Shown here piece after piece: positions 1 through 64,000 of a stretch of 64,000 bases of DNA. How positions within the stretch are numbered: position 1 is the first letter of the stretch; the number at the start of each line of letters is the position of its first letter. Position numbers and translations under genes: made by a program. Below the pieces are notes generated by a model. That model saw nothing but the letters and a program-made list of their open reading frames with translations, made no database searches and was not told the origin of the DNA. This DNA is from an uncultured Sphingomonadaceae bacterium (GTDB taxonomy: Bacteria > Pseudomonadota > Alphaproteobacteria > Sphingomonadales > Sphingomonadaceae), in the NCBI GenBank assembly GCA_947493955.1, contig CANLSQ010000003.1, forward strand, positions 310,001 through 374,000, in the 5' to 3' direction.

Positions 1-959
1 AGTCCGCCGGCTGCAAAAGCCTCTTCCCATGGCACGCCGAGTAGAAACATGATTGGACCGAATACGTAGCCAATGATTTGCTGGAAGCTCAGTCCCGGCT
101 GGCCAAACCAGCCACCAATGCCCCCCAATATGCCATTGGCCAAAGCGACCAGAGCGACAAAAGCCAGAACCATGGCACCCACTGCAACGGCAATTTTTAC
201 ACCGGTTTGTGCACCCATGGACGCGGCCATGATGATATTCGCGGGTTTTTCCTCTTCATAGTCAACGGCGACCACCAGTTCTTCCGGTGCCTCAGCATCG
301 GGATTATCCGGCATGATGATTTTCGCCATCATAATACCGCCTGGTGCTGACATGAAAGCGGCGGCGAGCAGATAGTCAATGCGGATGCCCATGGACGCAT
401 AGGCAGCCAATATCGTTCCCGCCACACCGGCCATCCCGACGCTCATGACGGTAAAAAGCTGAGATTCCGTGAGCTTCGCCAAATACGGTCTGATAACAAG
501 CGGGGATTCGGACTGGCCAACGAAGATATTCGCTGCGGCGCAGAGAGATTCGACTTTCGATATGCCGGTAACTTTCTGGATCCCGCCGCCGACCCATTTG
601 ATGATAAACTGCATCACGCCAAGATAATAGAGAATGGATATCAATGCAGAGAAGAAGATGATCACCGGCAGCGCGGCTATGGCAAAGCTGTTGCCGCCCA
701 TTTCTGGTGTCGCGAGCGGGCCAAATATGAAATTTGTGCCATCCGCTGCATAGCTGAGCAGGTTGGATACACCCGTAGACATCGCCTCGATAACGTTTTT
801 ACCGGCAGGTACATAAAGCACGAGGACAGCGATGCCGGCTTGCAATGCGAATGCCGCGGCGACAACACGAAGGCGGATATTGCGCCGTCCGGTTGAAAGA
901 GCGACGGCGAGCGAGATGATCACAGCCATGCCAGCCATGCTTGTCAAAATAGCGGTCAT
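1..959 (-). CDS. nupC: NupC-family concentrative nucleoside transporter (3' end cut by window edge)
   Basis: Reading leftward from an ATG at 959, the frame stays open to the left edge, so the C-terminus is missing (about 319 codons visible). The product starts MTAILTSMAGMAVIISLAVA and is strongly hydrophobic. It contains the family-type stretch GVMQFIIKWVGGG followed by NIFVGQSESPLVIRPYL, which resembles the substrate-binding core of CNT transporters (residues about 110-160), and then APGGIMMAK. CNT proteins are inner-membrane symporters that import nucleosides with H+ or Na+. The left end of the window lies within the last third of the protein. The family call is firm; substrate range and coupling ion cannot be read from the sequence. 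Confidence 0.9.
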   Translation of the reverse strand, partial: MTAILTSMAGMAVIISLAVALSTGRRNIRLRVVAAAFALQAGIAVLVLYVPAGKNVIEAMSTGVSNLLSYAADGTNFIFGPLATPEMGGNSFAIAALPVIIFFSALISILYYLGVMQFIIKWVGGGIQKVTGISKVESLCAAANIFVGQSESPLVIRPYLAKLTESQLFTVMSVGMAGVAGTILAAYASMGIRIDYLLAAAFMSAPGGIMMAKIIMPDNPDAEAPEELVVAVDYEEEKPANIIMAASMGAQTGVKIAVAVGAMVLAFVALVALANGILGGIGGWFGQPGLSFQQIIGYVFGPIMFLLGVPWEEAFAAGG

Positions 960-982
960 TTAGCGATCCATTCCCATCAATC

Positions 983-1576
983 TTACCACGTTACTTCCCC
1001 CTGCGACCCGGTGTAAACCGATGTCAATTGATCCAATATGTCACCGATATCGTCACTCAAGATAAGCTGCTCGCGGCGAGCGGATGACATGAAGCCATGC
1101 CCTGCGACATTATCCAGAAATGCAGTGAGCGAATCCCAATAGCCGTTGACGTTCAATAGCCCAATGGGTTTGCCGTGATAGCCAAGTGCTTTCCACGTCC
1201 ATGCTTCAAATAGCTCGTCCAGTGTGCCTATGCCGCCCGGTATCGCCACAAATCCATCGGTGAGCTCAGTCATTTTCGCTTTGCGTTCATGCATGGATGT
1301 AACAACATGAAGCTCGGTAAGGCCGGTATGTGCAACCTCATGGTCTTTCAGCATTTCGGGTATGACACCATAGACCTTGCCCCCGCCCGCCAGGACAGAA
1401 TCGGCGATGATCCCCATCAGGCCCAGGCGTCCGCCGCCAAAGACCAGGTCGATTCCACGCTCGGCCATCACTTGACCCAATTTTTTTGCTGTCTGGGCGA
1501 AAGCAGGGTCACCCCCGGCACTTGCACCGCAATAAACCGCCAATCTTTGCACAAATTCCCCTTTTGGATCGACCAA
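983..1576 (-). CDS. LOG-family protein (TIGR00730; putative nucleotide phosphoribohydrolase)
   Basis: This 197-residue protein has the LOG/lysine-decarboxylase-like fold signatures. They are VYCGASAGGDP near the N-terminus, VFGGGRLGLMG at about residues 45-55, and the diagnostic PGGIGTLDELFEAWTW at about residues 113-128, which carries the PGGxGTxxE nucleotide-binding and catalytic motif. Family members hydrolyse N-glycosidic bonds of nucleoside 5'-monophosphates; plant and actinobacterial members release cytokinin bases, and the bacterial role is often unclear. The gene follows the nucleoside transporter start by about 20 bases on the same strand, so it is probably upstream of it in one operon (LOG then NupC), which fits a nucleotide-salvage setting. 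Length is normal for the family. Confidence 0.88.
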   Translation of the reverse strand: MVDPKGEFVQRLAVYCGASAGGDPAFAQTAKKLGQVMAERGIDLVFGGGRLGLMGIIADSVLAGGGKVYGVIPEMLKDHEVAHTGLTELHVVTSMHERKAKMTELTDGFVAIPGGIGTLDELFEAWTWKALGYHGKPIGLLNVNGYWDSLTAFLDNVAGHGFMSSARREQLILSDDIGDILDQLTSVYTGSQGEVTW

Positions 1577-1719
1577 TATCCCCGCAAATGCTTCTGACTA
1601 TACCATCACACAAGCACTTCCGATTCCTCCCTAGAGGAAATTGGCCGAGAGTCACGATTCCTTTTTCTGGTCGACTTTTGGTGCTTTTTTTTCGATCCGG
1701 ACCGCGCTAGGCAATAAAG

Positions 1720-2361
1720 ATGACAGCGATTTCAGAAACAAAGCACATCCCTCGGGGTCTTTTCGTCATTTGCGTTTTATACGGTGGCATGGCGAGTTTG
1801 GCGGGGATTTTGGGTAACAAGCTGGTGGCGCTTGGACCATTGGCGGTGGAAGCAGGCATATTCGCATTCATTCTGCTGGTGGTATTGGCAGGAGCAGTGG
1901 CCGAAGTTTACGGTCGAGCCACGGGCAATCGAATAGTGGTTTTCGGATTCGTGCCCATCATCGTGTCGATGATATTGATCCAGCTGGTTTTGGCCTTGCC
2001 CCCTGCATCATTCTGGGAAGAAGAAAAGCGCGTTGCCTTTGACATTATACTCAACCAGTCGACCAGGCTGATGTTCGCGGGGATCATTGCCTATGGGACA
2101 TCCCAGCTGCTCAACGTTTTCATTATCACAAGGTTGAGAGGGGAAAGCGGCAAACTGCTGTGGCTCCGAAGTATGATTGCAGGTGTGGTGAGTCAGGCCG
2201 TTGATACGGTTATTTTCATTACGGTTGCCTTTTACGGCGTTGCGCCATTGATGAAAATCATGCCGGGTCAGCTGTTGGCAAAAGTCATATTATCCGCCGT
2301 CTTCGTGCCGCCGCTGGTCTATGGCATCGTGCGGATGGCCAAGCGACTTGACGCGGAGTGA
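1720..2361 (+). CDS. yhhQ: YhhQ/VUT-family queuosine precursor transporter
   Basis: This 213-residue protein is very hydrophobic, with about six membrane spans. It shows the VUT (DUF165) hallmarks: a VLAGAVAEVYGRATGNRIV stretch near residue 60-80, and SQAVDTVIFITVAFYG near residues 150-165, which corresponds to the family S-Q-x-x-D-T-x-I-F signature. The Escherichia coli homologue imports queuosine precursors (preQ0/preQ1) across the inner membrane for tRNA modification. Its TGA overlaps the GTG start of the next gene (GTGA), so the two are probably translationally coupled. The 140-base gap upstream separates it from the divergent LOG gene and must hold its promoter. I saw no riboswitch-like structure there that I could defend. 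Confidence 0.87.
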   Translation: MTAISETKHIPRGLFVICVLYGGMASLAGILGNKLVALGPLAVEAGIFAFILLVVLAGAVAEVYGRATGNRIVVFGFVPIIVSMILIQLVLALPPASFWEEEKRVAFDIILNQSTRLMFAGIIAYGTSQLLNVFIITRLRGESGKLLWLRSMIAGVVSQAVDTVIFITVAFYGVAPLMKIMPGQLLAKVILSAVFVPPLVYGIVRMAKRLDAE

Positions 2362-3146
2362 AGGTTTTTCCGCTTTCCTTGTTCAAATGGCTAACATTCG
2401 GCTGCATGGCCTTCATTGCCGCTTGCTCAGCACCGGCCGAACAACCCGCTCCATCCCCTGACACTAATATTGTCACCATAGTCGGAGCGATTCATGGTCA
2501 GCACCGCCGCAGCGAAGACTATTCACTAGCGGTCTTGCGGGCAGCGATTTTCAAGTTTGATCCCGATGTCATCATGGTTGAATTGCCACCAGAGCGCTTT
2601 TCCAAGGCATCTGTAAATTTCGAAAAATTTGGCGAAGTCCGCGAGAGCCGGGCGGATGACTTCCCCGAACTGACCGATGTTGTTTTTCCGCTTCGGCAAG
2701 AGCTCGGTTTTGAAATGGTCCCGGTTGCGGCCTGGACGCAGGAAATTGCCGATGACCGGCGTGCCGCCTTGGCGCTGCTGGAAAAGGATCCGGCCCGAGC
2801 GCAAGAGTGGGCTGCATATCAAGCCGCTATCGCATCTTATGGTCAGGCGGTCAGAGGGCGTTCCGATGATCCTCTTTTCATTCACAGCGAGGCCTATGAT
2901 AGCGCTGTAAAAGAGCGGCAGCAGGTCTATGAGAAGCTGTTCGGTAAGGATCTGGGCCCAGGCGGTTGGCAGAATATCAACGCGGCCCATTATCAGACAG
3001 TCTCTGCTGCGCTGGATCAGATCAAGGGGCAGGGCAAACGGATATTGATACTCTACGGTGCCTGGCACAAATATTGGTTTCTGGAGCAACTGGAGACACG
3101 CGACGATATCCGGTTAGTGGATGCGGCGAACCTGTTTAAAGACTAG
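2358..3146 (+). CDS. Lipoprotein with TraB/EreA-like fold signatures
   Basis: Starts at a GTG that overlaps the stop of the preceding transporter gene. The first 23 residues form a lipoprotein signal with lipobox IAAC, so the mature 240-residue protein should be lipid-anchored facing the periplasm. The motifs are IVGAIHGQHR near residue 35, DVIMVELPPERF near residue 70, and a C-terminal ILYGAWHKYWFLEQL. The spacing of a G-x-x-H element, a V-x-x-E-L-P element and a late G-x-x-H-K element resembles the TraB/GumN and EreA/ChaN-like superfamily, whose members often use conserved His/Glu residues. I do not recognise a specific function. It ends overlapping by four bases with the convergent MocA-like gene. 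Confidence 0.6.
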   Translation: MKVFPLSLFKWLTFGCMAFIAACSAPAEQPAPSPDTNIVTIVGAIHGQHRRSEDYSLAVLRAAIFKFDPDVIMVELPPERFSKASVNFEKFGEVRESRADDFPELTDVVFPLRQELGFEMVPVAAWTQEIADDRRAALALLEKDPARAQEWAAYQAAIASYGQAVRGRSDDPLFIHSEAYDSAVKERQQVYEKLFGKDLGPGGWQNINAAHYQTVSAALDQIKGQGKRILILYGAWHKYWFLEQLETRDDIRLVDAANLFKD

Positions 3147-3751
3147 CGGCGAGGCTCTTCACGGTTTTCTATCGCCAGTATCTCGGGTGTATCAATATCG
3201 AGCAAGCTGCCTTCCGGAGCGGATACAAGATGGGCTGTCTGCAACAGTTTTCTGGCACCTTGATCTCCCCTAAGGTTCTGAAGTGCCGAAAACTGGCTGG
3301 ACGGGAAGATTGCAGGAGGCATGATCTTGTCATCGTCGCCTGATCCAACGATCGCCTTGCGGTCACGATTCTCAAAGGCCTGAGACAGATTCCGGATATG
3401 CTGACGTTTGATATAAGGCATGTCGGCCAGGCAGATATACAGGGCTCCGACACGGCGCTCCGCCGCAAGCTGTGCTGCGCATCGAACTGACGTGGCTTGG
3501 CCCTCGGCGGCTTGATCATTGACGATTATTTCATAGCCCATTTGGCGCCACCCGGTCGCGCAGGGATGATCCAGATCAGATGTGATGATAATGCGGTGAT
3601 CAAACGCCAAACGGGTAAGGGTGTCAGCCGCATGAAAGCCTAGCATCCTGTCATGCAGGAGCGCAGTCAGCTTGTCTTCATCACCAAACCGGCGGGACTG
3701 CCCTGCCGCAAGCAGGGCGAGCATAATTCCGTCACTAGCTGTTTCGTTCAA
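3143..3751 (-). CDS. MocA-like molybdopterin nucleotidyltransferase
   Basis: This 202-residue protein opens with LALLAAGQSRRFGDEDKLTALL, the NTP-transferase signature LAAGxSxRFGxxKL found in MocA (molybdenum cofactor cytidylyltransferase) and related enzymes. LADMPYIKRQHI near residue 105 is the usual metal/NTP-binding Asp region. The start overlaps the stop of the cytochrome gene by four bases (ATGA), making it the last gene of the operon iorA-iorB-cytochrome c-mocA. MocA enzymes attach CMP to molybdopterin for the xanthine-oxidase-family enzymes, so placement beside a molybdenum hydroxylase is the expected context. The nucleotide specificity (CTP versus GTP) is inferred from that context, not proved. 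Confidence 0.8.
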   Translation of the reverse strand: MNETASDGIMLALLAAGQSRRFGDEDKLTALLHDRMLGFHAADTLTRLAFDHRIIITSDLDHPCATGWRQMGYEIIVNDQAAEGQATSVRCAAQLAAERRVGALYICLADMPYIKRQHIRNLSQAFENRDRKAIVGSGDDDKIMPPAIFPSSQFSALQNLRGDQGARKLLQTAHLVSAPEGSLLDIDTPEILAIENREEPRR

Positions 3752-4221
3752 TTGGCAGACACATTTTCGATATAAGCAATAATGGCCTCACGCCTTCCAG
3801 CGTCGGTAATTGCACCGGCCATCATCGTGGTCCCCGGAACCTTGGCGGCCGGATTGGCGATATAGGCATCCAGTTCCTCTTCGGTCCAGGTGATCCCTGA
3901 AGAGGCCAAGGCGTCAGAATAATTGAAGCCTTCAACGCTGGCCGCCGCCTGGCCGACAATGCCATAAAGATTGGGGCCAACCCGATTGGCACCGTCTTTT
4001 TCGACGACATGACAGGCGATGCATGTGTTGAATGCTGCCTTGCCGGCTGCGATCAAGCTATCATTTGCTTCTGCTGCAGGTGGGGTTGTATCGCTATCTG
4101 GAGCTTCAGCACCTGGCTCACGAACGACAATCTGCTCTGTCGGTTCGGGCGCAGGGTCCGAACCGCAGGCGGCCAGTGTAACTACCAATATGGGCGCAGC
4201 TGCGCGGAACAATGCTGTCAT
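3748..4221 (-). CDS. Class I c-type cytochrome, lipid-anchored
   Basis: An ATG at 4221 gives 157 residues. The N-terminus is a short hydrophobic signal ending LAACGSDPAPEP, a lipobox, followed by an acidic and proline-rich linker. The haem motif CIACH (about residues 70-74) is followed by RVGPNLYGIVGQ, and a probable Met ligand lies in PGTTMMAGAITD. The layout is that of a small soluble cytochrome c domain tethered to the membrane by lipid. It sits directly downstream of iorB and overlaps the mocA-like gene. The likely role is electron acceptor for the molybdenum hydroxylase, passing electrons to the respiratory chain. That role is inferred from context. Confidence 0.88.
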   Translation of the reverse strand: MTALFRAAAPILVVTLAACGSDPAPEPTEQIVVREPGAEAPDSDTTPPAAEANDSLIAAGKAAFNTCIACHVVEKDGANRVGPNLYGIVGQAAASVEGFNYSDALASSGITWTEEELDAYIANPAAKVPGTTMMAGAITDAGRREAIIAYIENVSAN

Positions 4222-4254
4222 CAATTTATCCTTTAAGGGTCAGCGCGAATGGCC

Positions 4255-6498
4255 TTAGGCGAAATCCACTTTGCTAAGCGGCAGTTCACGCACGCGTTTA
4301 CCTGTGGCAGCGAAGATTGCGTTGGTAACGGCGGGTGCCAGTGGCGGTAATCCCGGTTCACCTGCTCCGCCCAAGCGTTTGTGATCACCATTGATGATCC
4401 CAACTTCCACTTCCGGCATTTCGTTGATGCGCAGGATCGGATAGTCATGGAAATTGCTCTGCTGAACAGCGCCATCCTTGACCGAGATTTCGCCATAGAG
4501 CGTGGCGGTGAGCCCGTAAGCAATGCTGCTTTCCATCTGTGCCGCAAAGCCATCAGGATTGACCGCAAAGCCAGGGTCGGCCGCGACGTAGATTTTCTTC
4601 ACCTTCGGTTTCGCGCCGGTCATGTCAACTTCTGCCACTTCCGCGACAATGGTGCCGAATGATGGCACGAAAGCAATGCCCCGGCCATGGCCTTCGGGCA
4701 GTGGTTTGCCCCAACCAGCCATTTCAGCGGCCTTGTCCAGAACCGCCAGATGACGCTTCGATCCCGCAAGTAATTCGCGGCGATATGCATAGCCATCCTT
4801 GCCTGCCGCATGGGCCAGTTCGTCAACGAAGCTTTCGATGAAATAGCCATGCTGGCTATGATCCACAGACCGCCAAGGACCGAAACGCAAATGGGTCGGC
4901 ACATCAATTTTGCGGATCTTGTGATTGGCAATATTATAATAAGGTACGGTGGGTGCTTCTTGCGGGTCGAACAGGTGCGTATGGATATTGCTCCAACTGA
5001 CCGCCTTGCCGTCCTTGTCCAGACCGGCCTGGAACCGGCTGGTGGCCGACGGGCGATAATGATCGTGCATGGTGTCTTCTTCACGCGACCAGATCATTTT
5101 TACCGGATAGGGAACTGCCTTGGCGATGCGGGTTGCCATGATAATCGCATCATTTTCCGACCGCCGTCCGAACCCGCCGCCAAGATAGGCATTGTGGTAG
5201 GTCACGGCATCTGTATCAATGCCCAGTGTATCGGCTGCCGCCTTGCGGGCCATGAGCGGGGCCTGGTGGCCAGACCAGACATCACATTTCCCGTCCCGCA
5301 CCCATGCGGTGCAGTTCATTGGTTCCATCGTGGCATGGGCGAGGAAGGGGACCTTATACTCGGCTTCAACCTTGGTGGCTGCCCCCGCAAAAGCCTCCGT
5401 GACGTCGCCTTTTTCGGTCTCGATATCGCCGTCATCATCACCGGCTTCGTCCAGCACCGTTGCGTAGCGCGCAAACAGGGCATCCTGATTGAGCGTGTCG
5501 CCTTCAGTCTTGGAATATTTGGCGTCGATCGTGCCAAGCGCTTGCTGCGCTTGCCAATATCCATCGGCAACCACAGCGACAAAATCACCCATGTTCAGGA
5601 TTTGCAGGACACCGGGCATGGATTTGGCGGTATCGACATTCATGGATTCGATGGTCGCACCAACCACGGGCGCGGCTTTCACCGCGGCATATTTCATGCC
5701 GGGCAGGTCCGCATCAATGCCAAATAGCGCCGTGCCATTGGATTTTTCGGGAATATCATGGCGGGCCATGGCCTTGCCCATCAGCTTATAGTCTTTGGGC
5801 GACTTCAGCTTAGGCTTGTTTGGAAGACCTTGGTCCGCAGCGGCGGCGGCAAAGTCTGCAAACGGAGCGGATTTACTGCTCTTGTCGTGCAGGATCATAC
5901 TGTTTTCTGCGCGCAATTCACCGGCAGGAACATTCCATTCTTCTGCCGCAGCGGCGATCAGCATTTCTTTCGCAGCCGCTCCGGCCACCCGCATGGCGCG
6001 CTGTCCGGTTCCGCGAACCGAGAAACTGCCACCGGTAATCTGCAAGTTCATGGCCGTGGCCAGTTGCAAGAAGGTTCCACCAACCGTCGGTTCCAATATG
6101 GCCGGCACTTCCAGATTGGGTGCGAGGAACTCACGGCCAATATCATGCGAAACATATTTTGCGTCTGCCGGCGCTTCCAGGATCCGCACTTTGCTCCAGT
6201 CCGCATCCAGTTCGTCGGCAAGCATTTGCGCCAGCGAGGTGAAAACACCCTGACCCATTTCGACATGGGGAATGATGGCCGTGACAATATTGTCGGCATC
6301 AACCTTCACCCAGGCATTGATCAGTTGCTCGCCTTTGCCCTTGGCGACCATTGGGCTTAGCCGGTCGATCGGATTACCAGGGCGAACTGCAACGCCGATG
6401 ACTAGCGCACCGCCAGCAACCACACCGGCACCAATGAAGGCGCGGCGGGTCCATTTGCCTTTTTTGGGGGCTGTTTCAGAAGTTTTTGTATCCGCCAT
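4255..6498 (-). CDS. iorB: Molybdenum hydroxylase large subunit, isoquinoline 1-oxidoreductase beta type
   Basis: The ATG at 6498 is preferred over an upstream in-frame start because it gives a clean twin-arginine leader, [19 protein letters not shown], and lies two bases after the iorA stop. The 747-residue product belongs to the xanthine-dehydrogenase family molybdopterin subunits that lack FAD and use cytochromes. Typical elements are [21 protein letters not shown] near residue 95, [16 protein letters not shown] in the middle, and the C-terminal [14 protein letters not shown], which carries the active-site Glu. Family members hydroxylate N-heteroaromatic rings or oxidise aldehydes. The Tat signal suggests export together with the [2Fe-2S] subunit. 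The substrate is unknown. Confidence 0.9.
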
Positions 6499-6500
6499 AA

Positions 6501-6977
6501 TCAAGCCTCCTGCGTTTCTGAGGACGTGCCAGCAGCAGTCTTGATTGCTTTGCGTATCCGGACATAGGTTCCGCATCGACAGATATTACCTGCCATCGCG
6601 GCATCAATTTGTTCGTCGGTGGGATTAGGGTTGTTTTTGAGCAAGGCAGTGGCCGACATGATCTGACCCGACTGGCAATAGCCGCACTGGGCCACCTGTT
6701 GATCGACCCATGCCTGCTGAACCTTGCTGAATGTTCCGTCTTCTTCGGCCAGACCTTCGATGGTGGTGATTGCTTTGCCATCAGCCTCTGAAACGGGGGT
6801 TGAGCAAGAACGGACAGGCTTGCCATCCAGGTGGACGGTGCAGGCTCCGCAAAGCGCAACGCCGCAGCCAAATTTGGTTCCGGTCATTTTCAGATTTTCG
6901 CGTACCACCCAAAGGATAGGTGTTGCCGGATCGACATCGACATCCTTTGCTTCGCCGTTAACATTCAGTGTAATCAT
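6501..6977 (-). CDS. iorA: [2Fe-2S] subunit of molybdenum hydroxylase (IorA type)
   Basis: Starts at an ATG at 6977 and encodes 158 residues. The N-terminal plant-ferredoxin-like cluster is visible as [21 protein letters not shown], cited here by its Cys pattern C-x4-C-x2-C-x11-C. The C-terminal cluster is visible as QCGYCQSGQ and, later, [10 protein letters not shown]. This two-cluster arrangement is that of the small subunit of isoquinoline 1-oxidoreductase and related aldehyde dehydrogenases. It carries electrons from the molybdenum subunit to an outside acceptor, here probably the cytochrome two genes downstream. It is the first gene of the operon; the promoter must lie between 6978 and 7066. 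It has no signal of its own, so it would be exported with IorB. Confidence 0.92.
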
Positions 6978-7066
6978 CAAAGCCTCGTCCTAAAATAAAT
7001 ATCATTATGCAACCTATACCGCACAGCTTCGTGTTTGGCAAAGAGGTACAATAGGACAGGGTCCGT

Positions 7067-7825
7067 TTACGCAAATATATCTGTCAGCGAGTCGGTCAAC
7101 GGCCCTTCTTTAACCGTACGAAGTTCAACATAGACGGCCGCGACGCCGGCGGCTTGAACCGCTGCGACTGCGGTTTCTGCAACCATGGTCAGAATAACCG
7201 ATGCGGTAGAGTTAAAAAAGCCGATCCCCTCGGACATGCCGGACAAGGTTCCCGAGGCTATCATGAAAATTATGGCGAGCAGGAACATCATGCCTTTTGA
7301 TCCGGAAGCCAGCTCTGCGCTGCGTTTCAGCGAGTCCGTTATACTGAGATTTTCAACGACCATTGCCGGCACAGCCACCATCCACATCAACATCAAAATC
7401 ACGCCGGGCACAATGAACAAAACCAGCCCCAATATTATTCCCAGCAGCGACAAAATCGCCAGTCCGATAAGCGACAAAAATCTTTTCATCGCTTCTGCAA
7501 AACACAGGCCGATATCAACGTCCTGCCCTCGCATATCGCGGATGGTTGCAACAATCAGCATGGCCTGAAGCAATACCGCGAGAATGAAATAGGTGATGAA
7601 AACACTGATGCCAGACACCATGAATGCCAGCCAGTAATCCTCCACGTCGGCAAATAACAGATCGACAATTGGGCCTGAAAGCTGATCGGGATTCAGCGCC
7701 AGAAACTGCATCATTCCATAAGGAAGTCCGGCAACGATCAATGACAGGCCAAGAAATACAACGGGATGTCGCGCGATAACCGCGAAGGTGGCGCTCATCA
7801 CGCGGCCGATGTCAAAACTCTTCAT
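7067..7825 (-). CDS. Multi-span membrane protein, GlpQ-membrane-domain-like
   Basis: The 252-residue product begins MKSFDIGRVMSATFAVIARHP and is composed mainly of hydrophobic segments (about six spans), with a conserved-looking middle region LIGLAILSLLGIILGLVLFI then PGVILMLMWMVAVPAMVVE and DSLKRSAELASGSKGMMF. Membrane proteins with the P-G-x-x-L-x-x-x-W-x-x-x-x-P-A pattern and S-x-x-R-S-x-x-L-x-x-G are often annotated as glycerophosphoryl diester phosphodiesterase membrane domain or DUF975-like. No catalytic residues were recognised. It is divergent from the DUF4129 gene that begins the MoxR-type operon, and homologues often accompany such operons, so it may act in the same envelope process. 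Confidence 0.6.
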   Translation of the reverse strand: MKSFDIGRVMSATFAVIARHPVVFLGLSLIVAGLPYGMMQFLALNPDQLSGPIVDLLFADVEDYWLAFMVSGISVFITYFILAVLLQAMLIVATIRDMRGQDVDIGLCFAEAMKRFLSLIGLAILSLLGIILGLVLFIVPGVILMLMWMVAVPAMVVENLSITDSLKRSAELASGSKGMMFLLAIIFMIASGTLSGMSEGIGFFNSTASVILTMVAETAVAAVQAAGVAAVYVELRTVKEGPLTDSLTDIFA

Positions 7826-7961
7826 GTAATTGCCCTGCTAACAAGCGGTGGTTTATTCCTGCTCTGACGGGTGCTGTCAATTGCCCAGTACCAGATGAAA
7901 TGCCTTGCCATGGATCATCTTCGCCCTTGCTCCTGCTGCTAGATTCTGCAACATCGGAAAA

Positions 7962-8636
7962 GTGGCACGAAACGCAGTAGTACAGGGTGATAACGAGAAC
8001 GCTTCTTTCGATGCCGCGTGGAAAGACGTGCGCGGTGATGAAGAGATTCAATTTAACAATATAACGCCCAAGCCACCGGAACCGCCTCCCGAATGGTGGA
8101 CCGATTTTCTGGAATGGTTGAGCGATGCTCTGGCCCCGGCTGCAGAGGGTCTGGTGGCGGCATGGCCAACCTTGCGGATCATATTGCTGGTGCTGCTCGC
8201 GGCCGGTGTCCTGACTTTACTCTGGGTAATATTGTCGCCTTATTGGCAGGACTGGCGTAACCGCAAGCCCAAAGCGGAAGAAGAATGGAGGCCGGATCAA
8301 ACAGCGGCGAGGCGTTTGCTAGAAGAAGCCGATGTCCTGGCGGACAAGGGACAATTTGACGAGGCGGCCCATCTGCTGCTGTTTCGTAGCATTGAGGACA
8401 TTGAGAAGCGTCGTCCCGATCTGCTTCGACCGTCCAACACCTCCCGCGAGATTGAACGATTTGACAGTCTGCCCGAAACGGCGCGGGCGATGTTCGCGAT
8501 TATCGCAGGACATGTCGAACGCGGGATTTTTGCCGCGACCCCGATCGGAGAAGAGGGCTGGACCGCCTCGCGCAATGCCTATGGCGAATTTGCACTGGCT
8601 GACAGTTGGCGCAAACCGAAAGCGGGCGTGAAATGA
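7962..8636 (+). CDS. DUF4129-domain membrane protein
   Basis: A GTG at 7962 preceded by GGAAAA is my preferred start; an ATG at 7905 in the same frame would add 19 residues of unlikely composition. The protein has an acidic and proline-rich N-terminal part (PKPPEPPPEWW), one membrane span at LRIILLVLLAAGVLTLLWVIL, and a cytosolic C-terminal helical part ending in RNAYGEFALADSWR. The last part contains the DUF4129 pattern AHLLLFRSIEDIEKRRPDL and TSREIER. DUF4129 proteins occur beside MoxR ATPases and DUF58 proteins and are thought to act in the cell envelope. This is the first gene of a six-gene run. Confidence 0.75.
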   Translation: MARNAVVQGDNENASFDAAWKDVRGDEEIQFNNITPKPPEPPPEWWTDFLEWLSDALAPAAEGLVAAWPTLRIILLVLLAAGVLTLLWVILSPYWQDWRNRKPKAEEEWRPDQTAARRLLEEADVLADKGQFDEAAHLLLFRSIEDIEKRRPDLLRPSNTSREIERFDSLPETARAMFAIIAGHVERGIFAATPIGEEGWTASRNAYGEFALADSWRKPKAGVK

Positions 8637-8660
8637 GTACGCCCTCATGAGTGTGCCATT

Positions 8661-10028
8661 ATGAGTGTTCAGGCCAATCCGTTCAAGCGCACGACCATCA
8701 TGATCATGTTCGCTATCGGCTTCGCTGCTTTTGTTGCGCTGCTTTATGGCTTGGGTGCGGGCGACAACCTGTCTTCGGGTAAAAACGGTCAGGCGCATGG
8801 CGCATCAAACAGTCTGGTTGGCTACAAGGCTCTGGCGAACCTACTGGAAAAGACCGGCCACGAGGTAAAGCTGTCCCGTTCTGCTGCCGCCATTGACGAA
8901 CCCGGGCTGCTCATATTGACGCCCAATGCCTATGCCGAGGCGGAAAAGATCGCCGAAATCGTCCAAGAGCGCGCTTATGCCGGGCCGACAATGATCATTC
9001 TTCCCAAATGGCAAGTGGCGACGACAAATCTGGTCGGCATGGAGTCACAAAAAGGCTGGGCTACGCGTTTGGGTACGGTGCCCGGTGAATCCGGCGTTCG
9101 CATGCTAAGCGACATTGTTGATGTGGAACTGCAGACAATTCGCCCCGAAGAAGATCAAAAAGCCAATGAGGGCAAAAGCAAAGCCGTGATTGCGAGCGAA
9201 CGGCAATCGACGCAATCCGATTTCAACCCGTCCGAAATCGCCAATAGCGCTGTTGGCGACCCAATTCCTTTGCCTGAAATTCATAACACCATGATCGGCG
9301 ACTATCTCAGAAACATTGTCGAAGATCCGGAAAATGGCGAGTCTTTGATCGGCTATGTCGATGATGGCGGCATTTATGACAATCTGGAAGGTCTTGATCC
9401 TTCAGTCTTGACCGCGGACGACGAGATAGACTCAGCCTATTATCCGGTCGTCATAGTGGCGGATGCGGATTTGATGAACAACACCGGCATGGGGAATGAA
9501 AAGATTGCGCGTCATGCCTATGATCTTGTCGCCGCGCTTCAAGCGCAGACAGATGGCCCGATCATATTTGACCTGACCCTCAACGGCCTTGGGTCATCCG
9601 ACAATCTGTTGACGCTGGCGTTCAAGCCACCGTTTTTGTCAGCGACAATCTGTCTGATCATCGCAGCATTGGCCGCCGCCTGGATGGCGTTTAATCGCTT
9701 TGGCCCACCGGTGCGGGAGCGCCGCAGTATCGATTTTGGTAAGACCGCGCTGGTCAATAACAGTGCTGGCTTCATTCACCGGATGCGCCGCGAGCATATG
9801 GTTGCCGACCCTTATGGAGAAATGATCCGTGATGAGGCCATTCGCGCCCTGGGCCTGTCTTCAAGCGCAGATCGCGAGGAGCAGAATCGCAAACTCGACA
9901 TGCTGGGCGAAGTTGATGGTTACCGGTTTACGGCTCTGCTGAATAATCTCAATCAATCTCAGAACTCTCGCGAAACCGCCGATCACGCTGCGGCGCTTTA
10001 TCATTGGAAAAAGGAACTCATCGGATGA
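8661..10028 (+). CDS. DUF4350-domain membrane protein
   Basis: The 455-residue product has an N-terminal membrane anchor (TIMIMFAIGFAAFVALLYGLG) followed by NSLVGYKALANLLEKTGHEV and LLILTPNAYAEAEKIAEIV. This is the start typical of DUF4350 proteins, which resemble a glutamine-amidotransferase/ABC-accessory fold. A second span lies near residues 325-345 (PFLSATICLIIAALAAAWMAF), with a cytoplasmic tail after it. Between the two spans is a large, probably extracytoplasmic, domain. It ends overlapping the moxR-like start by four bases. The role is unknown; the family travels with MoxR, DUF58 and DUF4129 genes. Confidence 0.75.
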   Translation: MSVQANPFKRTTIMIMFAIGFAAFVALLYGLGAGDNLSSGKNGQAHGASNSLVGYKALANLLEKTGHEVKLSRSAAAIDEPGLLILTPNAYAEAEKIAEIVQERAYAGPTMIILPKWQVATTNLVGMESQKGWATRLGTVPGESGVRMLSDIVDVELQTIRPEEDQKANEGKSKAVIASERQSTQSDFNPSEIANSAVGDPIPLPEIHNTMIGDYLRNIVEDPENGESLIGYVDDGGIYDNLEGLDPSVLTADDEIDSAYYPVVIVADADLMNNTGMGNEKIARHAYDLVAALQAQTDGPIIFDLTLNGLGSSDNLLTLAFKPPFLSATICLIIAALAAAWMAFNRFGPPVRERRSIDFGKTALVNNSAGFIHRMRREHMVADPYGEMIRDEAIRALGLSSSADREEQNRKLDMLGEVDGYRFTALLNNLNQSQNSRETADHAAALYHWKKELIG

Positions 10029-10981
10029 ATATCGGGGAATTAAAGACGCTGGCGGACAATATCCGCGCGGAAGTAGGCAAGGCGATTATCGGACAGGAAG
10101 AGATTGTCGATCATCTGCTGATCGCTGTGTTTTCCTCCGGCCATGTTCTCCTTGAAGGGCCCCCAGGAACAGCCAAAACGTTCCTTGCACAGTGTTTTTC
10201 AGCGACACTCAGTCTGGATTTTGGTCGCATCCAATTTACCCCCGACTTGATGCCCGGCGACATTGTCGGCTCCAACCTGTTCAATTTCCAGACGAGCACA
10301 TTCACCCTCACGCGTGGGCCGATTTTCTGTGACTTGCTGCTGGCCGATGAAATCAACCGGACACCGCCAAAAACCCAGGCGGCGATGCTGGAGGCAATGC
10401 AGGAGCGTGCCGTTACAATTGATGGAGAGACCCACGATCTGTCCTCGCAGTTCATGGTGGTAGCCACACAAAATCCGATTGAGCAGCAAGGCGTCTATCC
10501 CCTGCCTGAGGCACAGCTCGACCGGTTTCTGTTCAAGCTGCTGATCGAATATCCCGATGCCGAAGAAGAAAAGAATATCGTCTCCCAATATGGCGAGCGT
10601 ATTGGTGCACCGGGGCCCAAGGATTTTGGGATCAGCGCTCAAGTGGATGAGAAAACCCTGATCGCGGCGGCAGAAGTCGTGAAATCGGTTAAACTGGTCG
10701 ACGACGTCACCGATTATATCGTCCGGCTGGTTCGTGCGACCCGTGAAACCGCTGATCTTGAAAACGGCGCCAGTCCAAGGGCTGCGATTATGCTTGCGAC
10801 CGCGGCGCGCGCAAGGGCGGCGATTTCGGGCCGCGACTATGTGGTGCCAGATGATGTGAAAGCGCTTGCTCCATCTGTCTTGCGGCATCGCACTTTGTTG
10901 TCTCCCGCTGCGGAAATTGAAGGCCGCCTTGTCGACACCATTATCGAAGCCTTGGTAGAACGCACGGAAGCGCCGCGTTGA
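10025..10981 (+). CDS. MoxR-family AAA+ ATPase
   Basis: The ATG at 10025 overlaps the stop of the DUF4350 gene (ATGA) and gives 318 residues. Walker A is GPPGTAKT (near residue 45), Walker B is LLADEINR (near residue 110), sensor 1 is VVATQNPIEQQGVYPLPEAQLDRFLFK, and the C-terminal lid carries SPRAAIMLATAARARAAI. All are canonical for the MoxR family of chaperone-like ATPases, which help assemble or activate partner proteins together with von-Willebrand-type or DUF58 proteins. The DUF58 gene follows with an overlapping TTG start, so the ATPase and its likely partner are translationally coupled. The client complex is not known here. Confidence 0.93.
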   Translation: MNIGELKTLADNIRAEVGKAIIGQEEIVDHLLIAVFSSGHVLLEGPPGTAKTFLAQCFSATLSLDFGRIQFTPDLMPGDIVGSNLFNFQTSTFTLTRGPIFCDLLLADEINRTPPKTQAAMLEAMQERAVTIDGETHDLSSQFMVVATQNPIEQQGVYPLPEAQLDRFLFKLLIEYPDAEEEKNIVSQYGERIGAPGPKDFGISAQVDEKTLIAAAEVVKSVKLVDDVTDYIVRLVRATRETADLENGASPRAAIMLATAARARAAISGRDYVVPDDVKALAPSVLRHRTLLSPAAEIEGRLVDTIIEALVERTEAPR

Positions 10982-12297
10982 TCTACCCCACTGCCCGGGC
11001 TGTTTTCCTGATCGCTATTGGCGCGCCGGTTGCGGCGTTGCTTGCTGCGCTGATGCCGAACCTCTGGGCGATTGGCATAGCCTGGGCGGCTATGTTGGTC
11101 TTGCTGCTTGTCGTCGATGGCCTGATGGCTGCAAAGGCTGGCAATGTCCAACTTGCCGTTCCCAATAGTACCGAAATAGGCGCACCGCTGGAGCTCGATC
11201 TGCAAGCTGAGTTTGCCGGCCTGATGACCCCTCGGCAAGTGAGCGGCAATCTGGGCGTGGATGACCGGCTTTCTGATACCGGCCGTATGGAATTTACGCT
11301 TGATCGTTCTGAACCGGGAGAGTTGACCTATCGCGGCGCGACAACGACCATACCGAACCGCAGAGGAACAGGGGATATCGGAAAGCTCTGGTTGCGCTGG
11401 AAAGGTCCTCTGGGTCTGGCATGGCGGCAAACCTCCAAGCAAAGCGGTCAATCCATCGCGGTCATGCCTAATATTTCAGCTGTGCGCAGTCCAACCGTAC
11501 AGATGTTCCTGCGGGATTCCGTTTTTGGTCTGTTGGCCCGCAAATTTCGCGGCGAGGGTAGCGAGTTTGAGGCCCTGACCGAATATCAGCCGGGTATGGA
11601 TCGGCGGAGTATCGACTGGAAGGGATCGGCGCGGCATAGTAAATTGCTGGCCAAGGAATATGATACGGAGCGCAACAACCAGATTGTCTTTGCGCTGGAT
11701 TGCGGATCGGCCATGTGTGAACCGATTGACGGCCTGCCGCGTATCGACCGCGCGGTGTCGGCGGCTTTGCTGACAGCATATATCACCTTGAAATCCGGTG
11801 ATAAAACAAGCCTGTTCAGCTTTGCAGCAAAGCCGGAATTGTCGACGCCTTTTCTGTCTGGCAGCCGTAATTTTTACCGGATGCAGCAGGATGCAGCGAC
11901 GATTGACTACCGGCATCAGGAAAGCAATTACACCTTGGCCTTGTCAGCACTTTCCAGCCGTTTGCAGCGGCGCTCGCTGATTATTATTTTTACAGATTTT
12001 ACCGACCCGACCAGCGCGGATTTGATGCTGGAGGCTGCTGGACGGTTGATTGACAAACATCTGGTGCTGTTCGTGGTGCTGGAAGACAAGGAATTGTTGG
12101 AATTAATTGAGAAGAAACCGGAAAATGCCGAAGATGTAGCGCGCAGCGTGACCGCCCAGAGTCTGCTCGACCAGAAAAAGCTGGTTGTGACCCGGCTTCA
12201 GCATATGGGTATTGATGTGGTTGAAGGCGCGCATGAAAATATCGGAACGCGGCTGATTAACAGCTACCTGAAAATCAAGCGGCGGGGTGCGATTTAA
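10978..12297 (+). CDS. DUF58-domain protein
   Basis: A TTG start at 10978 overlaps the TGA of the moxR-like gene (TTGA). The 439-residue product has two N-terminal spans (ARAVFLIAIGAPVAALLAAL and IGIAWAAMLVLLLVVDGLM) and then the DUF58 core FEALTEYQPGMDRRSIDWKGSARH. A region like a von Willebrand factor A domain follows (IVFALDCGSAMCEPIDG, a degraded D-x-S-x-S metal site as D-C-G-S-A). DUF58 proteins are usual neighbours of MoxR ATPases and probably bind them. The MIDAS-like motif looks altered, but the alignment is by eye only. Confidence 0.88.
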   Translation: MIYPTARAVFLIAIGAPVAALLAALMPNLWAIGIAWAAMLVLLLVVDGLMAAKAGNVQLAVPNSTEIGAPLELDLQAEFAGLMTPRQVSGNLGVDDRLSDTGRMEFTLDRSEPGELTYRGATTTIPNRRGTGDIGKLWLRWKGPLGLAWRQTSKQSGQSIAVMPNISAVRSPTVQMFLRDSVFGLLARKFRGEGSEFEALTEYQPGMDRRSIDWKGSARHSKLLAKEYDTERNNQIVFALDCGSAMCEPIDGLPRIDRAVSAALLTAYITLKSGDKTSLFSFAAKPELSTPFLSGSRNFYRMQQDAATIDYRHQESNYTLALSALSSRLQRRSLIIIFTDFTDPTSADLMLEAAGRLIDKHLVLFVVLEDKELLELIEKKPENAEDVARSVTAQSLLDQKKLVVTRLQHMGIDVVEGAHENIGTRLINSYLKIKRRGAI

Positions 12298-13340
12298 TGG
12301 CAAGTGTGGCGACCGATCCCGATGTGCAGCAGGCGATAGAATCCGCTGCCCTAAAAAGCGACCGCTTTCGTCTTGAACGGGAAGCAGACTGGATACGGCT
12401 GGAAGAAATTGTCACCAAGATGGAAAAGGGCAAGACCCGGCGGTTGAGTGATGAGGATGTGCTTGTGCTCCCGACGCTTTACCGGACATTATTGTCGAGC
12501 CTTTCTATCGCCCGCGAAAGCTCTCTTGATGCCGGGCTGATCGACTATCTCGAAGGCCTGGCGCTGCGGTCCTACTTCATGGTTTATGGTACCCAGACCA
12601 GTTTCGGCCGCTGGCTAAAGGGCTTTTTCGGCGGCGGTTGGAGCCAGGCTATCCGCGAGATCAAGCTGGATATCTGGATTGCGTTATTCGTCATGATCGC
12701 CGGGACCTTGATCGGCTATGCGCTCGTCGCCGGCGATAGCGACTGGTATTATGCTCTCGTTCCCGGGAACTTCGCCGAAGTCCGGGTGCCGGGTGCCAGC
12801 GAAGAAGCTTTGCGCGGAACGCTTTTCGGTGCCGAGAAACAGGATGGCCTAGGCGTTTTCGCGGCCTATTTGTTCAGCAACAATGCGCAGGTCGCCATAC
12901 TCGCTTTTGCTTTGGGCTTTGCTTTTGGAATACCGAGCATCTTGCTGCTGATTCACAATATGGCCCTTCTGGGCGCAATGTTATGGGTGTTCGCCCAGCG
13001 CGGCTTGACGCTGGAATTTGTCGGTTGGCTATCCATTCACGGCACAACCGAACTGTTTGCGATCCTGCTGGCCGGAGCGGCCGGTATTCATGTCGGGCGT
13101 TCGATTGCCTTTCCCGGTGCAAAATCCCATCTGACGGCTGCGAGCGATGCGGGCAAGCGCGCAGCTCTGGTAATGGCCGGTGTGGTGATCATGCTGATCT
13201 GCGCAGGGCTTCTGGAAGGTTTCGCGCGTCAACTGATCAACAGTACCGCCCTGCGTTATGCGGTTGGCGGTGCAATGCTGACATTCTGGCTGGTCTATTT
13301 CTTTGTCTTTGGTCGTAACCGGACGGAGAGCAGGCTGTGA
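12297..13340 (+). CDS. Stage II sporulation protein M-like (DUF95) membrane protein
   Basis: The ATG at 12297 overlaps the TAA of the DUF58 gene (TAATG). The 347-residue product has a charged N-terminal third and then several spans. GFAFGIPSILLLIHNMALLGAMLWVF and LSIHGTTELFAILLAGAAGIHVGR are the SpoIIM-family signature region, with its conserved H-G-x-x-E. Non-sporulating bacteria carry this family beside MoxR, DUF58 and RDD genes. The function is unknown; a role in envelope remodelling or vesicle-like membrane processes is often guessed. It overlaps the RDD gene by four bases (GTGA). Confidence 0.85.
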   Translation: MASVATDPDVQQAIESAALKSDRFRLEREADWIRLEEIVTKMEKGKTRRLSDEDVLVLPTLYRTLLSSLSIARESSLDAGLIDYLEGLALRSYFMVYGTQTSFGRWLKGFFGGGWSQAIREIKLDIWIALFVMIAGTLIGYALVAGDSDWYYALVPGNFAEVRVPGASEEALRGTLFGAEKQDGLGVFAAYLFSNNAQVAILAFALGFAFGIPSILLLIHNMALLGAMLWVFAQRGLTLEFVGWLSIHGTTELFAILLAGAAGIHVGRSIAFPGAKSHLTAASDAGKRAALVMAGVVIMLICAGLLEGFARQLINSTALRYAVGGAMLTFWLVYFFVFGRNRTESRL

Positions 13341-14284
13341 ACACGACAACAACCGATCCCTGGATCAGGCGATCCACCAATCCCAAGCTGGACCGGGTGA
13401 TGGTCTCTCCGGAGGGCGTTCCGCTTAATGTGACCGTTGCCACTGCCGGTGCACGCGCCGGCGCATTGACGCTGGATATTCTTATCATATTAGGTCTCAT
13501 CCTTGGTGTGACGCTGCTGGGACTGCTTGTCTTATGGGGCTTTGGGGCCGCCTTTGGGATCGATACCAATCAGAAAGTAAGCGGCCCATTGAACTTGGTT
13601 CTTGTTCTTTGGATTATCGCCGTGTTTCTGTTCCGTAACGCCTATTTCCTTTATTTCGAACTGGGTGAACGAGCCGCCACATGGGGTAAGCGCGCCGTCG
13701 GCATTCGGGTTGCCGCGCGCGATGGTGGACGATTGACGGCGGAGGCGGTGATTGCGCGTAACATCATCCGCGATATCGAACTGTTTCTGCCGCTTGTGTT
13801 TATAACATCCGGCGAGGCCGAGGGCACCATGAGTGACTTTACGGCGTGGGCGGGCTTCCTCTGGGTTTTGATGTTTCTGCTCTTTCCCTTGTTCAACAAG
13901 GATCGTTTGCGCTGTGGTGATCTGATTGCGGGGACCTGGGTAATCCAGAATGTGAAGCGGAATCTGGGCGGCGTTGTGGCGCCTTCGGCCGATGCGAATG
14001 GCGCGGCCGCCGGGCAGGCGGCGGCGCGCTATGAATTTTCGGACGCTGATCTGTCTGTCTATGGAGAGTTCGAGCTGCAGACGCTGGAAAGTGTACTCAG
14101 AACCGGAACCGACGAAGCACTGGAAACAGTAACGAAATCAATCTGCGCCAAAATTGGTTGGGAGCCTGGCACCGGTGATGAACGCATATTTCTGGAGGCT
14201 TATTACACAGCGCTGAGAGCAAAACTGGAAAGCGGGATGCGTTTCGGAAAACGCCGGAAGGATAAATATTCCGCTGATATTTAA
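13337..14284 (+). CDS. RDD-family membrane protein
   Basis: Starts at a GTG overlapping the previous stop. The 315-residue product carries the RDD signature with GARAGALTLDILIILGLILG near residue 35 and, after a second hydrophobic part, ERAATWGKRAVGIRVAARDGGRLT. A late KDRLRCGDLIAGTWVI is also typical of the family (R-x-x-x-D-x-I-A-G-T). The C-terminal 90 residues are soluble and alanine- and glutamate-rich. RDD proteins are small transporter-like membrane proteins, and this one is the last gene of the operon. A hairpin that may end transcription lies about 60 bases beyond. Confidence 0.88.
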   Translation: MNTTTTDPWIRRSTNPKLDRVMVSPEGVPLNVTVATAGARAGALTLDILIILGLILGVTLLGLLVLWGFGAAFGIDTNQKVSGPLNLVLVLWIIAVFLFRNAYFLYFELGERAATWGKRAVGIRVAARDGGRLTAEAVIARNIIRDIELFLPLVFITSGEAEGTMSDFTAWAGFLWVLMFLLFPLFNKDRLRCGDLIAGTWVIQNVKRNLGGVVAPSADANGAAAGQAAARYEFSDADLSVYGEFELQTLESVLRTGTDEALETVTKSICAKIGWEPGTGDERIFLEAYYTALRAKLESGMRFGKRRKDKYSADI

Positions 14285-14344
14285 TGAGTCGATTAAACCG
14301 GTTCGGCGATTCTTGAAAGTGAATGTCCACGAGAGTCGCGCTTG

Positions 14345-14370
14345 CCGTAGCGTCACCTGCTACGGTCTTT
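14345..14370 (+). terminator. Possible terminator of the MoxR/RDD operon
   Basis: CCGTAGC and GCTACGG form a perfect seven-base-pair stem with a seven-base loop, followed by TCTTT. The run of T is short, so this is a moderate call. It lies between the RDD gene and the acyl-CoA dehydrogenase gene. Confidence 0.45.
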
Positions 14371-14436
14371 AGATCAGCTTGTTTTCTGCGGTTTTTGGCG
14401 TATGTTGCGGCCAAATTCATCATTGGAGAGTCGGTC

Positions 14437-15633
14437 ATGAACCTGGAGTTCACTGCAGAAGAAAAAGCTTTTCGCGACGAAGTGCGCAGCTTTATCGAGA
14501 ATAATTACCCTCAGAATATCGAACGTGCGGCGGTTCAGGACGATATGAGCCCTGAAGATATGACCGCATGGCACAAAATTCTCGGCGAAAAAGGTTGGTC
14601 CGTTCCGGCTTGGCCTGAGCAATATGGTGGTACCGGCTGGACCCCGACACAGCGCTATATCTGGTCAGAGGAAAATGCACGTGTGAATGCGGTTATGCCG
14701 CTGCCCTTCGGCGTCGCCATGGTTGGCCCAGTTATCTACACATTTGGCAATGAAGAGCAGAAAGCCAAGCATCTGCCGGGCATTAAAAGCGGCAATACCT
14801 GGTGGTGTCAGGGCTATTCCGAGCCCGGCGCCGGTTCAGACCTTGCGTCGCTGAAAACAACCGCGGTGCGCGATGGCGATGATTACATCATCAATGGTCA
14901 GAAGACATGGACAACATTGGCGCAGCATGCCGATTGGGGTTTCTTCCTGTGCCGCACCGATCCCGATGCGCCCAAGCCGCAACAAGGTATCAGCTTCATT
15001 CTGGTGGACATGAAAACGCCCGGTATCGAAGTCCGCCCGATCAAGCTGATCGATGGCGGCTATGAGGTCAACGAAGTGTGGCTCACCGACGTGCGCGTGC
15101 CAGCGGAAAACCTGATTGGCGAAGAGAATAAAGGCTGGACCTACGCGAAATTCCTGCTGGCGCATGAGCGTTCCGGCATTGCCGGTGTGGCCCGTTCCAA
15201 GCGCGGTGTCGAGCAGCTGAAAGAGATTGCCCAGCATGAGATGCTTGATGGTGAGCCACTGCTTCAGGACATGGGTTTCGCTACCAAGATCAGCCAGCTG
15301 GAAATTGATCTCGCAGCTTTGGAAATTACCGAGCTACGGACGCTGGCCGGTGAACAGGCGGGTAAGGGTCCCGGCCCGGAAAGTTCCTTGTTGAAAGTGA
15401 AGGGTACGGAAATTCAGCAACGCCTGACCGAATTGACGCTGGAAGCGGTTGGTCATTATGGCACGCCCGACTTTCGCAGCTTCCCGGCTGATGGCTCCAA
15501 CGATTTCCCGATCGGTCCGGATTATGCGCACAGCGCGGCACCGACCTATTTCAACATGCGCAAGACATCGATCTACGGGGGATCGAACGAGATTCAGCGC
15601 AACATCATCACCAAAATGGTCCTCGGACTTTAG
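14437..15633 (+). CDS. Acyl-CoA dehydrogenase, large-subunit (PimC/ChsE-like) type
   Basis: The ATG at 14437, after GGAGAG, is chosen over an upstream in-frame start because the protein then begins MNLEFTAEEKAFRDEVRSF like family members. The 398-residue product shows WWCQGYSEPGAGSDLASL (FAD and substrate site) and, at the C-terminus, YGGSNEIQRNI. At the position of the usual C-terminal catalytic Glu of medium-chain enzymes it has Gly (about residue 381). Glu244 in AHERSGIAG is in the helix position used by isovaleryl- and steroid-side-chain-type enzymes. Together with the following gene it probably forms a mixed-subunit dehydrogenase. The substrate (dicarboxylic, branched or ring-derived CoA ester) is not known. 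Confidence 0.88.
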   Translation: MNLEFTAEEKAFRDEVRSFIENNYPQNIERAAVQDDMSPEDMTAWHKILGEKGWSVPAWPEQYGGTGWTPTQRYIWSEENARVNAVMPLPFGVAMVGPVIYTFGNEEQKAKHLPGIKSGNTWWCQGYSEPGAGSDLASLKTTAVRDGDDYIINGQKTWTTLAQHADWGFFLCRTDPDAPKPQQGISFILVDMKTPGIEVRPIKLIDGGYEVNEVWLTDVRVPAENLIGEENKGWTYAKFLLAHERSGIAGVARSKRGVEQLKEIAQHEMLDGEPLLQDMGFATKISQLEIDLAALEITELRTLAGEQAGKGPGPESSLLKVKGTEIQQRLTELTLEAVGHYGTPDFRSFPADGSNDFPIGPDYAHSAAPTYFNMRKTSIYGGSNEIQRNIITKMVLGL

Positions 15634-15667
15634 ATCCAACCCGCAAATATAATAAGAAAGCGAAACT

Positions 15668-16807
15668 ATGGATTTCAATTTTTCTGACGAACAGAATATG
15701 GTTCGTGACGGTATTTCACGACTGGTTCGGGAACAATATGACTGGGATACACGCCGCGCCGTGATCGCCAGTGAATCTGGCTGGCGGCCGGAATTCTGGG
15801 CACAGCTTGCCGAACTGGGCATGCTGGCAGCGCCCTTCTCTGAAGAAGATGGCGGCTTTGGCGGCGGTGCGGTCGAAACCATGCTGATCATGGAAGAATT
15901 TGGCAAAGGCCTGGTGGTCGAGCCATTCATTCCCAGCGTGGTCTGTGCCGGCGGATTCCTGAAACATGCCGGAACCGCGGCACAGAAAGAAGAATATCTC
16001 AGCGCGATCATTGGCGGCGAAAAGGTCTTCGCCTTTGCCTATGCCGAGCCGCAGGGCCGCTATGATCTGGCCAACCTGACGACCACAGCCAAGAAAGATG
16101 GCGACGGTTACTCGCTCAACGGCCACAAAGCGGTCGTGATCGGCGCGCCTTGGGCGAGCCATTTGGTGGTTACTGCGCGCACCTCCGGCGGACAGACGGA
16201 TGCAGGTGGTGTGTCGGTGTTCATCGTTGCCAAGGACGCTGACGGCGTCAGTCTGCGCGATTATGCAACCGTTGACGGTCGCCGCGCTTCGGAAGTCTAT
16301 TTCGAGAATGTTTCGGTTCCGGGTGATGCCCTGATCGGGGAGCTCGACAATGGCCTGCCTCTGATTGAAACGGTTGTCGATGAAGCGACAGCGGCGGTTT
16401 GCGCCGAAGCCACCGGTGCGATGCAGGTAACCCATGCGATGACGCTGGAATATGCGAAACAGCGCAAGCAGTTCGGCGTGCCGATCAGCAGTTTTCAGGT
16501 GCTTCAGCACCGCATGGTCGATATGTTCATGGAATATGAGCAGTCGATTTCCATGTCCTATCTGGCAACAATCAAGCTGGATGAAGACGAAGCGGCACGC
16601 AAGCATGCGGTCTCGTCAGCCAAGGTCCGTATCGGGCAATCCGCCCGCTTTGTCGGCCAGTCGGCCGTGCAGACCCATGGCGGTATGGGCGTGACCGATG
16701 AAACGGCTGTCGGCAGCTATTTCAAGCGGTTGTCGATCATCGAAAGCGAATTTGGCAGCGTCGATCATCACATGCGCCGGCACGTCAAACTGACCGCTGC
16801 ACAGTAA
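15668..16807 (+). CDS. Acyl-CoA dehydrogenase, small-subunit (PimD/ChsE-like) type
   Basis: This 379-residue protein starts MDFNFSDEQNMVRDGISRLV and follows the large subunit by about 30 bases. FAYAEPQGRYDLANL occupies the place of the normal E-P-x-A-G-S-D region and is degenerate. The C-terminal region QTHGGMGVTDETAVGSYFKR is intact. No Glu is evident at the helix position that is catalytic in the partner (DEATAAVCAEATG). This pattern, one subunit with the base and one without, is known for the heteromeric dehydrogenases of steroid side-chain and pimelate degradation. I infer an alpha/beta complex. A good terminator lies just after the stop. Confidence 0.85.
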   Translation: MDFNFSDEQNMVRDGISRLVREQYDWDTRRAVIASESGWRPEFWAQLAELGMLAAPFSEEDGGFGGGAVETMLIMEEFGKGLVVEPFIPSVVCAGGFLKHAGTAAQKEEYLSAIIGGEKVFAFAYAEPQGRYDLANLTTTAKKDGDGYSLNGHKAVVIGAPWASHLVVTARTSGGQTDAGGVSVFIVAKDADGVSLRDYATVDGRRASEVYFENVSVPGDALIGELDNGLPLIETVVDEATAAVCAEATGAMQVTHAMTLEYAKQRKQFGVPISSFQVLQHRMVDMFMEYEQSISMSYLATIKLDEDEAARKHAVSSAKVRIGQSARFVGQSAVQTHGGMGVTDETAVGSYFKRLSIIESEFGSVDHHMRRHVKLTAAQ

Positions 16808-16830
16808 GGCAAACGCCATAACCCTATCAC

Positions 16831-16868
16831 AAAAGGGGGTGCTGCCGCTCTGGCTGCGCCCCCTTTTT
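16831..16868 (+). terminator. Rho-independent terminator after the acyl-CoA dehydrogenase pair
   Basis: AAAAGGGGG and CCCCCTTTT flank a loop of about 19 bases that itself can pair partly (TGC/GCG side). The right arm runs straight into a T tract, as expected for an intrinsic terminator. Confidence 0.75.
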
Positions 16869-16905
16869 CGCGTTATCCCTCTTCTTCCCTAGGGAGGGGA
16901 TAAGG

Positions 16906-18210
16906 ATGGTTCAGCAATCTGCCGCGATGCCGGGCAAAACAACGGGCAATATATACCGCTACTATATCCTGTTTGTGATGATGCTGACCTATATGTTCAA
17001 CATCACCGATCGCATGGTCATGTCGATCCTGATCGAGGATATCAAAGCGGACTTTGTCCTGACCGACACACAAATCGGTCTTCTGGCCGGAACGGCCTTT
17101 ACTCTTTTCTATGTATTATTGGGGATACCGGCTGGCCGTCTGGCGGACCGGACCAATCGCAAAAAAATGATCTCGGTTGCGGTAAGTCTGTGGAGCCTGA
17201 TGACTGCGCTATGCGGTGTTGCGACGGGTTTCTGGACCCTGTTCCTGGCCCGCCTGGGCGTTGGTGTCGGAGAGGCCGGTGGCAATCCCCCAGCCATTTC
17301 CATTCTGACCAATTATTTCCAATCGCATGAATTGTCACGCGCAATGGGCGTGTTCTCGGTCGGTGCCGTGCTCGGTCCCGTGGTTGGTTTTGTCGCAGGC
17401 GGGCTGCTCGCAGAGGCCTATGGCTGGCGCTGGACGTTCATCATTCTCGGATTGCCGGGCGTCCTGCTCGGTGTGCTGATCTATCTGACGGTCAGAGAGC
17501 CGGACCGCAGCCAGTTCTCCGAAGCCGGCGAGGAAACGACCAAAGCGACGACGCAGGAACCCTTCGCCACAACCATGGCTTCACTCTGGCGCAACCGGAT
17601 CTTCATGCGCGTGGCTCTGGCTAACGCCCTGGCGGTCACGGCTTCTTATGCTTTTGCCATCTGGCTGGCACCCATCCTGATCCGCAATTTCGAGATTCCG
17701 GTGTCGCAGGTGGGTATCTATCTGGGTATTGTCTGGATTGCGGGCGGCGTTCCCGGGATGATCATAGGCGGCTATGTGACGGACAAGCTGGCCCTCAGAA
17801 ATCCGAAATGGCGGGCGTGGTATTGTGCTATTGTCGTGCTGGTCGCGCTGCCACTGCTGTGCCTTTGCCTGCTGACCGATAACTTGATCCTGGCACTCAT
17901 CCTCTATGCCGTTGGCTATGGCGTACATTCATCCACGCAAGGACCGGCTATAGCGATGATGCAGTCATCCGTATCACCGACCGAGCGGGGTACAGCCTCC
18001 TCGATAGCCAGTCTGTCCGCGACTTTTCTCGGCTATTTCATCGGCCCCGCCGTGGCCGGAGCGATCAGCGACAATTTGGCACCGGACCATGGCACGCTTT
18101 CGCTGAACTATGCGGTTATCGGGATTACGATATTGAGCCTGACCCTGGCGATACTGGCTTATCTCTATGCCGCCAGAGCCGTTCCAGATACGCCGCCCAA
18201 ACCCGCTTGA
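16906..18210 (+). CDS. MFS transporter, spinster-like family
   Basis: The ATG at 16906 follows a strong AGGGAGGGGATAAGG ribosome-binding region. The 434-residue product has about twelve membrane spans. The MFS loop 2-3 signature is GRLADRTNRKKMI, and RLGVGVGEAGGNPPAISILTNYF is typical of the spinster-like subgroup (G-E-A-x-x-x-P) that carries sphingolipids, aromatic acids or bile-acid-like compounds in different organisms. It stands alone on the plus strand, next to acyl-CoA dehydrogenases and convergent with a hypothetical gene. The substrate is unknown. Confidence 0.88.
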   Translation: MVQQSAAMPGKTTGNIYRYYILFVMMLTYMFNITDRMVMSILIEDIKADFVLTDTQIGLLAGTAFTLFYVLLGIPAGRLADRTNRKKMISVAVSLWSLMTALCGVATGFWTLFLARLGVGVGEAGGNPPAISILTNYFQSHELSRAMGVFSVGAVLGPVVGFVAGGLLAEAYGWRWTFIILGLPGVLLGVLIYLTVREPDRSQFSEAGEETTKATTQEPFATTMASLWRNRIFMRVALANALAVTASYAFAIWLAPILIRNFEIPVSQVGIYLGIVWIAGGVPGMIIGGYVTDKLALRNPKWRAWYCAIVVLVALPLLCLCLLTDNLILALILYAVGYGVHSSTQGPAIAMMQSSVSPTERGTASSIASLSATFLGYFIGPAVAGAISDNLAPDHGTLSLNYAVIGITILSLTLAILAYLYAARAVPDTPPKPA

Positions 18211-18759
18211 TCACCTTTCTACTATGATCCACCATCCGGCGAACGGGCGAGGCTTGTCGCCATGTTCCGGATAGCTGAGATGTCCGTCGATGCGATAGCC
18301 GCCATAATCATAGCGCAATTCGGGGATGGGGCTGTCCGGCTCAAATAACACGCGGTAGGCACGGCTGCGATGTTCCGTCTCGCCTGATGTGTCTTTAAAC
18401 TCCAGCAGACCGCGATACTCCCTGCCATCAGACATTTGGATCACGGCAGCGCTGGCGCAACGCTCCGGCGGGAAATCCATTGCCTTGTTTAGCGGTGTAT
18501 CATCGACAACCAAGACCATCCAATGAGCTGTTTCGTTTTTCTCCGCTTGGGTTCCGGTCATCGTCAGGATGCGGAATATATCGCCAGATCGCGACAAACC
18601 CATCTGCTCTTTTTCCGTAAGCGGTTTGCGATCCCCGCAATCGGTTGAGGCGCTATATTGATCATAGCGATAGCCTTCACGCTCCTCTGCTTGCGCCGGT
18701 CCCGCGATGGCTAGCCCCAAAAGGATCGATCCAGCGATCATGGTCTTGCCGCGAACCAT
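18211..18759 (-). CDS. Exported hypothetical protein
   Basis: This 182-residue product has a standard signal peptide (MIAGSILLGLAIAGPAQAEE, cleaved after AQA). The mature part has two Cys (TDCGDRKP and ERCASA) that could form a disulfide. No domain was recognised. The stop lies one base after that of the convergent MFS gene, and the start overlaps the stop of the upstream SDR gene by one base, so it is the second gene of a small operon. It is probably a periplasmic protein of unknown role. Confidence 0.65.
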   Translation of the reverse strand: MVRGKTMIAGSILLGLAIAGPAQAEEREGYRYDQYSASTDCGDRKPLTEKEQMGLSRSGDIFRILTMTGTQAEKNETAHWMVLVVDDTPLNKAMDFPPERCASAAVIQMSDGREYRGLLEFKDTSGETEHRSRAYRVLFEPDSPIPELRYDYGGYRIDGHLSYPEHGDKPRPFAGWWIIVER

Positions 18760-19499
18760 TATAACAACAGTCCGCCGTCTGCGATCAGCGTTTGTCCGAC
18801 AACATAGCTGGCGAGTGGAGAGGCCAGAAACAATGATAGTCCTGCCATATCCTCAGGATCACCAATACGGCCAACGGGAATATTCCGGATTGTTGCCTCC
18901 CGGCGTTTGGGATTTTCCGTTGTCACCGCCGTCATCTTGGTGGCGATCAGGCCTGGTGCAATGCCGTTTACCCGAATGCCATCAGGGGCCCATGCCTTGC
19001 CCAGTGTCCGGGTCAATCCCATCGCCCCGGTTTTCGAGGCATTATAGGCAGGATTGCCAACGGTCGCGTGAAAGGCGGCGGTCGAGCTGATGATGATCAG
19101 CGATCCCTGTGCCTTTTTGAGCAGGTCATGAAATTGTCCGGCAAAGGTCATCAGGCTGTTGAGATTGACCTGGATCACCTTGGCAAAATTGTCCGGTTCA
19201 AATTCCTGCCTCTTGTAAAGTACCATGCCTTGCGAACAGATGAGCACATCCAGACGATCGAAAGTCTGCCGATAGGCGGCAATGGCGACGTCGTCGGCCG
19301 CATCGACCTGCGCATAATGCAGGCCTTCCAGATCAGAGCCTTCGTCCTTGGAATAGTCATCGGTCCCGGCACGGGTGCCGGTGACATGAACCTCCGCACC
19401 GCATTCCCGGAAAGCCTGTGCCGTGGCATTGCCGATTCCGCTGGAGCCGCCAATGACGGACACTATTTTATCTTTATAATCCAGAGATGCATTGATCAT
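18759..19499 (-). CDS. Short-chain dehydrogenase/reductase (SDR)
   Basis: The ATG at 19499 is preferred because GGAAGAGG stands at the right distance before it; a longer in-frame start at 19529 is unlikely. The 246-residue product has the NAD(P)-binding GGSSGIG motif near residue 18 and YNASKTGAMG with the catalytic Tyr and Lys (Y-x3-K). A C-terminal GRIGDPEDMAGLSLFLASPLASYVVGQTLIADGG is standard for classical SDRs. The substrate cannot be read from the sequence. It is divergent from another SDR at 19600, with about 100 bases between them. Confidence 0.88.
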   Translation of the reverse strand: MINASLDYKDKIVSVIGGSSGIGNATAQAFRECGAEVHVTGTRAGTDDYSKDEGSDLEGLHYAQVDAADDVAIAAYRQTFDRLDVLICSQGMVLYKRQEFEPDNFAKVIQVNLNSLMTFAGQFHDLLKKAQGSLIIISSTAAFHATVGNPAYNASKTGAMGLTRTLGKAWAPDGIRVNGIAPGLIATKMTAVTTENPKRREATIRNIPVGRIGDPEDMAGLSLFLASPLASYVVGQTLIADGGLLL

Positions 19500-19599
19500 G
19501 TCTATCCTCTTCCTTTTGCCCCTATGCAAAGCGATATTGGCCGAGCCAATGGCGATGGTCTAGAGCCTATTGTGATAACGCATCATCCAGAGGATAATT

Positions 19600-20370
19600 A
19601 TGGACATTCCCTTCTCACTCGCAGGTCGGACCGCGCTGATCGCCGGGGCATCATCCGGACTGGGCGCCCATTTCGCAGAATTATTTGGTGCGGCAGGTGC
19701 CAATGTTGTGCTGGGCGCGCGCCGTACGGATCGCACGGCCGAAGTAGCAGAGAAAATTGTGGCAGCCGGCGGCAATGCATTGGCGGTGCCTCTCGATGTC
19801 ACGGATGAGACATCCGTCATCGCCGCCTATGATGCAGCAGAAGCAGAATATGGCACGGTGGATTCGATTGTCGCCAATGCCGGGTTCAGTGAACCGGGAC
19901 GAACCACCGAACTGCCGCTGGCTGACGTGCAGCGGCTGGTGAACACAAATTTCATGGGTGTTTATGCGGCCGCCCGGGAAGGGGCCAAACGTCTGATCGC
20001 CAACGGCAGCCGTGAGAAGGAAAACGGACGTGTCACCATTGTCGGTTCGATAACCTCCCGACTGACCGCCAATGGCGACAGCGCCTATGCCGCGACAAAA
20101 GCCGGCGTAACCCATTTGGGGCGAAATATGGCGCGCGAATGGGTGCGGCAGGGGGTCAATGTGAACACCATCCATCCCGGCTATATCGCCACCGAAATAC
20201 AAGGCGATTGGTATCAGACTGACGGAGGCAAGGCGCAGATCGCGGGTTTCCACCGCCGCCGTTTGCAGGACATGGCGTCGCTTGATGCGATGATGCTCTA
20301 TTTTTCATCAGACGCGTCGAGATCGGTGACGGGCTCGGATATGGTCGTGGATGACGGCCAATCTCTTTGA
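19600..20370 (+). CDS. Short-chain dehydrogenase/reductase (SDR)
   Basis: This 256-residue classical SDR begins MDIPFSLAGRTALIAGASSGLG, the dinucleotide-binding motif. VANAGFSEPG is the N-A-G element and YAATKAGVTHLGRN is the catalytic Tyr-x3-Lys. It is divergent from the SDR that ends at 18759, and its stop lies a few bases before that of the convergent xdhC-like gene. It probably oxidises or reduces a hydroxy-acyl or alicyclic intermediate; the exact reaction is unknown. Confidence 0.87.
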   Translation: MDIPFSLAGRTALIAGASSGLGAHFAELFGAAGANVVLGARRTDRTAEVAEKIVAAGGNALAVPLDVTDETSVIAAYDAAEAEYGTVDSIVANAGFSEPGRTTELPLADVQRLVNTNFMGVYAAAREGAKRLIANGSREKENGRVTIVGSITSRLTANGDSAYAATKAGVTHLGRNMAREWVRQGVNVNTIHPGYIATEIQGDWYQTDGGKAQIAGFHRRRLQDMASLDAMMLYFSSDASRSVTGSDMVVDDGQSL

Positions 20371-20378
20371 GGCAGTCG

Positions 20379-21341
20379 CTATAGTGCTATATGCCCATGC
20401 GTCCGGCTGAACTTGCTGTGATAGGTTTCGATTATCTCCGTCAGCGTGGATAACGCCAGCGTTGCCGGATCACGCGTGGACGGGATGATACCAATGGGCG
20501 CTTTCATGCGTTTGATGTCCTCGTCGCCGACGCCGATGTCGCTCAGCAATGCCTTGCGCGTATCGTGGGTTTTGAAACTGCCCATCGCGCCGATGTAGAA
20601 GGCTGGTGATTCCAGCGCCTGTTTCATCAGCTCCGCTTCCCAGTCATGGTCGTGAAAATAGAAGACACAGGCGGTCCATGGGTCGGCCTGATAATGGTCA
20701 GTCGCCGCCGGGGTTTTTAGCAGACTGACGGTACCGCCCTGTTCGGTAACACGTGCCACTATGTCGGTATCAGGCGACAATATTTCGCAGTCGAGTCCAT
20801 AGGATGCCGTGAGACTGGCGAGATTCTCCACCACTGCGCCATGGCCGAGGATCACGATTTTCGCGGGAGGGACATGATTGACATGGACCCATGATCCTGC
20901 GCTGATAACGGCTTGACCCTGTTCGGCTGGCGTACAGCTTAGCGCCCCTGTTTCGCGGTCCATGCTGATGGTGAAGGGCTGTCGTTCCTCGACTGCATTA
21001 TGTAGTTCTGTTGCGGCCTGCGCATCTGGCAAGGGCGTAAAAAGCAAATCGATACCGCCACCACAGGGAAGGCGAATGTCGAGATAGGGCGAACCCGCGC
21101 CAAAGCGGACCTCGCGTGGTGCACCTGCGCTGATGCAATCGATGGCTTCCGCGATCACCGCCGTTTCGATGCAACCGCCGGAAAAGGACCCCGCGGCACT
21201 TCCATCCGCTGCGACTGTCATATGCGCGCCGGGATTGCGGGTGGAGGCGCCTGTGACCGCCGTCAGCGTCACAAGGGTGCAGTCCAGACCGGTCTCGGTC
21301 TTGTCTTTCAGAAACTGGAATATCGGAAATATATTGTTCAA
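20379..21341 (-). CDS. XdhC/CoxI-family molybdenum hydroxylase maturation protein
   Basis: This 320-residue product starts at a TTG and carries GSFSGGCIETAVIAEAI near residue 53, the XdhC N-terminal S-x-G-G-C-x-E motif. The Rossmann part follows with IVILGHGAVVENLASL. GAMGSFKTHDTRKALL and PIGI appear near the C-terminus, as in XdhC family proteins. XdhC binds molybdenum cofactor and inserts its sulfurated form into xanthine-oxidase-family enzymes. The natural client here is the IorAB hydroxylase at 4-7 kb, although the genes are 14 kb apart. That link is inferred. Confidence 0.85.
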   Translation of the reverse strand: MNNIFPIFQFLKDKTETGLDCTLVTLTAVTGASTRNPGAHMTVAADGSAAGSFSGGCIETAVIAEAIDCISAGAPREVRFGAGSPYLDIRLPCGGGIDLLFTPLPDAQAATELHNAVEERQPFTISMDRETGALSCTPAEQGQAVISAGSWVHVNHVPPAKIVILGHGAVVENLASLTASYGLDCEILSPDTDIVARVTEQGGTVSLLKTPAATDHYQADPWTACVFYFHDHDWEAELMKQALESPAFYIGAMGSFKTHDTRKALLSDIGVGDEDIKRMKAPIGIIPSTRDPATLALSTLTEIIETYHSKFSRTHGHIAL

Positions 21342-21408
21342 GCGCGCTGCAATCTATTGTTTTATAGATGCTAGCCCAGTTTGGCGGATCCCTGCAATCT
21401 TTCCTTTG

Positions 21409-22182
21409 CTACCGACCTCCGGTCACGAACAGGCATTGGCCGGTGACCCAGCTGGCGGCAGGCGAGGCCATATAGATGACGGCGGCGGCAATATCATCTT
21501 CGGTGCCATAGCGCTGCAACGGGATGCCAATATGCTTGAGCAATTTCTCGCGGTCCTCTTCGGATTTTACCCCCATGGATTCGTCAAAATTCTCGGTTGG
21601 GATCGGGCCGGGCGCTACCGCATTGACGCGGATTTTCGGGGCGAGTTCGAGCGACAGGGTGCTGGTCAGGCTGTTCACCGCCGCCTTGGATGCGCCATAA
21701 GGTCCGTTCTTAATCTGTCCGCCAAAGGACGCGCGGGACGAGGTATTGATGATCACGCCGCCGTCATCCTGCATATGTTTGGCGGCGACGACAGCACCCA
21801 TCCAGACGCTTTTGAGGTTGAGGTCAATCTGTGCATCCCAGTTGGCTTCTGGTGTTTTGGTGAGATAGCGGGGCGTACCATCGGGCAATCCGCCGGCATT
21901 GCTGACCCAGATTGTCAGTTTGCCCAGCTCTTCGACGGTCCGTTCGGCCAGATGTTCGAGCGCCGCCATGTCGGTGACATCGGTGGCGACGGTTATCGCC
22001 CTGCGACCCAGCGCGCGGATCTCTTCCGCCACGGCTTCCAGATCGCCTGCCGTTCGGGCGGCCAGCGCCACATCCGCGCCGGCTTCTGCCAGACCCAGCG
22101 CGATGGCGCGGCCAATACCCTTGCCAGCGCCGGTGACAACCGCAACGTCACCTTCCAGTTTGAAATTGTCCAAAATGCTCAT
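21409..22182 (-). CDS. Short-chain dehydrogenase/reductase (SDR)
   Basis: This 257-residue product starts MSILDNFKLEGDVAVVTGAGKGIG, the NAD(P) motif, with VSNAGG and YGASKAAVNSL carrying the catalytic Tyr and Lys. It is the last gene of the leftward operon HMG-CoA-lyase-like/HyuA/HyuB/SDR, separated from hyuB by 71 bases that hold a strong hairpin overlapping its ribosome-binding site. It probably acts on a hydroxy acid or ketone from the same pathway. Confidence 0.87.
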   Translation of the reverse strand: MSILDNFKLEGDVAVVTGAGKGIGRAIALGLAEAGADVALAARTAGDLEAVAEEIRALGRRAITVATDVTDMAALEHLAERTVEELGKLTIWVSNAGGLPDGTPRYLTKTPEANWDAQIDLNLKSVWMGAVVAAKHMQDDGGVIINTSSRASFGGQIKNGPYGASKAAVNSLTSTLSLELAPKIRVNAVAPGPIPTENFDESMGVKSEEDREKLLKHIGIPLQRYGTEDDIAAAVIYMASPAASWVTGQCLFVTGGR

Positions 22183-22194
22183 GTGTAAAGCTCT

Positions 22195-22225
22195 CCCTTG
22201 CCGCCGTGATGATCGGCGGCAAGGG
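22195..22225 (-). promoter_or_regulatory. Twelve-base-pair hairpin over the SDR ribosome-binding site
   Basis: CCCTTGCCGCCG and CGGCGGCAAGGG form a perfect stem with a seven-base loop. On the transcript (minus strand) the 3' arm contains the AAGGG of the AAGGGAGAG ribosome-binding site for the SDR at 22182. It has no T-run, so it is not a plain terminator. It could limit translation of the last gene or stabilise the upstream message. Confidence 0.6.
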
Positions 22226-22253
22226 GGAAGTCCACTAGCAGAAGGATGGGTGG

Positions 22254-24119
22254 CTATGCGGCGGCATGTCCCGGTTGCACGGGCGCGGGTAGGCCGGTTT
22301 CCTCCAGACAGTTGGTGCGCAGCGTTTCGATATCCGGTCCGAAGTTAAACGGGCTGTCGGTTTCGATGATCCGGTTTGCCATATCGGCACGCAACCTTTC
22401 CGTAGCGCCTGTGTCAACTTTTCCGTCATCCGCGACGACCACGCCATATTCGCGCGCGCCATCAACCGTGACCAGTCCTTGGCGGATTTCCAGGGCTACC
22501 AGCTCGGGATCGCGCTCCAGCGGGCTCCCCCATCCGCCGCCGCCCCAGGTGATGAAGTGCAACTGATCACCCTCTTCCACGGTGACTTCCTCAACTTTGT
22601 TCCCGATTATGGTGCTGCTGCCATCCTCTTTCTCCAGAATTTTCCGCGCGCGCTTGCCCGGCTCACCACCATTCACGCCCCATGGCGGAACGAACCAGCG
22701 GTCATCATGGATAGAGATCGTGCCGGATGCGAGGAAGCGATAGGTAAGGTAGATACCGTTACCGCCACGATGCAGCCCCGCTCCGCCGCTATCCGGTGCT
22801 GTCTCGTAGCGCTCAATCCGCAGCGGGAAATAGCGCTCCAGAAACTCGTTCGGCACATTGGTAAAGCCGGGCCATAGCGAATGCCCATCCGGTCCATCAC
22901 CCAGAGGCCGTCCCGGAATGCCGCCAAAGCCGATTTGGAACAGCTGAAACCAGTCACCTTTCTTGTCATTGCCGGAATAGAACAGATGAGGCGAGGATGA
23001 GAATCCTGCGGCATTGAGGAATTCCGGCGTCTTCTGGCCCAGTAACCCACCCAGAATGTCGAAAATCCGGCCCAATGCATGGGTGCGACCCGATAATGCC
23101 GCCGGGAATTTCGGTTTGAGCAGCGATCCTTCCGGAATCCGTACATCAATCAGATCATAGAATCCGTCATTGAACAGGATTTGCGGGTCGAAAACCATGA
23201 TCATGTAGATACCGAAAAACATCTTGAACATGTTCTCGTTGAGAAAGAAGTTGATGGAAGCTCCGCTTTGCGGGTCCGTACCTTCGAAGTCGAGAATAAC
23301 TCTGTCACCCTCTCGCCGCATGGTGCATTTGATCTTGTAAGGACCGGCACCAATGCCATCGTCGCAAATATAGTCTTCAAAGCTGACCGGCTCTTCGCCA
23401 ATCGCTTGACCAATAAGGGTTTTCATCGCCCTGTGATTGCGCGCCAGCAACTCTTGCGTTGCAGAAACGTAGACATCGTCACCAAACCGTTCTGCCATTT
23501 CGATGACGCGTCGGGCGGCTACGCGGCAGGATGCGATAATCGCGTTGAGATCCGCCTGACACCAATCCGGCTTGCGCGTCTGGTGCATGACAAGCTTCAT
23601 GAGGTCTTCGTTATATTCTCCTTTTTTCCAGATTTTTACTGGCGGAATGCGTACGCCTTCTTCGAAAATGGACTTGGCGTCGATGGGCATGGAACCTACG
23701 ACCTTGCCGCCAATATCCGATTGATGGCCAAACATGGCAGTATAAGCAATCAGGCGGCCGTCCTTGAATATGGGCAGTAAGATCAACCAGTCATTATTGT
23801 GGCTGACCGCGCCTTCGCAGCTATAGGGATCGGAAAGGAAGATCATGTCGCCATCTTCCAGCGTGCCATCATATTGGCGGAGGAAGCCGTCAATGAAGCT
23901 TCCAAACTGGCCAACGATCATCTTCCCGGTGTGATCGGCAATCAGCGGAAAGGCATCGCCCTGTTCCCTGATGCCGGGAGACATGGCCGTGCGAACCAGT
24001 GTCGCGTCCATTTCAATGCGCGCATTACGCAGGGCGTTTTCGATAATGTCGAGTGTAACCGGATCAATGTCGATTTTATCAAACGGCGTGTCATTGGTTT
24101 CAATAATTGTTGCAGGCAT
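22254..24119 (-). CDS. hyuB: Hydantoinase B/oxoprolinase-family protein
   Basis: This 621-residue product begins with FDKIDIDPVTLDIIENALRNA and is followed by ATLVRTAMSPGIREQGDAFPLIADHTG. It contains DLNAIIASCRVAARRVIEM and later GGAGLHRGGNGIYLTYRF, and the C-terminal HFITWGGGGWGSPLERDP. These are the hallmarks of the HyuB subunit, the second half of ATP-dependent hydantoinase, 5-oxoprolinase and acetone carboxylase-type enzymes. It pairs with HyuA encoded directly upstream. The family opens or carboxylates amide and carbonyl substrates using ATP. The real substrate here is unknown; a racemase-like gene and a CoA-transferase lie in the same locus. Confidence 0.9.
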   Translation of the reverse strand: MPATIIETNDTPFDKIDIDPVTLDIIENALRNARIEMDATLVRTAMSPGIREQGDAFPLIADHTGKMIVGQFGSFIDGFLRQYDGTLEDGDMIFLSDPYSCEGAVSHNNDWLILLPIFKDGRLIAYTAMFGHQSDIGGKVVGSMPIDAKSIFEEGVRIPPVKIWKKGEYNEDLMKLVMHQTRKPDWCQADLNAIIASCRVAARRVIEMAERFGDDVYVSATQELLARNHRAMKTLIGQAIGEEPVSFEDYICDDGIGAGPYKIKCTMRREGDRVILDFEGTDPQSGASINFFLNENMFKMFFGIYMIMVFDPQILFNDGFYDLIDVRIPEGSLLKPKFPAALSGRTHALGRIFDILGGLLGQKTPEFLNAAGFSSSPHLFYSGNDKKGDWFQLFQIGFGGIPGRPLGDGPDGHSLWPGFTNVPNEFLERYFPLRIERYETAPDSGGAGLHRGGNGIYLTYRFLASGTISIHDDRWFVPPWGVNGGEPGKRARKILEKEDGSSTIIGNKVEEVTVEEGDQLHFITWGGGGWGSPLERDPELVALEIRQGLVTVDGAREYGVVVADDGKVDTGATERLRADMANRIIETDSPFNFGPDIETLRTNCLEETGLPAPVQPGHAAA

Positions 24120-24120
24120 T

Positions 24121-26178
24121 TTATTGTCCCTCCGCCAGATTTATGAGGATATTGCCGACTGCATCCACTTCTCCGACACAGCCTGTTTCGATGAGAGTCG
24201 TCGAGTCCATCTCCACAACGATCGCCGGCCCAGTTATGACATCACCCTGTTTGAGTTTGGCACGATCGTAAATCGCCCCGTCCTGTTCTGCGCCATCCAT
24301 CCACAATTTATGATCGCGGATTTTGGCATCCGATGGGTCGCCATTACCCTTTGGTAACTCGGCGGCTGGTAAATTGAGTGATTGGCCCAGAGCCACGGCG
24401 CGCAGGTTCACAATCTCATGCGGTGTATCCATGTTAAATGTGAAGAGGCGGTGATGCTCTTCGTCAAAGCGGGCCAAAATGCCGTTAATCCCATCGCGAT
24501 CCAGCACTTCCGGTGTGATAGTCAATGGCACCTCAAAAGCCTGTCCGGCATAGCGCACATCAACTTCAAACTCGCTGGTAATGTCTGCCTCCGCAACGCC
24601 ATCAGATAATAATTCCGCGCGGGTTTGATCGGCCATTTCCTTCAGGATCGCGATCAGCTCGGATGCTTTCGTCGTGGTTGCAAGGCGAGAGAAAGAGCGC
24701 GCCGTTTCTGTACGCATCCGCGTGGTTGCGTCGCCGAGCGCACAGAGTACACCGGGAGATACCGGCGATACCGCTGGCCAACTGCCCATCAGTTTGGCAA
24801 CCGCGTTAACGTGCAGTGGTCCTGCTCCGCCAAAACCCATGAGGGCGAAGTGGCGAGGATCATAGCCTTGTTGGACCGAGATCATTCGAAGTGCGCCGAA
24901 CATATTTTCGTTTACAATATCGATTATGCCGCGCGCAGCTGACATTAGGTCAATGCCCAGTGCATCGGCGATTTTTTGAACCGATTTCTTGGCACCTTCG
25001 CGGTCGAGTTGGAAAGAGCCGCCGAGCAAGTTTTCCGGCAAATATCCAAGAACAACATTGGCGTCTGTAACCGTCGGTTCTTCGCCGCCTTTGCCATAGG
25101 CGACCGGTCCCGGCACCGCGCCTGCGGATTGGGGACCGACGCGCAGCGCGCCAGTCAGCTCCGGCACATAGGCAATCGAACCGCCGCCAGCGCCGACTGT
25201 TTTCACGTCCAGCGAAGAAGCGCGTACCGACAAATGGCCGACTTCAGTCGTTCGCACCCGCCTCGGTTCCAGATTTTCGATGAGCGCCACATCGGTTGAG
25301 GTGCCGCCAACGTCGAGCGTCAGGATATTTTTCAGACCTGCATTTTTTGCCACCCAGACAGCACCCGTAACGCCGCCAGCGGGACCGGACATCAGAATGT
25401 TGACCGGATGCTCTTCCGCCTTCTGTGAAGACATTAGGCCGCCGTCCGAGCGTAACAGCGAGAAGCGTCCTGCCATTCCGGCCTCAGCGAGCTTGGATCG
25501 CAGATTTGAGACATAGTGGCCCACGACGGGCCGCACCGCTGCATTGGCAACCGTGGTCAAGGTCCGCTCATATTCCTGCATCTCAGGAAGCACTTCATGG
25601 CTTAGCGAATAGGGGACATCCGGCATTTCAGCCGCGACCATCTCGCCAATCCGGCTTTCGTGCGCGCCATTGGTATAGGCGTTCATTAGCGACACCGTGA
25701 CGGCTTCCACACCCTGATTTTTCAGATGTGTGATGGCTTCGGAAACGCTGTTTTCATCCAGCCGGCGGACTTCGTTACCATCGGCATCCATGCGCTCTTT
25801 CACGGTCACGGTATCTTCCAGCGCCGCTAGCGGCTGTGGCTTTGGCCAGATAATCCAGGCAGCAAGACCACCGGGCACAAAGCTCCGCGCAATCTGCATG
25901 ATATCGCGATAGCCCTCGGTGGTTATAAGGCCGACTTTTGCGCCTTTCCCTTCCAGAACGGCATTGGTGGCGACAGTTGTCCCGTGGAGAAAATATTCAA
26001 TCTCGCTGGCCTGCACATCGGCATCGGTACAAATGGCGTTCACGCCGTTCAAGATGCCTTCGGAGCTATCGTGGGGGGTGGACGGTGTTTTGGTGCGCCA
26101 GAATTGTCCGGTTTCATCATTGAACAGCAATAGATCGGTAAAGGTTCCCCCGACATCAACGCCTAGTCGATACCCCAT
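24121..26178 (-). CDS. hyuA: Hydantoinase A/oxoprolinase-family protein
   Basis: This 685-residue product starts GYRLGVDVGGTFTDLLLFND, the acetate/sugar-kinase-like ATPase phosphate motif of HyuA. It continues with EYFLHGTTVATNAVLEGKGA, GGLMSSQKAEEHPVNILMSGPAGGVTG (cited here as the S-G-P-A-G-G-V element), and LTLDVGGTSTDVALI, the second phosphate motif. FALMGFGGAGPLHVNAVA closes the catalytic domain. HyuA and HyuB together form the active enzyme. The start of HyuB lies one base beyond the end of this gene. Length and motifs are typical, so the enzyme should be functional. Confidence 0.92.
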   Translation of the reverse strand: MGYRLGVDVGGTFTDLLLFNDETGQFWRTKTPSTPHDSSEGILNGVNAICTDADVQASEIEYFLHGTTVATNAVLEGKGAKVGLITTEGYRDIMQIARSFVPGGLAAWIIWPKPQPLAALEDTVTVKERMDADGNEVRRLDENSVSEAITHLKNQGVEAVTVSLMNAYTNGAHESRIGEMVAAEMPDVPYSLSHEVLPEMQEYERTLTTVANAAVRPVVGHYVSNLRSKLAEAGMAGRFSLLRSDGGLMSSQKAEEHPVNILMSGPAGGVTGAVWVAKNAGLKNILTLDVGGTSTDVALIENLEPRRVRTTEVGHLSVRASSLDVKTVGAGGGSIAYVPELTGALRVGPQSAGAVPGPVAYGKGGEEPTVTDANVVLGYLPENLLGGSFQLDREGAKKSVQKIADALGIDLMSAARGIIDIVNENMFGALRMISVQQGYDPRHFALMGFGGAGPLHVNAVAKLMGSWPAVSPVSPGVLCALGDATTRMRTETARSFSRLATTTKASELIAILKEMADQTRAELLSDGVAEADITSEFEVDVRYAGQAFEVPLTITPEVLDRDGINGILARFDEEHHRLFTFNMDTPHEIVNLRAVALGQSLNLPAAELPKGNGDPSDAKIRDHKLWMDGAEQDGAIYDRAKLKQGDVITGPAIVVEMDSTTLIETGCVGEVDAVGNILINLAEGQ

Positions 26179-26208
26179 ATATCATTCTCTCTCTTGTAAT
26201 TTATGCAT

Positions 26209-27129
26209 TCAGGCTTCGGCTCTTGCGACAAGCGATGGCAATGGCCGTTTCATTATTGTTTCAAACCACTGGTTAGTGGCGATGGCTTTCGTTAAATCGA
26301 CGCCATGCCCGATCGCGGAACGGTCGAGCAGGTTGATCAAGTCCTCGGTCGCTATATTGCCGGTGGCGTTAGGAGCGAACGGGCAGCCACCGAGACCACC
26401 AAGACTAGCATCGAGCGTAGAAACACCCGACCGGACCGCCGCCCAGGCATTTGCGATCCCGGTATTGCGCGTGTCATGAAAGTGCGCGCGCATCGTGATA
26501 TGGTCGGGTAAAATTTCGCTGAGACGCCCGAACAAATCCTCGACCTGTCTGGGCACACCGACCCCAATTGTGTCGGCCAGCGCAATTTCGAGCGGTTCTT
26601 CCTCCGCCATTTCACTTGCGATATTCAGCACGGTCTCAGGCGGGACATGGCCTTCAAAGGGGCATCCAAAGGCGGCAGAGATCGTAACCTGCGCCTTTAA
26701 GCCTTCCCCCTTGGCAAAGCGGATCATCTCGCGATTCTCTCTTATGCCCTGTTCAATGGTCTGGCCCTGATTCTTCTCACCGAAAGTATCGCTTGCGACG
26801 ATCACGCAACCGGCTTCATCAATTCCGCGCTTACCGCCTTCTTTCGTCGCAAGTCCGCGCAAGACGCCGCGCTTGTTGAGGCACAGGCCGATATAGGACA
26901 TGTCGTCACGATCAGGTAGGCCAGCGATAACGGCCTCGGCGTCGGCCATTTGCGGAACACGCCCCGGATGGACGAAGCTTGCGACCTCCATCCGGCGAAT
27001 GCCGGCGTCGATCATGTGATTGATCAGCCCCAGCTTGTCCGCGGTCGATATGATATCCAGCTCGTTCTGCAGTCCGTCACGCGGACCGACTTCGACGATA
27101 TCGACAGATACGGGGTTTTCATGTGCCAT
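26209..27129 (-). CDS. HMG-CoA lyase-like aldolase
   Basis: The ATG at 27129 gives 306 residues beginning MAHENPVSVDIVEVGPRDGLQNE. The metal and substrate site V-G-P-R-D-G-L-Q is intact, as are AFGCPFEGHV and LGGLGGCPFAPNATGNIATED, which includes the mobile-loop Cys used by HMG-CoA lyases. The enzyme should cleave a 3-hydroxy-3-methylglutaryl-type CoA ester to acetyl-CoA plus a keto acid, or a related substrate. It is the first gene of the leftward operon, and a GntR-type operator lies in its 5' leader. A paralogue stands at 37230-38162. Confidence 0.88.
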   Translation of the reverse strand: MAHENPVSVDIVEVGPRDGLQNELDIISTADKLGLINHMIDAGIRRMEVASFVHPGRVPQMADAEAVIAGLPDRDDMSYIGLCLNKRGVLRGLATKEGGKRGIDEAGCVIVASDTFGEKNQGQTIEQGIRENREMIRFAKGEGLKAQVTISAAFGCPFEGHVPPETVLNIASEMAEEEPLEIALADTIGVGVPRQVEDLFGRLSEILPDHITMRAHFHDTRNTGIANAWAAVRSGVSTLDASLGGLGGCPFAPNATGNIATEDLINLLDRSAIGHGVDLTKAIATNQWFETIMKRPLPSLVARAEA

Positions 27130-27133
27130 AGAA

Positions 27134-27145
27134 ATTGTATACAAT
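27134..27145. promoter_or_regulatory. GntR-type operator, copy 1
   Basis: A perfect palindrome ATTGTATACAAT sits between the divergent HMG-CoA-lyase-like gene (five bases before its ATG) and the CaiB gene (48 bases before its ATG). The same twelve bases recur at 29114-29125. FCD-type GntR repressors commonly bind short A/T-rich palindromes with a TTGTATACAA core, and a gene for such a regulator is at 28379-29026. Confidence 0.75.
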
Positions 27146-27192
27146 CCATATTGTGCTTTGTATAGCAAAAGCATCATGCAGGAGGTTTTTTA

Positions 27193-28374
27193 ATGGCGCA
27201 AGGGGCACTGGCCGGGCTACGATTGATTGAAATGGGGCAGCTTATTGCCGGACCATTTTGCGGTCAGCTAATGGGTGATCATGGCGCGGAAGTGATCAAG
27301 ATTGAACCGCCAAAGGTCGGCGATGCCATGCGCAGCTGGGGACAGGGGATACCGCTTTGGTTCTCGGTTGTCGGGCGCAATAAAAAGTCGATCACGCTCA
27401 ACCTGCGTGAAAAAGAAGGCCAGGAGATTGTAAAAAAACTGGTCGCGAAAAGCGACTTTCTGCTGGAAAATTTCCGCCCAGGCACGATGGAAAAATGGGG
27501 GCTGGACTATGATCAGTTAAGCGCGATCAACGAAGCGCTGATCATGATCCGCGTCTCCGGCTATGGGCAGACAGGTCCTTATGCCTCGCGCGCAGGCTAT
27601 GGTTCCATCGGAGAGGCAATGGGTGGTATGCGCTATATTGCCGGCGAACCCGACCGTCCGCCAAGTCGCGCCGGTTTGTCGATCGGTGATTCTCTGGCGG
27701 CAACCTATGCCTGTCTTGGCGCAATGATGGCGCTGCACCATCGGCATGTGACTGGCAAAGGCCAAGTCGTTGATTCGGCGATTTACGAAGCAGTTTTGGC
27801 CAATATGGAATCGACCGTCGCGGAATATACAGTTGCGGGTCATATTCGTGAAAGAACCGGTTCTATTCTGCCGAAAATAGCGCCATCCAACGTGTATGAG
27901 ACCAAAGACGGAAGCGTCCTGATCGGCGGCAATCAGGATAGCGTCTGGAAACGAATGTCGGCGATGATGGGGCAGCCGGAACTGGGCGATGACCCTCGTT
28001 ACGCCACCCATGTTGCGAGAGGTGAAAACCAGGCTGAACTGGATGACCTGATCAACGTCTGGACACGGACTTTGACCAGTCAGGAAGTGTTGGACCTGTG
28101 CGAAGTGAATGGCGTTCCGGCGGGTAATATCTTCCGTGCGCCGGAAATGCTGGCGGACCCGCATTTTGAAGCGCGGGATGCATTGGTAAAAATGGATCAT
28201 CCCCAGCATGAAAATTTCGTTATGCAGAATGTTGCGCCGAAATTGTCCGATACCCCTGGCGGCGTCGAAACGATCGGCCCTGATCTGGGGGCCCATAACG
28301 AAGCGATTTATGGAGAATTGCTGGGTATGGACAGCGCCAAGATCGGCGACCTTCGGGAACGTGGTATCATTTGA
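27193..28374 (+). CDS. CaiB/BaiF-family CoA-transferase
   Basis: The ATG at 27193 follows an AGGAGG ribosome-binding site. The 393-residue product has GQLIAGPFCGQLMGDHGAEVIKIE at the start, ENFRPGTMEKWGLDYDQL, SGYGQTGPY, and GLSIGDSLAATYACLGAMMAL with the catalytic Asp (GDS). All are hallmarks of family III CoA-transferases, which exchange CoA between an acyl-CoA and a carboxylic acid without a free acid pool. Its stop lies five bases from the stop of the convergent GntR gene. It probably activates an acid that feeds the HMG-CoA-lyase-like step. Confidence 0.92.
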   Translation: MAQGALAGLRLIEMGQLIAGPFCGQLMGDHGAEVIKIEPPKVGDAMRSWGQGIPLWFSVVGRNKKSITLNLREKEGQEIVKKLVAKSDFLLENFRPGTMEKWGLDYDQLSAINEALIMIRVSGYGQTGPYASRAGYGSIGEAMGGMRYIAGEPDRPPSRAGLSIGDSLAATYACLGAMMALHHRHVTGKGQVVDSAIYEAVLANMESTVAEYTVAGHIRERTGSILPKIAPSNVYETKDGSVLIGGNQDSVWKRMSAMMGQPELGDDPRYATHVARGENQAELDDLINVWTRTLTSQEVLDLCEVNGVPAGNIFRAPEMLADPHFEARDALVKMDHPQHENFVMQNVAPKLSDTPGGVETIGPDLGAHNEAIYGELLGMDSAKIGDLRERGII

Positions 28375-28378
28375 AGCA

Positions 28379-29026
28379 TCAAGATTTCGGTGTTGCGGTA
28401 ACGCTAAATGAATGAAACGCTCTGCGAATGTGACTCGTCATAACCGATTTTGCCCAGTCTGCATCCTTGGCGGCAAAAGCAGCGATAAGCTCGTCATGAT
28501 CAACAGCTGACTGATGAAGCTGTGTTTTTGAATATTGTTGGGCGGTCCGCCGAACCACCGGCTGTTCGACCAGCGCCGGCATCAGCTTGCTCAGGCGCGG
28601 TGATTGCGCGCATTCCAATATCAGATCATGAAAGCGCCGATTCGCTTCAAGAAAGGCCGTTACGTCAGGTGGTGACTTTTTAATTGCCCGTTTGAGTTCA
28701 TCGTTGATGCCGCGCAACGCGTTTAATGCATCGCCGTCAATCCGCCGTGCCGCACGAGCTGCTGCATGCGCCTCCAGCATTGCCCGAAGGGTGAACATCT
28801 CGTCGACCTCGCCTTCGGACCAATCCGCTACCGAAAGGCGTTTGGATGCGCTGCGGATAACCAGCATCTCGTTTTCTAGCCTGCGGACGGCATCTCTTAC
28901 TGGCGTTCGCGAGACGCCTGAGATTTCAGACAGCTTTTCCTCCGTCAATTGCATACCAGGCACTGCCTCTCCCTGCAGGATGAAGGAGCGTATTTTTTGA
29001 TAAGCAGTTTCAGATGCGCGGCTCAT
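28379..29026 (-). CDS. GntR-family transcriptional regulator, FCD subfamily
   Basis: The ATG at 29026 (a GTG at 29035 is an alternative) gives 215 residues. The N-terminal winged helix-turn-helix has EKLSEISGVSRTPVRDAVRRLENE, typical of GntR, and the C-terminal FCD helical domain carries RAMLEAHAAARAA, FLEANRRFHDLIL and DHDELIAAFAAKDAD, whose Asp and His residues bind a metal in the family. It is flanked by two copies of the palindrome ATTGTATACAAT and is the obvious candidate regulator of both the HyuAB operon and the racemase/TonB operon. The effector is unknown, probably a carboxylic acid or CoA ester. Confidence 0.9.
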   Translation of the reverse strand: MSRASETAYQKIRSFILQGEAVPGMQLTEEKLSEISGVSRTPVRDAVRRLENEMLVIRSASKRLSVADWSEGEVDEMFTLRAMLEAHAAARAARRIDGDALNALRGINDELKRAIKKSPPDVTAFLEANRRFHDLILECAQSPRLSKLMPALVEQPVVRRTAQQYSKTQLHQSAVDHDELIAAFAAKDADWAKSVMTSHIRRAFHSFSVTATPKS

Positions 29027-29113
29027 ATCTAACACATTACCTCAAATTTGTTTGCGGACAAGATGGCCAAACAAGATTGATAGTGGAAACCAATTTCTCC
29101 TTGACGGGTATGA

Positions 29114-29125
29114 ATTGTATACAAT
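29114..29125. promoter_or_regulatory. GntR-type operator, copy 2
   Basis: An exact second copy of ATTGTATACAAT stands 31 bases before the ATG of the racemase-like gene at 29157, in the region divergent from the GntR gene itself. It suggests joint control of both operons and possibly autoregulation. Confidence 0.75.
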
Positions 29126-29156
29126 AGAGGTTGCTGGGAGGGAATTGTCAATCGCT

Positions 29157-29909
29157 ATGCCTGAAACATATCGTATAAAAGTCATCGTTCCGATCCCAAT
29201 GGATGAAGCCGGTGTTGCTGCCCGCGCGGAACAATTGCCTGCTGATTTCGTTCGCGACGGATTTGTACCTGAATTTGTGGCGGTACCTTGGGGTGCAGCT
29301 TTGGGTGACAGCTATCATGATACCATGTTGATGGACTGGACTGTGTTTCAGGCTGGCATCAAAGCCGAAGAAGAAGGTTATGCCGGTGTCCTGATTGATA
29401 CCGTTAGTGATAGTGGCATGAGAGCCTTGCGATCTCGTCTTTCCATACCCGTCGTCGGTCCCGGGGAGGCGGCTTTTGCGGCCGCAATGATGTTGGGCAA
29501 GAAATTTACCGTGCTGACTATGTGGCCGGAGTGGTTCCCGCTCTACGAGAAGACGTTGAACGAATATGGCTGGTGGGATCGTGTGGCTTCACTGCGATCC
29601 ATAGATACGCGGCCCGACGTGACCGAATTGCTTGCTGGCAAAGAAGAGGTGATCTTCGACAAACTGAAGGCGGAAGCGACGGTAGCAATGGAAGAGGATG
29701 GTGCGGATGTGATCGTACTCGGTTCAACAACCATGCACCAGTCGGCAAAATATCTTGATGACAACATGCCGATCCCGGTGCTGAACCCCGGACAGGTCGC
29801 CTACAAGTTTTTGGAAACGTTGATCGAACTTGGGCTCACCCACAGCAAAAAAGCGTTTCCGGCGCCCGAAGTGCCCAAAGACGATGATATCAAAAAAGGA
29901 TGGTATTAA
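29157..29909 (+). CDS. Asp/Glu racemase-superfamily protein lacking both catalytic Cys
   Basis: The ATG at 29157 follows GGGAGGGA. The 250-residue product has the fold pattern of the Asp/Glu/hydantoin racemase superfamily: IKVIVPIPMDEAGV at the start, GVLIDTVSDSGMRALRSRLSIPVVGPGEAA in the first half and VIVLGSTTMHQSA in the second. In active members a Cys stands at each of two positions; here they are Thr82 (IDTVSDSG) and Ser190 (VLGSTT). The arylmalonate decarboxylase subgroup keeps one Cys, and this protein has neither. It may therefore catalyse a different reaction, such as an isomerisation or decarboxylation, or bind without catalysis. Its stop overlaps the next gene. Confidence 0.75.
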   Translation: MPETYRIKVIVPIPMDEAGVAARAEQLPADFVRDGFVPEFVAVPWGAALGDSYHDTMLMDWTVFQAGIKAEEEGYAGVLIDTVSDSGMRALRSRLSIPVVGPGEAAFAAAMMLGKKFTVLTMWPEWFPLYEKTLNEYGWWDRVASLRSIDTRPDVTELLAGKEEVIFDKLKAEATVAMEEDGADVIVLGSTTMHQSAKYLDDNMPIPVLNPGQVAYKFLETLIELGLTHSKKAFPAPEVPKDDDIKKGWY

Positions 29910-30340
29910 TGGCTGACTGGACCCCCGGCATGGCAGGACAAGTGCCGCTGCCCTATCCCTTTTACGTCGATATCGTGACCAAGCGCTATTTTGACGGTGT
30001 CGATAACAAGAATATGACACAGGTACTTAACTGTTTTGCACCAGACGCGATTTTGCATGAAGCGACATCCAATACGATTCATGAAGGTCGCGATGCCATT
30101 AGAGCTATGTTTGAAAAGCTGTTCACGGATTTTGAGTCCATTTGGCATGGCAACTTTGTTCATACCGCTGACCCCGATACCAATACGATCTGTTCGCAAT
30201 TCACGGTATTGATCACGCCCAATGGTGGTGAACAATTGCGTTATGAGAACTGCAACCGCTTCTATTGCAAGGACCGGCTGTTCCAGCATGTTTTCGTTTA
30301 TATGAGCGGCGACAATCTGCTCAAAGAGGGAGACGCCTGA
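29909..30340 (+). CDS. SnoaL-like/NTF2-fold protein
   Basis: The ATG at 29909 overlaps the TAA of the racemase-like gene. The 143-residue product shows VTKRYFDGVDNKNMTQVLNCFAPDAILHEA and GRDAIRAMFEKLFTDFESIWHGNFVHTAD, the helix-sheet pattern of SnoaL-like proteins. The C-terminal FYCKDRLFQHVFVYMSGDN is shared with the next gene, so the two are sisters. Many SnoaL proteins are cyclases, isomerases or hydratases of small molecules; others only bind. The function is unknown. Confidence 0.75.
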   Translation: MADWTPGMAGQVPLPYPFYVDIVTKRYFDGVDNKNMTQVLNCFAPDAILHEATSNTIHEGRDAIRAMFEKLFTDFESIWHGNFVHTADPDTNTICSQFTVLITPNGGEQLRYENCNRFYCKDRLFQHVFVYMSGDNLLKEGDA

Positions 30341-30738
30341 TGCAGTATGAACCTGGCCCTTCTCGTGCAGAACTAATCGAATTTTCGACGAAAACCTATT
30401 TTGGCAATGTCGATGCGAAAGATATGGATGCTACGCTGGCGTGCTTCCACGATGAGGCTCTATTCTGCGTCCAGACCAGCTTTACGCGTTATGCAGGCAA
30501 GGCGGAAATCAAACGTATGTTTGAGGATTTTTTTGGTGCCTATGAAACCATTATTCACCGTGATTTTACCTGCACTGTTGACGAAGCCAATGGCCGGATC
30601 GCCGCCAGTTTTGTGGCCGAGCTGACGGACGCGGACGGTAATGTCACGTTGTTAAACAACACAAATTTCTGGCGCATGCGCGACGGAAAATTTCAGGAAG
30701 TCTATGTCTATATGAGCGGGGAGAATGTCCTCGTTTAA
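30340..30738 (+). CDS. SnoaL-like/NTF2-fold protein, sister of the preceding gene
   Basis: The ATG at 30340 overlaps the preceding TGA. The 132-residue product has KTYFGNVDAKDMDATLACFHDEALFCVQT, GKAEIKRMFEDFFGAYETIIHRDFTCTVDE and the C-terminus FQEVYVYMSGENVLV, which match the preceding protein in order. The two probably arose by tandem duplication and may form a heteromeric pair. It is the third gene of the racemase operon, ahead of a TonB-dependent receptor. Confidence 0.75.
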   Translation: MQYEPGPSRAELIEFSTKTYFGNVDAKDMDATLACFHDEALFCVQTSFTRYAGKAEIKRMFEDFFGAYETIIHRDFTCTVDEANGRIAASFVAELTDADGNVTLLNNTNFWRMRDGKFQEVYVYMSGENVLV

Positions 30739-30796
30739 CGTCAAAATGACGGGCCAAAAGGCCTGCATCTCATTCCATTCAGGGAAGGAAAGTAAA

Positions 30797-33343
30797 ATGC
30801 GTCGCTTCAAAACAGCTCTTTCACTATCGGCGGGTGTCGCTGCTCTCGTAAGTTTCAATCCGGCCATTGCTCAATCGACCGGCGATCAGGAAGCTGGTGA
30901 AGCAGATAGCGGCAATGTTATTATCGTCACTGCGCGGCGACAGGACGAATTGCTTGCCGAAGTACCCGCATCGATTACCGTTTTTACGGCCGAAACGCTT
31001 GAACGCACTGGTATAGAACAGGCGGACGAGTTTGTGCAGCTGACCGCCGGTGTCACTATCGTTAGCGGTACGGCCGAAGCCGGCGATACACAGATCAACA
31101 TTCGCGGCATAAACGGCGCGCGGGATGCGGAAAGCTCTGTTGCTTTGGTGGTGGATGGCATCCTTAAAACCAACACCGCCCAATTGAATCAGGATCAGGG
31201 TACATTACGCCAGATTGAAATTTTGAAGGGCCCACAAGGCGCGCTTTATGGCCGGAATGCTGCGGCTGGCGCAATTGTTATTCAAACACTGAAACCAGGC
31301 GATGAACTGGAAGGCGGCGTAAGGTTAAGTGCAGCCGAAGATAATACATACAAGGCATCAGCTTATATATCTGCTCCTGTAGGTGATACCGCCGGTTTTG
31401 TTTTATCGGGTTCATACAACACGACAGATGGCTTCTACAGAAACAGCTTTTTGAACAATCGAAAGGTGGTTGATGACCAGGAGACATGGTCGATTGATGG
31501 ACGGTTTGTGGCTGAGCTGGGCCCCGACACCGAAGTTGACGTAAAGGCTCGGTATGCGGATCTGTCCGGCGCGTCCATTAACTTTAACGCGGCCTTCCAT
31601 TTGCCGAATTTCGCAGCGACCAATCCGGCGTTTTTTGAAGATGTGAACGATCACCCGTTTAACTATTATTCGAACATTCGTCCAACCAATGAACAGCAAA
31701 CATTTGAAGCATCGGTTAAGCTGACCCATGAATTTGACTTTGCGACATTGACCGCATGGGCGCTTTATGCCGATGTCGATCAGGCTCTGACGGCCGACGG
31801 TACGTCTGCTGATTTTGCGCGTTATACTTTCCCGGGAGCCACGCAAGCTTCGGTGGATGCCTCTAATAACTGTTTCAGTTCTACAGCGGCATTGACCGGT
31901 TTTCCTGTCAACCAGCCGGGTTTCGTTGGTAATGTTCCGGTGCCGTTTATCTTTGACCCGGTCAATGGATCGACCTTCGGCCCCTATAGCCCAACGACTT
32001 GTGATGGCACGCAGTTCCAGATTCGTGAACAAACCGATATCAGTGCAGAAGTTCGGTTGGCGTCCAATGATGATGGCCCGCTCGGCTGGCAGATTGGTGG
32101 CTATTTTTTGAATATTGATCGTGATGTTGGGGTTAGCCTCGGTGCCGATCTGGGTCAGGGCGTAATCCGCGAACTGTTCAATGGACCGGACAGTAGCAAT
32201 CCGACGTCTCAACTATTTGCCGATAACTTCAATACCAATGTTTATGCGGTCTTCGGTTCGCTGGACTATGAAGTATCGGATAATTTCGATGTCGGGCTGG
32301 CGCTGCGCTATGACATCGAAGACCGCGAGGTATCAAGTCAGGTGCCGTTGGCAACGGATCCAATTACCGGAACGCCGATTAATCCTGGTCAGGCCTTTGG
32401 CCCCATTCCCGATCAGTCAGAGACCTTCAAGCAACTGCAGCCCAAATTGTCGCTGCGCTATGGTCTGTCGGATGACATTAATTTTTATGCCAACTGGGGC
32501 ATCGGTTTCAAATCCGGTGGTTTCAACAATCAAGGCTCTGCCGCGATTGTGGATCAGAATTTCAACCAGTTTATTGGCACCAATGTCTTGATCAACGACA
32601 TTTTCCGCAAGGAAAAATCCAGTGCTTTCGAGGCTGGTTTCAAAGGTTCTCTTGCCAATGGTCGGATCACCTTCGATCTCGCCGGCTATTATACTGATGT
32701 CGATGACATGCAGTTTTTCGAGTTTTTCGTCGGCGGTTTCGGTCTTTTGCGGGTGGTTTCCAATATCGATGAAGTTGAACTTTACGGTTTGGAATTCAAC
32801 GCAAATGCCGAAATCGTGGAAGGCTGGGACATTTTTGGCGCGGTCAACGTGACCGAGAGCGAAATCAAGGCCAATGCTTCGCGGCCCAATACGGTCGGTA
32901 ACAAGTCGCCCTATACTGCCGACTATACAATCAATATCGGCACCCAGGTTGTTGCGCCAATTGCCAATGATTTTGATCTGGTGATGCGGGCAGATTACCG
33001 GATTACCGGGCCAACATGGTTCCACTCGGTTCAGGATGATACCAGTCCGACCTTGTTCAGCGGTTTGCTGCCTTTGCCAGCAGACGCAAATTCACCAAAC
33101 AAACTGGTTTTACCGGCCTTTGTTGGTGATGCGGACTATTCGATTACCGAGCGGGAAGCCTTTGGTGTACTCGACCTGCGCTTTGGTCTGGAAGGGGATA
33201 ACTGGAATGTCACTGCTTTTGCTGACAATCTGCTTAACCGCAAATATCTCAACGAAGTTATTCCGGCGATTGAATTTGGCGGATCATTTATCTCACCGGG
33301 TCAGCTCCGGCGCTTTGGTGTCGAGGTCGGGTACAAGTTCTAA
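30797..33343 (+). CDS. TonB-dependent outer-membrane receptor
   Basis: The ATG at 30797 follows AGGGAAGGAAAG and gives 848 residues with a signal ending NPAIAQS. The TonB-box region is NVIIVTARRQDELLAEVPAS. The plug domain shows RQIEILKGPQGALYGRNAAAGAIVI. The C-terminal barrel ends in RRFGVEVGYKF with the usual terminal Phe. It belongs to the large sphingomonad family that often imports organic substrates rather than iron. Its promoter is the one bearing GntR operator copy 2, so it is probably the uptake system of the HyuAB locus. Confidence 0.92.
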   Translation: MRRFKTALSLSAGVAALVSFNPAIAQSTGDQEAGEADSGNVIIVTARRQDELLAEVPASITVFTAETLERTGIEQADEFVQLTAGVTIVSGTAEAGDTQINIRGINGARDAESSVALVVDGILKTNTAQLNQDQGTLRQIEILKGPQGALYGRNAAAGAIVIQTLKPGDELEGGVRLSAAEDNTYKASAYISAPVGDTAGFVLSGSYNTTDGFYRNSFLNNRKVVDDQETWSIDGRFVAELGPDTEVDVKARYADLSGASINFNAAFHLPNFAATNPAFFEDVNDHPFNYYSNIRPTNEQQTFEASVKLTHEFDFATLTAWALYADVDQALTADGTSADFARYTFPGATQASVDASNNCFSSTAALTGFPVNQPGFVGNVPVPFIFDPVNGSTFGPYSPTTCDGTQFQIREQTDISAEVRLASNDDGPLGWQIGGYFLNIDRDVGVSLGADLGQGVIRELFNGPDSSNPTSQLFADNFNTNVYAVFGSLDYEVSDNFDVGLALRYDIEDREVSSQVPLATDPITGTPINPGQAFGPIPDQSETFKQLQPKLSLRYGLSDDINFYANWGIGFKSGGFNNQGSAAIVDQNFNQFIGTNVLINDIFRKEKSSAFEAGFKGSLANGRITFDLAGYYTDVDDMQFFEFFVGGFGLLRVVSNIDEVELYGLEFNANAEIVEGWDIFGAVNVTESEIKANASRPNTVGNKSPYTADYTINIGTQVVAPIANDFDLVMRADYRITGPTWFHSVQDDTSPTLFSGLLPLPADANSPNKLVLPAFVGDADYSITEREAFGVLDLRFGLEGDNWNVTAFADNLLNRKYLNEVIPAIEFGGSFISPGQLRRFGVEVGYKF

Positions 33344-33360
33344 TCTCTGGCAATTACTGA

Positions 33361-34296
33361 TTATCGGGCACCCGCCATTCGGATCGCAAGAGCCGGATCG
33401 GTTGGATCGTTCCAGTCCTGTCGCGCCGCCCATTCGGCAAGTGGCGTCGGCCGAGTTTTAAAATATCTGGCCATTTCCGCTGTATCTGCGATGAGCGGTG
33501 ATATCGGCTGTTCATTATAGAAGCTGTAGAAGCTTGCCATACCGCTATAGATCGATTGGGGTTCGACAGTCGCCGATCCGGTGACCAACAAACTCATCGC
33601 GGATGCGAACTCGTCTGGTGTCATGCTTTTGAATGTGATGGGTTTCCCGGCCGCCTCGCTGAGGATCGAAGCAACCTCATTCCCAACCAGAGCTTGCGGT
33701 CCGCCAACAGCATAACGTCCACTCGGCAGATCATCATTTTGTAGCGCCTCGACCATGAAGGCAGCGACATCATCAAGGCAGATCCATGATATTTTCAGAT
33801 CCGGTTTGGCAGGATAGGCAAATATCGAACTGTTGACGATGGAGGGTTTGTTCCAGCTGCGGATCATATTGTCCATGAAGACCTTGGTTTCAAAAATGGC
33901 ATAGCTGACACCGCTATCGATAATCGCCATTTCAATCGCCCGGCGACCGTCATGCGCAGGGTTGCCGTTGTCTTCATCGGCTACATAACAGCTGGTGTTG
34001 AACACGATTTTCCGGACGCTGCTGGCTTTGGCTGCGGCTGCAATGTTACGACCGAGCTCGGTTGCCTTTTCAAGATCAAATACAAAGGGCAGGTGCATGG
34101 CAATGGCATCCATGCCCTGCGCCGCCGCGACCATGGATTGCTCGTCATATAGATCGGCTTCTACGGTCTCGACATTGGCAAAGGGCGTATTGGCCAGTGC
34201 AGCTGTATTGCGCAGCGCTGCCACCGGATGCAGGCCTGCCGCAAGCAAACGTTCTAGCAAAGGATGGCCTTGGTCGCCGGTTGCGCCGATGGTCAA
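33361..34296 (-). CDS. NmrA-like/atypical SDR family protein
   Basis: The 311-residue product has an NAD(P)-binding start TIGATGDQGHPLLERLLAAG, the NmrA-like G-x-T-G-x-x-G motif, with KIVFNTSCYV in the middle. The only listed start is a TTG at 34296. The family, however, begins a few residues earlier, and the sequence upstream is GAAGAGGATAGAACC then ATC (position 34305), AGA, ATA, TTG. An ATC start would give the usual strand R-I-L-T-I-G-A-T-G, so a rare start codon or a mutated ATG is possible. It is the last gene of the operon begun at 42027. Confidence 0.72.
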   Translation of the reverse strand: MTIGATGDQGHPLLERLLAAGLHPVAALRNTAALANTPFANVETVEADLYDEQSMVAAAQGMDAIAMHLPFVFDLEKATELGRNIAAAAKASSVRKIVFNTSCYVADEDNGNPAHDGRRAIEMAIIDSGVSYAIFETKVFMDNMIRSWNKPSIVNSSIFAYPAKPDLKISWICLDDVAAFMVEALQNDDLPSGRYAVGGPQALVGNEVASILSEAAGKPITFKSMTPDEFASAMSLLVTGSATVEPQSIYSGMASFYSFYNEQPISPLIADTAEMARYFKTRPTPLAEWAARQDWNDPTDPALAIRMAGAR

Positions 34297-34340
34297 TATT
34301 CTGATGGTTCTATCCTCTTCTCAAATTTCGTTGATTTTCT

Positions 34341-35960
34341 TTAGCTATTGATGCGCCGCGCGGCAGACCGGCCAGCGATATATCCGAAGGTCAAGGCAGG
34401 GCCGAGTGTTCCGCCTGCACCCGCATAGACCCCGCCGGTTGGACAGCTGATAACATTGCCTGCCGCGAACAGGCCTGGAATCGGCTCTCCTTGATGGTCA
34501 AGCACCTGCGCTGAACCATCGGTTTTTGCGCCTCCATTGGTGCCGAGTGTTCCCATGTGGATTTCCACCGCATAGAATGGGCCATTGGTGATTGGTCCTA
34601 ATGTCGCCGATGCGCCTTCACGTGAACGATCACCGTAGAAGCGGTCATATGCGCTCTCGCCGCGGCCGAAATCTGGATCATGCCCCTTGATTGCATGAGC
34701 GTTGAAATGGGCGACCGTTTCTTCCAGCCGCTCGCCATCAATATCTATTGCATCGCCAAGACTTCCCAGATCATCTGCACTGGTTATCCAGTCTGGAACT
34801 GCATCCCCAGGCATGACCGAAGCCAGCGGGTAGCGGGACATATATTGCGAATCGAAAATCAGATAAGCGGGCAAATTTGGATATGAATAGGTCGCCGGAT
34901 CAAATTGGTGAAAAGCCCCGGCTAGTGCAGAATAATTATTGGCCTCGTTGCAAAAGCGCTTCCCCGCTCCGTTGACCAATATAGTGTGCGGAAGCGTTCT
35001 TTCGATCAGTACCGGCATGGAGCGCTGCTCGCCGCCCTCCCATTTTACTTCGGGGATTGAAAGGGTCGGTACCCACCAGGCACTGGTCATATTGCCAAGG
35101 CTTGCCCCGGCGGCCATGGCCATTTTCAGACCATCGCCCTGGTTGCCCGGCGGCGAGGCGGGTGCATCCAGCGGGCCGCGCAAAAAGGCCTGTTTCAGCT
35201 CTTCATTCCATTCAAAACCGCCGGTTGCCAGTATTACACCTTGTGATGCGTTGATGGTCAAATCGGCGTCGTCGCGGCGGACCTTGGCCCCGGCTACGCG
35301 GCCATTTTCGACAATCAAGCGGTGGCCATCAACATCCAGCAAGGGTTCAATCCCGCGATCAAGGCAGGCCTTTAACAGACGCCCGATCAAAGCCTGTCCC
35401 CAGCCGCGTAGATCTTCGCTTTCGCGCCGGGCCATTTCGGCTGGATCAACTTGTCCGGTGCCGCCACCCAAAGGCGTTTCCCGCAGCATCATGCGCGGAG
35501 CGGGACCATGTTCAAAGACCTTGTCGGCCCAATCGCCGAGTGCGGAGAAGTCGAACAGATCATTATCGAGCGCGCGGCCGCCATCCGGTTTGGCCCCTGG
35601 CCGGTCGAGATAATAATCAGGATAGCCTTCCAGCAGGCTGAGTCTCGCCGCATCCAGATTTTCGAGAAAGCCTAATGCTTGTGGACCTTCCTCGACAAAG
35701 GCGGACAATACAGTGTCATCGATATCGCCCTGATCGAGAGAGCGGAAATAGGCGAGGGCGTCTTCGCGGCTATCTTCGATACCATGCACCTGCATTTGCC
35801 GGTTACCCGGTATCCAGACAATGCCACCCGATATTGCAGCGGTGCCGCCCAGTTTCGGCTGCTTTTCGATGACTGTGACGCTTGAACCGGCCTCATGCGC
35901 TGCCAGAGCAGCGCTCAGTCCAGCTGCACCGGCTCCGATGATCAGGACATCTGTGTTCAT
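34341..35960 (-). CDS. FAD-dependent 3-ketosteroid Δ1-dehydrogenase-like/fumarate-reductase-like oxidoreductase
   Basis: The 539-residue product begins MNTDVLIIGAGAAGLSAALA, the FAD-binding motif, followed by GGTAAISGGIVWIPGN. The C-terminus shows GPFYAVEIHMGTLGTNGGAKTD and GLFAAGNVIS then GAGGTLGPALTFGYIAGRSAA, as in the fumarate-reductase/KstD family. KstD enzymes introduce a double bond beside a keto group, but the substrate is not shown to be a steroid. A 97-base gap separates it from the CaiB gene; its ribosome-binding site AAGGGAGA can pair with TCTCCCTT about 20 bases away, so translation may be regulated. Confidence 0.8.
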   Translation of the reverse strand: MNTDVLIIGAGAAGLSAALAAHEAGSSVTVIEKQPKLGGTAAISGGIVWIPGNRQMQVHGIEDSREDALAYFRSLDQGDIDDTVLSAFVEEGPQALGFLENLDAARLSLLEGYPDYYLDRPGAKPDGGRALDNDLFDFSALGDWADKVFEHGPAPRMMLRETPLGGGTGQVDPAEMARRESEDLRGWGQALIGRLLKACLDRGIEPLLDVDGHRLIVENGRVAGAKVRRDDADLTINASQGVILATGGFEWNEELKQAFLRGPLDAPASPPGNQGDGLKMAMAAGASLGNMTSAWWVPTLSIPEVKWEGGEQRSMPVLIERTLPHTILVNGAGKRFCNEANNYSALAGAFHQFDPATYSYPNLPAYLIFDSQYMSRYPLASVMPGDAVPDWITSADDLGSLGDAIDIDGERLEETVAHFNAHAIKGHDPDFGRGESAYDRFYGDRSREGASATLGPITNGPFYAVEIHMGTLGTNGGAKTDGSAQVLDHQGEPIPGLFAAGNVISCPTGGVYAGAGGTLGPALTFGYIAGRSAARRINS

Positions 35961-35969
35961 GGCGATAAC

Positions 35970-36000
35970 TCTCCCTTGTTGATGAACAGGATAAGGGAGA
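35970..36000 (-). promoter_or_regulatory. Inverted repeat covering the KstD-like gene's ribosome-binding site
   Basis: TCTCCCTT (35970-35977) and AAGGGAGA (35993-36000) are exact inverted repeats. On the transcript (minus strand) the arm nearest the start codon is the AAGGGAGA ribosome-binding site. It is a weaker version of the hairpin at 22195-22225. Confidence 0.4.
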
Positions 36001-36057
36001 TTGTTCGGGCGGGACCACTGTTACTTTTGGGCCGGCAAATACTGGCCTGAGATTACG

Positions 36058-37233
36058 CTAGTCCACGGCACCGACTTCCCGCAGAGTTTTTATTTGTTCC
36101 GGACTCAAGCCGAGTTCCTCCAGAATCGCATCGCTATGCTGACCGATGGTCGAAAGATTGGCGGATGCAGATGGCCGCGCCCCGTCCATTTCAATCGGCA
36201 GCGATGGCAGCTTGGTTTGCTGGCCATTGGCTAGTGTGACGGGTTCGAGACCACCACTGGTATTGAGATGCGGATCGTCGAACATGTCCTCAGGGCGTGC
36301 GATTGGGGCGAAGGGCAAGCCGGTGCCTTCAAGCTTCGCGATCAACTCATCTCGGCCAAAGCCAGCGATCAATTCCCGAATTTGCGGCATGATCCGGTCG
36401 CGTGCGGCAACCCGGTTGTTATTCTCACGGATGCTTTCATCTGCCCACAGATCGTCAAGCGCAAACAGCTTGCAGAATTTCTCCCATAGGGCATCGGTGA
36501 CCACACCAATGAAAATCGGTTCGTCCTTGGTCTGGAAAACATCATAAATAGCCCAGGCGGAGATGCGAGCAGGCATGGGGTCGGCGGCTTTACCGGTCAC
36601 GGCCATTTGCGCCATATGCTGGCCGATCAGATATATGGTGGTTTCAAAGAGCGAGCTTTGGACCTTTTGCCCTTTGCCGGTGCGGTGCCTTTCCTCAACC
36701 GCTGCCAATATTGCAATCACGCCGAACATGCCGCCTGTAACATCGATCACGCTGGAACCAGCACGCAATGGCTGTCCGGGCGGACCAGTCATATAGGCAA
36801 GTCCCCCCATCATCTGGGCCACTTCATCGAGGGCCGTTCGGTTTTCATAGGGTCCGGGAAGGAATCCTTTTTCCGAGGCGTAGATCAACCGTTTGTTGGA
36901 CTGGGCGAGCTCTTCATAGCCAAGTCCCAAACGATCCATTGCACCGGGACGGTAGTTTTCAACCAATATATCTGCGCCTTCAACAAGCTGGCGCGCTATA
37001 CCAAGCCCTTCACGATCTTTCAGGTTAAGTGAGATACTCTGTTTATGGCGGTTATACATAGGGAAGTAGCCAGAACCGGAGCCTACCAGATTGCGAGTTC
37101 TATCGCCGCCAATCGGCTCGACGCGGATCACTTCCGCGCCCAACGAGGCCAGAATGGCGCCCACTGCAGGTCCCATGACCATATGGGTGAACTCGATAAC
37201 TTTCAGGCCCGCTAGAGGTGTTGGCGCGCTCAT
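36058..37233 (-). CDS. CaiB/BaiF-family CoA-transferase
   Basis: The 391-residue product begins MSAPTPLAGLKVIEFTHMVMGPAVGAIL. It has SLNLKDREGLGIARQLVEGADILVENYRPGAMDRLGLGYEEL and later GSSVIDVTGGMFGVIAILAAV, in which the Asp of VID is the catalytic residue of family III CoA-transferases. Its start overlaps the stop of the HMG-CoA-lyase-like gene by four bases. The gene pair probably activates a hydroxy acid to its CoA ester and cleaves it. It is a paralogue of the CaiB gene at 27193. Confidence 0.9.
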   Translation of the reverse strand: MSAPTPLAGLKVIEFTHMVMGPAVGAILASLGAEVIRVEPIGGDRTRNLVGSGSGYFPMYNRHKQSISLNLKDREGLGIARQLVEGADILVENYRPGAMDRLGLGYEELAQSNKRLIYASEKGFLPGPYENRTALDEVAQMMGGLAYMTGPPGQPLRAGSSVIDVTGGMFGVIAILAAVEERHRTGKGQKVQSSLFETTIYLIGQHMAQMAVTGKAADPMPARISAWAIYDVFQTKDEPIFIGVVTDALWEKFCKLFALDDLWADESIRENNNRVAARDRIMPQIRELIAGFGRDELIAKLEGTGLPFAPIARPEDMFDDPHLNTSGGLEPVTLANGQQTKLPSLPIEMDGARPSASANLSTIGQHSDAILEELGLSPEQIKTLREVGAVD

Positions 37234-38162
37234 GCTGCAGCCCTTTCAAATCCCAGAGGAAGGCCCGCATCCGGAGTAAAGCCATAAAGTGGCTCTTCGG
37301 GCAGGGACGCTGCAATAATTTCTCTTACTTTCAGCAGCTTATCCAGATTAATGCCGGTATCAATACCCATGGCCTCCAGCATGAAAACCAGGTCTTCCGT
37401 AACGATGTTGCCCGAGGCGCCCGGTGCGAAGGGGCAGCCGCCCAAGCCTCCTAGCGAAGCATCAAAGGTGGTAATACCTTCCTCTAATCCTGCCATGACA
37501 TTCGCCAAGCCAAGTCCGCGAGTATTGTGGAGATGCAGCGTATTGAGCTTGTCGCTGCCAATCACACCCTTGATCTGGCGTACCATCCGTGTGACCTGCG
37601 CCGGATTGGCATAGCCGGTTGTGTCCGACAGGCCGACCTCGGCCACGCCCGCCTCCATCGCGGCTTCTGCGAGGCGCGCTACCTTGTCTTCGCTGACTGG
37701 CCCCTCGATGGTGCAACCAAAGGCAGTAGAGAGACCTACTTCAAAATGGGGACGCTGTCCTTCGGGCTGCGCAGCGACCAGATCGGCAATCGCTTTGATT
37801 TCGGCGAGCATTGCTGGATGATCTTTGCGCACGTTCTTGATGCTATGGGTTTCGGACATGGAAAAGGGGATCGACATTTTGTCGACGCCTGCTGCTATGG
37901 CTCTCTCCGCGCCTTTCAGATTGGGTATGAGCGTGACAACATCCAGATTGGGCAGGGTCTTCGCATAGGTCACAATTTCTGCGGTATCCGCCATTTGCGG
38001 TAGAAGGGATGGTGGTACGAAGCTTCCTACTTCAATCTCACTGACACCCGCCTCGGCCTCCGCTTTGATCCAGGCCTTTTTGGCTTCGGTCGGCATCACG
38101 GCATCAATGCTTTGCAGGCCATCGCGTGGTCCCACTTCGCTGATGGTTACAGACTTTGTCAT
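37230..38162 (-). CDS. HMG-CoA lyase-like aldolase
   Basis: The ATG at 38162 overlaps the LeuD-like stop by four bases and is preferred over a longer in-frame start. The 310-residue product starts MTKSVTISEVGPRDGLQSIDAVMP, with AFGCTIEGPV, DTTGYANPAQV and LGGLGGCPFAPGASGNIVTED (mobile-loop Cys). Like its paralogue at 26209 it should cleave a tertiary 3-hydroxyacyl-CoA. The order LeuC, LeuD, lyase, CoA-transferase suggests isomerisation of a hydroxy acid, activation to CoA ester and cleavage. Confidence 0.88.
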   Translation of the reverse strand: MTKSVTISEVGPRDGLQSIDAVMPTEAKKAWIKAEAEAGVSEIEVGSFVPPSLLPQMADTAEIVTYAKTLPNLDVVTLIPNLKGAERAIAAGVDKMSIPFSMSETHSIKNVRKDHPAMLAEIKAIADLVAAQPEGQRPHFEVGLSTAFGCTIEGPVSEDKVARLAEAAMEAGVAEVGLSDTTGYANPAQVTRMVRQIKGVIGSDKLNTLHLHNTRGLGLANVMAGLEEGITTFDASLGGLGGCPFAPGASGNIVTEDLVFMLEAMGIDTGINLDKLLKVREIIAASLPEEPLYGFTPDAGLPLGFERAAA

Positions 38163-38776
38163 TGTTTGGCTCCTAGGTAAATCCATGGCCGCGTTGCGCG
38201 GTCGGCCGTTTGCCATGCGGCAATGTCTTCGGCCATTTTCAAACTGAGGTCGATAGCATCCAATCCCTCCAGCAACATCGCTTTGGCTTCCTGATCAATC
38301 GGGAAAGACCAGTTCTGGTCTTCGCCAATGGTGATTTTCTGTGTGGCCAAGTTGATGGTAACAGGACAGTTCGCTTCTTCGATGATGGCTATCGCATCAG
38401 CATCCAAAACGGCTGGCAAGATACCGTTACGAACGCAGTTACCGGCAAAAATCGGTGCGAAGCTCGGGGCAATTACGGCCCGGAAACCATATTCGGCCAA
38501 TGCCCAAACAGCATGCTCGCGGCTTGACCCGCAACCGAAATTCGCGCCGCCCAGGATGATCTGGCTATCGGCATAATCAGGATCATTGAGTACAAAACTT
38601 GGATCAGGATCGCGGCCACCGATCGCGGTATAGCGCCATCCGGCGAATAGCCCGTCAGCAAGTCCGGTCTTGCCGGTGCTTTTCATCTCGCGTGAGGGGA
38701 TGATCTGGTCGGTGTCGACATTATCGCGGATCAACGGCATGGGCCGGGAGGTTAGGATGGAAAATGGTTCAGCCAT
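38159..38776 (-). CDS. LeuD-like small subunit of an aconitase-family dehydratase
   Basis: The ATG at 38776 overlaps the large-subunit stop by one base. The 205-residue product has MPLIRDNVDTDQIIPSREMK (substrate-binding D-x-D-T-D-Q-I-I-P) and NFGCGSSREHAVWAL, the signature of small subunits of isopropylmalate isomerase and related hydro-lyases. Sited inside a catabolic operon with no other leucine genes, it is probably not the leucine enzyme; 2,3-dimethylmalate, citramalate or related diacids are possible substrates by family knowledge. Confidence 0.85.
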   Translation of the reverse strand: MAEPFSILTSRPMPLIRDNVDTDQIIPSREMKSTGKTGLADGLFAGWRYTAIGGRDPDPSFVLNDPDYADSQIILGGANFGCGSSREHAVWALAEYGFRAVIAPSFAPIFAGNCVRNGILPAVLDADAIAIIEEANCPVTINLATQKITIGEDQNWSFPIDQEAKAMLLEGLDAIDLSLKMAEDIAAWQTADRATRPWIYLGAKQ

Positions 38777-40155
38777 CACAGCAGCTCCCGGACATCAGCA
38801 ATGGCACCTGCCAGCGCACTGGCGACAACCGTTTCGGGACTGGCAATATGGGTTTTGACGCCAGGTCCCTGACGGCTTTCAAAATTACGGTTGGTGGTAG
38901 AGATAACCCGTGCACCTGATCGAAAACTCTCACCTCCTGCATAGAAGCACATCGAACAGCCACTTTCCCGCCATTCAAACCCGGCTTCGCGAAAAATTGC
39001 ATCAATCCCTTCTGATTCAGCTTCGCGTTTGACGCGGGAGGAGCCGGGGACACAAATGGCTTGGACATGGTCAGCAATTCTCTTGCCCTTCAGTAGGGCG
39101 CTGGCTCGGCGCAGGTCGGACAAACGGCTATTAGTACAGCTGCCGATGAAAGCGGCATCTATTGGCGTGCCTTTAAGGCTCTGTCCTTTTTGTAACGCCA
39201 TATATTCGAGCGGGCGCTCGTCCGCATTTTCGGGTACGGTACCGCCAATACCAACACTATGTTCCGGACTGGTACCCCAACTGACCGTTGGTGTAATCGC
39301 GCTGGCATCTATTTTAATTTCTGCATCAAAAGTAGCGTCCACATCGCTGATCAGCTTTTTCCAGCTTTCAACGGCTTGGTCCCATTCAGCTCCTTTTGGC
39401 ACATAGCGACGACCCGTCAGATATTTGAAAGTCTTCCGATCAGGAGCGATGAACCCAGACATGGCGGAAAATTCCGTCGCCATGTTGCAGAGGGTCATCC
39501 GCCCTTCCATGTCGAGCGCGCGAACCGCGTCTCCGGCAAACTCCACTGCGTGTCCTTTGCCACCGGCCGCGCCATGGCTAGCGATCAATGTCATGATCAT
39601 GTCCTTGGGCGTGACGCTTTTTGATAACGACCCGGAAAAACAGACCCGCATGGATTTTGGCTTGTTCAACCGCAATGTTCCCGTCGCCATCGCATGTTCC
39701 GCTTCCGACGATCCGATACCCCAGGCTAACGCGCCAAATGCGCCCTGTGTGCAGGTATGACTGTCGGGTGCCACCAAGGTACATCCCGGTAGCACGATAC
39801 CCAGTTCCGGCGATATCACATGGACAATCCCCTGATCGGGATCGTTGACATCAAACAGGGTTATGCCAGCGGCTTTGGCAGCAGCTCTAGTTTCGGTGAT
39901 GAAAGCCTGCCCGCCAGGCATAAGGGTTTGGTCTGTCCGGCCCCGTCGGGTGTCCACAATATGGTCTGTGACGGCAAAGACGCGTGCCGGATCGACCACG
40001 GTGCGTCCGGCCTCAGCCAATGAATTGAGCGCTGACGCACCGGTGCGCTCGTGCAGAAAGACACGGTCGATCGCCACAAGTGCGCCATTGCCGGGCAAGG
40101 CGGCGACCACATGGCTATCCCACAACTTGTCAAAGAGCGTCGATGGTTCAGGCAG
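38776..40155 (-). CDS. LeuC-like large subunit of an aconitase-family dehydratase
   Basis: The 459-residue product carries the [4Fe-4S] Cys residues in IGSCTNSRLSDL and ESGCSMCFYAG, and PDSHTCTQGAFGALAWG. An annotated start at a TTG (40125) would begin inside the conserved N-terminus (LWDSHVVAALPG). Ten codons upstream a CTG at 40155 gives P-E-P-S-T-L-F-D-K-L-W, matching the family's usual L-(Y/F)-D-K-L-W start, and it overlaps the previous stop by eight bases. I prefer that CTG start. The protein should act with the LeuD-like subunit. Confidence 0.82.
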   Translation of the reverse strand: MPEPSTLFDKLWDSHVVAALPGNGALVAIDRVFLHERTGASALNSLAEAGRTVVDPARVFAVTDHIVDTRRGRTDQTLMPGGQAFITETRAAAKAAGITLFDVNDPDQGIVHVISPELGIVLPGCTLVAPDSHTCTQGAFGALAWGIGSSEAEHAMATGTLRLNKPKSMRVCFSGSLSKSVTPKDMIMTLIASHGAAGGKGHAVEFAGDAVRALDMEGRMTLCNMATEFSAMSGFIAPDRKTFKYLTGRRYVPKGAEWDQAVESWKKLISDVDATFDAEIKIDASAITPTVSWGTSPEHSVGIGGTVPENADERPLEYMALQKGQSLKGTPIDAAFIGSCTNSRLSDLRRASALLKGKRIADHVQAICVPGSSRVKREAESEGIDAIFREAGFEWRESGCSMCFYAGGESFRSGARVISTTNRNFESRQGPGVKTHIASPETVVASALAGAIADVRELL

Positions 40156-40648
40156 AAACAGCCCCCATTTCTATATCAACACTACGCCAATCCTTGGTCA
40201 CAAAAGTCTCCTGTATTGCGGTTCGCGTTTCCAGCAATCCGTTTCTTATCCAGTGCCACGTCCGGCAACGATTTTGGCCATCGTCGGAAATCTGGATCTG
40301 TTCATAAAGATAAAGTGATGGATCACCTTGCCGCTGCCAATATAACATCACGGTGCGGTTATATTCGTCCAGCGGTACTTCGGCGGCCCAACCCTTGATC
40401 AGCTCATTGTCCCACCAGACGCGTTTGTCGCGATATTCGGCCGGAAACTCGCGTATCTCGGTCTTCCCATCAGCCCATGTATAGTGGTTGGTCTGATGAT
40501 AAGGCACATCGCCTTGGTCCGGGAATCGGCACAGCAGGCGGGATGCATGCTCATCAATTTTCTCATTCTGCGCGTTGAAATAGGTGTAGGTGCCGTCCCA
40601 AACGCCTTCATGGCGGGCCAAAAGCGGCATGTCTTCTCTGATTCCCAT
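40148..40648 (-). CDS. DUF3598-like protein, paralogue of 59464-59934
   Basis: The 166-residue product starts MGIREDMPLLARHEGVWDGTY and has WADGKTEIREFPAEYRDKRVWWD and RTWHWIRNGLLETRTAI. A sister protein at 59464-59934 shares the order: HEGVWTGIY, a W-x-D-G element, LWWD and RTWHWF. Both are of DUF3598 type (lipocalin-like fold; function unknown). The start overlaps the alpha/beta-hydrolase stop by one base, and the LeuC-like gene overlaps the end. It is the second gene of the operon at the 42038 operator. Confidence 0.7.
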   Translation of the reverse strand: MGIREDMPLLARHEGVWDGTYTYFNAQNEKIDEHASRLLCRFPDQGDVPYHQTNHYTWADGKTEIREFPAEYRDKRVWWDNELIKGWAAEVPLDEYNRTVMLYWQRQGDPSLYLYEQIQISDDGQNRCRTWHWIRNGLLETRTAIQETFVTKDWRSVDIEMGAVSA

Positions 40649-42027
40649 TAATCTTCCTTTTGTCTTGATTGGAGAGCGATATGATATTGCCTAGCGCTAT
40701 GTCCGTTCATCAGCGCGAGATGATCGGTGGCCAGATTCTCTGGCTCGAGATGCTTTTCGTCGAAAGTAAGGGCGTGATCTGCATCGACCATGTACCAAGG
40801 CGCAAACATATGACGGGCGCGAACAATCTGCCAAGCCATATTGAGATAATTACCAAAACGGTCGGGCGACAAATCCGGATAGAGTCGATCCGGTTCACCA
40901 TTGGGCAGGGAAGGATATAGGATTGTTTTAGTGTCGAGCGCATCAGCAATCGCATTTATAACGCCCTGCCACGCAGCCCAGCTGACAGGGACTGCGGCGG
41001 CCCAATTGTCCGATAGGCCATGGCCTGGTAGATCAATGGCGATCTGACCCGCGGGTTGATTGCCGGTCGCGGCATAGGAGGGGGCATGAAGAGCAAGTCT
41101 GTCCGCGCCCCGATCGCCTCGCCAGTGGATTAGGCCGTGAAAATTATCTGTTTGAATTTCCACAAAACCTTCATCACCGGCATCAGGGAAGTTGTCGATT
41201 GTCACCGTATCTGTAGCCAGCAAATGGGACAGGCTGACCGCCTGATGTTCCTCTGGCGTCGTCACTTTTTGTGCTGCCCAACTGGCGGGCATATCACCCA
41301 ACCGGTCGATATGCTCTTGCAGCGGATCGCCATCATAAGCGCTGATCAGGCAGGGTGGGACGTCTGCGTCAATGGCTGGAATATCACGAGGCGCGCGCAG
41401 CACCGCGCCATAGCCTGCCTGATAGGCATTACCGGCGTCGAGCATCTCACGAACAATCGCATCGACTCGTGCAGGGTCATCATTGGCAACAGAAAGCCGG
41501 TGGGCGTCATTGGTTGCAAACCAAGGAAAGAACCAGCTTTGCTCCAAAATTCGGTTCCATAACCATGTCAGATGCTCGCCATAACCGGAGGGGTGAAACT
41601 CGGGCAAATAGCGATCGCTGAAAAGCGCCATTTCTCCGGGCGTCCAAATTGCATAGCCGCCGACCGCGAGGGTTGTGATTCGACTCGGATGGCGCTTGAC
41701 CGCCGTCACCAAAATGATTCCACCGGAGTGGAAACCGTAAGCCGCGCATTTTTTTATGCCCAGCGCGTCAAGAAAATCGACAGCCGCATCTGCATATTCG
41801 GCAATTTCTGGATCACCTGGCAGTGGATCAGACTGCCCAAAACCCGGCGTATCTGGCGCGATGCACGTGAAATGCTCCGACCATTTTTCCATCAATGCTT
41901 CATATTCTTTGGAGCTGCGCGGGCTTTGATGCACCATCAGCAACGGCGGACCTTTGCCCGCCTTGCGGTAATGGACGCGGCGTCTGTTGCTGCCGGTTGA
42001 AACATCGATAAAGTGTCGTGTGATCAT
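40648..42027 (-). CDS. Large alpha/beta-hydrolase with an extra C-terminal half
   Basis: The ATG at 42027 is chosen because the operator at 42038-42053 lies just upstream and an earlier in-frame start would lie inside it. The 459-residue product has HQSPRSSKEYEAL, PDTPGFGQSD and GFHSGG with nucleophile Ser101, a G-x-S-x-G-like elbow. The second half has another alpha/beta-hydrolase-like strand ALHAPSYAATGNQPAGQIAIDLPGHGLSDNW, with no nucleophile elbow recognised. Ordinary family members are about 280 residues, so this looks like a tandem or extended form. It is the first gene of an eight-gene leftward operon. Confidence 0.8.
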   Translation of the reverse strand: MITRHFIDVSTGSNRRRVHYRKAGKGPPLLMVHQSPRSSKEYEALMEKWSEHFTCIAPDTPGFGQSDPLPGDPEIAEYADAAVDFLDALGIKKCAAYGFHSGGIILVTAVKRHPSRITTLAVGGYAIWTPGEMALFSDRYLPEFHPSGYGEHLTWLWNRILEQSWFFPWFATNDAHRLSVANDDPARVDAIVREMLDAGNAYQAGYGAVLRAPRDIPAIDADVPPCLISAYDGDPLQEHIDRLGDMPASWAAQKVTTPEEHQAVSLSHLLATDTVTIDNFPDAGDEGFVEIQTDNFHGLIHWRGDRGADRLALHAPSYAATGNQPAGQIAIDLPGHGLSDNWAAAVPVSWAAWQGVINAIADALDTKTILYPSLPNGEPDRLYPDLSPDRFGNYLNMAWQIVRARHMFAPWYMVDADHALTFDEKHLEPENLATDHLALMNGHSARQYHIALQSRQKED

Positions 42028-42037
42028 AAGAACCTTT

Positions 42038-42065
42038 ATTTGTCCGGACAAATTTGTCTCGACAA
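42038..42065. promoter_or_regulatory. CCGG-palindrome operator, divergent promoter (two adjacent sites)
   Basis: A perfect 16-base palindrome ATTTGTCCGGACAAAT (42038-42053) is followed by a second, less perfect one, TTGTCTCGACAA (42054-42065), their centres 14 bases apart. It stands between the divergent operons starting at 42027 and 42117. The pairing of sites suggests cooperative binding of a dimeric regulator. Confidence 0.8.
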
Positions 42066-42116
42066 GTCTTTTTTGCAGATTATTGTCTTTTTATCGAATC
42101 CGGAGAGAAAAACCCA

Positions 42117-42797
42117 ATGACATTAATTGGCACGAAAATGGTCCAGGATGGCCGTACTGCGCGCGAGATTTTTGAAGAAGTGATCGGCAATCCCGCTCGA
42201 AAGAAATTTGGCTTTGGTGAAAAACTTGCCATCGTCAATGTCGATGTGCAGCAGGCCTATACACGAACAGACATGTTCAAGACTGCCTACGAAACTGATC
42301 CGAAGCAGATCGACTATGTTAATCAGATTTCGGCTCTCGCACGGGCCAAAGACATGCCGGTCATCTGGAGCCGGGTGGCTTACAAGGGTGACGCCGGGGA
42401 TGCCGGAGTCTGGGGCACACGAACAGATACCGAAGATTCGCTGCAGAATATCAAATATGACAGCGAGCGCCATTTGCTGGATCCGCGCTGTGATGTGAAT
42501 GCCGACGATCTGCAATATACCAAACGTATGCCGAGCGCGTTTTTCGAAACGCCGCTGGCGAGCTATCTGACATGGCACAAAGTCGATACGGTGGTGGTGA
42601 CCGGCGGCTCTACATCTGGTTGCGTGCGTGCCACGGCGGTAGACGCCCTAAGTCATGGATATCGTACAATCGTGCCGATCGAAACCTGTGCCGATAAACA
42701 TGAAAGCTATCATTTTGCCAACCTGACTGACTTGCAGCTGAAATATGCAGATGTCGAACCGGTACAGGCCGTGATTGACTGGCTGGAGGCGCGCTAG
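42117..42797 (+). CDS. Isochorismatase-family cysteine hydrolase
   Basis: The ATG at 42117 follows CGGAGAG. The 226-residue product has the family triad: Asp43 in VNVDVQQAYT, Lys136 in QYTKRMPSAFF, and the nucleophile Cys169 in GGSTSGCVRATAVDALSHGY. The S-G-C-V-R-A-T motif is that of N-carbamoylsarcosine-amidohydrolase-like and nicotinamidase-like enzymes. It probably hydrolyses an amide or carbamoyl group. It starts a seven-gene operon in which every stop overlaps the next start. Confidence 0.85.
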   Translation: MTLIGTKMVQDGRTAREIFEEVIGNPARKKFGFGEKLAIVNVDVQQAYTRTDMFKTAYETDPKQIDYVNQISALARAKDMPVIWSRVAYKGDAGDAGVWGTRTDTEDSLQNIKYDSERHLLDPRCDVNADDLQYTKRMPSAFFETPLASYLTWHKVDTVVVTGGSTSGCVRATAVDALSHGYRTIVPIETCADKHESYHFANLTDLQLKYADVEPVQAVIDWLEAR

Positions 42798-43690
42798 TGT
42801 CTGAAGCACAAAAATCCGATCCGGGATTATATGATTATCTGCCTTATCGCAGTCGTCCGAAAATCGAATGGCCGGAGGACAAAACCTGCGCGGTCTGGAT
42901 AGCGCCCAATCTGGAGTTTTATGAACTGGACCCGGCGGTCAATCCTCATCGTAAAAGCTGGGCAAAGCCGCATCCCGATGTGGTGGGTTATAGCCATCGC
43001 GATCATGCCAATCGCGTTTCGCACTGGCGGATGGCGGAGATGATGACAAAACATGGCTTTCCGGGATCGGTGAGCTTGTCGGTAGCGCTGTGCGACCATA
43101 TTCCCGAAGTGGTGGAGGATGCCAACCAGCGCGGCTGGGAGTTTTTCAGCCACGGGATTTACAACACGCGCTACTCCTATGGAATGGACGAGGCGCAGGA
43201 ACGTGCGATTATCGAGGATTCGATCGCGACTGTGGAGCGTGCGACGGGCCAAAGGATCAGAGGTTGGTTGGCTCCCGCGCTGACCCATACACCGCGCACG
43301 CTAGATCTGCTGGCTGAATATGGCATGGATTATACCTGCGATCTTTATCACGATGATCAGCCTACGGACGTGAAGGTAAAGTCCGGGCAGCTAACAGCAA
43401 TACCTTATAGCCTTGAGGTCAATGATCACTACGGCTTTTTCATCTATAACATGTCGCCGCGAGAATATGCAGATACACTGATCCGGCAATATGACCGGCT
43501 GGCGGAAGAAGGCGCGCAATCGGCGACTGTGATGTGCATTCCGCTACACAGTTATCTGATTGGCCAGCCTCACCGGATCGGTCCTTTTGAGGAAGTGCTC
43601 GAACATATTGCCGCTGATGGCCGGGCATGGATCACCAGGGCCGGCGACATTGTGGATGCCTTCCGAAAACAGACCGGAGGCGCATCATGA
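42797..43690 (+). CDS. Polysaccharide-deacetylase-family (PuuE-like) hydrolase
   Basis: A GTG start overlaps the preceding stop. The 297-residue product shows VALCDHIPEVVEDANQRGWEFFSHG, and IRGWLAPALTHTPRTLDLLAEYGMDYTCDLYHDDQPTDV, which resemble the metal-site and substrate regions of the PuuE/NodB-type allantoinase subgroup rather than chitin or peptidoglycan deacetylases. The metal residues were judged by eye only. The next gene is a paralogue. PuuE members hydrolyse cyclic amides such as allantoin. Confidence 0.8.
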   Translation: MSEAQKSDPGLYDYLPYRSRPKIEWPEDKTCAVWIAPNLEFYELDPAVNPHRKSWAKPHPDVVGYSHRDHANRVSHWRMAEMMTKHGFPGSVSLSVALCDHIPEVVEDANQRGWEFFSHGIYNTRYSYGMDEAQERAIIEDSIATVERATGQRIRGWLAPALTHTPRTLDLLAEYGMDYTCDLYHDDQPTDVKVKSGQLTAIPYSLEVNDHYGFFIYNMSPREYADTLIRQYDRLAEEGAQSATVMCIPLHSYLIGQPHRIGPFEEVLEHIAADGRAWITRAGDIVDAFRKQTGGAS

Positions 43691-44610
43691 GCCTTGATCC
43701 GAGTTATTTGGAATATCCGAAGCGTGGTCGCGGTATGGACCACGACTATTATCGCTATGGCAGCTTGTTTGATCGCAAACCGGTGCAATGGCCCGATGAC
43801 AAAAAACTCCTTATCTGGCCGGTAATCAGCCTCGAATATTTTCCGATGGTGCCGAAGGATAACCCTTTTCGTGCGCCAGGCCATATGCAGACCGCTTACC
43901 CAGATTATCGCCACTACACGGCGCGTGAATATGGCACCCGGATCGGGATTTACCGGTTGCTTGGCGCGTTTGAAAAGGTGGGAATAAAAGTCTCAGTAGC
44001 GACTAACGGCGTAGTAGCCGAACGCTATCCGCAGTTGATCGAGGATATCATCTCCGGAGGTCATGAGATCATCGCGCATAGCACGGACATGAACGGTACA
44101 ATTGCGAGCGGTATGGATGAAGCGGATGAGAAAGCGCTGATCGACGGGGCGCTGTCAACGCTGGAAAAAGCAACCGGAAAGCGGCCGCGCGGATGGCTGT
44201 CGATAGCGCGTTCGCAGAGCTTCAATACCGCAAAGCTCCTCGTAGAAGCAGGCGTTGAATATATGTGTGACTGGGCCAATGACGAATTGCCTTATAAGTT
44301 TCAGACAGACGCGGGGCCGATTACCAATATCCCGCTAAATCATGAACTTTCGGATCGCCAGATTATCAATGTCCAGCAGCAATCGATCGACAGTTATGCC
44401 CAGCAGATGACCGACGCGGCCGACTGGTTGCTGGCGGAGGCCGGGCAATATGGTGGTCGGATGTTGCCGATGCATTTGACGCCCTATATTACAGGACTAC
44501 CCTATCGGATCAGCAGTTTTGAGCAGCTGATTGCTGGCTTTGCGGAGCGTGATGATATCGGGTTTGCAAGAGGAGAGACGATACTCGACAGCTGGAAGGC
44601 AAAGCAATGA
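43687..44610 (+). CDS. Polysaccharide-deacetylase-family (PuuE-like) hydrolase, paralogue
   Basis: The ATG at 43687 overlaps the preceding TGA. The 307-residue product begins MSLDPSYLEYPKRGRGMDHDYYRYG and has VATNGVVAERYPQLIEDIISGGHEIIAHS, the H-S metal-site region, and PRGWLSIARSQSFNTAKLLVEAGVEYMCDWANDELPY. It resembles the preceding protein, so the two may form a heterodimer or act in sequence on a cyclic amide. The aldehyde dehydrogenase gene starts inside its stop. Confidence 0.82.
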   Translation: MSLDPSYLEYPKRGRGMDHDYYRYGSLFDRKPVQWPDDKKLLIWPVISLEYFPMVPKDNPFRAPGHMQTAYPDYRHYTAREYGTRIGIYRLLGAFEKVGIKVSVATNGVVAERYPQLIEDIISGGHEIIAHSTDMNGTIASGMDEADEKALIDGALSTLEKATGKRPRGWLSIARSQSFNTAKLLVEAGVEYMCDWANDELPYKFQTDAGPITNIPLNHELSDRQIINVQQQSIDSYAQQMTDAADWLLAEAGQYGGRMLPMHLTPYITGLPYRISSFEQLIAGFAERDDIGFARGETILDSWKAKQ

Positions 44611-46028
44611 AGATACGCAATCCGCGCACGGGCGAAGCGGACTACGAGATCGCTCCTTTAAGCCGTAACGCGGTTGTGGATGAAGCCAAGCGGCTGCGCA
44701 GTGCTCAGGTCGCCTGGGCCTCAAAAACACCGGAAGAGCGCGGAGCGATATTGCTGCAGTGGGCAGATGCGATTGAAGCCAATCTCGGCACCATCATCCC
44801 GGCGCTTACAGACGATACGGGACGTGGAGGTATCTCGAAGATCGAAGCAGCGGGCGTGCCGGGTCAGATTAGACGATGGGCCGAGATGGCACCTCAGCTC
44901 ATTGTCGAGGGGCAGTTGACCGGTCAACCAACCTCAGTACCCACAATCACCACTTCGACACGCTTGGTACCTTATCAGCTTGTCGGCGTTATCAGCCCAT
45001 GGAATTTCCCCATGACGCTCGCGTTGATCGACGCCATTCCGGCTTTGATGGCGGGGTCAGCGGTGCTGGTAAAACCGTCGGAAGTGACCCCGCGATTCAT
45101 CAAGCCGCTGATGGAAACCGTTGGGGAAATCCCGGAGCTGGCTGGGGTGCTGTCTATCGTCGAAGGCGATGGTGCAACCGGGGCAGCGATGGTTGATCAG
45201 GTTGATTACATCTGTTTCACCGGATCGGTAGCCACCGGACGTAAGGTTGGTGAGGCTGCCGCGCAGGCGTTTATTCCGGCTAGTCTGGAACTGGGCGGGA
45301 AGGACCCGATGATCGTGCTGGCGAGTGCGGATCCGGAAGTAGCGGCGGCGACGGCACTGAGGGCCAGTATCGTCAATACCGGGCAAGCCTGCCAGTCTAT
45401 CGAGCGGGTCTATGTGGCGCGGGACATTGCCGAGCCGTTCCTCTCCAGTTTGACGGCGCAGGCAGAGGCGGTGGCGCTGAATTATCCCAATATCAACCAC
45501 GGCCATATCGGCCCGTTTATCTTTGAAAAACAAGCAGAAATTGCCCAAAATCAGATTGACGATGCGGTCAACAGGGGCGCGAAACTGCTTACTGGCGGTA
45601 CAGTCGAAAATCTCGGCGGCGGGCTCTATCTGAGACCGACGATACTCACCGATGTTCCGCCAGAATCAGACATTATCCGTGAAGAGAATTTCGGACCCGT
45701 CATCCCGGTCGTGGTCTATGATCAGATTGAAGAGGCGATTACGCAGGCGAATGATAGTATCTTCGGTTTGTCTGCTGCGGTTGTTGGCGGATCGGTTACG
45801 GAAGCGGAGCAGATTGCTACCCGTCTGAAGGCAGGAGCGGTGTCGATCAATGACGGCTCGCTGACATCGATGGTCTGGGAAGCGGAAAAGTCGAGCTTTG
45901 GCTATTCCGGGCTCGGCGCATCGCGCATGGGAGCCAGCGGCCTGATGCGCTTTTTCCGCAAACAGGCGCTGATCCGGCAATCGGGTGACGCGGCGCGAAT
46001 AGAGGCATTTGCAGAGGAGAATTTCTGA
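44607..46028 (+). CDS. Aldehyde dehydrogenase
   Basis: The ATG overlaps the preceding stop. The 473-residue product has GVISPWNFPMTLALIDAIPALMAG, FTGSVATGRKVGEAAAQAFIPASLELGGKDP (glutamate-bearing E-L-G-G-K) and VNTGQACQSIERVYVARD with the catalytic Cys (G-Q-A-C). It is a standard NAD(P)-dependent enzyme. Its substrate is probably a semialdehyde from the same operon's hydrolases. Confidence 0.93.
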   Translation: MKIRNPRTGEADYEIAPLSRNAVVDEAKRLRSAQVAWASKTPEERGAILLQWADAIEANLGTIIPALTDDTGRGGISKIEAAGVPGQIRRWAEMAPQLIVEGQLTGQPTSVPTITTSTRLVPYQLVGVISPWNFPMTLALIDAIPALMAGSAVLVKPSEVTPRFIKPLMETVGEIPELAGVLSIVEGDGATGAAMVDQVDYICFTGSVATGRKVGEAAAQAFIPASLELGGKDPMIVLASADPEVAAATALRASIVNTGQACQSIERVYVARDIAEPFLSSLTAQAEAVALNYPNINHGHIGPFIFEKQAEIAQNQIDDAVNRGAKLLTGGTVENLGGGLYLRPTILTDVPPESDIIREENFGPVIPVVVYDQIEEAITQANDSIFGLSAAVVGGSVTEAEQIATRLKAGAVSINDGSLTSMVWEAEKSSFGYSGLGASRMGASGLMRFFRKQALIRQSGDAARIEAFAEENF

Positions 46029-47215
46029 TGGGCGTGGAATTACAGCATCCGATGAAACCCGAACTGACGGCGGAAGAGGCCGCGCGCGGCCGATTTGTAT
46101 CGGGCATCCGGGCGTTCATTCTCAATGACCTCGCCGGTGATATGCGCACCGCCTATGACAAGCGGGCAGCCCCCGCCTTTGCCCGGGAGACTGGTCGCGC
46201 TCCCGAAACCAGCAACGAAGCGCATCAGGCGCTGCGCGGTGATCCGGCGTTCAACATCTATTCGGCCATGCGGGTGCAGGCGCAAAAAATGGTCTGGCAG
46301 GCATCGGGCGCTGTCGTTGCGCGTGATCTTGAGCGGATGGAAGCGGAGGCGGCGAAAGTTACCGACCAGCCCGGCTCCGTGAAACTGGACCCCGATCTTG
46401 ATATCCCGCGCAATGTCGATGCGATTGAAGTGCATCTCATGCCTGGCAGCTATACGCGCGGCGGAGAGTCGCTCGAAGCCGGAGCGGTCTATGATCAGGG
46501 GCTTGCGGTGTTTTCAATGGGGCTAATGGGGGCCAATCTTGACGATATCGGCCTGTCCATGGCCGCTTATGTAAAAGGCAAGTTTCCGGACTTTCAGCCC
46601 CAAACTATTCTCGATACCGGCTGCACCATCGGCCACAATACCTTGCCATGGAAACAGACCTATCCCGAAGCCAAGGTAGAAGCGATTGACGCAGCGGCGG
46701 GCGGGCTGCGCTATGCTTCGGCTCGCGCCAAGATGCAGGGGCAGGAGGTCAGTTTCGCGCAAATGTCCGCCGATGCTTTGGACTATCCCGATGCCAGTTA
46801 CGACCTCGTTTTTTCCTCCATGTTCCTGCACGAGTTGTCGAAAAAGGCCCGCGCCGCAGCGTTCAAGGAAGCTTATCGTGTGCTCAAACCGGGCGGGTTG
46901 CTGCTCCATATGGAATTGCCGCCCAATGACCAGATGAATGCCTTTGACGGCTTTTATCTCGACTGGGACAGCTGGTATAATTCAGAACCGTTCTACAAAG
47001 GCTATCGCGACGAAAGCCCACCGGAATTGTGCAAGGCCGGAGGCTTTGGCGCAGAGGATTATTTCCAGTTCGTCGTCCCCAGTATCGGTATCTATGGCGA
47101 GGAAGCCGTGGCGCAGGCAATTGCGGACGAAAATGCCAATGCCGTCGACAGCGAAACCACCGGACGACTGGCCGAGGGCATTATGTGGTTCGGTTTCGGA
47201 GCGTGGAAACGGTGA
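46028..47215 (+). CDS. SAM-dependent methyltransferase with conserved N-terminal domain
   Basis: The 395-residue product has a class I methyltransferase core at ILDTGCTIGHNTLPWKQTYP, VEAIDAAAGGLRYASARAK, DYPDASYDLVFSSMFLHELS and RVLKPGGLLLHMELPP. The first 190 residues (TAYDKRAAPAFARETGR, HLMPGSYTRGGE) have no usual match in ordinary methyltransferases. The same two-part layout recurs in the protein at 50481-51737, so they form a small family. It is followed by a small protein that also has a sister next to the second methyltransferase. Confidence 0.85.
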   Translation: MGVELQHPMKPELTAEEAARGRFVSGIRAFILNDLAGDMRTAYDKRAAPAFARETGRAPETSNEAHQALRGDPAFNIYSAMRVQAQKMVWQASGAVVARDLERMEAEAAKVTDQPGSVKLDPDLDIPRNVDAIEVHLMPGSYTRGGESLEAGAVYDQGLAVFSMGLMGANLDDIGLSMAAYVKGKFPDFQPQTILDTGCTIGHNTLPWKQTYPEAKVEAIDAAAGGLRYASARAKMQGQEVSFAQMSADALDYPDASYDLVFSSMFLHELSKKARAAAFKEAYRVLKPGGLLLHMELPPNDQMNAFDGFYLDWDSWYNSEPFYKGYRDESPPELCKAGGFGAEDYFQFVVPSIGIYGEEAVAQAIADENANAVDSETTGRLAEGIMWFGFGAWKR

Positions 47216-47508
47216 GCGGCGAAGCGATGAGCTCTGAAACCGATAGCCCCGGTCCGGTTTTCAAACCGGATGACACGCCGAAAGATATTTACGGGCCAGA
47301 TGGAAAACCCCAATTTTTCGACGATCCCGGCATGGACCGCTTTGTCGCTGTCGTCATGAATATGGCGCAGGAAATGTGGGTGCAGGAAGAAAGACTGATG
47401 GCGCTCGAAGGCCTGCAAGCCTCTGAAGCAGACCGCGAGGCGAAGCTGAAAATATTTATCGATCGTATTTTTGCGCCGCTGCGCGAACAAGGGAGTGACG
47501 ACGCATGA
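47212..47508 (+). CDS. Small helical partner of the methyltransferase
   Basis: A GTG at 47212 (GTGA overlap) gives 98 residues; an ATG at 47227 is an alternative start. The visible features are an acidic N-terminus, the motif GKPQFFDDPGMDRFVAVVMNM, and a charged, probably helical, region QEERLMALEGLQASEADREAK. The sister at 50122-50484 has RPEYFDDPEDERMLSILMAVV followed by a similar charged helix. There is no signal, membrane span or known domain. I infer that each small protein binds its neighbouring methyltransferase. Confidence 0.65.
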   Translation: MSGEAMSSETDSPGPVFKPDDTPKDIYGPDGKPQFFDDPGMDRFVAVVMNMAQEMWVQEERLMALEGLQASEADREAKLKIFIDRIFAPLREQGSDDA

Positions 47509-48524
47509 AGGCATGGCAAATCGGATCGAGGACCGGCATTGGCGGACTGCAGCTGGCCGACCATCCCGAACTGGAACCCGGCCCGGATGAAATATTGGTC
47601 AAGGTTTCGGCGGCGGGCCTCAACTATCGCGATTTGATGGTCCTGCGCGGCGACTATGGCACGGATCTGCCTGAAAATCGCGTGCCTCTGTCTGACGGTG
47701 TCGGCGTGATCGAGGCCGTTGGCGCTGATGTCTCCGGACTGGAACTGGGTGCACGCGTAATGGCCCCGCATTTTGCAACTTGGCTCGATGGCGCCTACAG
47801 CTTTGCTGTCTTTGCCAGAGACCTTGGTGTGACCGCCAATGGCTGGCTGGCCGAAAAGATCATCATTCCGGCCAATGCCGCCGTCATCGTGCCGGAAAAT
47901 GTGAGCGACAATAGCGCGGCCAATTTTTCGGTTGTTGGCAGCACGGTCTGGCACGCGATGATGGCTTTCGGCGAGGCCAAACCGGGTGACCTTGTGCTGG
48001 CTCAGGGAACCGGCGGTGTATCCATATTCGCACTACAACTGGCCAAGGCCATGGGTATGGATTTCGCGATCACCTCGTCCAGTGATGAAAAACTTGCGCG
48101 CGCCAGGGAAATGGGCGCGGATTACGGTATCAACTATCGCGACCGACCCGATTGGGGCGCCGCCTTGCTGGAAGCCACAGACGGCCGGGGTGCCGATGTG
48201 GTTGTCGATACATTGGGCTTTCCGGCGATGGGCGAGACCGTGGCGGCCTGCGCCGTCAATGCGCGCATCGGATCTCTGGGTGCGCTATCCGGAACACCGC
48301 AGGATCAATCCAGCGCCAGTCAGGGTGCTTTGATTGGCAAGAATATCGCAATCAAGGGCATCGCGTCCGGCAATCGGGAGATGCTGCAACAGGCACTGGA
48401 TGTGGTTGCGCAAAATGGGATCGAGCTGTTGGTCGAAAGTGTTTTCGAATTTGACGATGCAGCTGCCGCCTACACGCATCTCGAAAGCGGCAGCCATATG
48501 GGCAAGGTGATGATTACCGTTTAA
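47505..48524 (+). CDS. MDR-family zinc-binding-dehydrogenase-like/quinone-reductase-like enzyme
   Basis: The ATG overlaps the preceding stop by four bases. The 339-residue product has GLNYRDLMVLRGDYG, DGVGVIEAVGADV, LAQGTGGVSIFALQLAKAMG (nucleotide site), GADYGINYRDRPDWG and MGKVMITV at the end. It looks like a quinone-oxidoreductase-like member of the medium-chain family. I did not see the structural zinc Cys pattern of true alcohol dehydrogenases, so NADPH-dependent reduction of an enone or quinone is plausible. It ends the operon, overlapping the convergent gene by 11 bases. Confidence 0.85.
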   Translation: MKAWQIGSRTGIGGLQLADHPELEPGPDEILVKVSAAGLNYRDLMVLRGDYGTDLPENRVPLSDGVGVIEAVGADVSGLELGARVMAPHFATWLDGAYSFAVFARDLGVTANGWLAEKIIIPANAAVIVPENVSDNSAANFSVVGSTVWHAMMAFGEAKPGDLVLAQGTGGVSIFALQLAKAMGMDFAITSSSDEKLARAREMGADYGINYRDRPDWGAALLEATDGRGADVVVDTLGFPAMGETVAACAVNARIGSLGALSGTPQDQSSASQGALIGKNIAIKGIASGNREMLQQALDVVAQNGIELLVESVFEFDDAAAAYTHLESGSHMGKVMITV

Positions 48525-49242
48525 GCTCGACCAGCTCGTACCAGGTCATCATGTAGCCACCAACGCCGCCTTGCACGAAAATGCCATCGTCATCATCGGT
48601 GATCCACACGTCGTAAGCGGGATGCTCGCCAGCCATGCCGCCGGTACCTGGCACGATGCTGGCATCATCCACAAATTGCAGATGTTTGCACTGGAAGGTG
48701 CCGGCAGGCACGGTGACTTCTTCTGTACCGATATAGACAGCGCCGATCTTGACCTGTGCAATTTGCGGCGGCGTTGCACCGCGATGATCGGGTGAGGGCA
48801 GATAGCAATTGAGCAGGCGTTTGGTCTCCTTGTCCCAGTCCTTGGTCGACAGCATATAGCCGTCGGAAACAATGGGGTGCGTGCCGAAACCATCCAGTGG
48901 CAATTCCGCAGCAACCCGTTGTGACAATCGCCCGATCGAGGGGCCATAGGATTCCATTTCGACATGGGAACCGTCAAAGCGCATCCAGCCTGAACCCATA
49001 AATTCATCACCGACCGTCAGCCGGACGTGGCAGTCCATCGGCTGCTTATGCTCGTCCATCGCGTAGATGATATCGCGCATCACCGTGGGTTCGGGTTCGT
49101 AAATTTCGCAATGTGCGCGCATCGTCACTTTGCCATCGCTATGATGGGTGAACATGAAGGTTTCGAATCCGCGATTCTGTCCCTCCATTTCCGGTTTGCG
49201 CGATGTATATTCCAGACGGCCTTCGATAATGCGGTGCTTCAT
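48514..49242 (-). CDS. Protein of unknown function, divergent from the CopD-like gene
   Basis: The ATG at 49242, with AAGGAG at the right distance, is preferred over two earlier in-frame ATGs. The 242-residue product has FETFMFTHHSDGKVTMRAHCEIYEPEPTVMRD and VTVPAGTFQCKHLQFVDDASI and ends MMTWYELVELKR. It is a soluble, beta-rich protein with no signal. I do not recognise it. The operator at 49295-49312 is shared with the divergent membrane-protein gene. Confidence 0.6.
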   Translation of the reverse strand: MKHRIIEGRLEYTSRKPEMEGQNRGFETFMFTHHSDGKVTMRAHCEIYEPEPTVMRDIIYAMDEHKQPMDCHVRLTVGDEFMGSGWMRFDGSHVEMESYGPSIGRLSQRVAAELPLDGFGTHPIVSDGYMLSTKDWDKETKRLLNCYLPSPDHRGATPPQIAQVKIGAVYIGTEEVTVPAGTFQCKHLQFVDDASIVPGTGGMAGEHPAYDVWITDDDDGIFVQGGVGGYMMTWYELVELKR

Positions 49243-49294
49243 CCCATTCTCCTTGTCTTTCTTCATGCCAGTGCATTTTTCTCTTGCCAAGAGG

Positions 49295-49312
49295 AATTTG
49301 TCCGGACAAATT
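49295..49312. promoter_or_regulatory. CCGG-palindrome operator, divergent promoter
   Basis: AATTTGTCCGGACAAATT, a perfect 18-base palindrome, between the starts at 49242 (minus strand) and 49351 (plus strand). It is the most perfect copy of the operator in this region. Confidence 0.82.
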
Positions 49313-49350
49313 ACAAATAGCTATTTACACGGTCTGGGAGGACGTTGGTA

Positions 49351-50043
49351 ATGGAATTTCTCACTACGAATGAACTGAGCATATTGCGCTGGATTCATAT
49401 CCTGGCGATGGTTTACTGGCTGGGCGGCGAATGGGGTGTTTTCCAGACCAGCTATAATGTCACGAACCGCAACCTGTCGCTGGAAGAGCGGCGGCGGCAT
49501 ATGGAAACGGCCTATCGGATCGACATATTGGCGCGCACCGGCATCGTCCTGCTGCTTCCGCTCGGCCTGCATATGGGCAAGCTATACGGTTTTGTGCCTT
49601 TGCTTGACGGTGCAGGAATCTGGTGGATGTGGCTGTTTTTTGCGATCTGGCTGGCCATGACCTGGACTGCTTTCATCAAGCGCGAGACCGATATCGGTGT
49701 CAAGGTGACCAAGACTGAAGAGATGCTCCGCTATCCGCTTATCGCGGTCTTGTTCATTGTCGCCTTCATGGCTTTTCAGGGTTCCGGCCCGGTTATCTCG
49801 GGTGAGGGCAATCATTGGTATCCAGCCAAAATCGGCCTTTATGCATTTGCGTTATGTATCGGCCTGTTCCTGCGGGTTGTCATGCGCCGCTGGACAGTGC
49901 GGTTCCGCAAACTGGCCGAAGGACCGGATGCAGCGGAAGAGGCCGCGCTGGAACGAGAGATCGGGCAAGCGCGGATTGCAGCCTATATCTACTGGATCAC
50001 GATCTCCGGCGTATGTTTTCTGGGAGCGGTCAAACCGTTCTAG
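49351..50043 (+). CDS. CopD-like integral membrane protein, copy 1
   Basis: The ATG at 49351 follows GGGAGGACG. The 230-residue product has about six membrane spans. The N-terminal LRWIHILAMVYWLGGEWGVF is like the H-x-x-x-x-x-x-W-x-G element of CopD/DUF2269 proteins (His possibly binding haem or metal), and the C-terminal ITISGVCFLGAVKPF is shared with the protein at 60025. No substrate is known. Both paralogues stand behind the same operator. Confidence 0.7.
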   Translation: MEFLTTNELSILRWIHILAMVYWLGGEWGVFQTSYNVTNRNLSLEERRRHMETAYRIDILARTGIVLLLPLGLHMGKLYGFVPLLDGAGIWWMWLFFAIWLAMTWTAFIKRETDIGVKVTKTEEMLRYPLIAVLFIVAFMAFQGSGPVISGEGNHWYPAKIGLYAFALCIGLFLRVVMRRWTVRFRKLAEGPDAAEEAALEREIGQARIAAYIYWITISGVCFLGAVKPF

Positions 50044-50057
50044 CTACCAAGTTCCTT

Positions 50058-50098
50058 AAAAAAAGCCTGTCCAACATCGCTGTTGGGCAGGCTTTTTT
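50058..50098. terminator. Bidirectional intrinsic terminator
   Basis: AAAAAAAGCCTGTCCAACA and TGTTGGGCAGGCTTTTTT form a 12-base-pair stem with one G·T pair and T/A runs on both sides. It lies between converging genes (stops at 50043 and 50122) and can end transcription from both. Confidence 0.88.
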
Positions 50099-50121
50099 CA
50101 TTCTTGTGATAAGAGCTGCTG

Positions 50122-50484
50122 TTAGATTTCTTTCAGCTCCTTGCTGACCTCTTCCACAGGCGGTTCGGCGTGCTGCAATTCCTCGACCATCTGATGCGGT
50201 CCGCGCATCACCCGGTAGATATATTCACGGATCATCGCACCGCGCTCATAGGCCGCCTCTTTGTCGGGCGTGTAGCTTTCGATGTCATCGCGGCTGATCG
50301 TCCCCTTGGCGTCAAGCAGGCGTTCGACCGTATCCATACGTTCACGCAGTACAGACACTTCGCCGACAACTGCCATCAGGATGGACAGCATCCGTTCGTC
50401 CTCGGGATCGTCAAAATATTCCGGGCGCTTGCCTTTGGCTTTTTTATTGGCCGCGGCCATCCAGTCGAAAACTTGTTCGGTCAT
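50122..50484 (-). CDS. Small helical partner of the methyltransferase, copy 2
   Basis: The 120-residue product starts MTEQVFDWMAAANKKAKGK and continues RPEYFDDPEDERMLSILMAVVGEVSVLRERMDTVERL (cited by the F-D-D-P motif and following charged helix). It has the same order as the protein at 47212-47508 but with a longer C-terminal tail rich in Glu. Its start overlaps the stop of the upstream methyltransferase by four bases. No known domain was recognised. Confidence 0.65.
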   Translation of the reverse strand: MTEQVFDWMAAANKKAKGKRPEYFDDPEDERMLSILMAVVGEVSVLRERMDTVERLLDAKGTISRDDIESYTPDKEAAYERGAMIREYIYRVMRGPHQMVEELQHAEPPVEEVSKELKEI

Positions 50485-51737
50485 TCTGCGGCCTCCTGCA
50501 TCTGGTCGGCATTTTTCCAGGCACCATAAGCATGCCAGAAAGCGGCCCGGCCATGGTCCTCGTCCTCGCCAGTTGGTGCCTCGGGGAAAATCTCCCGATC
50601 AACAACGGCGCGGACCCCGGTTTCGAACAGCTCATCGCGATCAAAGCCGGCTTTGACCATTTCGTCTTTCATATCCAGCGCATGCATGGAGGACCAGAAA
50701 GGTTCATTATTGTTGAACGCATCCCAGTCGCGCAAAAACTGCTCAAACAACGGCATGGCATCGGAATATTCTGGCTGTTCGAGATGCAGCATCAAACCAT
50801 TGTCGGCGAGGACACGGTAGCCCTCGGCGATGATCTTGGGCAAAGCCTTGCCGCTGGTTTCATGCAAGAACATCGTGGTTTGGACCCAGTCAAACGTGCC
50901 GTCATCCCAGCGGGAGAGATCTTCGGCATTGGCCTGAATAAACTTGATATTGGTCGCGCCGAGCGATTGCGCGCGGGCATGGGCATAGCGCAAAATTGGG
51001 GCCGCCGTGTCGATCGCGATAAATTCACAATCTGGAAAAGCCAGCGCCAGCGGGACGATATTGTGGCCAACGGTGGTGCCGATATCGAGCACCCGGCGGG
51101 GTTCCCAGCCAGGGCGCTCTTTCTTGATCCAATCGACCAGCGCCTGTCCACCGCCGTCGGTCAGGGCGCCCAGACCGCCTCCGGTCGTCGCAAAAATCCC
51201 GCAGTCATAATTGGCTCCAGCCGATACATCTCCGGGCAATTCCTCGCCATGATAGCTGCCCGGCATGCAATGAATGTCCACGGCCGACTGATAGCGCGGT
51301 ACTGCGATTTCCGGGTTCAGTTCTAGCGTGCTTTTAACACCCTGGGCTCCCTCATTATATTGCCGGGCCTTGGCGTTCAGCTCATCAATCTGGCGTAGCA
51401 CAATGGCACGACCATTTTGCTGGCGCATCTCCATCGAGTTGCGTTTTAGCGCGGACCAGAATTTGTGGAACGGGTCCTTGTTCATTGCATGGCGAATCTC
51501 GAAACGATCCTGCGGTTCCCGGCCATGTTCTTTCAAAAAAGCCGGCAGGACGCGCTTGTCATAAGCCAGCTTGTTGCCGGGGCTTAACGTGCTCGCCATG
51601 AACTTGTTGAAATTGGCGAGGAAATCAAACCGGGCGATTTCGTCGTGGGACGGCTGCGGCGATACGCCATGCCGGGCCACTGCGTTATAGGGTGGTGCGA
51701 CGTCCAGTTTCTGGTCATTCGGGACTGTTTTGCTCAT
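50481..51737 (-). CDS. SAM-dependent methyltransferase, paralogue of 46028-47215
   Basis: The 418-residue product has VLDIGTTVGHNIVPLALAFP, IDTAAPILRYAHARAQSLG, DDGTFDWVQTTMFLHETSG and RVLADNGLMLHLEQPE, the same class I core as its paralogue. The N-terminal half carries LAYDKRVLPAFLKEHGREP and IHCMPGSYHGEELPG, matching TAYDKRAAPAF and HLMPGSY. The paralogue has the same small-partner gene. The gene overlaps the nitrilase-like stop and the small-protein start by four bases each. Confidence 0.85.
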   Translation of the reverse strand: MSKTVPNDQKLDVAPPYNAVARHGVSPQPSHDEIARFDFLANFNKFMASTLSPGNKLAYDKRVLPAFLKEHGREPQDRFEIRHAMNKDPFHKFWSALKRNSMEMRQQNGRAIVLRQIDELNAKARQYNEGAQGVKSTLELNPEIAVPRYQSAVDIHCMPGSYHGEELPGDVSAGANYDCGIFATTGGGLGALTDGGGQALVDWIKKERPGWEPRRVLDIGTTVGHNIVPLALAFPDCEFIAIDTAAPILRYAHARAQSLGATNIKFIQANAEDLSRWDDGTFDWVQTTMFLHETSGKALPKIIAEGYRVLADNGLMLHLEQPEYSDAMPLFEQFLRDWDAFNNNEPFWSSMHALDMKDEMVKAGFDRDELFETGVRAVVDREIFPEAPTGEDEDHGRAAFWHAYGAWKNADQMQEAAE

Positions 51738-52888
51738 ATCAAGCCCTCCTTTATCATGCGCTCTATTGTTTCTTCCTGAGTGCGCAGGAAATAATCGCGA
51801 TCCGGGGTCTTCACTTCATTGACCTCGATCAAACCATCGGCTTTTTGTACGGACAAATTACCATAAGTGGCGGCAAAAAGCTCCAGGCGCTGGCGCGCCA
51901 GGAAATTTGTCATTGCCGGCTTGCGGCGGGCGGCCCTTAGCGCACCCAAATCGATATCGGCAAAGGCAGTGAAAGTCTCACCGCTGTTCGACTCGGCCAT
52001 TACCCGGCCCTTGTAATCCACCACCATGCTGTTGCCGTCGGCGGAGGCCAGCGGCAGGGTCGTATTTTCTATGCCTGCCGTATTGGCCGAGACGACATAG
52101 GCCATATTTTCCTGCGCCCGCGCCCGCTTGCCAATATCCTTGGGTGTGTCGAGCGGGGAGCCGATTTCCGATGAGCTATGCACGAAAACTTCCGCCCCGC
52201 GCAGCGCGTGGGCGCGGGCAATTTCGGGATAGAGTATCTCTTCAGAGGCAATGGCCGCCAGATTGCCGATCTCGGTCCTGGCCACCGGAAACACCCCGTC
52301 GAGGCCATAGATGTCGAGATATTTGGTCCAGACATCATGCGGCGTCGGCGCGAACATCGAATTGAGTCTGCGATAACGCAGCACCACGTCTCCCGACGGT
52401 GCGACGACGAAACTGCTCTGGAAATAGATGCCGGGAAAATTGGCATCCACTTCATAGGCATTGCCGGCAATGAACATTTTCAAACGCTGCGCCATTGCAC
52501 CCAGCGCCTCATATTCCGGGCCATCCACTTCCAGCGCAGCTTTGTCGGCAAAATCGGGGATGGAAATGCGCCCCGGATAGCTGGTCAGCAGATATTCGGG
52601 CAGCACCGCCAGCTTGACCGGACTGCCGCCATATTGCTGAATGAAAATCGTCGCCGAGCGAATCTTGGTCTCTATCTCGCCGATCATCGCCAGCATTTGC
52701 GCGCGAGCAGACGCCTTGTCCGGCGTCCTTTCAATCGAACGGGCAGCCAGTTGCATCGCGACGGCGGCGTAATCTTTCGTTTCGGTCATAATGCTATCTT
52801 TATCATATTTTCTGGTCGAGGCTAAAACAGGTGTTGTGACGGTGGCACAAAGTGCCGCGGCCATCATCTGTCTGCGGTCAAAGTCCAT
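51734..52888 (-). CDS. Exported nitrilase-superfamily homologue with altered catalytic residues
   Basis: The 384-residue product starts with an export signal (MDFDRRQMMAAALCATVTTPVLAS; an RR pair precedes the hydrophobic part). The nitrilase Glu is intact (Glu98 in LPEYLL). The Lys position is Arg174 in RYRRLNSMF, and the Cys position is Ser215 in AAIASEEILYPEIARAHALRGAE; in active family members these are Lys and Cys. The rest of the fold is recognisable. It is probably a non-hydrolytic binding protein or an unusual enzyme. It follows the FAD-oxidase gene by six bases. Confidence 0.8.
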   Translation of the reverse strand: MDFDRRQMMAAALCATVTTPVLASTRKYDKDSIMTETKDYAAVAMQLAARSIERTPDKASARAQMLAMIGEIETKIRSATIFIQQYGGSPVKLAVLPEYLLTSYPGRISIPDFADKAALEVDGPEYEALGAMAQRLKMFIAGNAYEVDANFPGIYFQSSFVVAPSGDVVLRYRRLNSMFAPTPHDVWTKYLDIYGLDGVFPVARTEIGNLAAIASEEILYPEIARAHALRGAEVFVHSSSEIGSPLDTPKDIGKRARAQENMAYVVSANTAGIENTTLPLASADGNSMVVDYKGRVMAESNSGETFTAFADIDLGALRAARRKPAMTNFLARQRLELFAATYGNLSVQKADGLIEVNEVKTPDRDYFLRTQEETIERMIKEGLI

Positions 52889-52894
52889 CTCGTT

Positions 52895-54445
52895 CTATAG
52901 GCCGAGCGATCCCGGATTCATAAGCCCTTTTGGATCAACGGTTTTTTTCAAATCTTGCAGCACGCCATCGGCGGCCGGATCAAGGCTGTCGCGGTAGCGA
53001 TAGGTTCTCCCGATCTGCAAATGCGCCGCGCCCTGATCATGGAACAGGTCGACCAGCGCCTGTTTCAGTTTCTGGGTCAGCTCCCATGCTTCGCTGTTGC
53101 TTTCCAAGGTCGGCAGCTTTGCGAAATGTGAAGATTCTATAGTCGCCTGATGGACAGGGTTTGAAGCATCTGGCCAGTAGAGGCAAGGCTCGATAATCGC
53201 GCCTGAACCGCTGACGGCCGATACCAGTATACCGGTGAAGATGCCGTGCCGGTCCATCTCTTCGCTATGATCTTCGAACAACCTCAGGATCGCATCGTAA
53301 CAGGCAACCGCCCGGCTATGCGGCAGCAACCCATGAACCGGGGCCCAGCGTTCTCCTTGCGGACCAAGCATGCTGTTGAGCGGGCCGAATGGATTGGCGC
53401 GGATGATTTTGGGAATGGTGTTTTCTGTCTCGGTCGCGCCGTTGTCCAAGGCCATTTTGCGTGCCCGTTCCAGGTCATCATCCGCCGCCGCCTGAATACG
53501 CGCCTCGGTCAGTACATGGAGCGAGAATTTCGCCTCGTCCATAAAGTCGCGGCCCGCGGCAACAACCTTTGCCCCTTCTTTGATCGCGCCCCAGACACTG
53601 CCCTGTTTCTTCATCATCTGACCTAATGCCTTGGCGTCGCTGCCAAGGCTGTCGCGTTGCATGCGAATGGCGTTCAGACTGGGGTCAAAGCCGAAACATT
53701 CGGTCGAAACACCGGAACGTTCGATGGCGCCCATTGCCGAGAGAATGTCCTCGTGCTTTTCGAAGGTGAAGCTGGCATAGCCATGAGCCTCAGCTTCAGG
53801 GATCAAGCGCAGCGTAATCGTTGCTTTCATACCAAGCGCGCCGGTATCGGCCAGGAAAAGCCCGGTCAGGTCGGGACCATAAGGCCGAGTGAAATCCGCA
53901 CCGGTTTTCAGGATCGTGCCATCCGCGAGTACAACTTCCATGGCGATACAGCTTTGTGCCGCGGTGCCATAGCGACCGGAACCCCAGAACAGGCAGTTCT
54001 GGCTCATCCCGCCACCAATCGATGCCTTCAGCCCGGAAAGGGTTCCCCAGAACGGCGTGCGTAAACCTTTCGGTGCAAGCGTTTCATATAATTTCGCCCA
54101 GGTGCAGCCCGCCTCGACCGTGACCGTCATATCGGTCTCGTTAATCTCCAGTATCCGGTCCATCGCAGCGAGGTCGAATAATGCAGCGCCAGCCTTCTGT
54201 GTTGTATAACCGCCGGTATAGCTCATCCCGCCGCCGCGTGGGACGACCGGGATATTCTGAGCCGTGGTGGCAGCAATTGCTGCCGACAGTTCATTCTTGT
54301 CTTTGGGCCGGACCACCGCAAGCAGATCCGCACCGCGTTGATAGACATCATGGGCATAGAAGTTGAGCGTTTCTGAATCGGTCAGGACTTCGGCGCCTGT
54401 ATCGGCAATAAATTCTATGGCTGTGGGATTGGCTTTCGTGGCCAT
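52895..54445 (-). CDS. FAD-linked oxidase (GlcD/VAO-like)
   Basis: The 516-residue product shows VVPRGGGMSYTGGYTTQKAG and VEAGCTWAKLYETLAPKGL, the FAD-binding PCMH fold, then SIGGGMSQNCLFWGSGRYGT and GALGMKATITLRLIPEA. The C-terminus carries LQIGRTYRYRDSL. It belongs to the vanillyl-alcohol-oxidase/glycolate-oxidase FAD family. The substrate (an aromatic alcohol, hydroxy acid or similar) is unknown. It shares one base with the MFS stop. Confidence 0.86.
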   Translation of the reverse strand: MATKANPTAIEFIADTGAEVLTDSETLNFYAHDVYQRGADLLAVVRPKDKNELSAAIAATTAQNIPVVPRGGGMSYTGGYTTQKAGAALFDLAAMDRILEINETDMTVTVEAGCTWAKLYETLAPKGLRTPFWGTLSGLKASIGGGMSQNCLFWGSGRYGTAAQSCIAMEVVLADGTILKTGADFTRPYGPDLTGLFLADTGALGMKATITLRLIPEAEAHGYASFTFEKHEDILSAMGAIERSGVSTECFGFDPSLNAIRMQRDSLGSDAKALGQMMKKQGSVWGAIKEGAKVVAAGRDFMDEAKFSLHVLTEARIQAAADDDLERARKMALDNGATETENTIPKIIRANPFGPLNSMLGPQGERWAPVHGLLPHSRAVACYDAILRLFEDHSEEMDRHGIFTGILVSAVSGSGAIIEPCLYWPDASNPVHQATIESSHFAKLPTLESNSEAWELTQKLKQALVDLFHDQGAAHLQIGRTYRYRDSLDPAADGVLQDLKKTVDPKGLMNPGSLGL

Positions 54446-55785
54446 CAGCTTGGCTCCGTGGCTAGTTTTTCTGTGGGGGAAGGATCAGTTTCAGGGAAGT
54501 TCTCCGGATAGCGGCCGAGGAACAGCAGTAGGCCGCCGCCAATTACAAAGGCAAAAATCGCAACGCTCAAGATCGGATCATAGCTACCCATATTGTCGCG
54601 TACGCTGGCATAGATGATCGGTGACAGGGCCGAGAAAAAACCGAAGGGCATATAAAGCATGCCATAGATTTTACCATAATTGGCCATGCCGAAATAGCGC
54701 CCGGTGAGATAGGCGATCAGATCGCTTTCTGCGCCTGCCGCGAAGCCCAGGAGGAAGCCGGCAATAGCGGCCATCGTAAAGGTAATGCTGTCGCCGAGCA
54801 GGACGTAGCAGGAGATAGCCGGCAGACAGAGCAACGGAAAGGCAACAAAGCCCTGCCAGAACCGATCGAGCAGGGCGCCGGTAATGATCCGGCCCGACAA
54901 TATGCCAATACCCAGAACTCCCATCACAGTGGCTGCGGTCTGGGCATCGAGTCCACGGTCGCCGAGCATAGTCGGCAGGTTGATAAACGCGCCGCCAAAG
55001 GCCGTGGCGATCACCGCAATAGACAACCAGATCAGCCAGAAACGATAGTCTTTCAATGCCACACGCAATGTGACGCCGGTCAGGTTGCCGCTATCGCTCA
55101 AGATTGCCTTGGGGCGTTCTTCCGGTCGCGGTTCGCGGAACAGGAAATAGCCGAGCGGTAAAGCGACAAACAGCGGTAGGGCAGCAACAATGGCAAACAT
55201 TGCCCGCCATCCGTAATTTTCGATGCCCCATACGGCGAGCTTGGGGACGGTGATAGCGGCAAGGCTGGTACCAAGCAGCAATATACCGAGCGCAAGTCCG
55301 CGGTTTTTGTAGAACCACAGATTGATCGCACGGCTCCAGCTGACCGGTGTCGAACCAATGCCGATCAGGCCGACCAGCACCCATAGGGCATAGTAGATGT
55401 AAAGCGTGGACGTGACCCGCGCGGTGGGCGTAAAGGATATGGCGGCAAAGGACAGGCCAAAGGCGAGCAGCGAATAGAGGGCGACTTTTCGCACGCCATA
55501 TTTGTCGGCCAGCGATCCAAAAAACGGGGCCAGCAAGGACGCGATAATACCGAAAATCGTTATCGGAAAGAGAATCTGGGTCCGGGTCCAGCCGAATTCT
55601 TCAATCAGCGGTTCGACGGTAAAGCCGATGACATTAAAGGGTATTGGTGATGCACCGCAGGCCACGCCAAGGACGCCGGCCAGCAGAACTTTTCCACCGA
55701 TCCCGAATTCTGATTCTCTGAATTTCCGGAGCAGATTTTGCCAACCCTTGGTAAGCGCGCCGATGATGTTTTTCTGGTCAGTCAT
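54445..55785 (-). CDS. MFS transporter
   Basis: The ATG at 55785 follows GAGGG. The 446-residue product has about twelve spans, the N-terminal GVACGASPIPFNVIGFTVEPL and the loop GSLADKYGVRKVALYSL (MFS motif A). ISGRxITGALLDRF is in the second half. It resembles the oxalate/formate-antiporter-like or monocarboxylate-carrier-like subgroup. It is the first gene of the leftward operon and is preceded by the CCGG operator, 19 bases from its start. Confidence 0.88.
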   Translation of the reverse strand: MTDQKNIIGALTKGWQNLLRKFRESEFGIGGKVLLAGVLGVACGASPIPFNVIGFTVEPLIEEFGWTRTQILFPITIFGIIASLLAPFFGSLADKYGVRKVALYSLLAFGLSFAAISFTPTARVTSTLYIYYALWVLVGLIGIGSTPVSWSRAINLWFYKNRGLALGILLLGTSLAAITVPKLAVWGIENYGWRAMFAIVAALPLFVALPLGYFLFREPRPEERPKAILSDSGNLTGVTLRVALKDYRFWLIWLSIAVIATAFGGAFINLPTMLGDRGLDAQTAATVMGVLGIGILSGRIITGALLDRFWQGFVAFPLLCLPAISCYVLLGDSITFTMAAIAGFLLGFAAGAESDLIAYLTGRYFGMANYGKIYGMLYMPFGFFSALSPIIYASVRDNMGSYDPILSVAIFAFVIGGGLLLFLGRYPENFPETDPSPTEKLATEPS

Positions 55786-55804
55786 GCACCCTCTATGAAT
55801 CTAA

Positions 55805-55822
55805 AATTTGTCCGGACATATT
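55805..55822. promoter_or_regulatory. CCGG-palindrome operator before the MFS operon
   Basis: AATTTGTCCGGACATATT differs from the consensus AATTTGTCCGGACAAATT at one position. It lies 19 bases before the MFS start at 55785 (minus strand). Confidence 0.75.
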
Positions 55823-55849
55823 TTATATAACCTGATTTGACTTATACGC

Positions 55850-55884
55850 CAGAAAAAGAAGGCGGACCATCGCTGACCCGCCTT
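55850..55884 (-). terminator. Terminator of the TonB receptor gene
   Basis: On the minus strand AAGGCGG and CCGCCTT form a seven-base-pair stem with a 12-base loop, followed by CTTTTTCT. It lies just after the stop of the receptor gene at 55907. Confidence 0.7.
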
Positions 55885-55906
55885 TACCCCCATTATTGGA
55901 ATTGCC

Positions 55907-58207
55907 CTAGTTGACACGGCCACCAAATTTATATGTGGCTCGTATGGTCCAGCGTCCCGGCTGGTTGAAATAGGTGTCCTGGTTGCCGAAAGAGGCCACC
56001 AGATACCGCTTGTTGAAGCAGTTGGAACATTCGACAGCGAGGTTCAGCTGATCTCCAAAGGGCTTGAAGTCGATGCCAGCGTTTACGAGAACATAGCCAT
56101 CTGCCGGGCCAACGCCGCGGGTTGATACTTCCTGATCCGATACCATACGAATGCTACCGCGCGGGCTGATCATCGCATCACCGATTTCGATATCATAGGA
56201 TCCGCCCAGCGTTACTTGAGCATCCGGACTGCGTTTAGGTTCGATCAGTTCGCAATTCACATCAAAAACCGACACGGTGCCATTCGGCGGAACGCAAGCG
56301 GCTATATCGGCCTCACTGGCTTCATATCGGGCATCCATTATACCCAGCGCCGCGTAGAGATTCAGATTCCGAACCGGACTAATAAACGCTTCCACCTCAA
56401 GGCCGGTATTGAGCAACTTACCCGCGTTACCGATGGCAAATACGCCTTGGGCAATGGCCGTGTTGACCTGCAGGTCTTTGGCCTCGAGATAGAAGGCGGT
56501 CGCAGCTATGGAGAAGTCACGACCGAAATTCAGCCTTGTGCCAGCTTCATAAGACCAGACTTTCTCCGATCCAAAGGGTTGCAGTCCGGATGCCGTATTG
56601 ACACGAGCGTTCCAGCCGCCGGAGCGGAAACCACGGGTGGCAGAAGCGTAGAACATCAAATCATCATCGGGCTCAAACTGCAGAGCAAAGCGCGGTGTCC
56701 AAACTTTCTCGCGCTGGTCGATGGGAATGCCGAGCGCAATCATGTTTGCCGTAGTCAGGTCTGTAATATCACCGATCGGGCGATTATCCGAAATGCGAAA
56801 GTCCTTTTTCTCATCCGTGTAACGCACACCGGCTGTGGCGGTAATCTGGTCGGAGAGCGCGAAATCGCCTTGGATATAGCCAGCGATATTTTCCGTATCA
56901 TTGCTGATTATCCGATCGCGTGATGGTGTCGGCCCGGCAAAATAGGCGGCAAAGTCACTGCGGTTCTCTTCTTTCAAATAGAACAAGCCAGCTGTCAGGT
57001 TAAGGAAATCGTCAAACAGCGAACCGTTATATTTGAGTTCAGCCGAATATTGTTTGAAATCGCCAATATTGTCGATGATGAAAATATCGTCCAGCGCCGG
57101 ATTGGCAGGTGATGGAAACTGCATGAACGCATCAAATTGCGGTAATGGGAAATTTACCAGAAAGTCATTTTCAACCTTGCGATAGCCCATGATCAACGAA
57201 ATGGATCCATTGTCCATTTGATATGTAAGATTGGATGACGTGTTATAGGATTTGGTCAGGCTGCCATAATCCGCCTTGGACACGGCGCCCGGGAAAACGG
57301 CATCCAGCCCCAGGGGGAGGATGGAGGTTGATACCAGATCAACATCACCATAATTGCCAGATGTTCTGATTGGCCCGGTGGCAGCGTCGGTATCCAGATT
57401 GATATCCCGGCCTGTAATGTTGGTACCGCTATCGCGAATATAGTCGCCGACGACATACCAGTTGAGATCGTCCGTCAGGTCGATGTCAATGGCGATGCGG
57501 CCGCCATAAGCGTTGCGGTCATTGATATTGCGGTCGAGGGCCGTGTTTTCCAGCCAGCCATTATCATCAACATAGAATCCGCTGACAAGAAACCGGACAC
57601 GTTCTGATAGCGGTAAATCAACAGAACCGCGCAACGTCACTTCATCGAACCGGCCATAGCTGACCTCGGCAAAGCCGCCAAATTCTTCACCGGGCTTGCG
57701 CAGCACAACATTGATAGCGCCGCCGGTGGTGTTCTTGCCAAACAGGGTTCCCTGAGGGCCCCGAAGAACTTCTGTTCGCTCAATATCGAACAGGGCGATA
57801 TTGTTGCCGTTCTGGCGCGCATAGAAAATCTCGTCGACATAGGTGCCTACGGCGGGGTCGAACGTCGGGAAGGATTCATCCTGACCTTGTCCGCGCAGGA
57901 AGTAGACATTGGCACTTCCCAGCGAAGTGTTGTTGCTGCCGACCAGATTGGGAAGGGTATCGACGAGATCGATGGTTTTCTTCACCGCCAAAGTATCGAG
58001 CTGCTTTGGGGTAAAAGCGGAAATCGCGATCGGAACATCCTGGATGCTTTGCTCACGACGCTGGGCGGTCACGATGATGACGTTATCGCTGGTTTCAGCT
58101 GCATCTGATTGATCGCCGTTATTTGCATGGGCGGGCGCGCCCGCCAAAGCAGTTAGCGTCAATCCAAAAATGGCAGTATTTCGATAGATTGCTTTGCGCG
58201 TTGTCAT
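55907..58207 (-). CDS. TonB-dependent outer-membrane receptor
   Basis: The ATG at 58207 gives 766 residues with a signal ending GAPAHANNG. The TonB box region is NVIIVTAQRREQSIQDVPIAISAF, the plug shows RTEVLRGPQGTLFGKNTTGGAINV, and the barrel ends in WTIRATYKFGGRVN. The usual terminal Phe stands four residues inside the end, so the last residues are slightly extended. It carries a CCGG operator 48 bases upstream and a separate GTTAGCGCTAAC palindrome further upstream. It probably imports the substrate of the surrounding regulon. Confidence 0.92.
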   Translation of the reverse strand: MTTRKAIYRNTAIFGLTLTALAGAPAHANNGDQSDAAETSDNVIIVTAQRREQSIQDVPIAISAFTPKQLDTLAVKKTIDLVDTLPNLVGSNNTSLGSANVYFLRGQGQDESFPTFDPAVGTYVDEIFYARQNGNNIALFDIERTEVLRGPQGTLFGKNTTGGAINVVLRKPGEEFGGFAEVSYGRFDEVTLRGSVDLPLSERVRFLVSGFYVDDNGWLENTALDRNINDRNAYGGRIAIDIDLTDDLNWYVVGDYIRDSGTNITGRDINLDTDAATGPIRTSGNYGDVDLVSTSILPLGLDAVFPGAVSKADYGSLTKSYNTSSNLTYQMDNGSISLIMGYRKVENDFLVNFPLPQFDAFMQFPSPANPALDDIFIIDNIGDFKQYSAELKYNGSLFDDFLNLTAGLFYLKEENRSDFAAYFAGPTPSRDRIISNDTENIAGYIQGDFALSDQITATAGVRYTDEKKDFRISDNRPIGDITDLTTANMIALGIPIDQREKVWTPRFALQFEPDDDLMFYASATRGFRSGGWNARVNTASGLQPFGSEKVWSYEAGTRLNFGRDFSIAATAFYLEAKDLQVNTAIAQGVFAIGNAGKLLNTGLEVEAFISPVRNLNLYAALGIMDARYEASEADIAACVPPNGTVSVFDVNCELIEPKRSPDAQVTLGGSYDIEIGDAMISPRGSIRMVSDQEVSTRGVGPADGYVLVNAGIDFKPFGDQLNLAVECSNCFNKRYLVASFGNQDTYFNQPGRWTIRATYKFGGRVN

Positions 58208-58255
58208 TTTCGTCTCCCTGGTTCCGGACATGAACAGAATGCTTGATGTGCATTC

Positions 58256-58273
58256 AAGTTGTCCAGACAAATT
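58256..58273. promoter_or_regulatory. CCGG-palindrome operator before the TonB receptor
   Basis: AAGTTGTCCAGACAAATT differs from the consensus at two positions, one in the centre (CCAG instead of CCGG). It is the weakest of the six copies but stands in the correct place, 48 bases before the ATG. Confidence 0.65.
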
Positions 58274-58303
58274 TTAGGAGTCTTGGCTAGTCTTCTTGAT
58301 AGG

Positions 58304-58315
58304 GTTAGCGCTAAC
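58304..58315. promoter_or_regulatory. Perfect palindrome GTTAGCGCTAAC
   Basis: A twelve-base palindrome between the LysR gene and the TonB receptor gene. Palindromes of this form are typical of LacI-type operators and can also fit an LTTR site. A related GTTAG...CTAAC pair (59406-59434) stands in the LysR promoter, so the LysR protein is one candidate. Confidence 0.55.
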
Positions 58316-58358
58316 AACCAATAGTGCGTTATCTACAACCAAATGAACTATCGGAGGT

Positions 58359-59348
58359 CTATGGCTTTTCCGCCACAGTCATCCCGCGCAACTGATTGAT
58401 GCCGACAATAGATCGGCAGGCGGCGACCAGTTCGTTTTTCAGGCTCTGGGCTGCAGGCTGCAGCAAGGAATTACGGCGAATCGCAAAATAGGCGGTACGG
58501 GCGACCGGAAACTCTGTCCCCTCAATGATATGATATTGGGCGCGTTCCTCTTCCGTTGCGAACAATTCCTTGGCGAGCAGCATGACCGCGTCGCTTTGCA
58601 ACAGGGTTGATTTGGCGAGGATGACCGAATCCATATCGACATATTTGGCTGGTGGGGAAAGGCCGGCAGCGAGAAACACGTTGCAGATGCGCTGCCATTG
58701 CATCTGGAGCTGCATGGATACCAGCCATGTCTGTGAAGACAGATCCTCCAGCGTAATGTCGGTTTTTGATGCGAGCGGATGATCGCGCCGCATCATGATA
58801 ACATCTCGATCCTCAAACATCTCGGTCGTGTCGATGGCGTTGTCGATTTCGAGATCGGAGGGCGGGGCGCTGGCGACAAATTCAACCTCCCCGCGCAGCA
58901 GCTTCTCGTAGAGCGTTTTGGTGTCGCCTGAGGTGATGCTCAGCGTCACGCCTGGCTGTTTCTCGCTGAAACGATTGATCACCATCGGGGCAATGCGGGT
59001 AAGGAAGGACCAGCCGAGGCCGATGCGTACATAGCCACGATCCGCACCGCGCATGGCACTGATTTCTGCAGCTGCGAGCCGGCTTTCGGCGGTAATGACT
59101 TTGGCGCGGCGGGCCAGCGCATGGCCGAACTGTGTGGGTTCAGCGCCAAACGCGCCCCGTTCGAACAGCCGCACACTGAGTGTCTCTTCCAGCTTTGCAA
59201 CGCTTTTGGAAACGGCCTGCTGGCTGACATCATTATTGCTGGCGGCGCGGGAAAAACTGCCTGTGTCATAGACGGACAGAAAATGCTGCAATTTCTGCGG
59301 ATCCATCGATGGCTTGATGAAGCGTTGGCGCAAGTCGGGTTCGGTCAT
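58359..59348 (-). CDS. LysR-type transcriptional regulator
   Basis: The ATG at 59348 follows GGAGAGGAA and gives 329 residues. The winged helix-turn-helix is visible in LQHFLSVYDTGSFSRAASNNDVSQQAVSKSVAKLEETL, with RLFERG. The C-terminal effector domain has GYVRIGLGWSFLTRIAPMVI and LLRGEVEFVASAPP. It is the only regulator encoded in the right-hand locus, so it may control some of it, but six CCGG palindromes need not be its sites. It is divergent from the DUF3598-like gene at 59464. Confidence 0.9.
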   Translation of the reverse strand: MTEPDLRQRFIKPSMDPQKLQHFLSVYDTGSFSRAASNNDVSQQAVSKSVAKLEETLSVRLFERGAFGAEPTQFGHALARRAKVITAESRLAAAEISAMRGADRGYVRIGLGWSFLTRIAPMVINRFSEKQPGVTLSITSGDTKTLYEKLLRGEVEFVASAPPSDLEIDNAIDTTEMFEDRDVIMMRRDHPLASKTDITLEDLSSQTWLVSMQLQMQWQRICNVFLAAGLSPPAKYVDMDSVILAKSTLLQSDAVMLLAKELFATEEERAQYHIIEGTEFPVARTAYFAIRRNSLLQPAAQSLKNELVAACRSIVGINQLRGMTVAEKP

Positions 59349-59405
59349 CAATATTCCTCTCCAGATATGATACAATCAATGGCTGTGCAAAAGCCAATGA
59401 TGGTT

Positions 59406-59434
59406 GTTAGCAGGCGAGTATCACGTCGCCTAAC
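59406..59434. promoter_or_regulatory. Possible LysR operator in the divergent promoter
   Basis: GTTAGC (59406-59411), then AGGCGA and TCGCCT as an exact six-base inverted repeat with an eight-base spacer (59412-59431), then CTAAC (59430-59434). The spacing suits a LysR-type site. Confidence 0.45.
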
Positions 59435-59463
59435 GAATGCAAAATCTTAAGCAACAGGGGCGG

Positions 59464-59934
59464 ATGACCGTGACAGCGCAGACCAAGGCGATACTGACCG
59501 ATCTCATGCCAGGTATGATGAAGCATGAAGGCGTTTGGACAGGTATTTACCGTCATGTCGACACGGAAAATCAACTGGTCGATCGGCACAAGGCGCGCGT
59601 CGAATGCATTTTTCCGCATGACGGCCCCTACGCCTATATCCAGAAAAACCTGTTCCGGTGGGATGATGGCCGCGAATATCGATCGACCCTCAACGGTGTG
59701 TTGCGCGATGGCAAGTTGTGGTGGGACAATGATAGTTTCGATGGTTGCGGATGGGAAACTGACTTTGGACTCGTCCTGCTCAACCTGAACCGCAAGGATG
59801 ATCCTGGTGCGAATTTCTATGAGATTATCTGCCTCGGCGACGATGGCAACTACCGGGCGCGGACGTGGCACTGGTTCAAGGACGGACAATTGTTCAAGCG
59901 AACCCTGTGCGACGAACACCGGGTCATGGACTAA
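59464..59934 (+). CDS. DUF3598-like protein, paralogue of 40148-40648
   Basis: The ATG at 59464, after CAGGGGCGG, gives 156 residues. It carries MKHEGVWTGIY, a W-x-D-G element (FRWDDGREY), LWWDNDSF and RTWHWFKDGQLFKRT. These are in the same order as its paralogue at 40148. It stands divergent from the LysR gene and upstream of the CopD-like gene copy 2. The function is unknown; the lipocalin-like fold suggests binding of a hydrophobic ligand. Confidence 0.7.
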   Translation: MTVTAQTKAILTDLMPGMMKHEGVWTGIYRHVDTENQLVDRHKARVECIFPHDGPYAYIQKNLFRWDDGREYRSTLNGVLRDGKLWWDNDSFDGCGWETDFGLVLLNLNRKDDPGANFYEIICLGDDGNYRARTWHWFKDGQLFKRTLCDEHRVMD

Positions 59935-59966
59935 CCAATCTGTTGGGATTTCCGGATGGGCATTGC

Positions 59967-59984
59967 AATTTGTCCGGACATATA
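59967..59984. promoter_or_regulatory. CCGG-palindrome operator before the CopD-like gene
   Basis: AATTTGTCCGGACATATA, two positions from consensus, 40 bases before the ATG at 60025. The adjoining TGATCATCAGATGATCA (59985-60001) is an independent 17-base inverted repeat. Confidence 0.75.
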
Positions 59985-60001
59985 TGATCATCAGATGATC
60001 A
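59985..60001. promoter_or_regulatory. Second inverted repeat next to the operator
   Basis: TGATCAT-CAG-ATGATCA is a perfect 7-3-7 inverted repeat immediately after the CCGG operator and 23 bases before the ATG at 60025. It could be a second regulator's site; no other copy was noticed. Confidence 0.4.
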
Positions 60002-60024
60002 GGTAACAGACAGGGGCCGGTGCG

Positions 60025-60711
60025 ATGATAGAACTTTTCAACTTTTCCTTTTATCAGCTGCTGGTCTTTGTCCACATCCTGCTGTTTGTCCTGTGGCTCG
60101 GTGCTGATGTCGGCGTCTTCATGCTCGGCCAGCATTTTCGCAAGCGGGAGAAATATGATCTGCCGCAGCGTTTGATTCTGCTGCAACTGCTCGTCAATCT
60201 TGACATGACGCCGCGCACCGCCTGGGCCTTGATGGTGCCACTTACGATAACGATGGTCGATGCCGGGGGCTGGTGGGACGTGCCGGTCTGGGGTGTGGCA
60301 CTCTCCTGGGTCGTCGGGGCTGTCTGGCTGTGGCTGGTCTGGGATGCGCATATCCATGACCAGACCGAGCGCGCTGCACGGGATCGGAAAATCGAGTTTG
60401 TACTGAAAATCGGCCTAACCGCTTTTTACCTTGGCCTGGGCACTCTTTCGTTGGTGCAAGGCGAGCCGCTTATGCCGGTATGGCTCGCGACCAAGGCGCT
60501 CATGTTCGGCCTGATTTTCGCTGCAGCCATCATGATCGATGTTGCATTCAAGCCAGTTGGCCCACAGCTTGGCAAACTGATTGCGGAAGGATCATCGGAT
60601 GAAACCGAAATTCCGTTGCGTAAGACAATGGACACCACTCGCATCTGGGTCTGGATCGTCTATCTGTTGCTGCTCGCCACGGCGTTTCTCGGCAATATCA
60701 AGCCATTTTAG
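60025..60711 (+). CDS. CopD-like integral membrane protein, copy 2
   Basis: The 228-residue product starts with LVFVHILLFVLWLGADVGVF, in which the His and W-L-G match copy 1 (WIHILAMVYWLGGEWGVF). It has about six spans and ends LLLLATAFLGNIKPF, against FLGAVKPF in copy 1. The two genes are 10 kb apart, in the same orientation and each behind the CCGG operator. No function is known. Confidence 0.7.
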   Translation: MIELFNFSFYQLLVFVHILLFVLWLGADVGVFMLGQHFRKREKYDLPQRLILLQLLVNLDMTPRTAWALMVPLTITMVDAGGWWDVPVWGVALSWVVGAVWLWLVWDAHIHDQTERAARDRKIEFVLKIGLTAFYLGLGTLSLVQGEPLMPVWLATKALMFGLIFAAAIMIDVAFKPVGPQLGKLIAEGSSDETEIPLRKTMDTTRIWVWIVYLLLLATAFLGNIKPF

Positions 60712-60714
60712 GGC

Positions 60715-60744
60715 AAAAAAAGAGGCCGACCATATTGGCCGACC
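60715..60744 (-). terminator. Terminator of the DUF1838 gene
   Basis: On the minus strand GGTCGGCC, a five-base loop AATAT, and GGTCGGCC pair with two G·T wobbles, followed by TCTTTTTTT. The arms are direct repeats that pair only through the wobbles. It lies just after the DUF1838 stop at 60772. Confidence 0.75.
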
Positions 60745-60771
60745 CCCAGGGAGAAACTCTGACGCGAAGCG

Positions 60772-61680
60772 TTATTTCTTGTCCGCTTCGGCTGCCCGCT
60801 CCGCATCAATCATTTTCTTGAACACGGTCCAGGTCGTTTCATTCTTGCGCGGATCATCGCCAGGAGGCGGTGCGGTATATTCTGGATAGTTAAGGGCAAT
60901 CTCATCCTTGATCACATCCGGCAGTTCATCATAGCTTTTCAGCTTCGCGCCCATTGCGTTAAAGACCATCTGTCCTTGCCGTCCGCGCATTTTCATCCAT
61001 GGCATCCAGTCTGAAATCCGGACCCAGCTGATCGACGGATAGGCGGTTGGGTTTTTGGTATCGAGAATTTCGTCTGCGAGCATCGTGAAGTCGAAAATCT
61101 CCATTGCGTGATATTTATTGCCAACATAATCCTGATAATTGCCCGCCAAAACATTATGGTAGAAGAGCGGTACTTCGATCGGCATGAACATCCAGTTGCC
61201 CTGCTGCCGGATATTGGGAAGCGTGTAAGGCGTGCCATCGGCGCGATATGGGTAGTTGGGACGGCTGTTAACCGGATCATTGGCGATTTGCATGACCTTG
61301 ACGGTCTCTCCCGTCCAGGGATTATCCCATGTGCGCAGTACCTCGTTGGTCTTGGGATCAAGATAGAACATGACTTCGCGGCTGACCTGCCGGTAACCGA
61401 CACCACGTTTGGGGTCTTCAATCCGCACACATTGCCGGATATTCATGCCTTCGCCATTATAAAGATGCCGATCAGGTTCACCCTGTACGCGGGAATAGAC
61501 TTTTCCCGACCAGTGATAAACAGCCGGTACGCCATCAGCGGTCCCGCATTGTGTTCGCTTCATGATCTCCAAGGCATCTTCCGGTTTTTCCGGGTCAAGC
61601 ATCCGCGCTGCAGAAGGGCTGGCCAAAGCAAAAGATGCCATCATCGTCGCCAGAGCTGTTTGCCTAAAAAATCGATTCAT
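60772..61680 (-). CDS. Exported DUF1838-family protein
   Basis: The ATG at 61680 after GGGAGAAG gives 302 residues with a signal (ALATMMASFALASPSAARML). The mature part has QCGTADGVPAVYHWSGKVYSRVQGEPDRHLYNGEG, EVMFYLDPKTNEVLRTWDNPWTGETVKV and WMFMPIEVPLFYHN, all typical of DUF1838. The family is periplasmic or exported, and its role is unknown. The operator at 61748-61765 is shared with the divergent CitE-type gene. Confidence 0.78.
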   Translation of the reverse strand: MNRFFRQTALATMMASFALASPSAARMLDPEKPEDALEIMKRTQCGTADGVPAVYHWSGKVYSRVQGEPDRHLYNGEGMNIRQCVRIEDPKRGVGYRQVSREVMFYLDPKTNEVLRTWDNPWTGETVKVMQIANDPVNSRPNYPYRADGTPYTLPNIRQQGNWMFMPIEVPLFYHNVLAGNYQDYVGNKYHAMEIFDFTMLADEILDTKNPTAYPSISWVRISDWMPWMKMRGRQGQMVFNAMGAKLKSYDELPDVIKDEIALNYPEYTAPPPGDDPRKNETTWTVFKKMIDAERAAEADKK

Positions 61681-61747
61681 TTCACGCTTCTCCCTAAAAA
61701 TCATGTCGAGTGATCATGCAATTAATTTCACTTTCTGGTTGACTTTA

Positions 61748-61765
61748 GATTTGTCCGGACAAATT
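61748..61765. promoter_or_regulatory. CCGG-palindrome operator, divergent promoter
   Basis: GATTTGTCCGGACAAATT is one position from consensus and stands between the starts at 61680 (minus strand) and 61790 (plus strand), 24 bases before the latter. Confidence 0.8.
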
Positions 61766-61789
61766 GTGAAGAGGTAATATTGATCGAAC

Positions 61790-62617
61790 ATGATAATGGA
61801 CCCTATGACCGGTTTTACCAACTTCCTTTTTGTGCCTGCCAATCGACCCGAACGCTTTGAAAAAGCAGCGAATAGCGGTGCAGATCTGATTTGTATCGAC
61901 CTTGAGGATTCGGTCCCTGCAGATCAAAAAGACAGCGCCCGCGAATCTGTCTTGGATGGCCTGAAAACGCTCGACCGGTCAAAAACCGCGGTGCGAATCA
62001 ATGGTATAAAGACTGCGTCGGGTCTGGCCGATCTGCTTGCGCTATCGGCCGCTGATCATCTTCCCTCCCTGCTTTTCCTGCCGATGGTGGAAAGTGCTGC
62101 CGATGTTGAAATTGCCCATTGTATCTTGGGCGACCGGGTTGATGGTCTGGTGCCGCTGATCGAAACGGTCAAAGGCTTGCGTGCTGGCGACGAGATTGCC
62201 GCCAGCGCTGGCGTTACTGGCATGATGTTTGGTGGCGGAGATTTTTCTGCGGAGCTTGGAACGAAACTGGAATGGGAGCCGCTTCTGGCAGCACGCGGTG
62301 CGTTTATCCTCTGCTGCGCTTCGGCGGCGATCGCCGCGATTGATGTTCCCTATATCGATATGGGAAATGAGGCCGGGCTGGAAGAAGAATCCGCCAGGGC
62401 AAAAGCAATGGGCTTTCATGCAAAGGCTGCAATCCATCCAAAACAGATTGCTGCCATTGCCAAGGCGATGAAACCGACGGAGGCTGAAGTGGCCGAAGCG
62501 ATAGACGCAATAAATGCATTTGATGCAGCAGGCGGCAAAGCGATTAGCCATAATGGGCGTATGCTGGAGGCTCCGGTTATGCAACGATACAGGCATATCG
62601 CGGCAGCAGCCGGATAA
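61790..62617 (+). CDS. CitE/HpcH-family CoA-ester lyase
   Basis: The ATG at 61790 is used; ATGs at 61796 and 61805 are alternatives. The 275-residue product has FLFVPANRPERFEKAANSGADLICIDLEDSVP, the phosphate- and metal-site region, GMMFGGGDFSAELG and KAAIHPKQIAAI. The family cleaves malyl-, methylmalyl- or citramalyl-type CoA esters. It begins a plus-strand run with MaoC and acyl-CoA dehydrogenase genes, consistent with dehydrogenation, hydration and cleavage of a CoA ester. Confidence 0.88.
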   Translation: MIMDPMTGFTNFLFVPANRPERFEKAANSGADLICIDLEDSVPADQKDSARESVLDGLKTLDRSKTAVRINGIKTASGLADLLALSAADHLPSLLFLPMVESAADVEIAHCILGDRVDGLVPLIETVKGLRAGDEIAASAGVTGMMFGGGDFSAELGTKLEWEPLLAARGAFILCCASAAIAAIDVPYIDMGNEAGLEEESARAKAMGFHAKAAIHPKQIAAIAKAMKPTEAEVAEAIDAINAFDAAGGKAISHNGRMLEAPVMQRYRHIAAAAG

Positions 62618-62656
62618 AACAGAAGAACAGAATGTTTAATCAACAAGGACAAATAT

Positions 62657-63166
62657 ATGCGTGATGGAGTTATAGAAGTCAGCCCGGGCCGTTTCCGCGA
62701 AACATTCGGACGCTATTTTGAAGATTTTGAAGTCGGTCATATTTACGAGCATCGTCCCGGCCGGACAATCACCGATACCGACAATGTGCACTTCACCTTG
62801 CTGACGATGAACACGCATCCTGCGCATTTCGACTATGAATTTGCCAAGAAAACGGAATTTGAAAAGCCGCTGGTCTGCTCTCCGCTTACCGTTGCGTTGA
62901 TGGTCGGGATGAGCGTTTCGGATACCAGCCAGAAAGCGGTGGCCAATCTTGGTTGGGACAAGATCCGCCTGACCCATCCGCTATTTCCTGGCGATACACT
63001 TTATGCAGAGAGCGAAGTGCTGGAAAAGCGCGAATCTTCGTCTCGTCCTGAACAGGGCATTGTGACGATCAAGACGATTGGCAAAAACCAAGACGATAAA
63101 GTCGTGTGCACGTTTGAACGCACCATGCTGATCTGGAAGCGCGGCTTTGGCGGCGCAGACGATTAA
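62657..63166 (+). CDS. MaoC-family dehydratase
   Basis: The 169-residue product shows RTITDTDNVHFTLLTMNTHPAHFDYEFA, the hydratase-2 motif with the catalytic Asp and His, followed by DTSQKAVANLGWDKIRLTHPLFPGDTLYAESEVLEKR. It resembles mesaconyl-CoA hydratase-type MaoC proteins. It follows the CitE-like gene by 39 bases. It probably hydrates an enoyl-CoA formed by the adjacent dehydrogenase. Confidence 0.88.
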   Translation: MRDGVIEVSPGRFRETFGRYFEDFEVGHIYEHRPGRTITDTDNVHFTLLTMNTHPAHFDYEFAKKTEFEKPLVCSPLTVALMVGMSVSDTSQKAVANLGWDKIRLTHPLFPGDTLYAESEVLEKRESSSRPEQGIVTIKTIGKNQDDKVVCTFERTMLIWKRGFGGADD

Positions 63167-63215
63167 ATAAAAGGGGGAGGGGACCCCAGTTTTAAGACAC
63201 TCAGGAGCGACAATA

Positions 63216-64000
63216 ATGGCAACGGCAATTGATAATGCACAGCATATGATTGATCCGGAAGAAGAACAGGCTTTCATGGATGCAATCCAGAAATGGATCG
63301 ACCGTTCGGTGAAACCTGTCGTCATGGAACATGACCACGAAGATAAATGGCCGGAGCAGCTGGTTGGCGAAATGGCCGACATGGGGCTGTTTGGTGCAAC
63401 CATCGGCGAGGAATATGGCGGCCTCGGCCTCCCGGCTACCAGCTATGCGAAAATCGTTGCCGAAATAGCCTCGCACTGGATGGCGATAACCGGGATATTC
63501 AATTCACACTTGATCATGGCCTGTGCGGTTGAGCGTTTTGGTACGGCAGAGCAGAAAGCCAAATGGTTGCCCAAATTTGCCAGCGGTGAAATTCGTGGTG
63601 GACTGGCGCTGACCGAGCCGAATGCCGGAACCGATCTACAGGCGATCCGTACCACGGCGGTCCGCGACGGCGATGAATATGTCATCAACGGGACCAAGAC
63701 CTGGATTTCCAATGGGATTAACGGAAGCTGCTTTGCGCTGCTGGTGAAAACCGATCCCAAGGCAGATCCGCGCTACAAGGGTATGAGTCTGATGATCGCA
63801 CCGAAGGGTGAGGGCTTTACGGTTGGCAAGAAATTCAAAAAACTGGGCTATAACAGCATCGATAGCGCGGAACTGGTATTTGATAATTATCGGATCCCGG
63901 CAGAAAATCTGATTGGCGGTGTTGAAGGGCAAGGATTTTTTCAGGCCACCGGCGGTCTGGAACTGGGCCGCATCAACGTCGCGGCGCGGGGCGTTGGCCT
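63216..64000 (+). CDS. Acyl-CoA dehydrogenase (3' end cut by window edge)
   Basis: The ATG at 63216 follows CAGGAGCG and opens MATAIDNAQHMIDPEEEQAF. The visible 261 codons carry GGLALTEPNAGTDLQAI, INGTKTWISNGINGSCFALLVKTD and GQGFFQATGGLELGRINVAARG. The C-terminal catalytic region is outside the window, so subunit type cannot be judged; ELGRINVAARG shows Glu at the helix position also used by glutaryl-type enzymes. It follows CitE and MaoC genes. Confidence 0.9.
   Translation, partial: MATAIDNAQHMIDPEEEQAFMDAIQKWIDRSVKPVVMEHDHEDKWPEQLVGEMADMGLFGATIGEEYGGLGLPATSYAKIVAEIASHWMAITGIFNSHLIMACAVERFGTAEQKAKWLPKFASGEIRGGLALTEPNAGTDLQAIRTTAVRDGDEYVINGTKTWISNGINGSCFALLVKTDPKADPRYKGMSLMIAPKGEGFTVGKKFKKLGYNSIDSAELVFDNYRIPAENLIGGVEGQGFFQATGGLELGRINVAARGVG

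Follow-up and report, generated by a model that had tools for sequence, protein, structure and literature searches.

An 18-letter palindrome marks the promoters of a sphingomonad catabolic cluster and is probably the operator of a GntR-type protein encoded within it

Gene content of the cluster

The window (the whole stretch of DNA analyzed, 64,000 nucleotides of contig C3) carries in its right part a large set of catabolic operons belonging to a cluster of about 58 kb, part of which is kept in the gammaproteobacterium Steroidobacter. Genes were called with a simple longest-ORF script, with start codons assigned by rule, and several antisense or over-long ORFs were removed or replaced by hand. 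The features considered here, in window coordinates, are as follows.

28382-29035, GntR-FCD protein
36058..42027, minus strand, operon: CoA-transferase III, HMGL-like lyase, LeuD-like protein, LeuC-like protein, weakly DUF3598-like protein, alpha/beta hydrolase
42117..48524, plus strand, operon: isochorismatase-like amidase, two PuuE-like proteins, aldehyde dehydrogenase, methyltransferase-like protein, zinc ADH
48514..49266, minus strand, conserved protein with weak DUF3108 similarity (E 0.0065, below cut-off)
49351..50043, plus strand, CopD-like membrane protein (label of the sequence-only reading; no Pfam family over cut-off)
50122..55785, minus strand, operon: small protein, methyltransferase-like protein, nitrilase family protein, GlcD-type FAD oxidase, MFS transporter
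55907..58231, minus strand, TonB-dependent receptor
58359..59348, minus strand, LysR-type regulator (matched in 2/6 compared regions)
60025..60711, plus strand, second CopD-like membrane protein (no Pfam match)
60772..61704, minus strand, DUF1838 protein
61790..64000, plus strand, start of a gene row: RipC/CitE-like lyase, Ich/RipB-like hydratase, acyl-CoA dehydrogenase

The row from 61790 continues with same-strand genes beyond the window to C3:386662. All six genes of the operon at 36058..42027 are matched (53-88%) in genomes G364, G285, G218 and G060. G142 matches all of them except 40148-40648 (37%, located elsewhere), and the fetched stretch of G108 is limited to the part with LeuC/LeuD and the alpha/beta hydrolase, 40148-40648 being absent. 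The two PuuE-like ORFs of the operon at 42117..48524 overlap.

A palindrome at the operon heads

Seven matches to the palindrome are found in the window at ≤3 mismatches, compared to a mean of 0.05 and a maximum of 1 in 100 shuffles. Six of these are strong (0-2 mismatches each), and the seventh has 3 mismatches.

42037..42054, unstranded, predicted operator between the alpha/beta-hydrolase operon (minus) and the isochorismatase operon (plus)
42051-42068, weaker tandem copy (4 mismatches) adjoining the 42037 site
49295..49312, unstranded, predicted operator, exact palindrome, between 48514-49266 (minus) and CopD-like 49351-50043 (plus)
51842..51859, unstranded, weak match (3 mismatches) within the nitrilase gene; uncertain, possibly chance
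55805..55822, unstranded, predicted operator 19 bp 5' of the MFS/FAD-oxidase/nitrilase/methyltransferase operon (minus)
58256..58273, unstranded, predicted operator 24 bp 5' of the TonB receptor gene (minus)
59967..59984, unstranded, predicted operator 40 bp 5' of CopD-like gene 60025-60711 (plus)
61748..61765, unstranded, predicted operator between the DUF1838 gene (minus) and the CitE operon (plus)

A sequence-only reading of this DNA had listed the same six copies (the first at 42038, here 42037) and none in the left 40 kb. Both statements are borne out, with no match at ≤3 mismatches left of 42037. The six promoter regions it described are confirmed, and where it counted at least eight transcription units, we count nine genes or operons facing these sites. 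As to its view that the motif was previously unnoted, nothing relevant to the palindrome appeared among the matches listed in the open-access literature, and the core string occurred among them only in an unrelated Drosophila study.

Across the genome there are 15 sites, against 3 for a reversed-pattern control. All but one lie within a single 51.8-kb stretch (C3:352037-403798; binomial P = 5e-25 under an even spread), the fifteenth being on contig C1. The regulon proposed by the sequence-only reading thus survives a genome-wide search for scattered copies. The right edge of the window cuts the array, with half of the stretch beyond it, and the genome motif scan places seven sites to the right, at C3:392096, 394316, 394434, 397140, 397187, 402161 and 403781. 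Start codons lie 9-88 bp downstream of 13 of the 14 clustered sites. In ten regions, 52 of 64 sites are not deep inside an ORF (random, 21%), and several operon heads carry a pair of sites spaced by 14 or about 40 bp. The motif, derived from 224 distinct sites, is TTTGT-CCGG-ACAAA, and its flanks are hardly conserved past 18-20 bp. A sigma-70 scan was of little use here, giving 19 promoter-like sites versus 14.3 expected. The 12-letter core with one mismatch proved too loose genome-wide (25 places versus 16 for the control). For surveys, we used a 16-letter pattern with ≤1 mismatch, which recovers 11 places in the window's own genome, compared to 15 with the full scan.

A HutC-type protein encoded within the array

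The sequence-only reading took the LysR gene to be the only regulator gene present. This needs correcting, as the GntR-FCD gene also lies in the window and a further regulator gene is found just outside, 2.7 kb right of the window end and inside the site array.

C3:376689-377468 (= L001:6689-7468), minus strand, GntR-UTRA protein, 259 aa, antisense in the gene row from 61790

This protein has an N-terminal winged-helix GntR domain (PF00392, 60.9 bits, cut-off 27) and a C-terminal UTRA domain (PF07702, 55.7 bits, cut-off 23.8). Its best solved relative is NagR/YvoA of Bacillus subtilis, and DasR of Streptomyces is also matched; both are GntR/HutC repressors of amino-sugar use and share the layout of helix-turn-helix plus UTRA (phmmer E 1.2e-15 and 2.9e-9).

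In most HutC operators, 4 nt separate GT from AC, and some members have quite different sites (PMC4494728, in excerpt). The palindrome fits this GT-N4-AC spacing, as do the NagR and DasR operators. The typical, non-defining central consensus GTMTAKAC is not matched: the center is CCGG, and its two middle letters differ from MTAK. In NagR, Arg48 reads G-4, Gly69 belongs to the wing and Arg38 reads G-5 (PMC4333415, in excerpt). The equivalents of Arg48 and Gly69, which are Arg61 and Gly82 here, are kept in 80/80 relatives. Unlike NagR and DasR, the half-sites here have T rather than G at -5 on both sides, and the Arg38 equivalent is lost, being Ser, Thr, Ala or Asn in 80/80. We regard this last match as weak evidence, since it was noticed post hoc and T at -5 is common in one half-site of natural NagR operators despite Arg38 (PMC4333415, in excerpt). 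A further difference from NagR and DasR is that amino-sugar genes were not recognized among the targets.

A site lies just 5' of gntR in several relatives (G022, G400, G038, L085, L086 and L088), and among the 80 named loci, 7 have one near the gntR start, with 4 mismatches in four cases. In the window's genome, no full site precedes gntR itself.

Co-occurrence of regulator and motif

We then surveyed 397 genomes of the family, scoring GntR orthologs at E ≤ 1e-30 and the motif at ≤1 mismatch in 16. The ortholog is found in 50 genomes, 49 of which carry the motif, while the motif is seen in 9 of the 347 genomes lacking the ortholog, with 1-2 sites each (10 in total); genomes of the same genus are not independent in these statistics. 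Every genome with at least three sites (41/41) has the ortholog. In a hold-out of genomes outside the first sample, the motif was present in 18/19 with the ortholog and 0/40 without.

In named genomes, 80 loci around a relative were scanned, and 69 of them carry sites, 164 in total, compared to none for the reversed pattern; Steroidobacter and Peristeroidobacter are among them. Two laboratory strains, Parasphingorhabdus marina DSM 22363 and Blastomonas natatoria DSM 3183, also have both the ortholog and sites. Across these two whole genomes, 7 and 6 sites, respectively, are found at ≤2 mismatches (control, 0). Exceptions were seen as well. G132 has the regulator and no site at ≤2 mismatches, G525 has it and no site at ≤1 mismatch, and no site was found in the 9.1 kb of flank examined at L073. 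In G072, 31 sites (≤2 mismatches) are scattered over the genome.

The proposed link between regulator and operator rests on this co-occurrence, which, given that the cluster is inherited as a block, is insufficient alone to tell the regulator apart from other cluster genes. Taken with the operator fit, the distribution supports the earlier idea that matching sites mark one regulon under one regulator. We conclude that a GntR-type protein very probably recognizes the palindrome, and we put at roughly 0.85 the probability that the palindrome is the operator of the cluster-encoded HutC-subfamily protein C3:376689-377468, acting as a repressor in the manner proposed below.

Alternative explanations

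The regulator is probably neither LysR nor TetR, the two candidates of the sequence-only reading. The LysR gene (58359-59348) sits in the cluster, the palindrome can be read as T-N11-A, and LysR orthologs are enriched with the motif (20/58 motif genomes versus 14/339 others). However, 38 of the 58 motif genomes lack an ortholog (E ≤ 1e-30), including same-genus G089 and G309 with 8 and 9 sites, and the gene is unmatched in 4/6 compared regions. Because it is not present wherever the array is, we rejected LysR, and binding of the palindrome by this protein appears highly improbable. Cluster-wide co-occurrence is also compatible with a regulator, TetR or other, whose gene lies outside the cluster, and the genome has 25 TetR_N matches. 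Yet none is closer than 170 kb to the array; the nearest on C3 (179529) lies to the left of the first site by about 172 kb, with none right of 179669, and our scan of the window's genome revealed no TetR gene within or close to the array. The HutC spacing also favors GntR. Moreover, sites of a family-wide regulator would be expected even where the cluster is absent, and the 10 sites in 347 genomes and 0/40 in the hold-out count against this. An outside regulator is thus very unlikely. The GntR-FCD protein was rejected as well, because GT and AC are 2-3 nt apart in FadR-type sites (PMC4494728, in excerpt) and no palindrome lies near its gene. That it is matched in only 1/6 compared regions (G218) is a weak point, as these regions were centered elsewhere.

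That the palindromes belong to a mobile or repeat element with no regulatory role has a negligible chance of being right: we found no support for it, and the near absence of flank conservation, the placement before gene starts and the recurrence of sites at the heads of orthologous operons from other genera all speak against it. It is less far-fetched, if still unlikely, that the same GntR protein activates transcription, or both activates and represses. Some GntR proteins are activators, and the paired sites at several heads would suit such a role. On the other hand, HutC proteins are mostly repressors, DasR reportedly among them, and a dimer bound so close to the start codons would cover the promoter or early transcript. 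NagR is likewise a HutC repressor (PMC4333415, in excerpt). Site position and family habit together lead us to favor repression.

Proposed mechanism and pathway

The best mechanism is repression relieved by a pathway metabolite. A GntR dimer would bind the palindrome and so keep about sixteen genes or operons, nine within the window, from being transcribed by blocking their promoters. Binding of the metabolite to the UTRA domain would then release the dimer from DNA, allowing joint induction of outer-membrane receptors, transporters and enzymes. A single repressor joining uptake and catabolism in a sphingomonad has a parallel in PheR of Sphingobium SHPJ-2, which differs in belonging to the IclR family, with another operator and an aromatic hydrocarbon substrate (PMC13273656, in excerpt).

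From its predicted enzymes, the cluster looks like a breakdown route for a cyclic amide or imide, one that feeds branched dicarboxylyl-CoA. With less confidence than for the switch, we suggest that a cyclic amide, imide or ureide may be degraded by PuuE-like ring openers, amidases and nitrilases, its carbon passing as branched dicarboxylates to CoA-transferases, the Ich-like hydratase and CitE/HMGL-type lyases. Similarity to PuuE allantoinase is seen in three cluster proteins (E 1.1e-31, 1.8e-28 and 1.4e-74), but their scores (110, 99.4 and 250.8 bits) fall below the TIGR03212 cut-off of 424.6, and no other purine-ring genes were recognized among the cluster genes scanned. The cyclic imidases HxnM and P. 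putida CIH are close systems to these proteins, HxnM being related to PuuE (PMC9304392, in excerpt). The co-location of CoA-transferase III, hydratase and lyase in one operon resembles itaconate degradation by RipA/B/C (Ict, Ich, Ccl), with E values of 1.7e-71 for the Ich/RipB-like hydratase and 1.6e-67 for the RipC/Ccl-like lyase. However, their scores of 239.7 and 227.9 bits fall short of the NCBIfam cut-offs (340 and 375, respectively), and here the genes form part of a much bigger cluster that also encodes amide-hydrolyzing enzymes.

Among the matches listed in a literature search for the substrate, none concerned this cluster. One speculative idea, to which we give little credence, is that the regulon is a dedicated and hitherto undescribed route for pyrrole-derived compounds (breakdown products of chlorophyll, haem or bilins), a chemistry that the gene list fits. 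TonB receptors would import these compounds and oxidases convert them to substituted maleimides, which PuuE-like imidases and isochorismatase/amidase enzymes would open and deaminate to dialkylmaleates. The LeuCD-like hydratase, CoA-transferases and HMGL/CitE-type lyases would cut these to pyruvate and acyl-CoA, with all steps controlled by the single GntR repressor.

An 18-letter palindrome that marks the promoters of one large catabolic cluster gives a handle on the role of the pathway. Catabolic operons found across sphingomonads and in Steroidobacter become one unit with a probable switch. If this switch were deleted or titrated, the pathway should turn on without its substrate being known, making the question of the substrate directly testable.

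A palindrome array at the promoters of one catabolic cluster

Scanning the 64-kb window with AATTTGTCCGGACAAATT at up to three mismatches gave seven matches (42037, 49295, 51842, 55805, 58256, 59967 and 61748), compared to a mean of 0.05 in shuffled versions of the window. All six palindromes picked out by the sequence-only reading were recovered; the match at 51842, with three mismatches and within a nitrilase gene, is weak and is not relied on. In the whole genome (3,405,287 bases, 8 contigs), the same tolerance gave 15 matches, 14 of them inside C3:352037-403798 on the contig that carries the window, a segment comprising 1.5% of the genome; the reversed pattern matched three times. Hence, in this genome, copies are not scattered at unrelated genes, the pattern that had been named as speaking against a regulon. 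Because the window spans C3:310001-374000, half of the array lies beyond its right edge. Thirteen of the 14 array sites precede at least one start codon at a distance of 9–88 bp (starts chosen by rule); in all, the array faces about sixteen genes or operons, of which nine lie in the window. In the open-access literature, the motif core string was found only in an unrelated paper, and no description of the regulon was found.

Tandem operators lie 14 bp apart at 42037/42051, and pairs 14 bp or 39–43 bp apart recur at operon heads in three other genomes (G142, G060, G591) and at several Erythrobacter loci, an arrangement that may reflect cooperative binding. Two related-looking membrane proteins (49351-50043 and 60025-60711), neither with a Pfam family, each have an operator ahead of them.

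We compared proteins of this genome by tblastn with six regions of other genomes, chosen as holding both gntR (see below) and sites. The conserved block spans 36058 to about C3:403.8 kb; genes to its right (ring hydroxylase, LuxR) and 33361-35960 to its left had no ortholog-like match in the six regions. In the window's genome, the cluster encodes:

38159-40125, LeuC/LeuD-like hydratase, a paralog in a catabolic operon
HMGL-like lyase; three family III CoA-transferases
isochorismatase-like amidase (best solved matches: an isochorismatase-family hydrolase and N-carbamoylsarcosine amidohydrolase)
three PuuE-like proteins; an amidase; two nitrilase-family proteins
GlcD-type oxidase; aldehyde dehydrogenase; Ich/RipB-like hydratase; RipC/CitE-like lyase
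acyl-CoA dehydrogenase; PaaK-like ligase; two MmgE/PrpD proteins; HapK-like protein; SDR
two MFS transporters; three TonB receptors; flavin amine oxidase; several small proteins without assigned function

The cluster LeuC scores 516 bits, versus 774 bits for the genome's other LeuC (C1:29275). Gene content varies, and not every gene is present in every relative. In the 20 kb fetched from G038, the retained genes encode a GntR (38% identical), two PrpD, a PaaK-like protein, an amidase, HapK and an SDR, and a site lies in the interval from gntR to prpD; this set is plausibly the core of the regulon. Two genes at 22254-26178, outside the site-headed units, are matched at 82–85% identity close to the cluster in both G364 and G218.

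Co-occurrence of the motif with a GntR-family gene

The regulator genes considered are:

C3:376689-377468, minus strand, proposed regulator gntR (259 aa, GntR and UTRA domains)
58359-59348, LysR regulator, within the cluster
28382-29035, GntR-FCD regulator, within the window
L003:12744-13556 (fetched region of the same genome), LuxR-type protein, right of the conserved cluster

Searching the genome for the Pfam GntR family gave five matches, four above the cut-off, among which C3:377208-377396 falls inside the array. Its gene, gntR, lies antisense between a CoA-transferase and an MmgE/PrpD gene of a plus-strand gene row. The GntR-FCD gene adjoins an Asp/Glu/hydantoin racemase gene (the pair spanning 28382-29906) with no palindrome there, and the two likely form a separate small regulon.

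We surveyed 397 genomes of the family. A GntR ortholog (E ≤ 1e-30) is present in 50 and the motif ATTTGTCCGGACAAAT (at most one mismatch) in 58, the two occurring together in 49; the sole ortholog genome lacking the motif is G132. Among the 347 genomes without the ortholog, nine carry the motif: a single site in eight of them and two sites in G170. Sites total 270 in the 50 ortholog genomes versus 10 in the other 347. Such single sites are near chance, as the reversed pattern also matches once in a few genomes (e.g. G068, G107, G134, G192, G364). When these nine genomes were searched at E ≤ 1e-10, the profile matched G291 alone, over part of its length (E 2.5e-11 and 3.1e-11). The hold-out comprised 19 additional ortholog-bearing genomes from the order (E ≤ 1e-50) and, from the same search, 40 family genomes without it, taken by running handle number; the motif was found in 18/19 (four with a single site) and 0/40, respectively, the miss being G525. 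Members of one genus share descent, so genomes in the survey and hold-out are not independent. G132 (ortholog at C1:1238258-1239001) and G525 perhaps represent a changed specificity or a relic, and the 31 sites dispersed over the G072 genome (at most two mismatches; L168-L169 surround its gntR) may mean that this regulator controls an enlarged regulon there. The proposal of one regulon is supported by the single array and by the way the motif tracks the ortholog (49/50 versus 9/347).

The regulator is another matter. The sequence-only reading named the LysR at 58359 and, as equally likely, a TetR-type regulator outside the window. The LysR gene does lie in the cluster, and orthologs occur in 34/397 family genomes; however, only 20/58 motif genomes have one, and it is missing from the same-genus genomes G089 (8 sites) and G309 (9 sites). 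The genome's 25 TetR_N matches include none on C3 right of position 179669. These data argue against both candidates. Between the cluster's own two regulator genes, GntR and LysR, only GntR is present throughout the regions compared, which is partly built in because a gntR guided their choice. We favor GntR because of this presence, the site directly before gntR in a few relatives and the HutC-like spacing of the motif, although co-occurrence cannot fully separate GntR from the rest of the inherited cluster.

Operator sequence and DNA-reading residues

The best solved match of GntR is NagR/YvoA, with DasR lower in the match list; both are HutC-type, like GntR itself. In a symmetrised matrix of 224 distinct sites, TGTC...GACA is nearly invariant and the arms are A/T-rich, with the caveat that sites were picked at up to three mismatches and the matrix leans to the query. 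PMC4494728 places GT and AC mostly 4 nt apart in HutC sites and 2–3 nt in FadR sites. The palindrome has the 4-nt spacing and in this resembles HutC sites, but its centre is CCGG, unlike the GTMTAKAC consensus quoted there. In NagR, G-5 and G-4 are read by Arg38 and Arg48, respectively, and the wing is anchored by Gly69 (PMC4333415); Arg38, Arg48 and Gly69 align with Ser51, Arg61 and Gly82 of GntR. Arg61 and Gly82 are kept in 80/80 named relatives, while position 51 is Ser in 48, Thr in 24, Ala in 5 and Asn in 3. At positions -4 and -5, the operator carries G and T, respectively. The agreement between position 51 and T-5 is consistent with GntR reading the site, a consistency check and no more: it was noticed after both had been seen, and T at -5 is also common in one half-site of natural NagR operators (PMC4333415).

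Named relatives and Steroidobacter

From a GntR profile search of a one-genome-per-species collection, we kept the best 80 of 400 relatives. These include Sphingorhabdus, Parasphingorhabdus marina, Erythrobacter, Altererythrobacter, Blastomonas, Novosphingobium, Sphingobium, Sphingomonas, Sandarakinorhabdus and others, as well as Steroidobacter agaridevorans (Gammaproteobacteria) and Peristeroidobacter agariperforans. At up to three mismatches of 18, 164 sites were found in 69/80 loci, and none with the reversed pattern. In ten of the 11 loci without a site, the available flank on the usual side of the nearest site is shorter than 4 kb; in the other, L073, it extends over 9.1 kb, which makes this locus a true miss.

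The Steroidobacter genome (8 Mb) has seven sites at up to two mismatches and no control match; in the same scan, the control gave two matches in G132 and one in G170. Three of the Steroidobacter sites lie within 21 kb of its gntR, another three form a second cluster on a different contig, and the seventh lies elsewhere. The second cluster (L166, C1:1028001-1048000) has matches to the FAD oxidase (38%), nitrilase (37%), TonB receptor (29%) and LysR (28%). Steroidobacter keeps most of 36058 to C3:386662, except DUF1838, LysR and 49351-50043; the right part is absent from the fetched stretches, weak matches aside.

Proposed function

These comparisons tie one candidate operator motif to one cluster and one co-occurring HutC-type gene. 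Given where the sites lie and how the family typically acts, GntR would repress the cluster, with release by a metabolite. The gene set combines ring-opening and amide-hydrolysing families with a subsequent branched-dicarboxylate CoA route, which suggests a cyclic amide, imide or ureide as the substrate; HxnM, a PuuE relative, opens an imide (PMC9304392). A tetrapyrrole would fit the gene set, as a guess.
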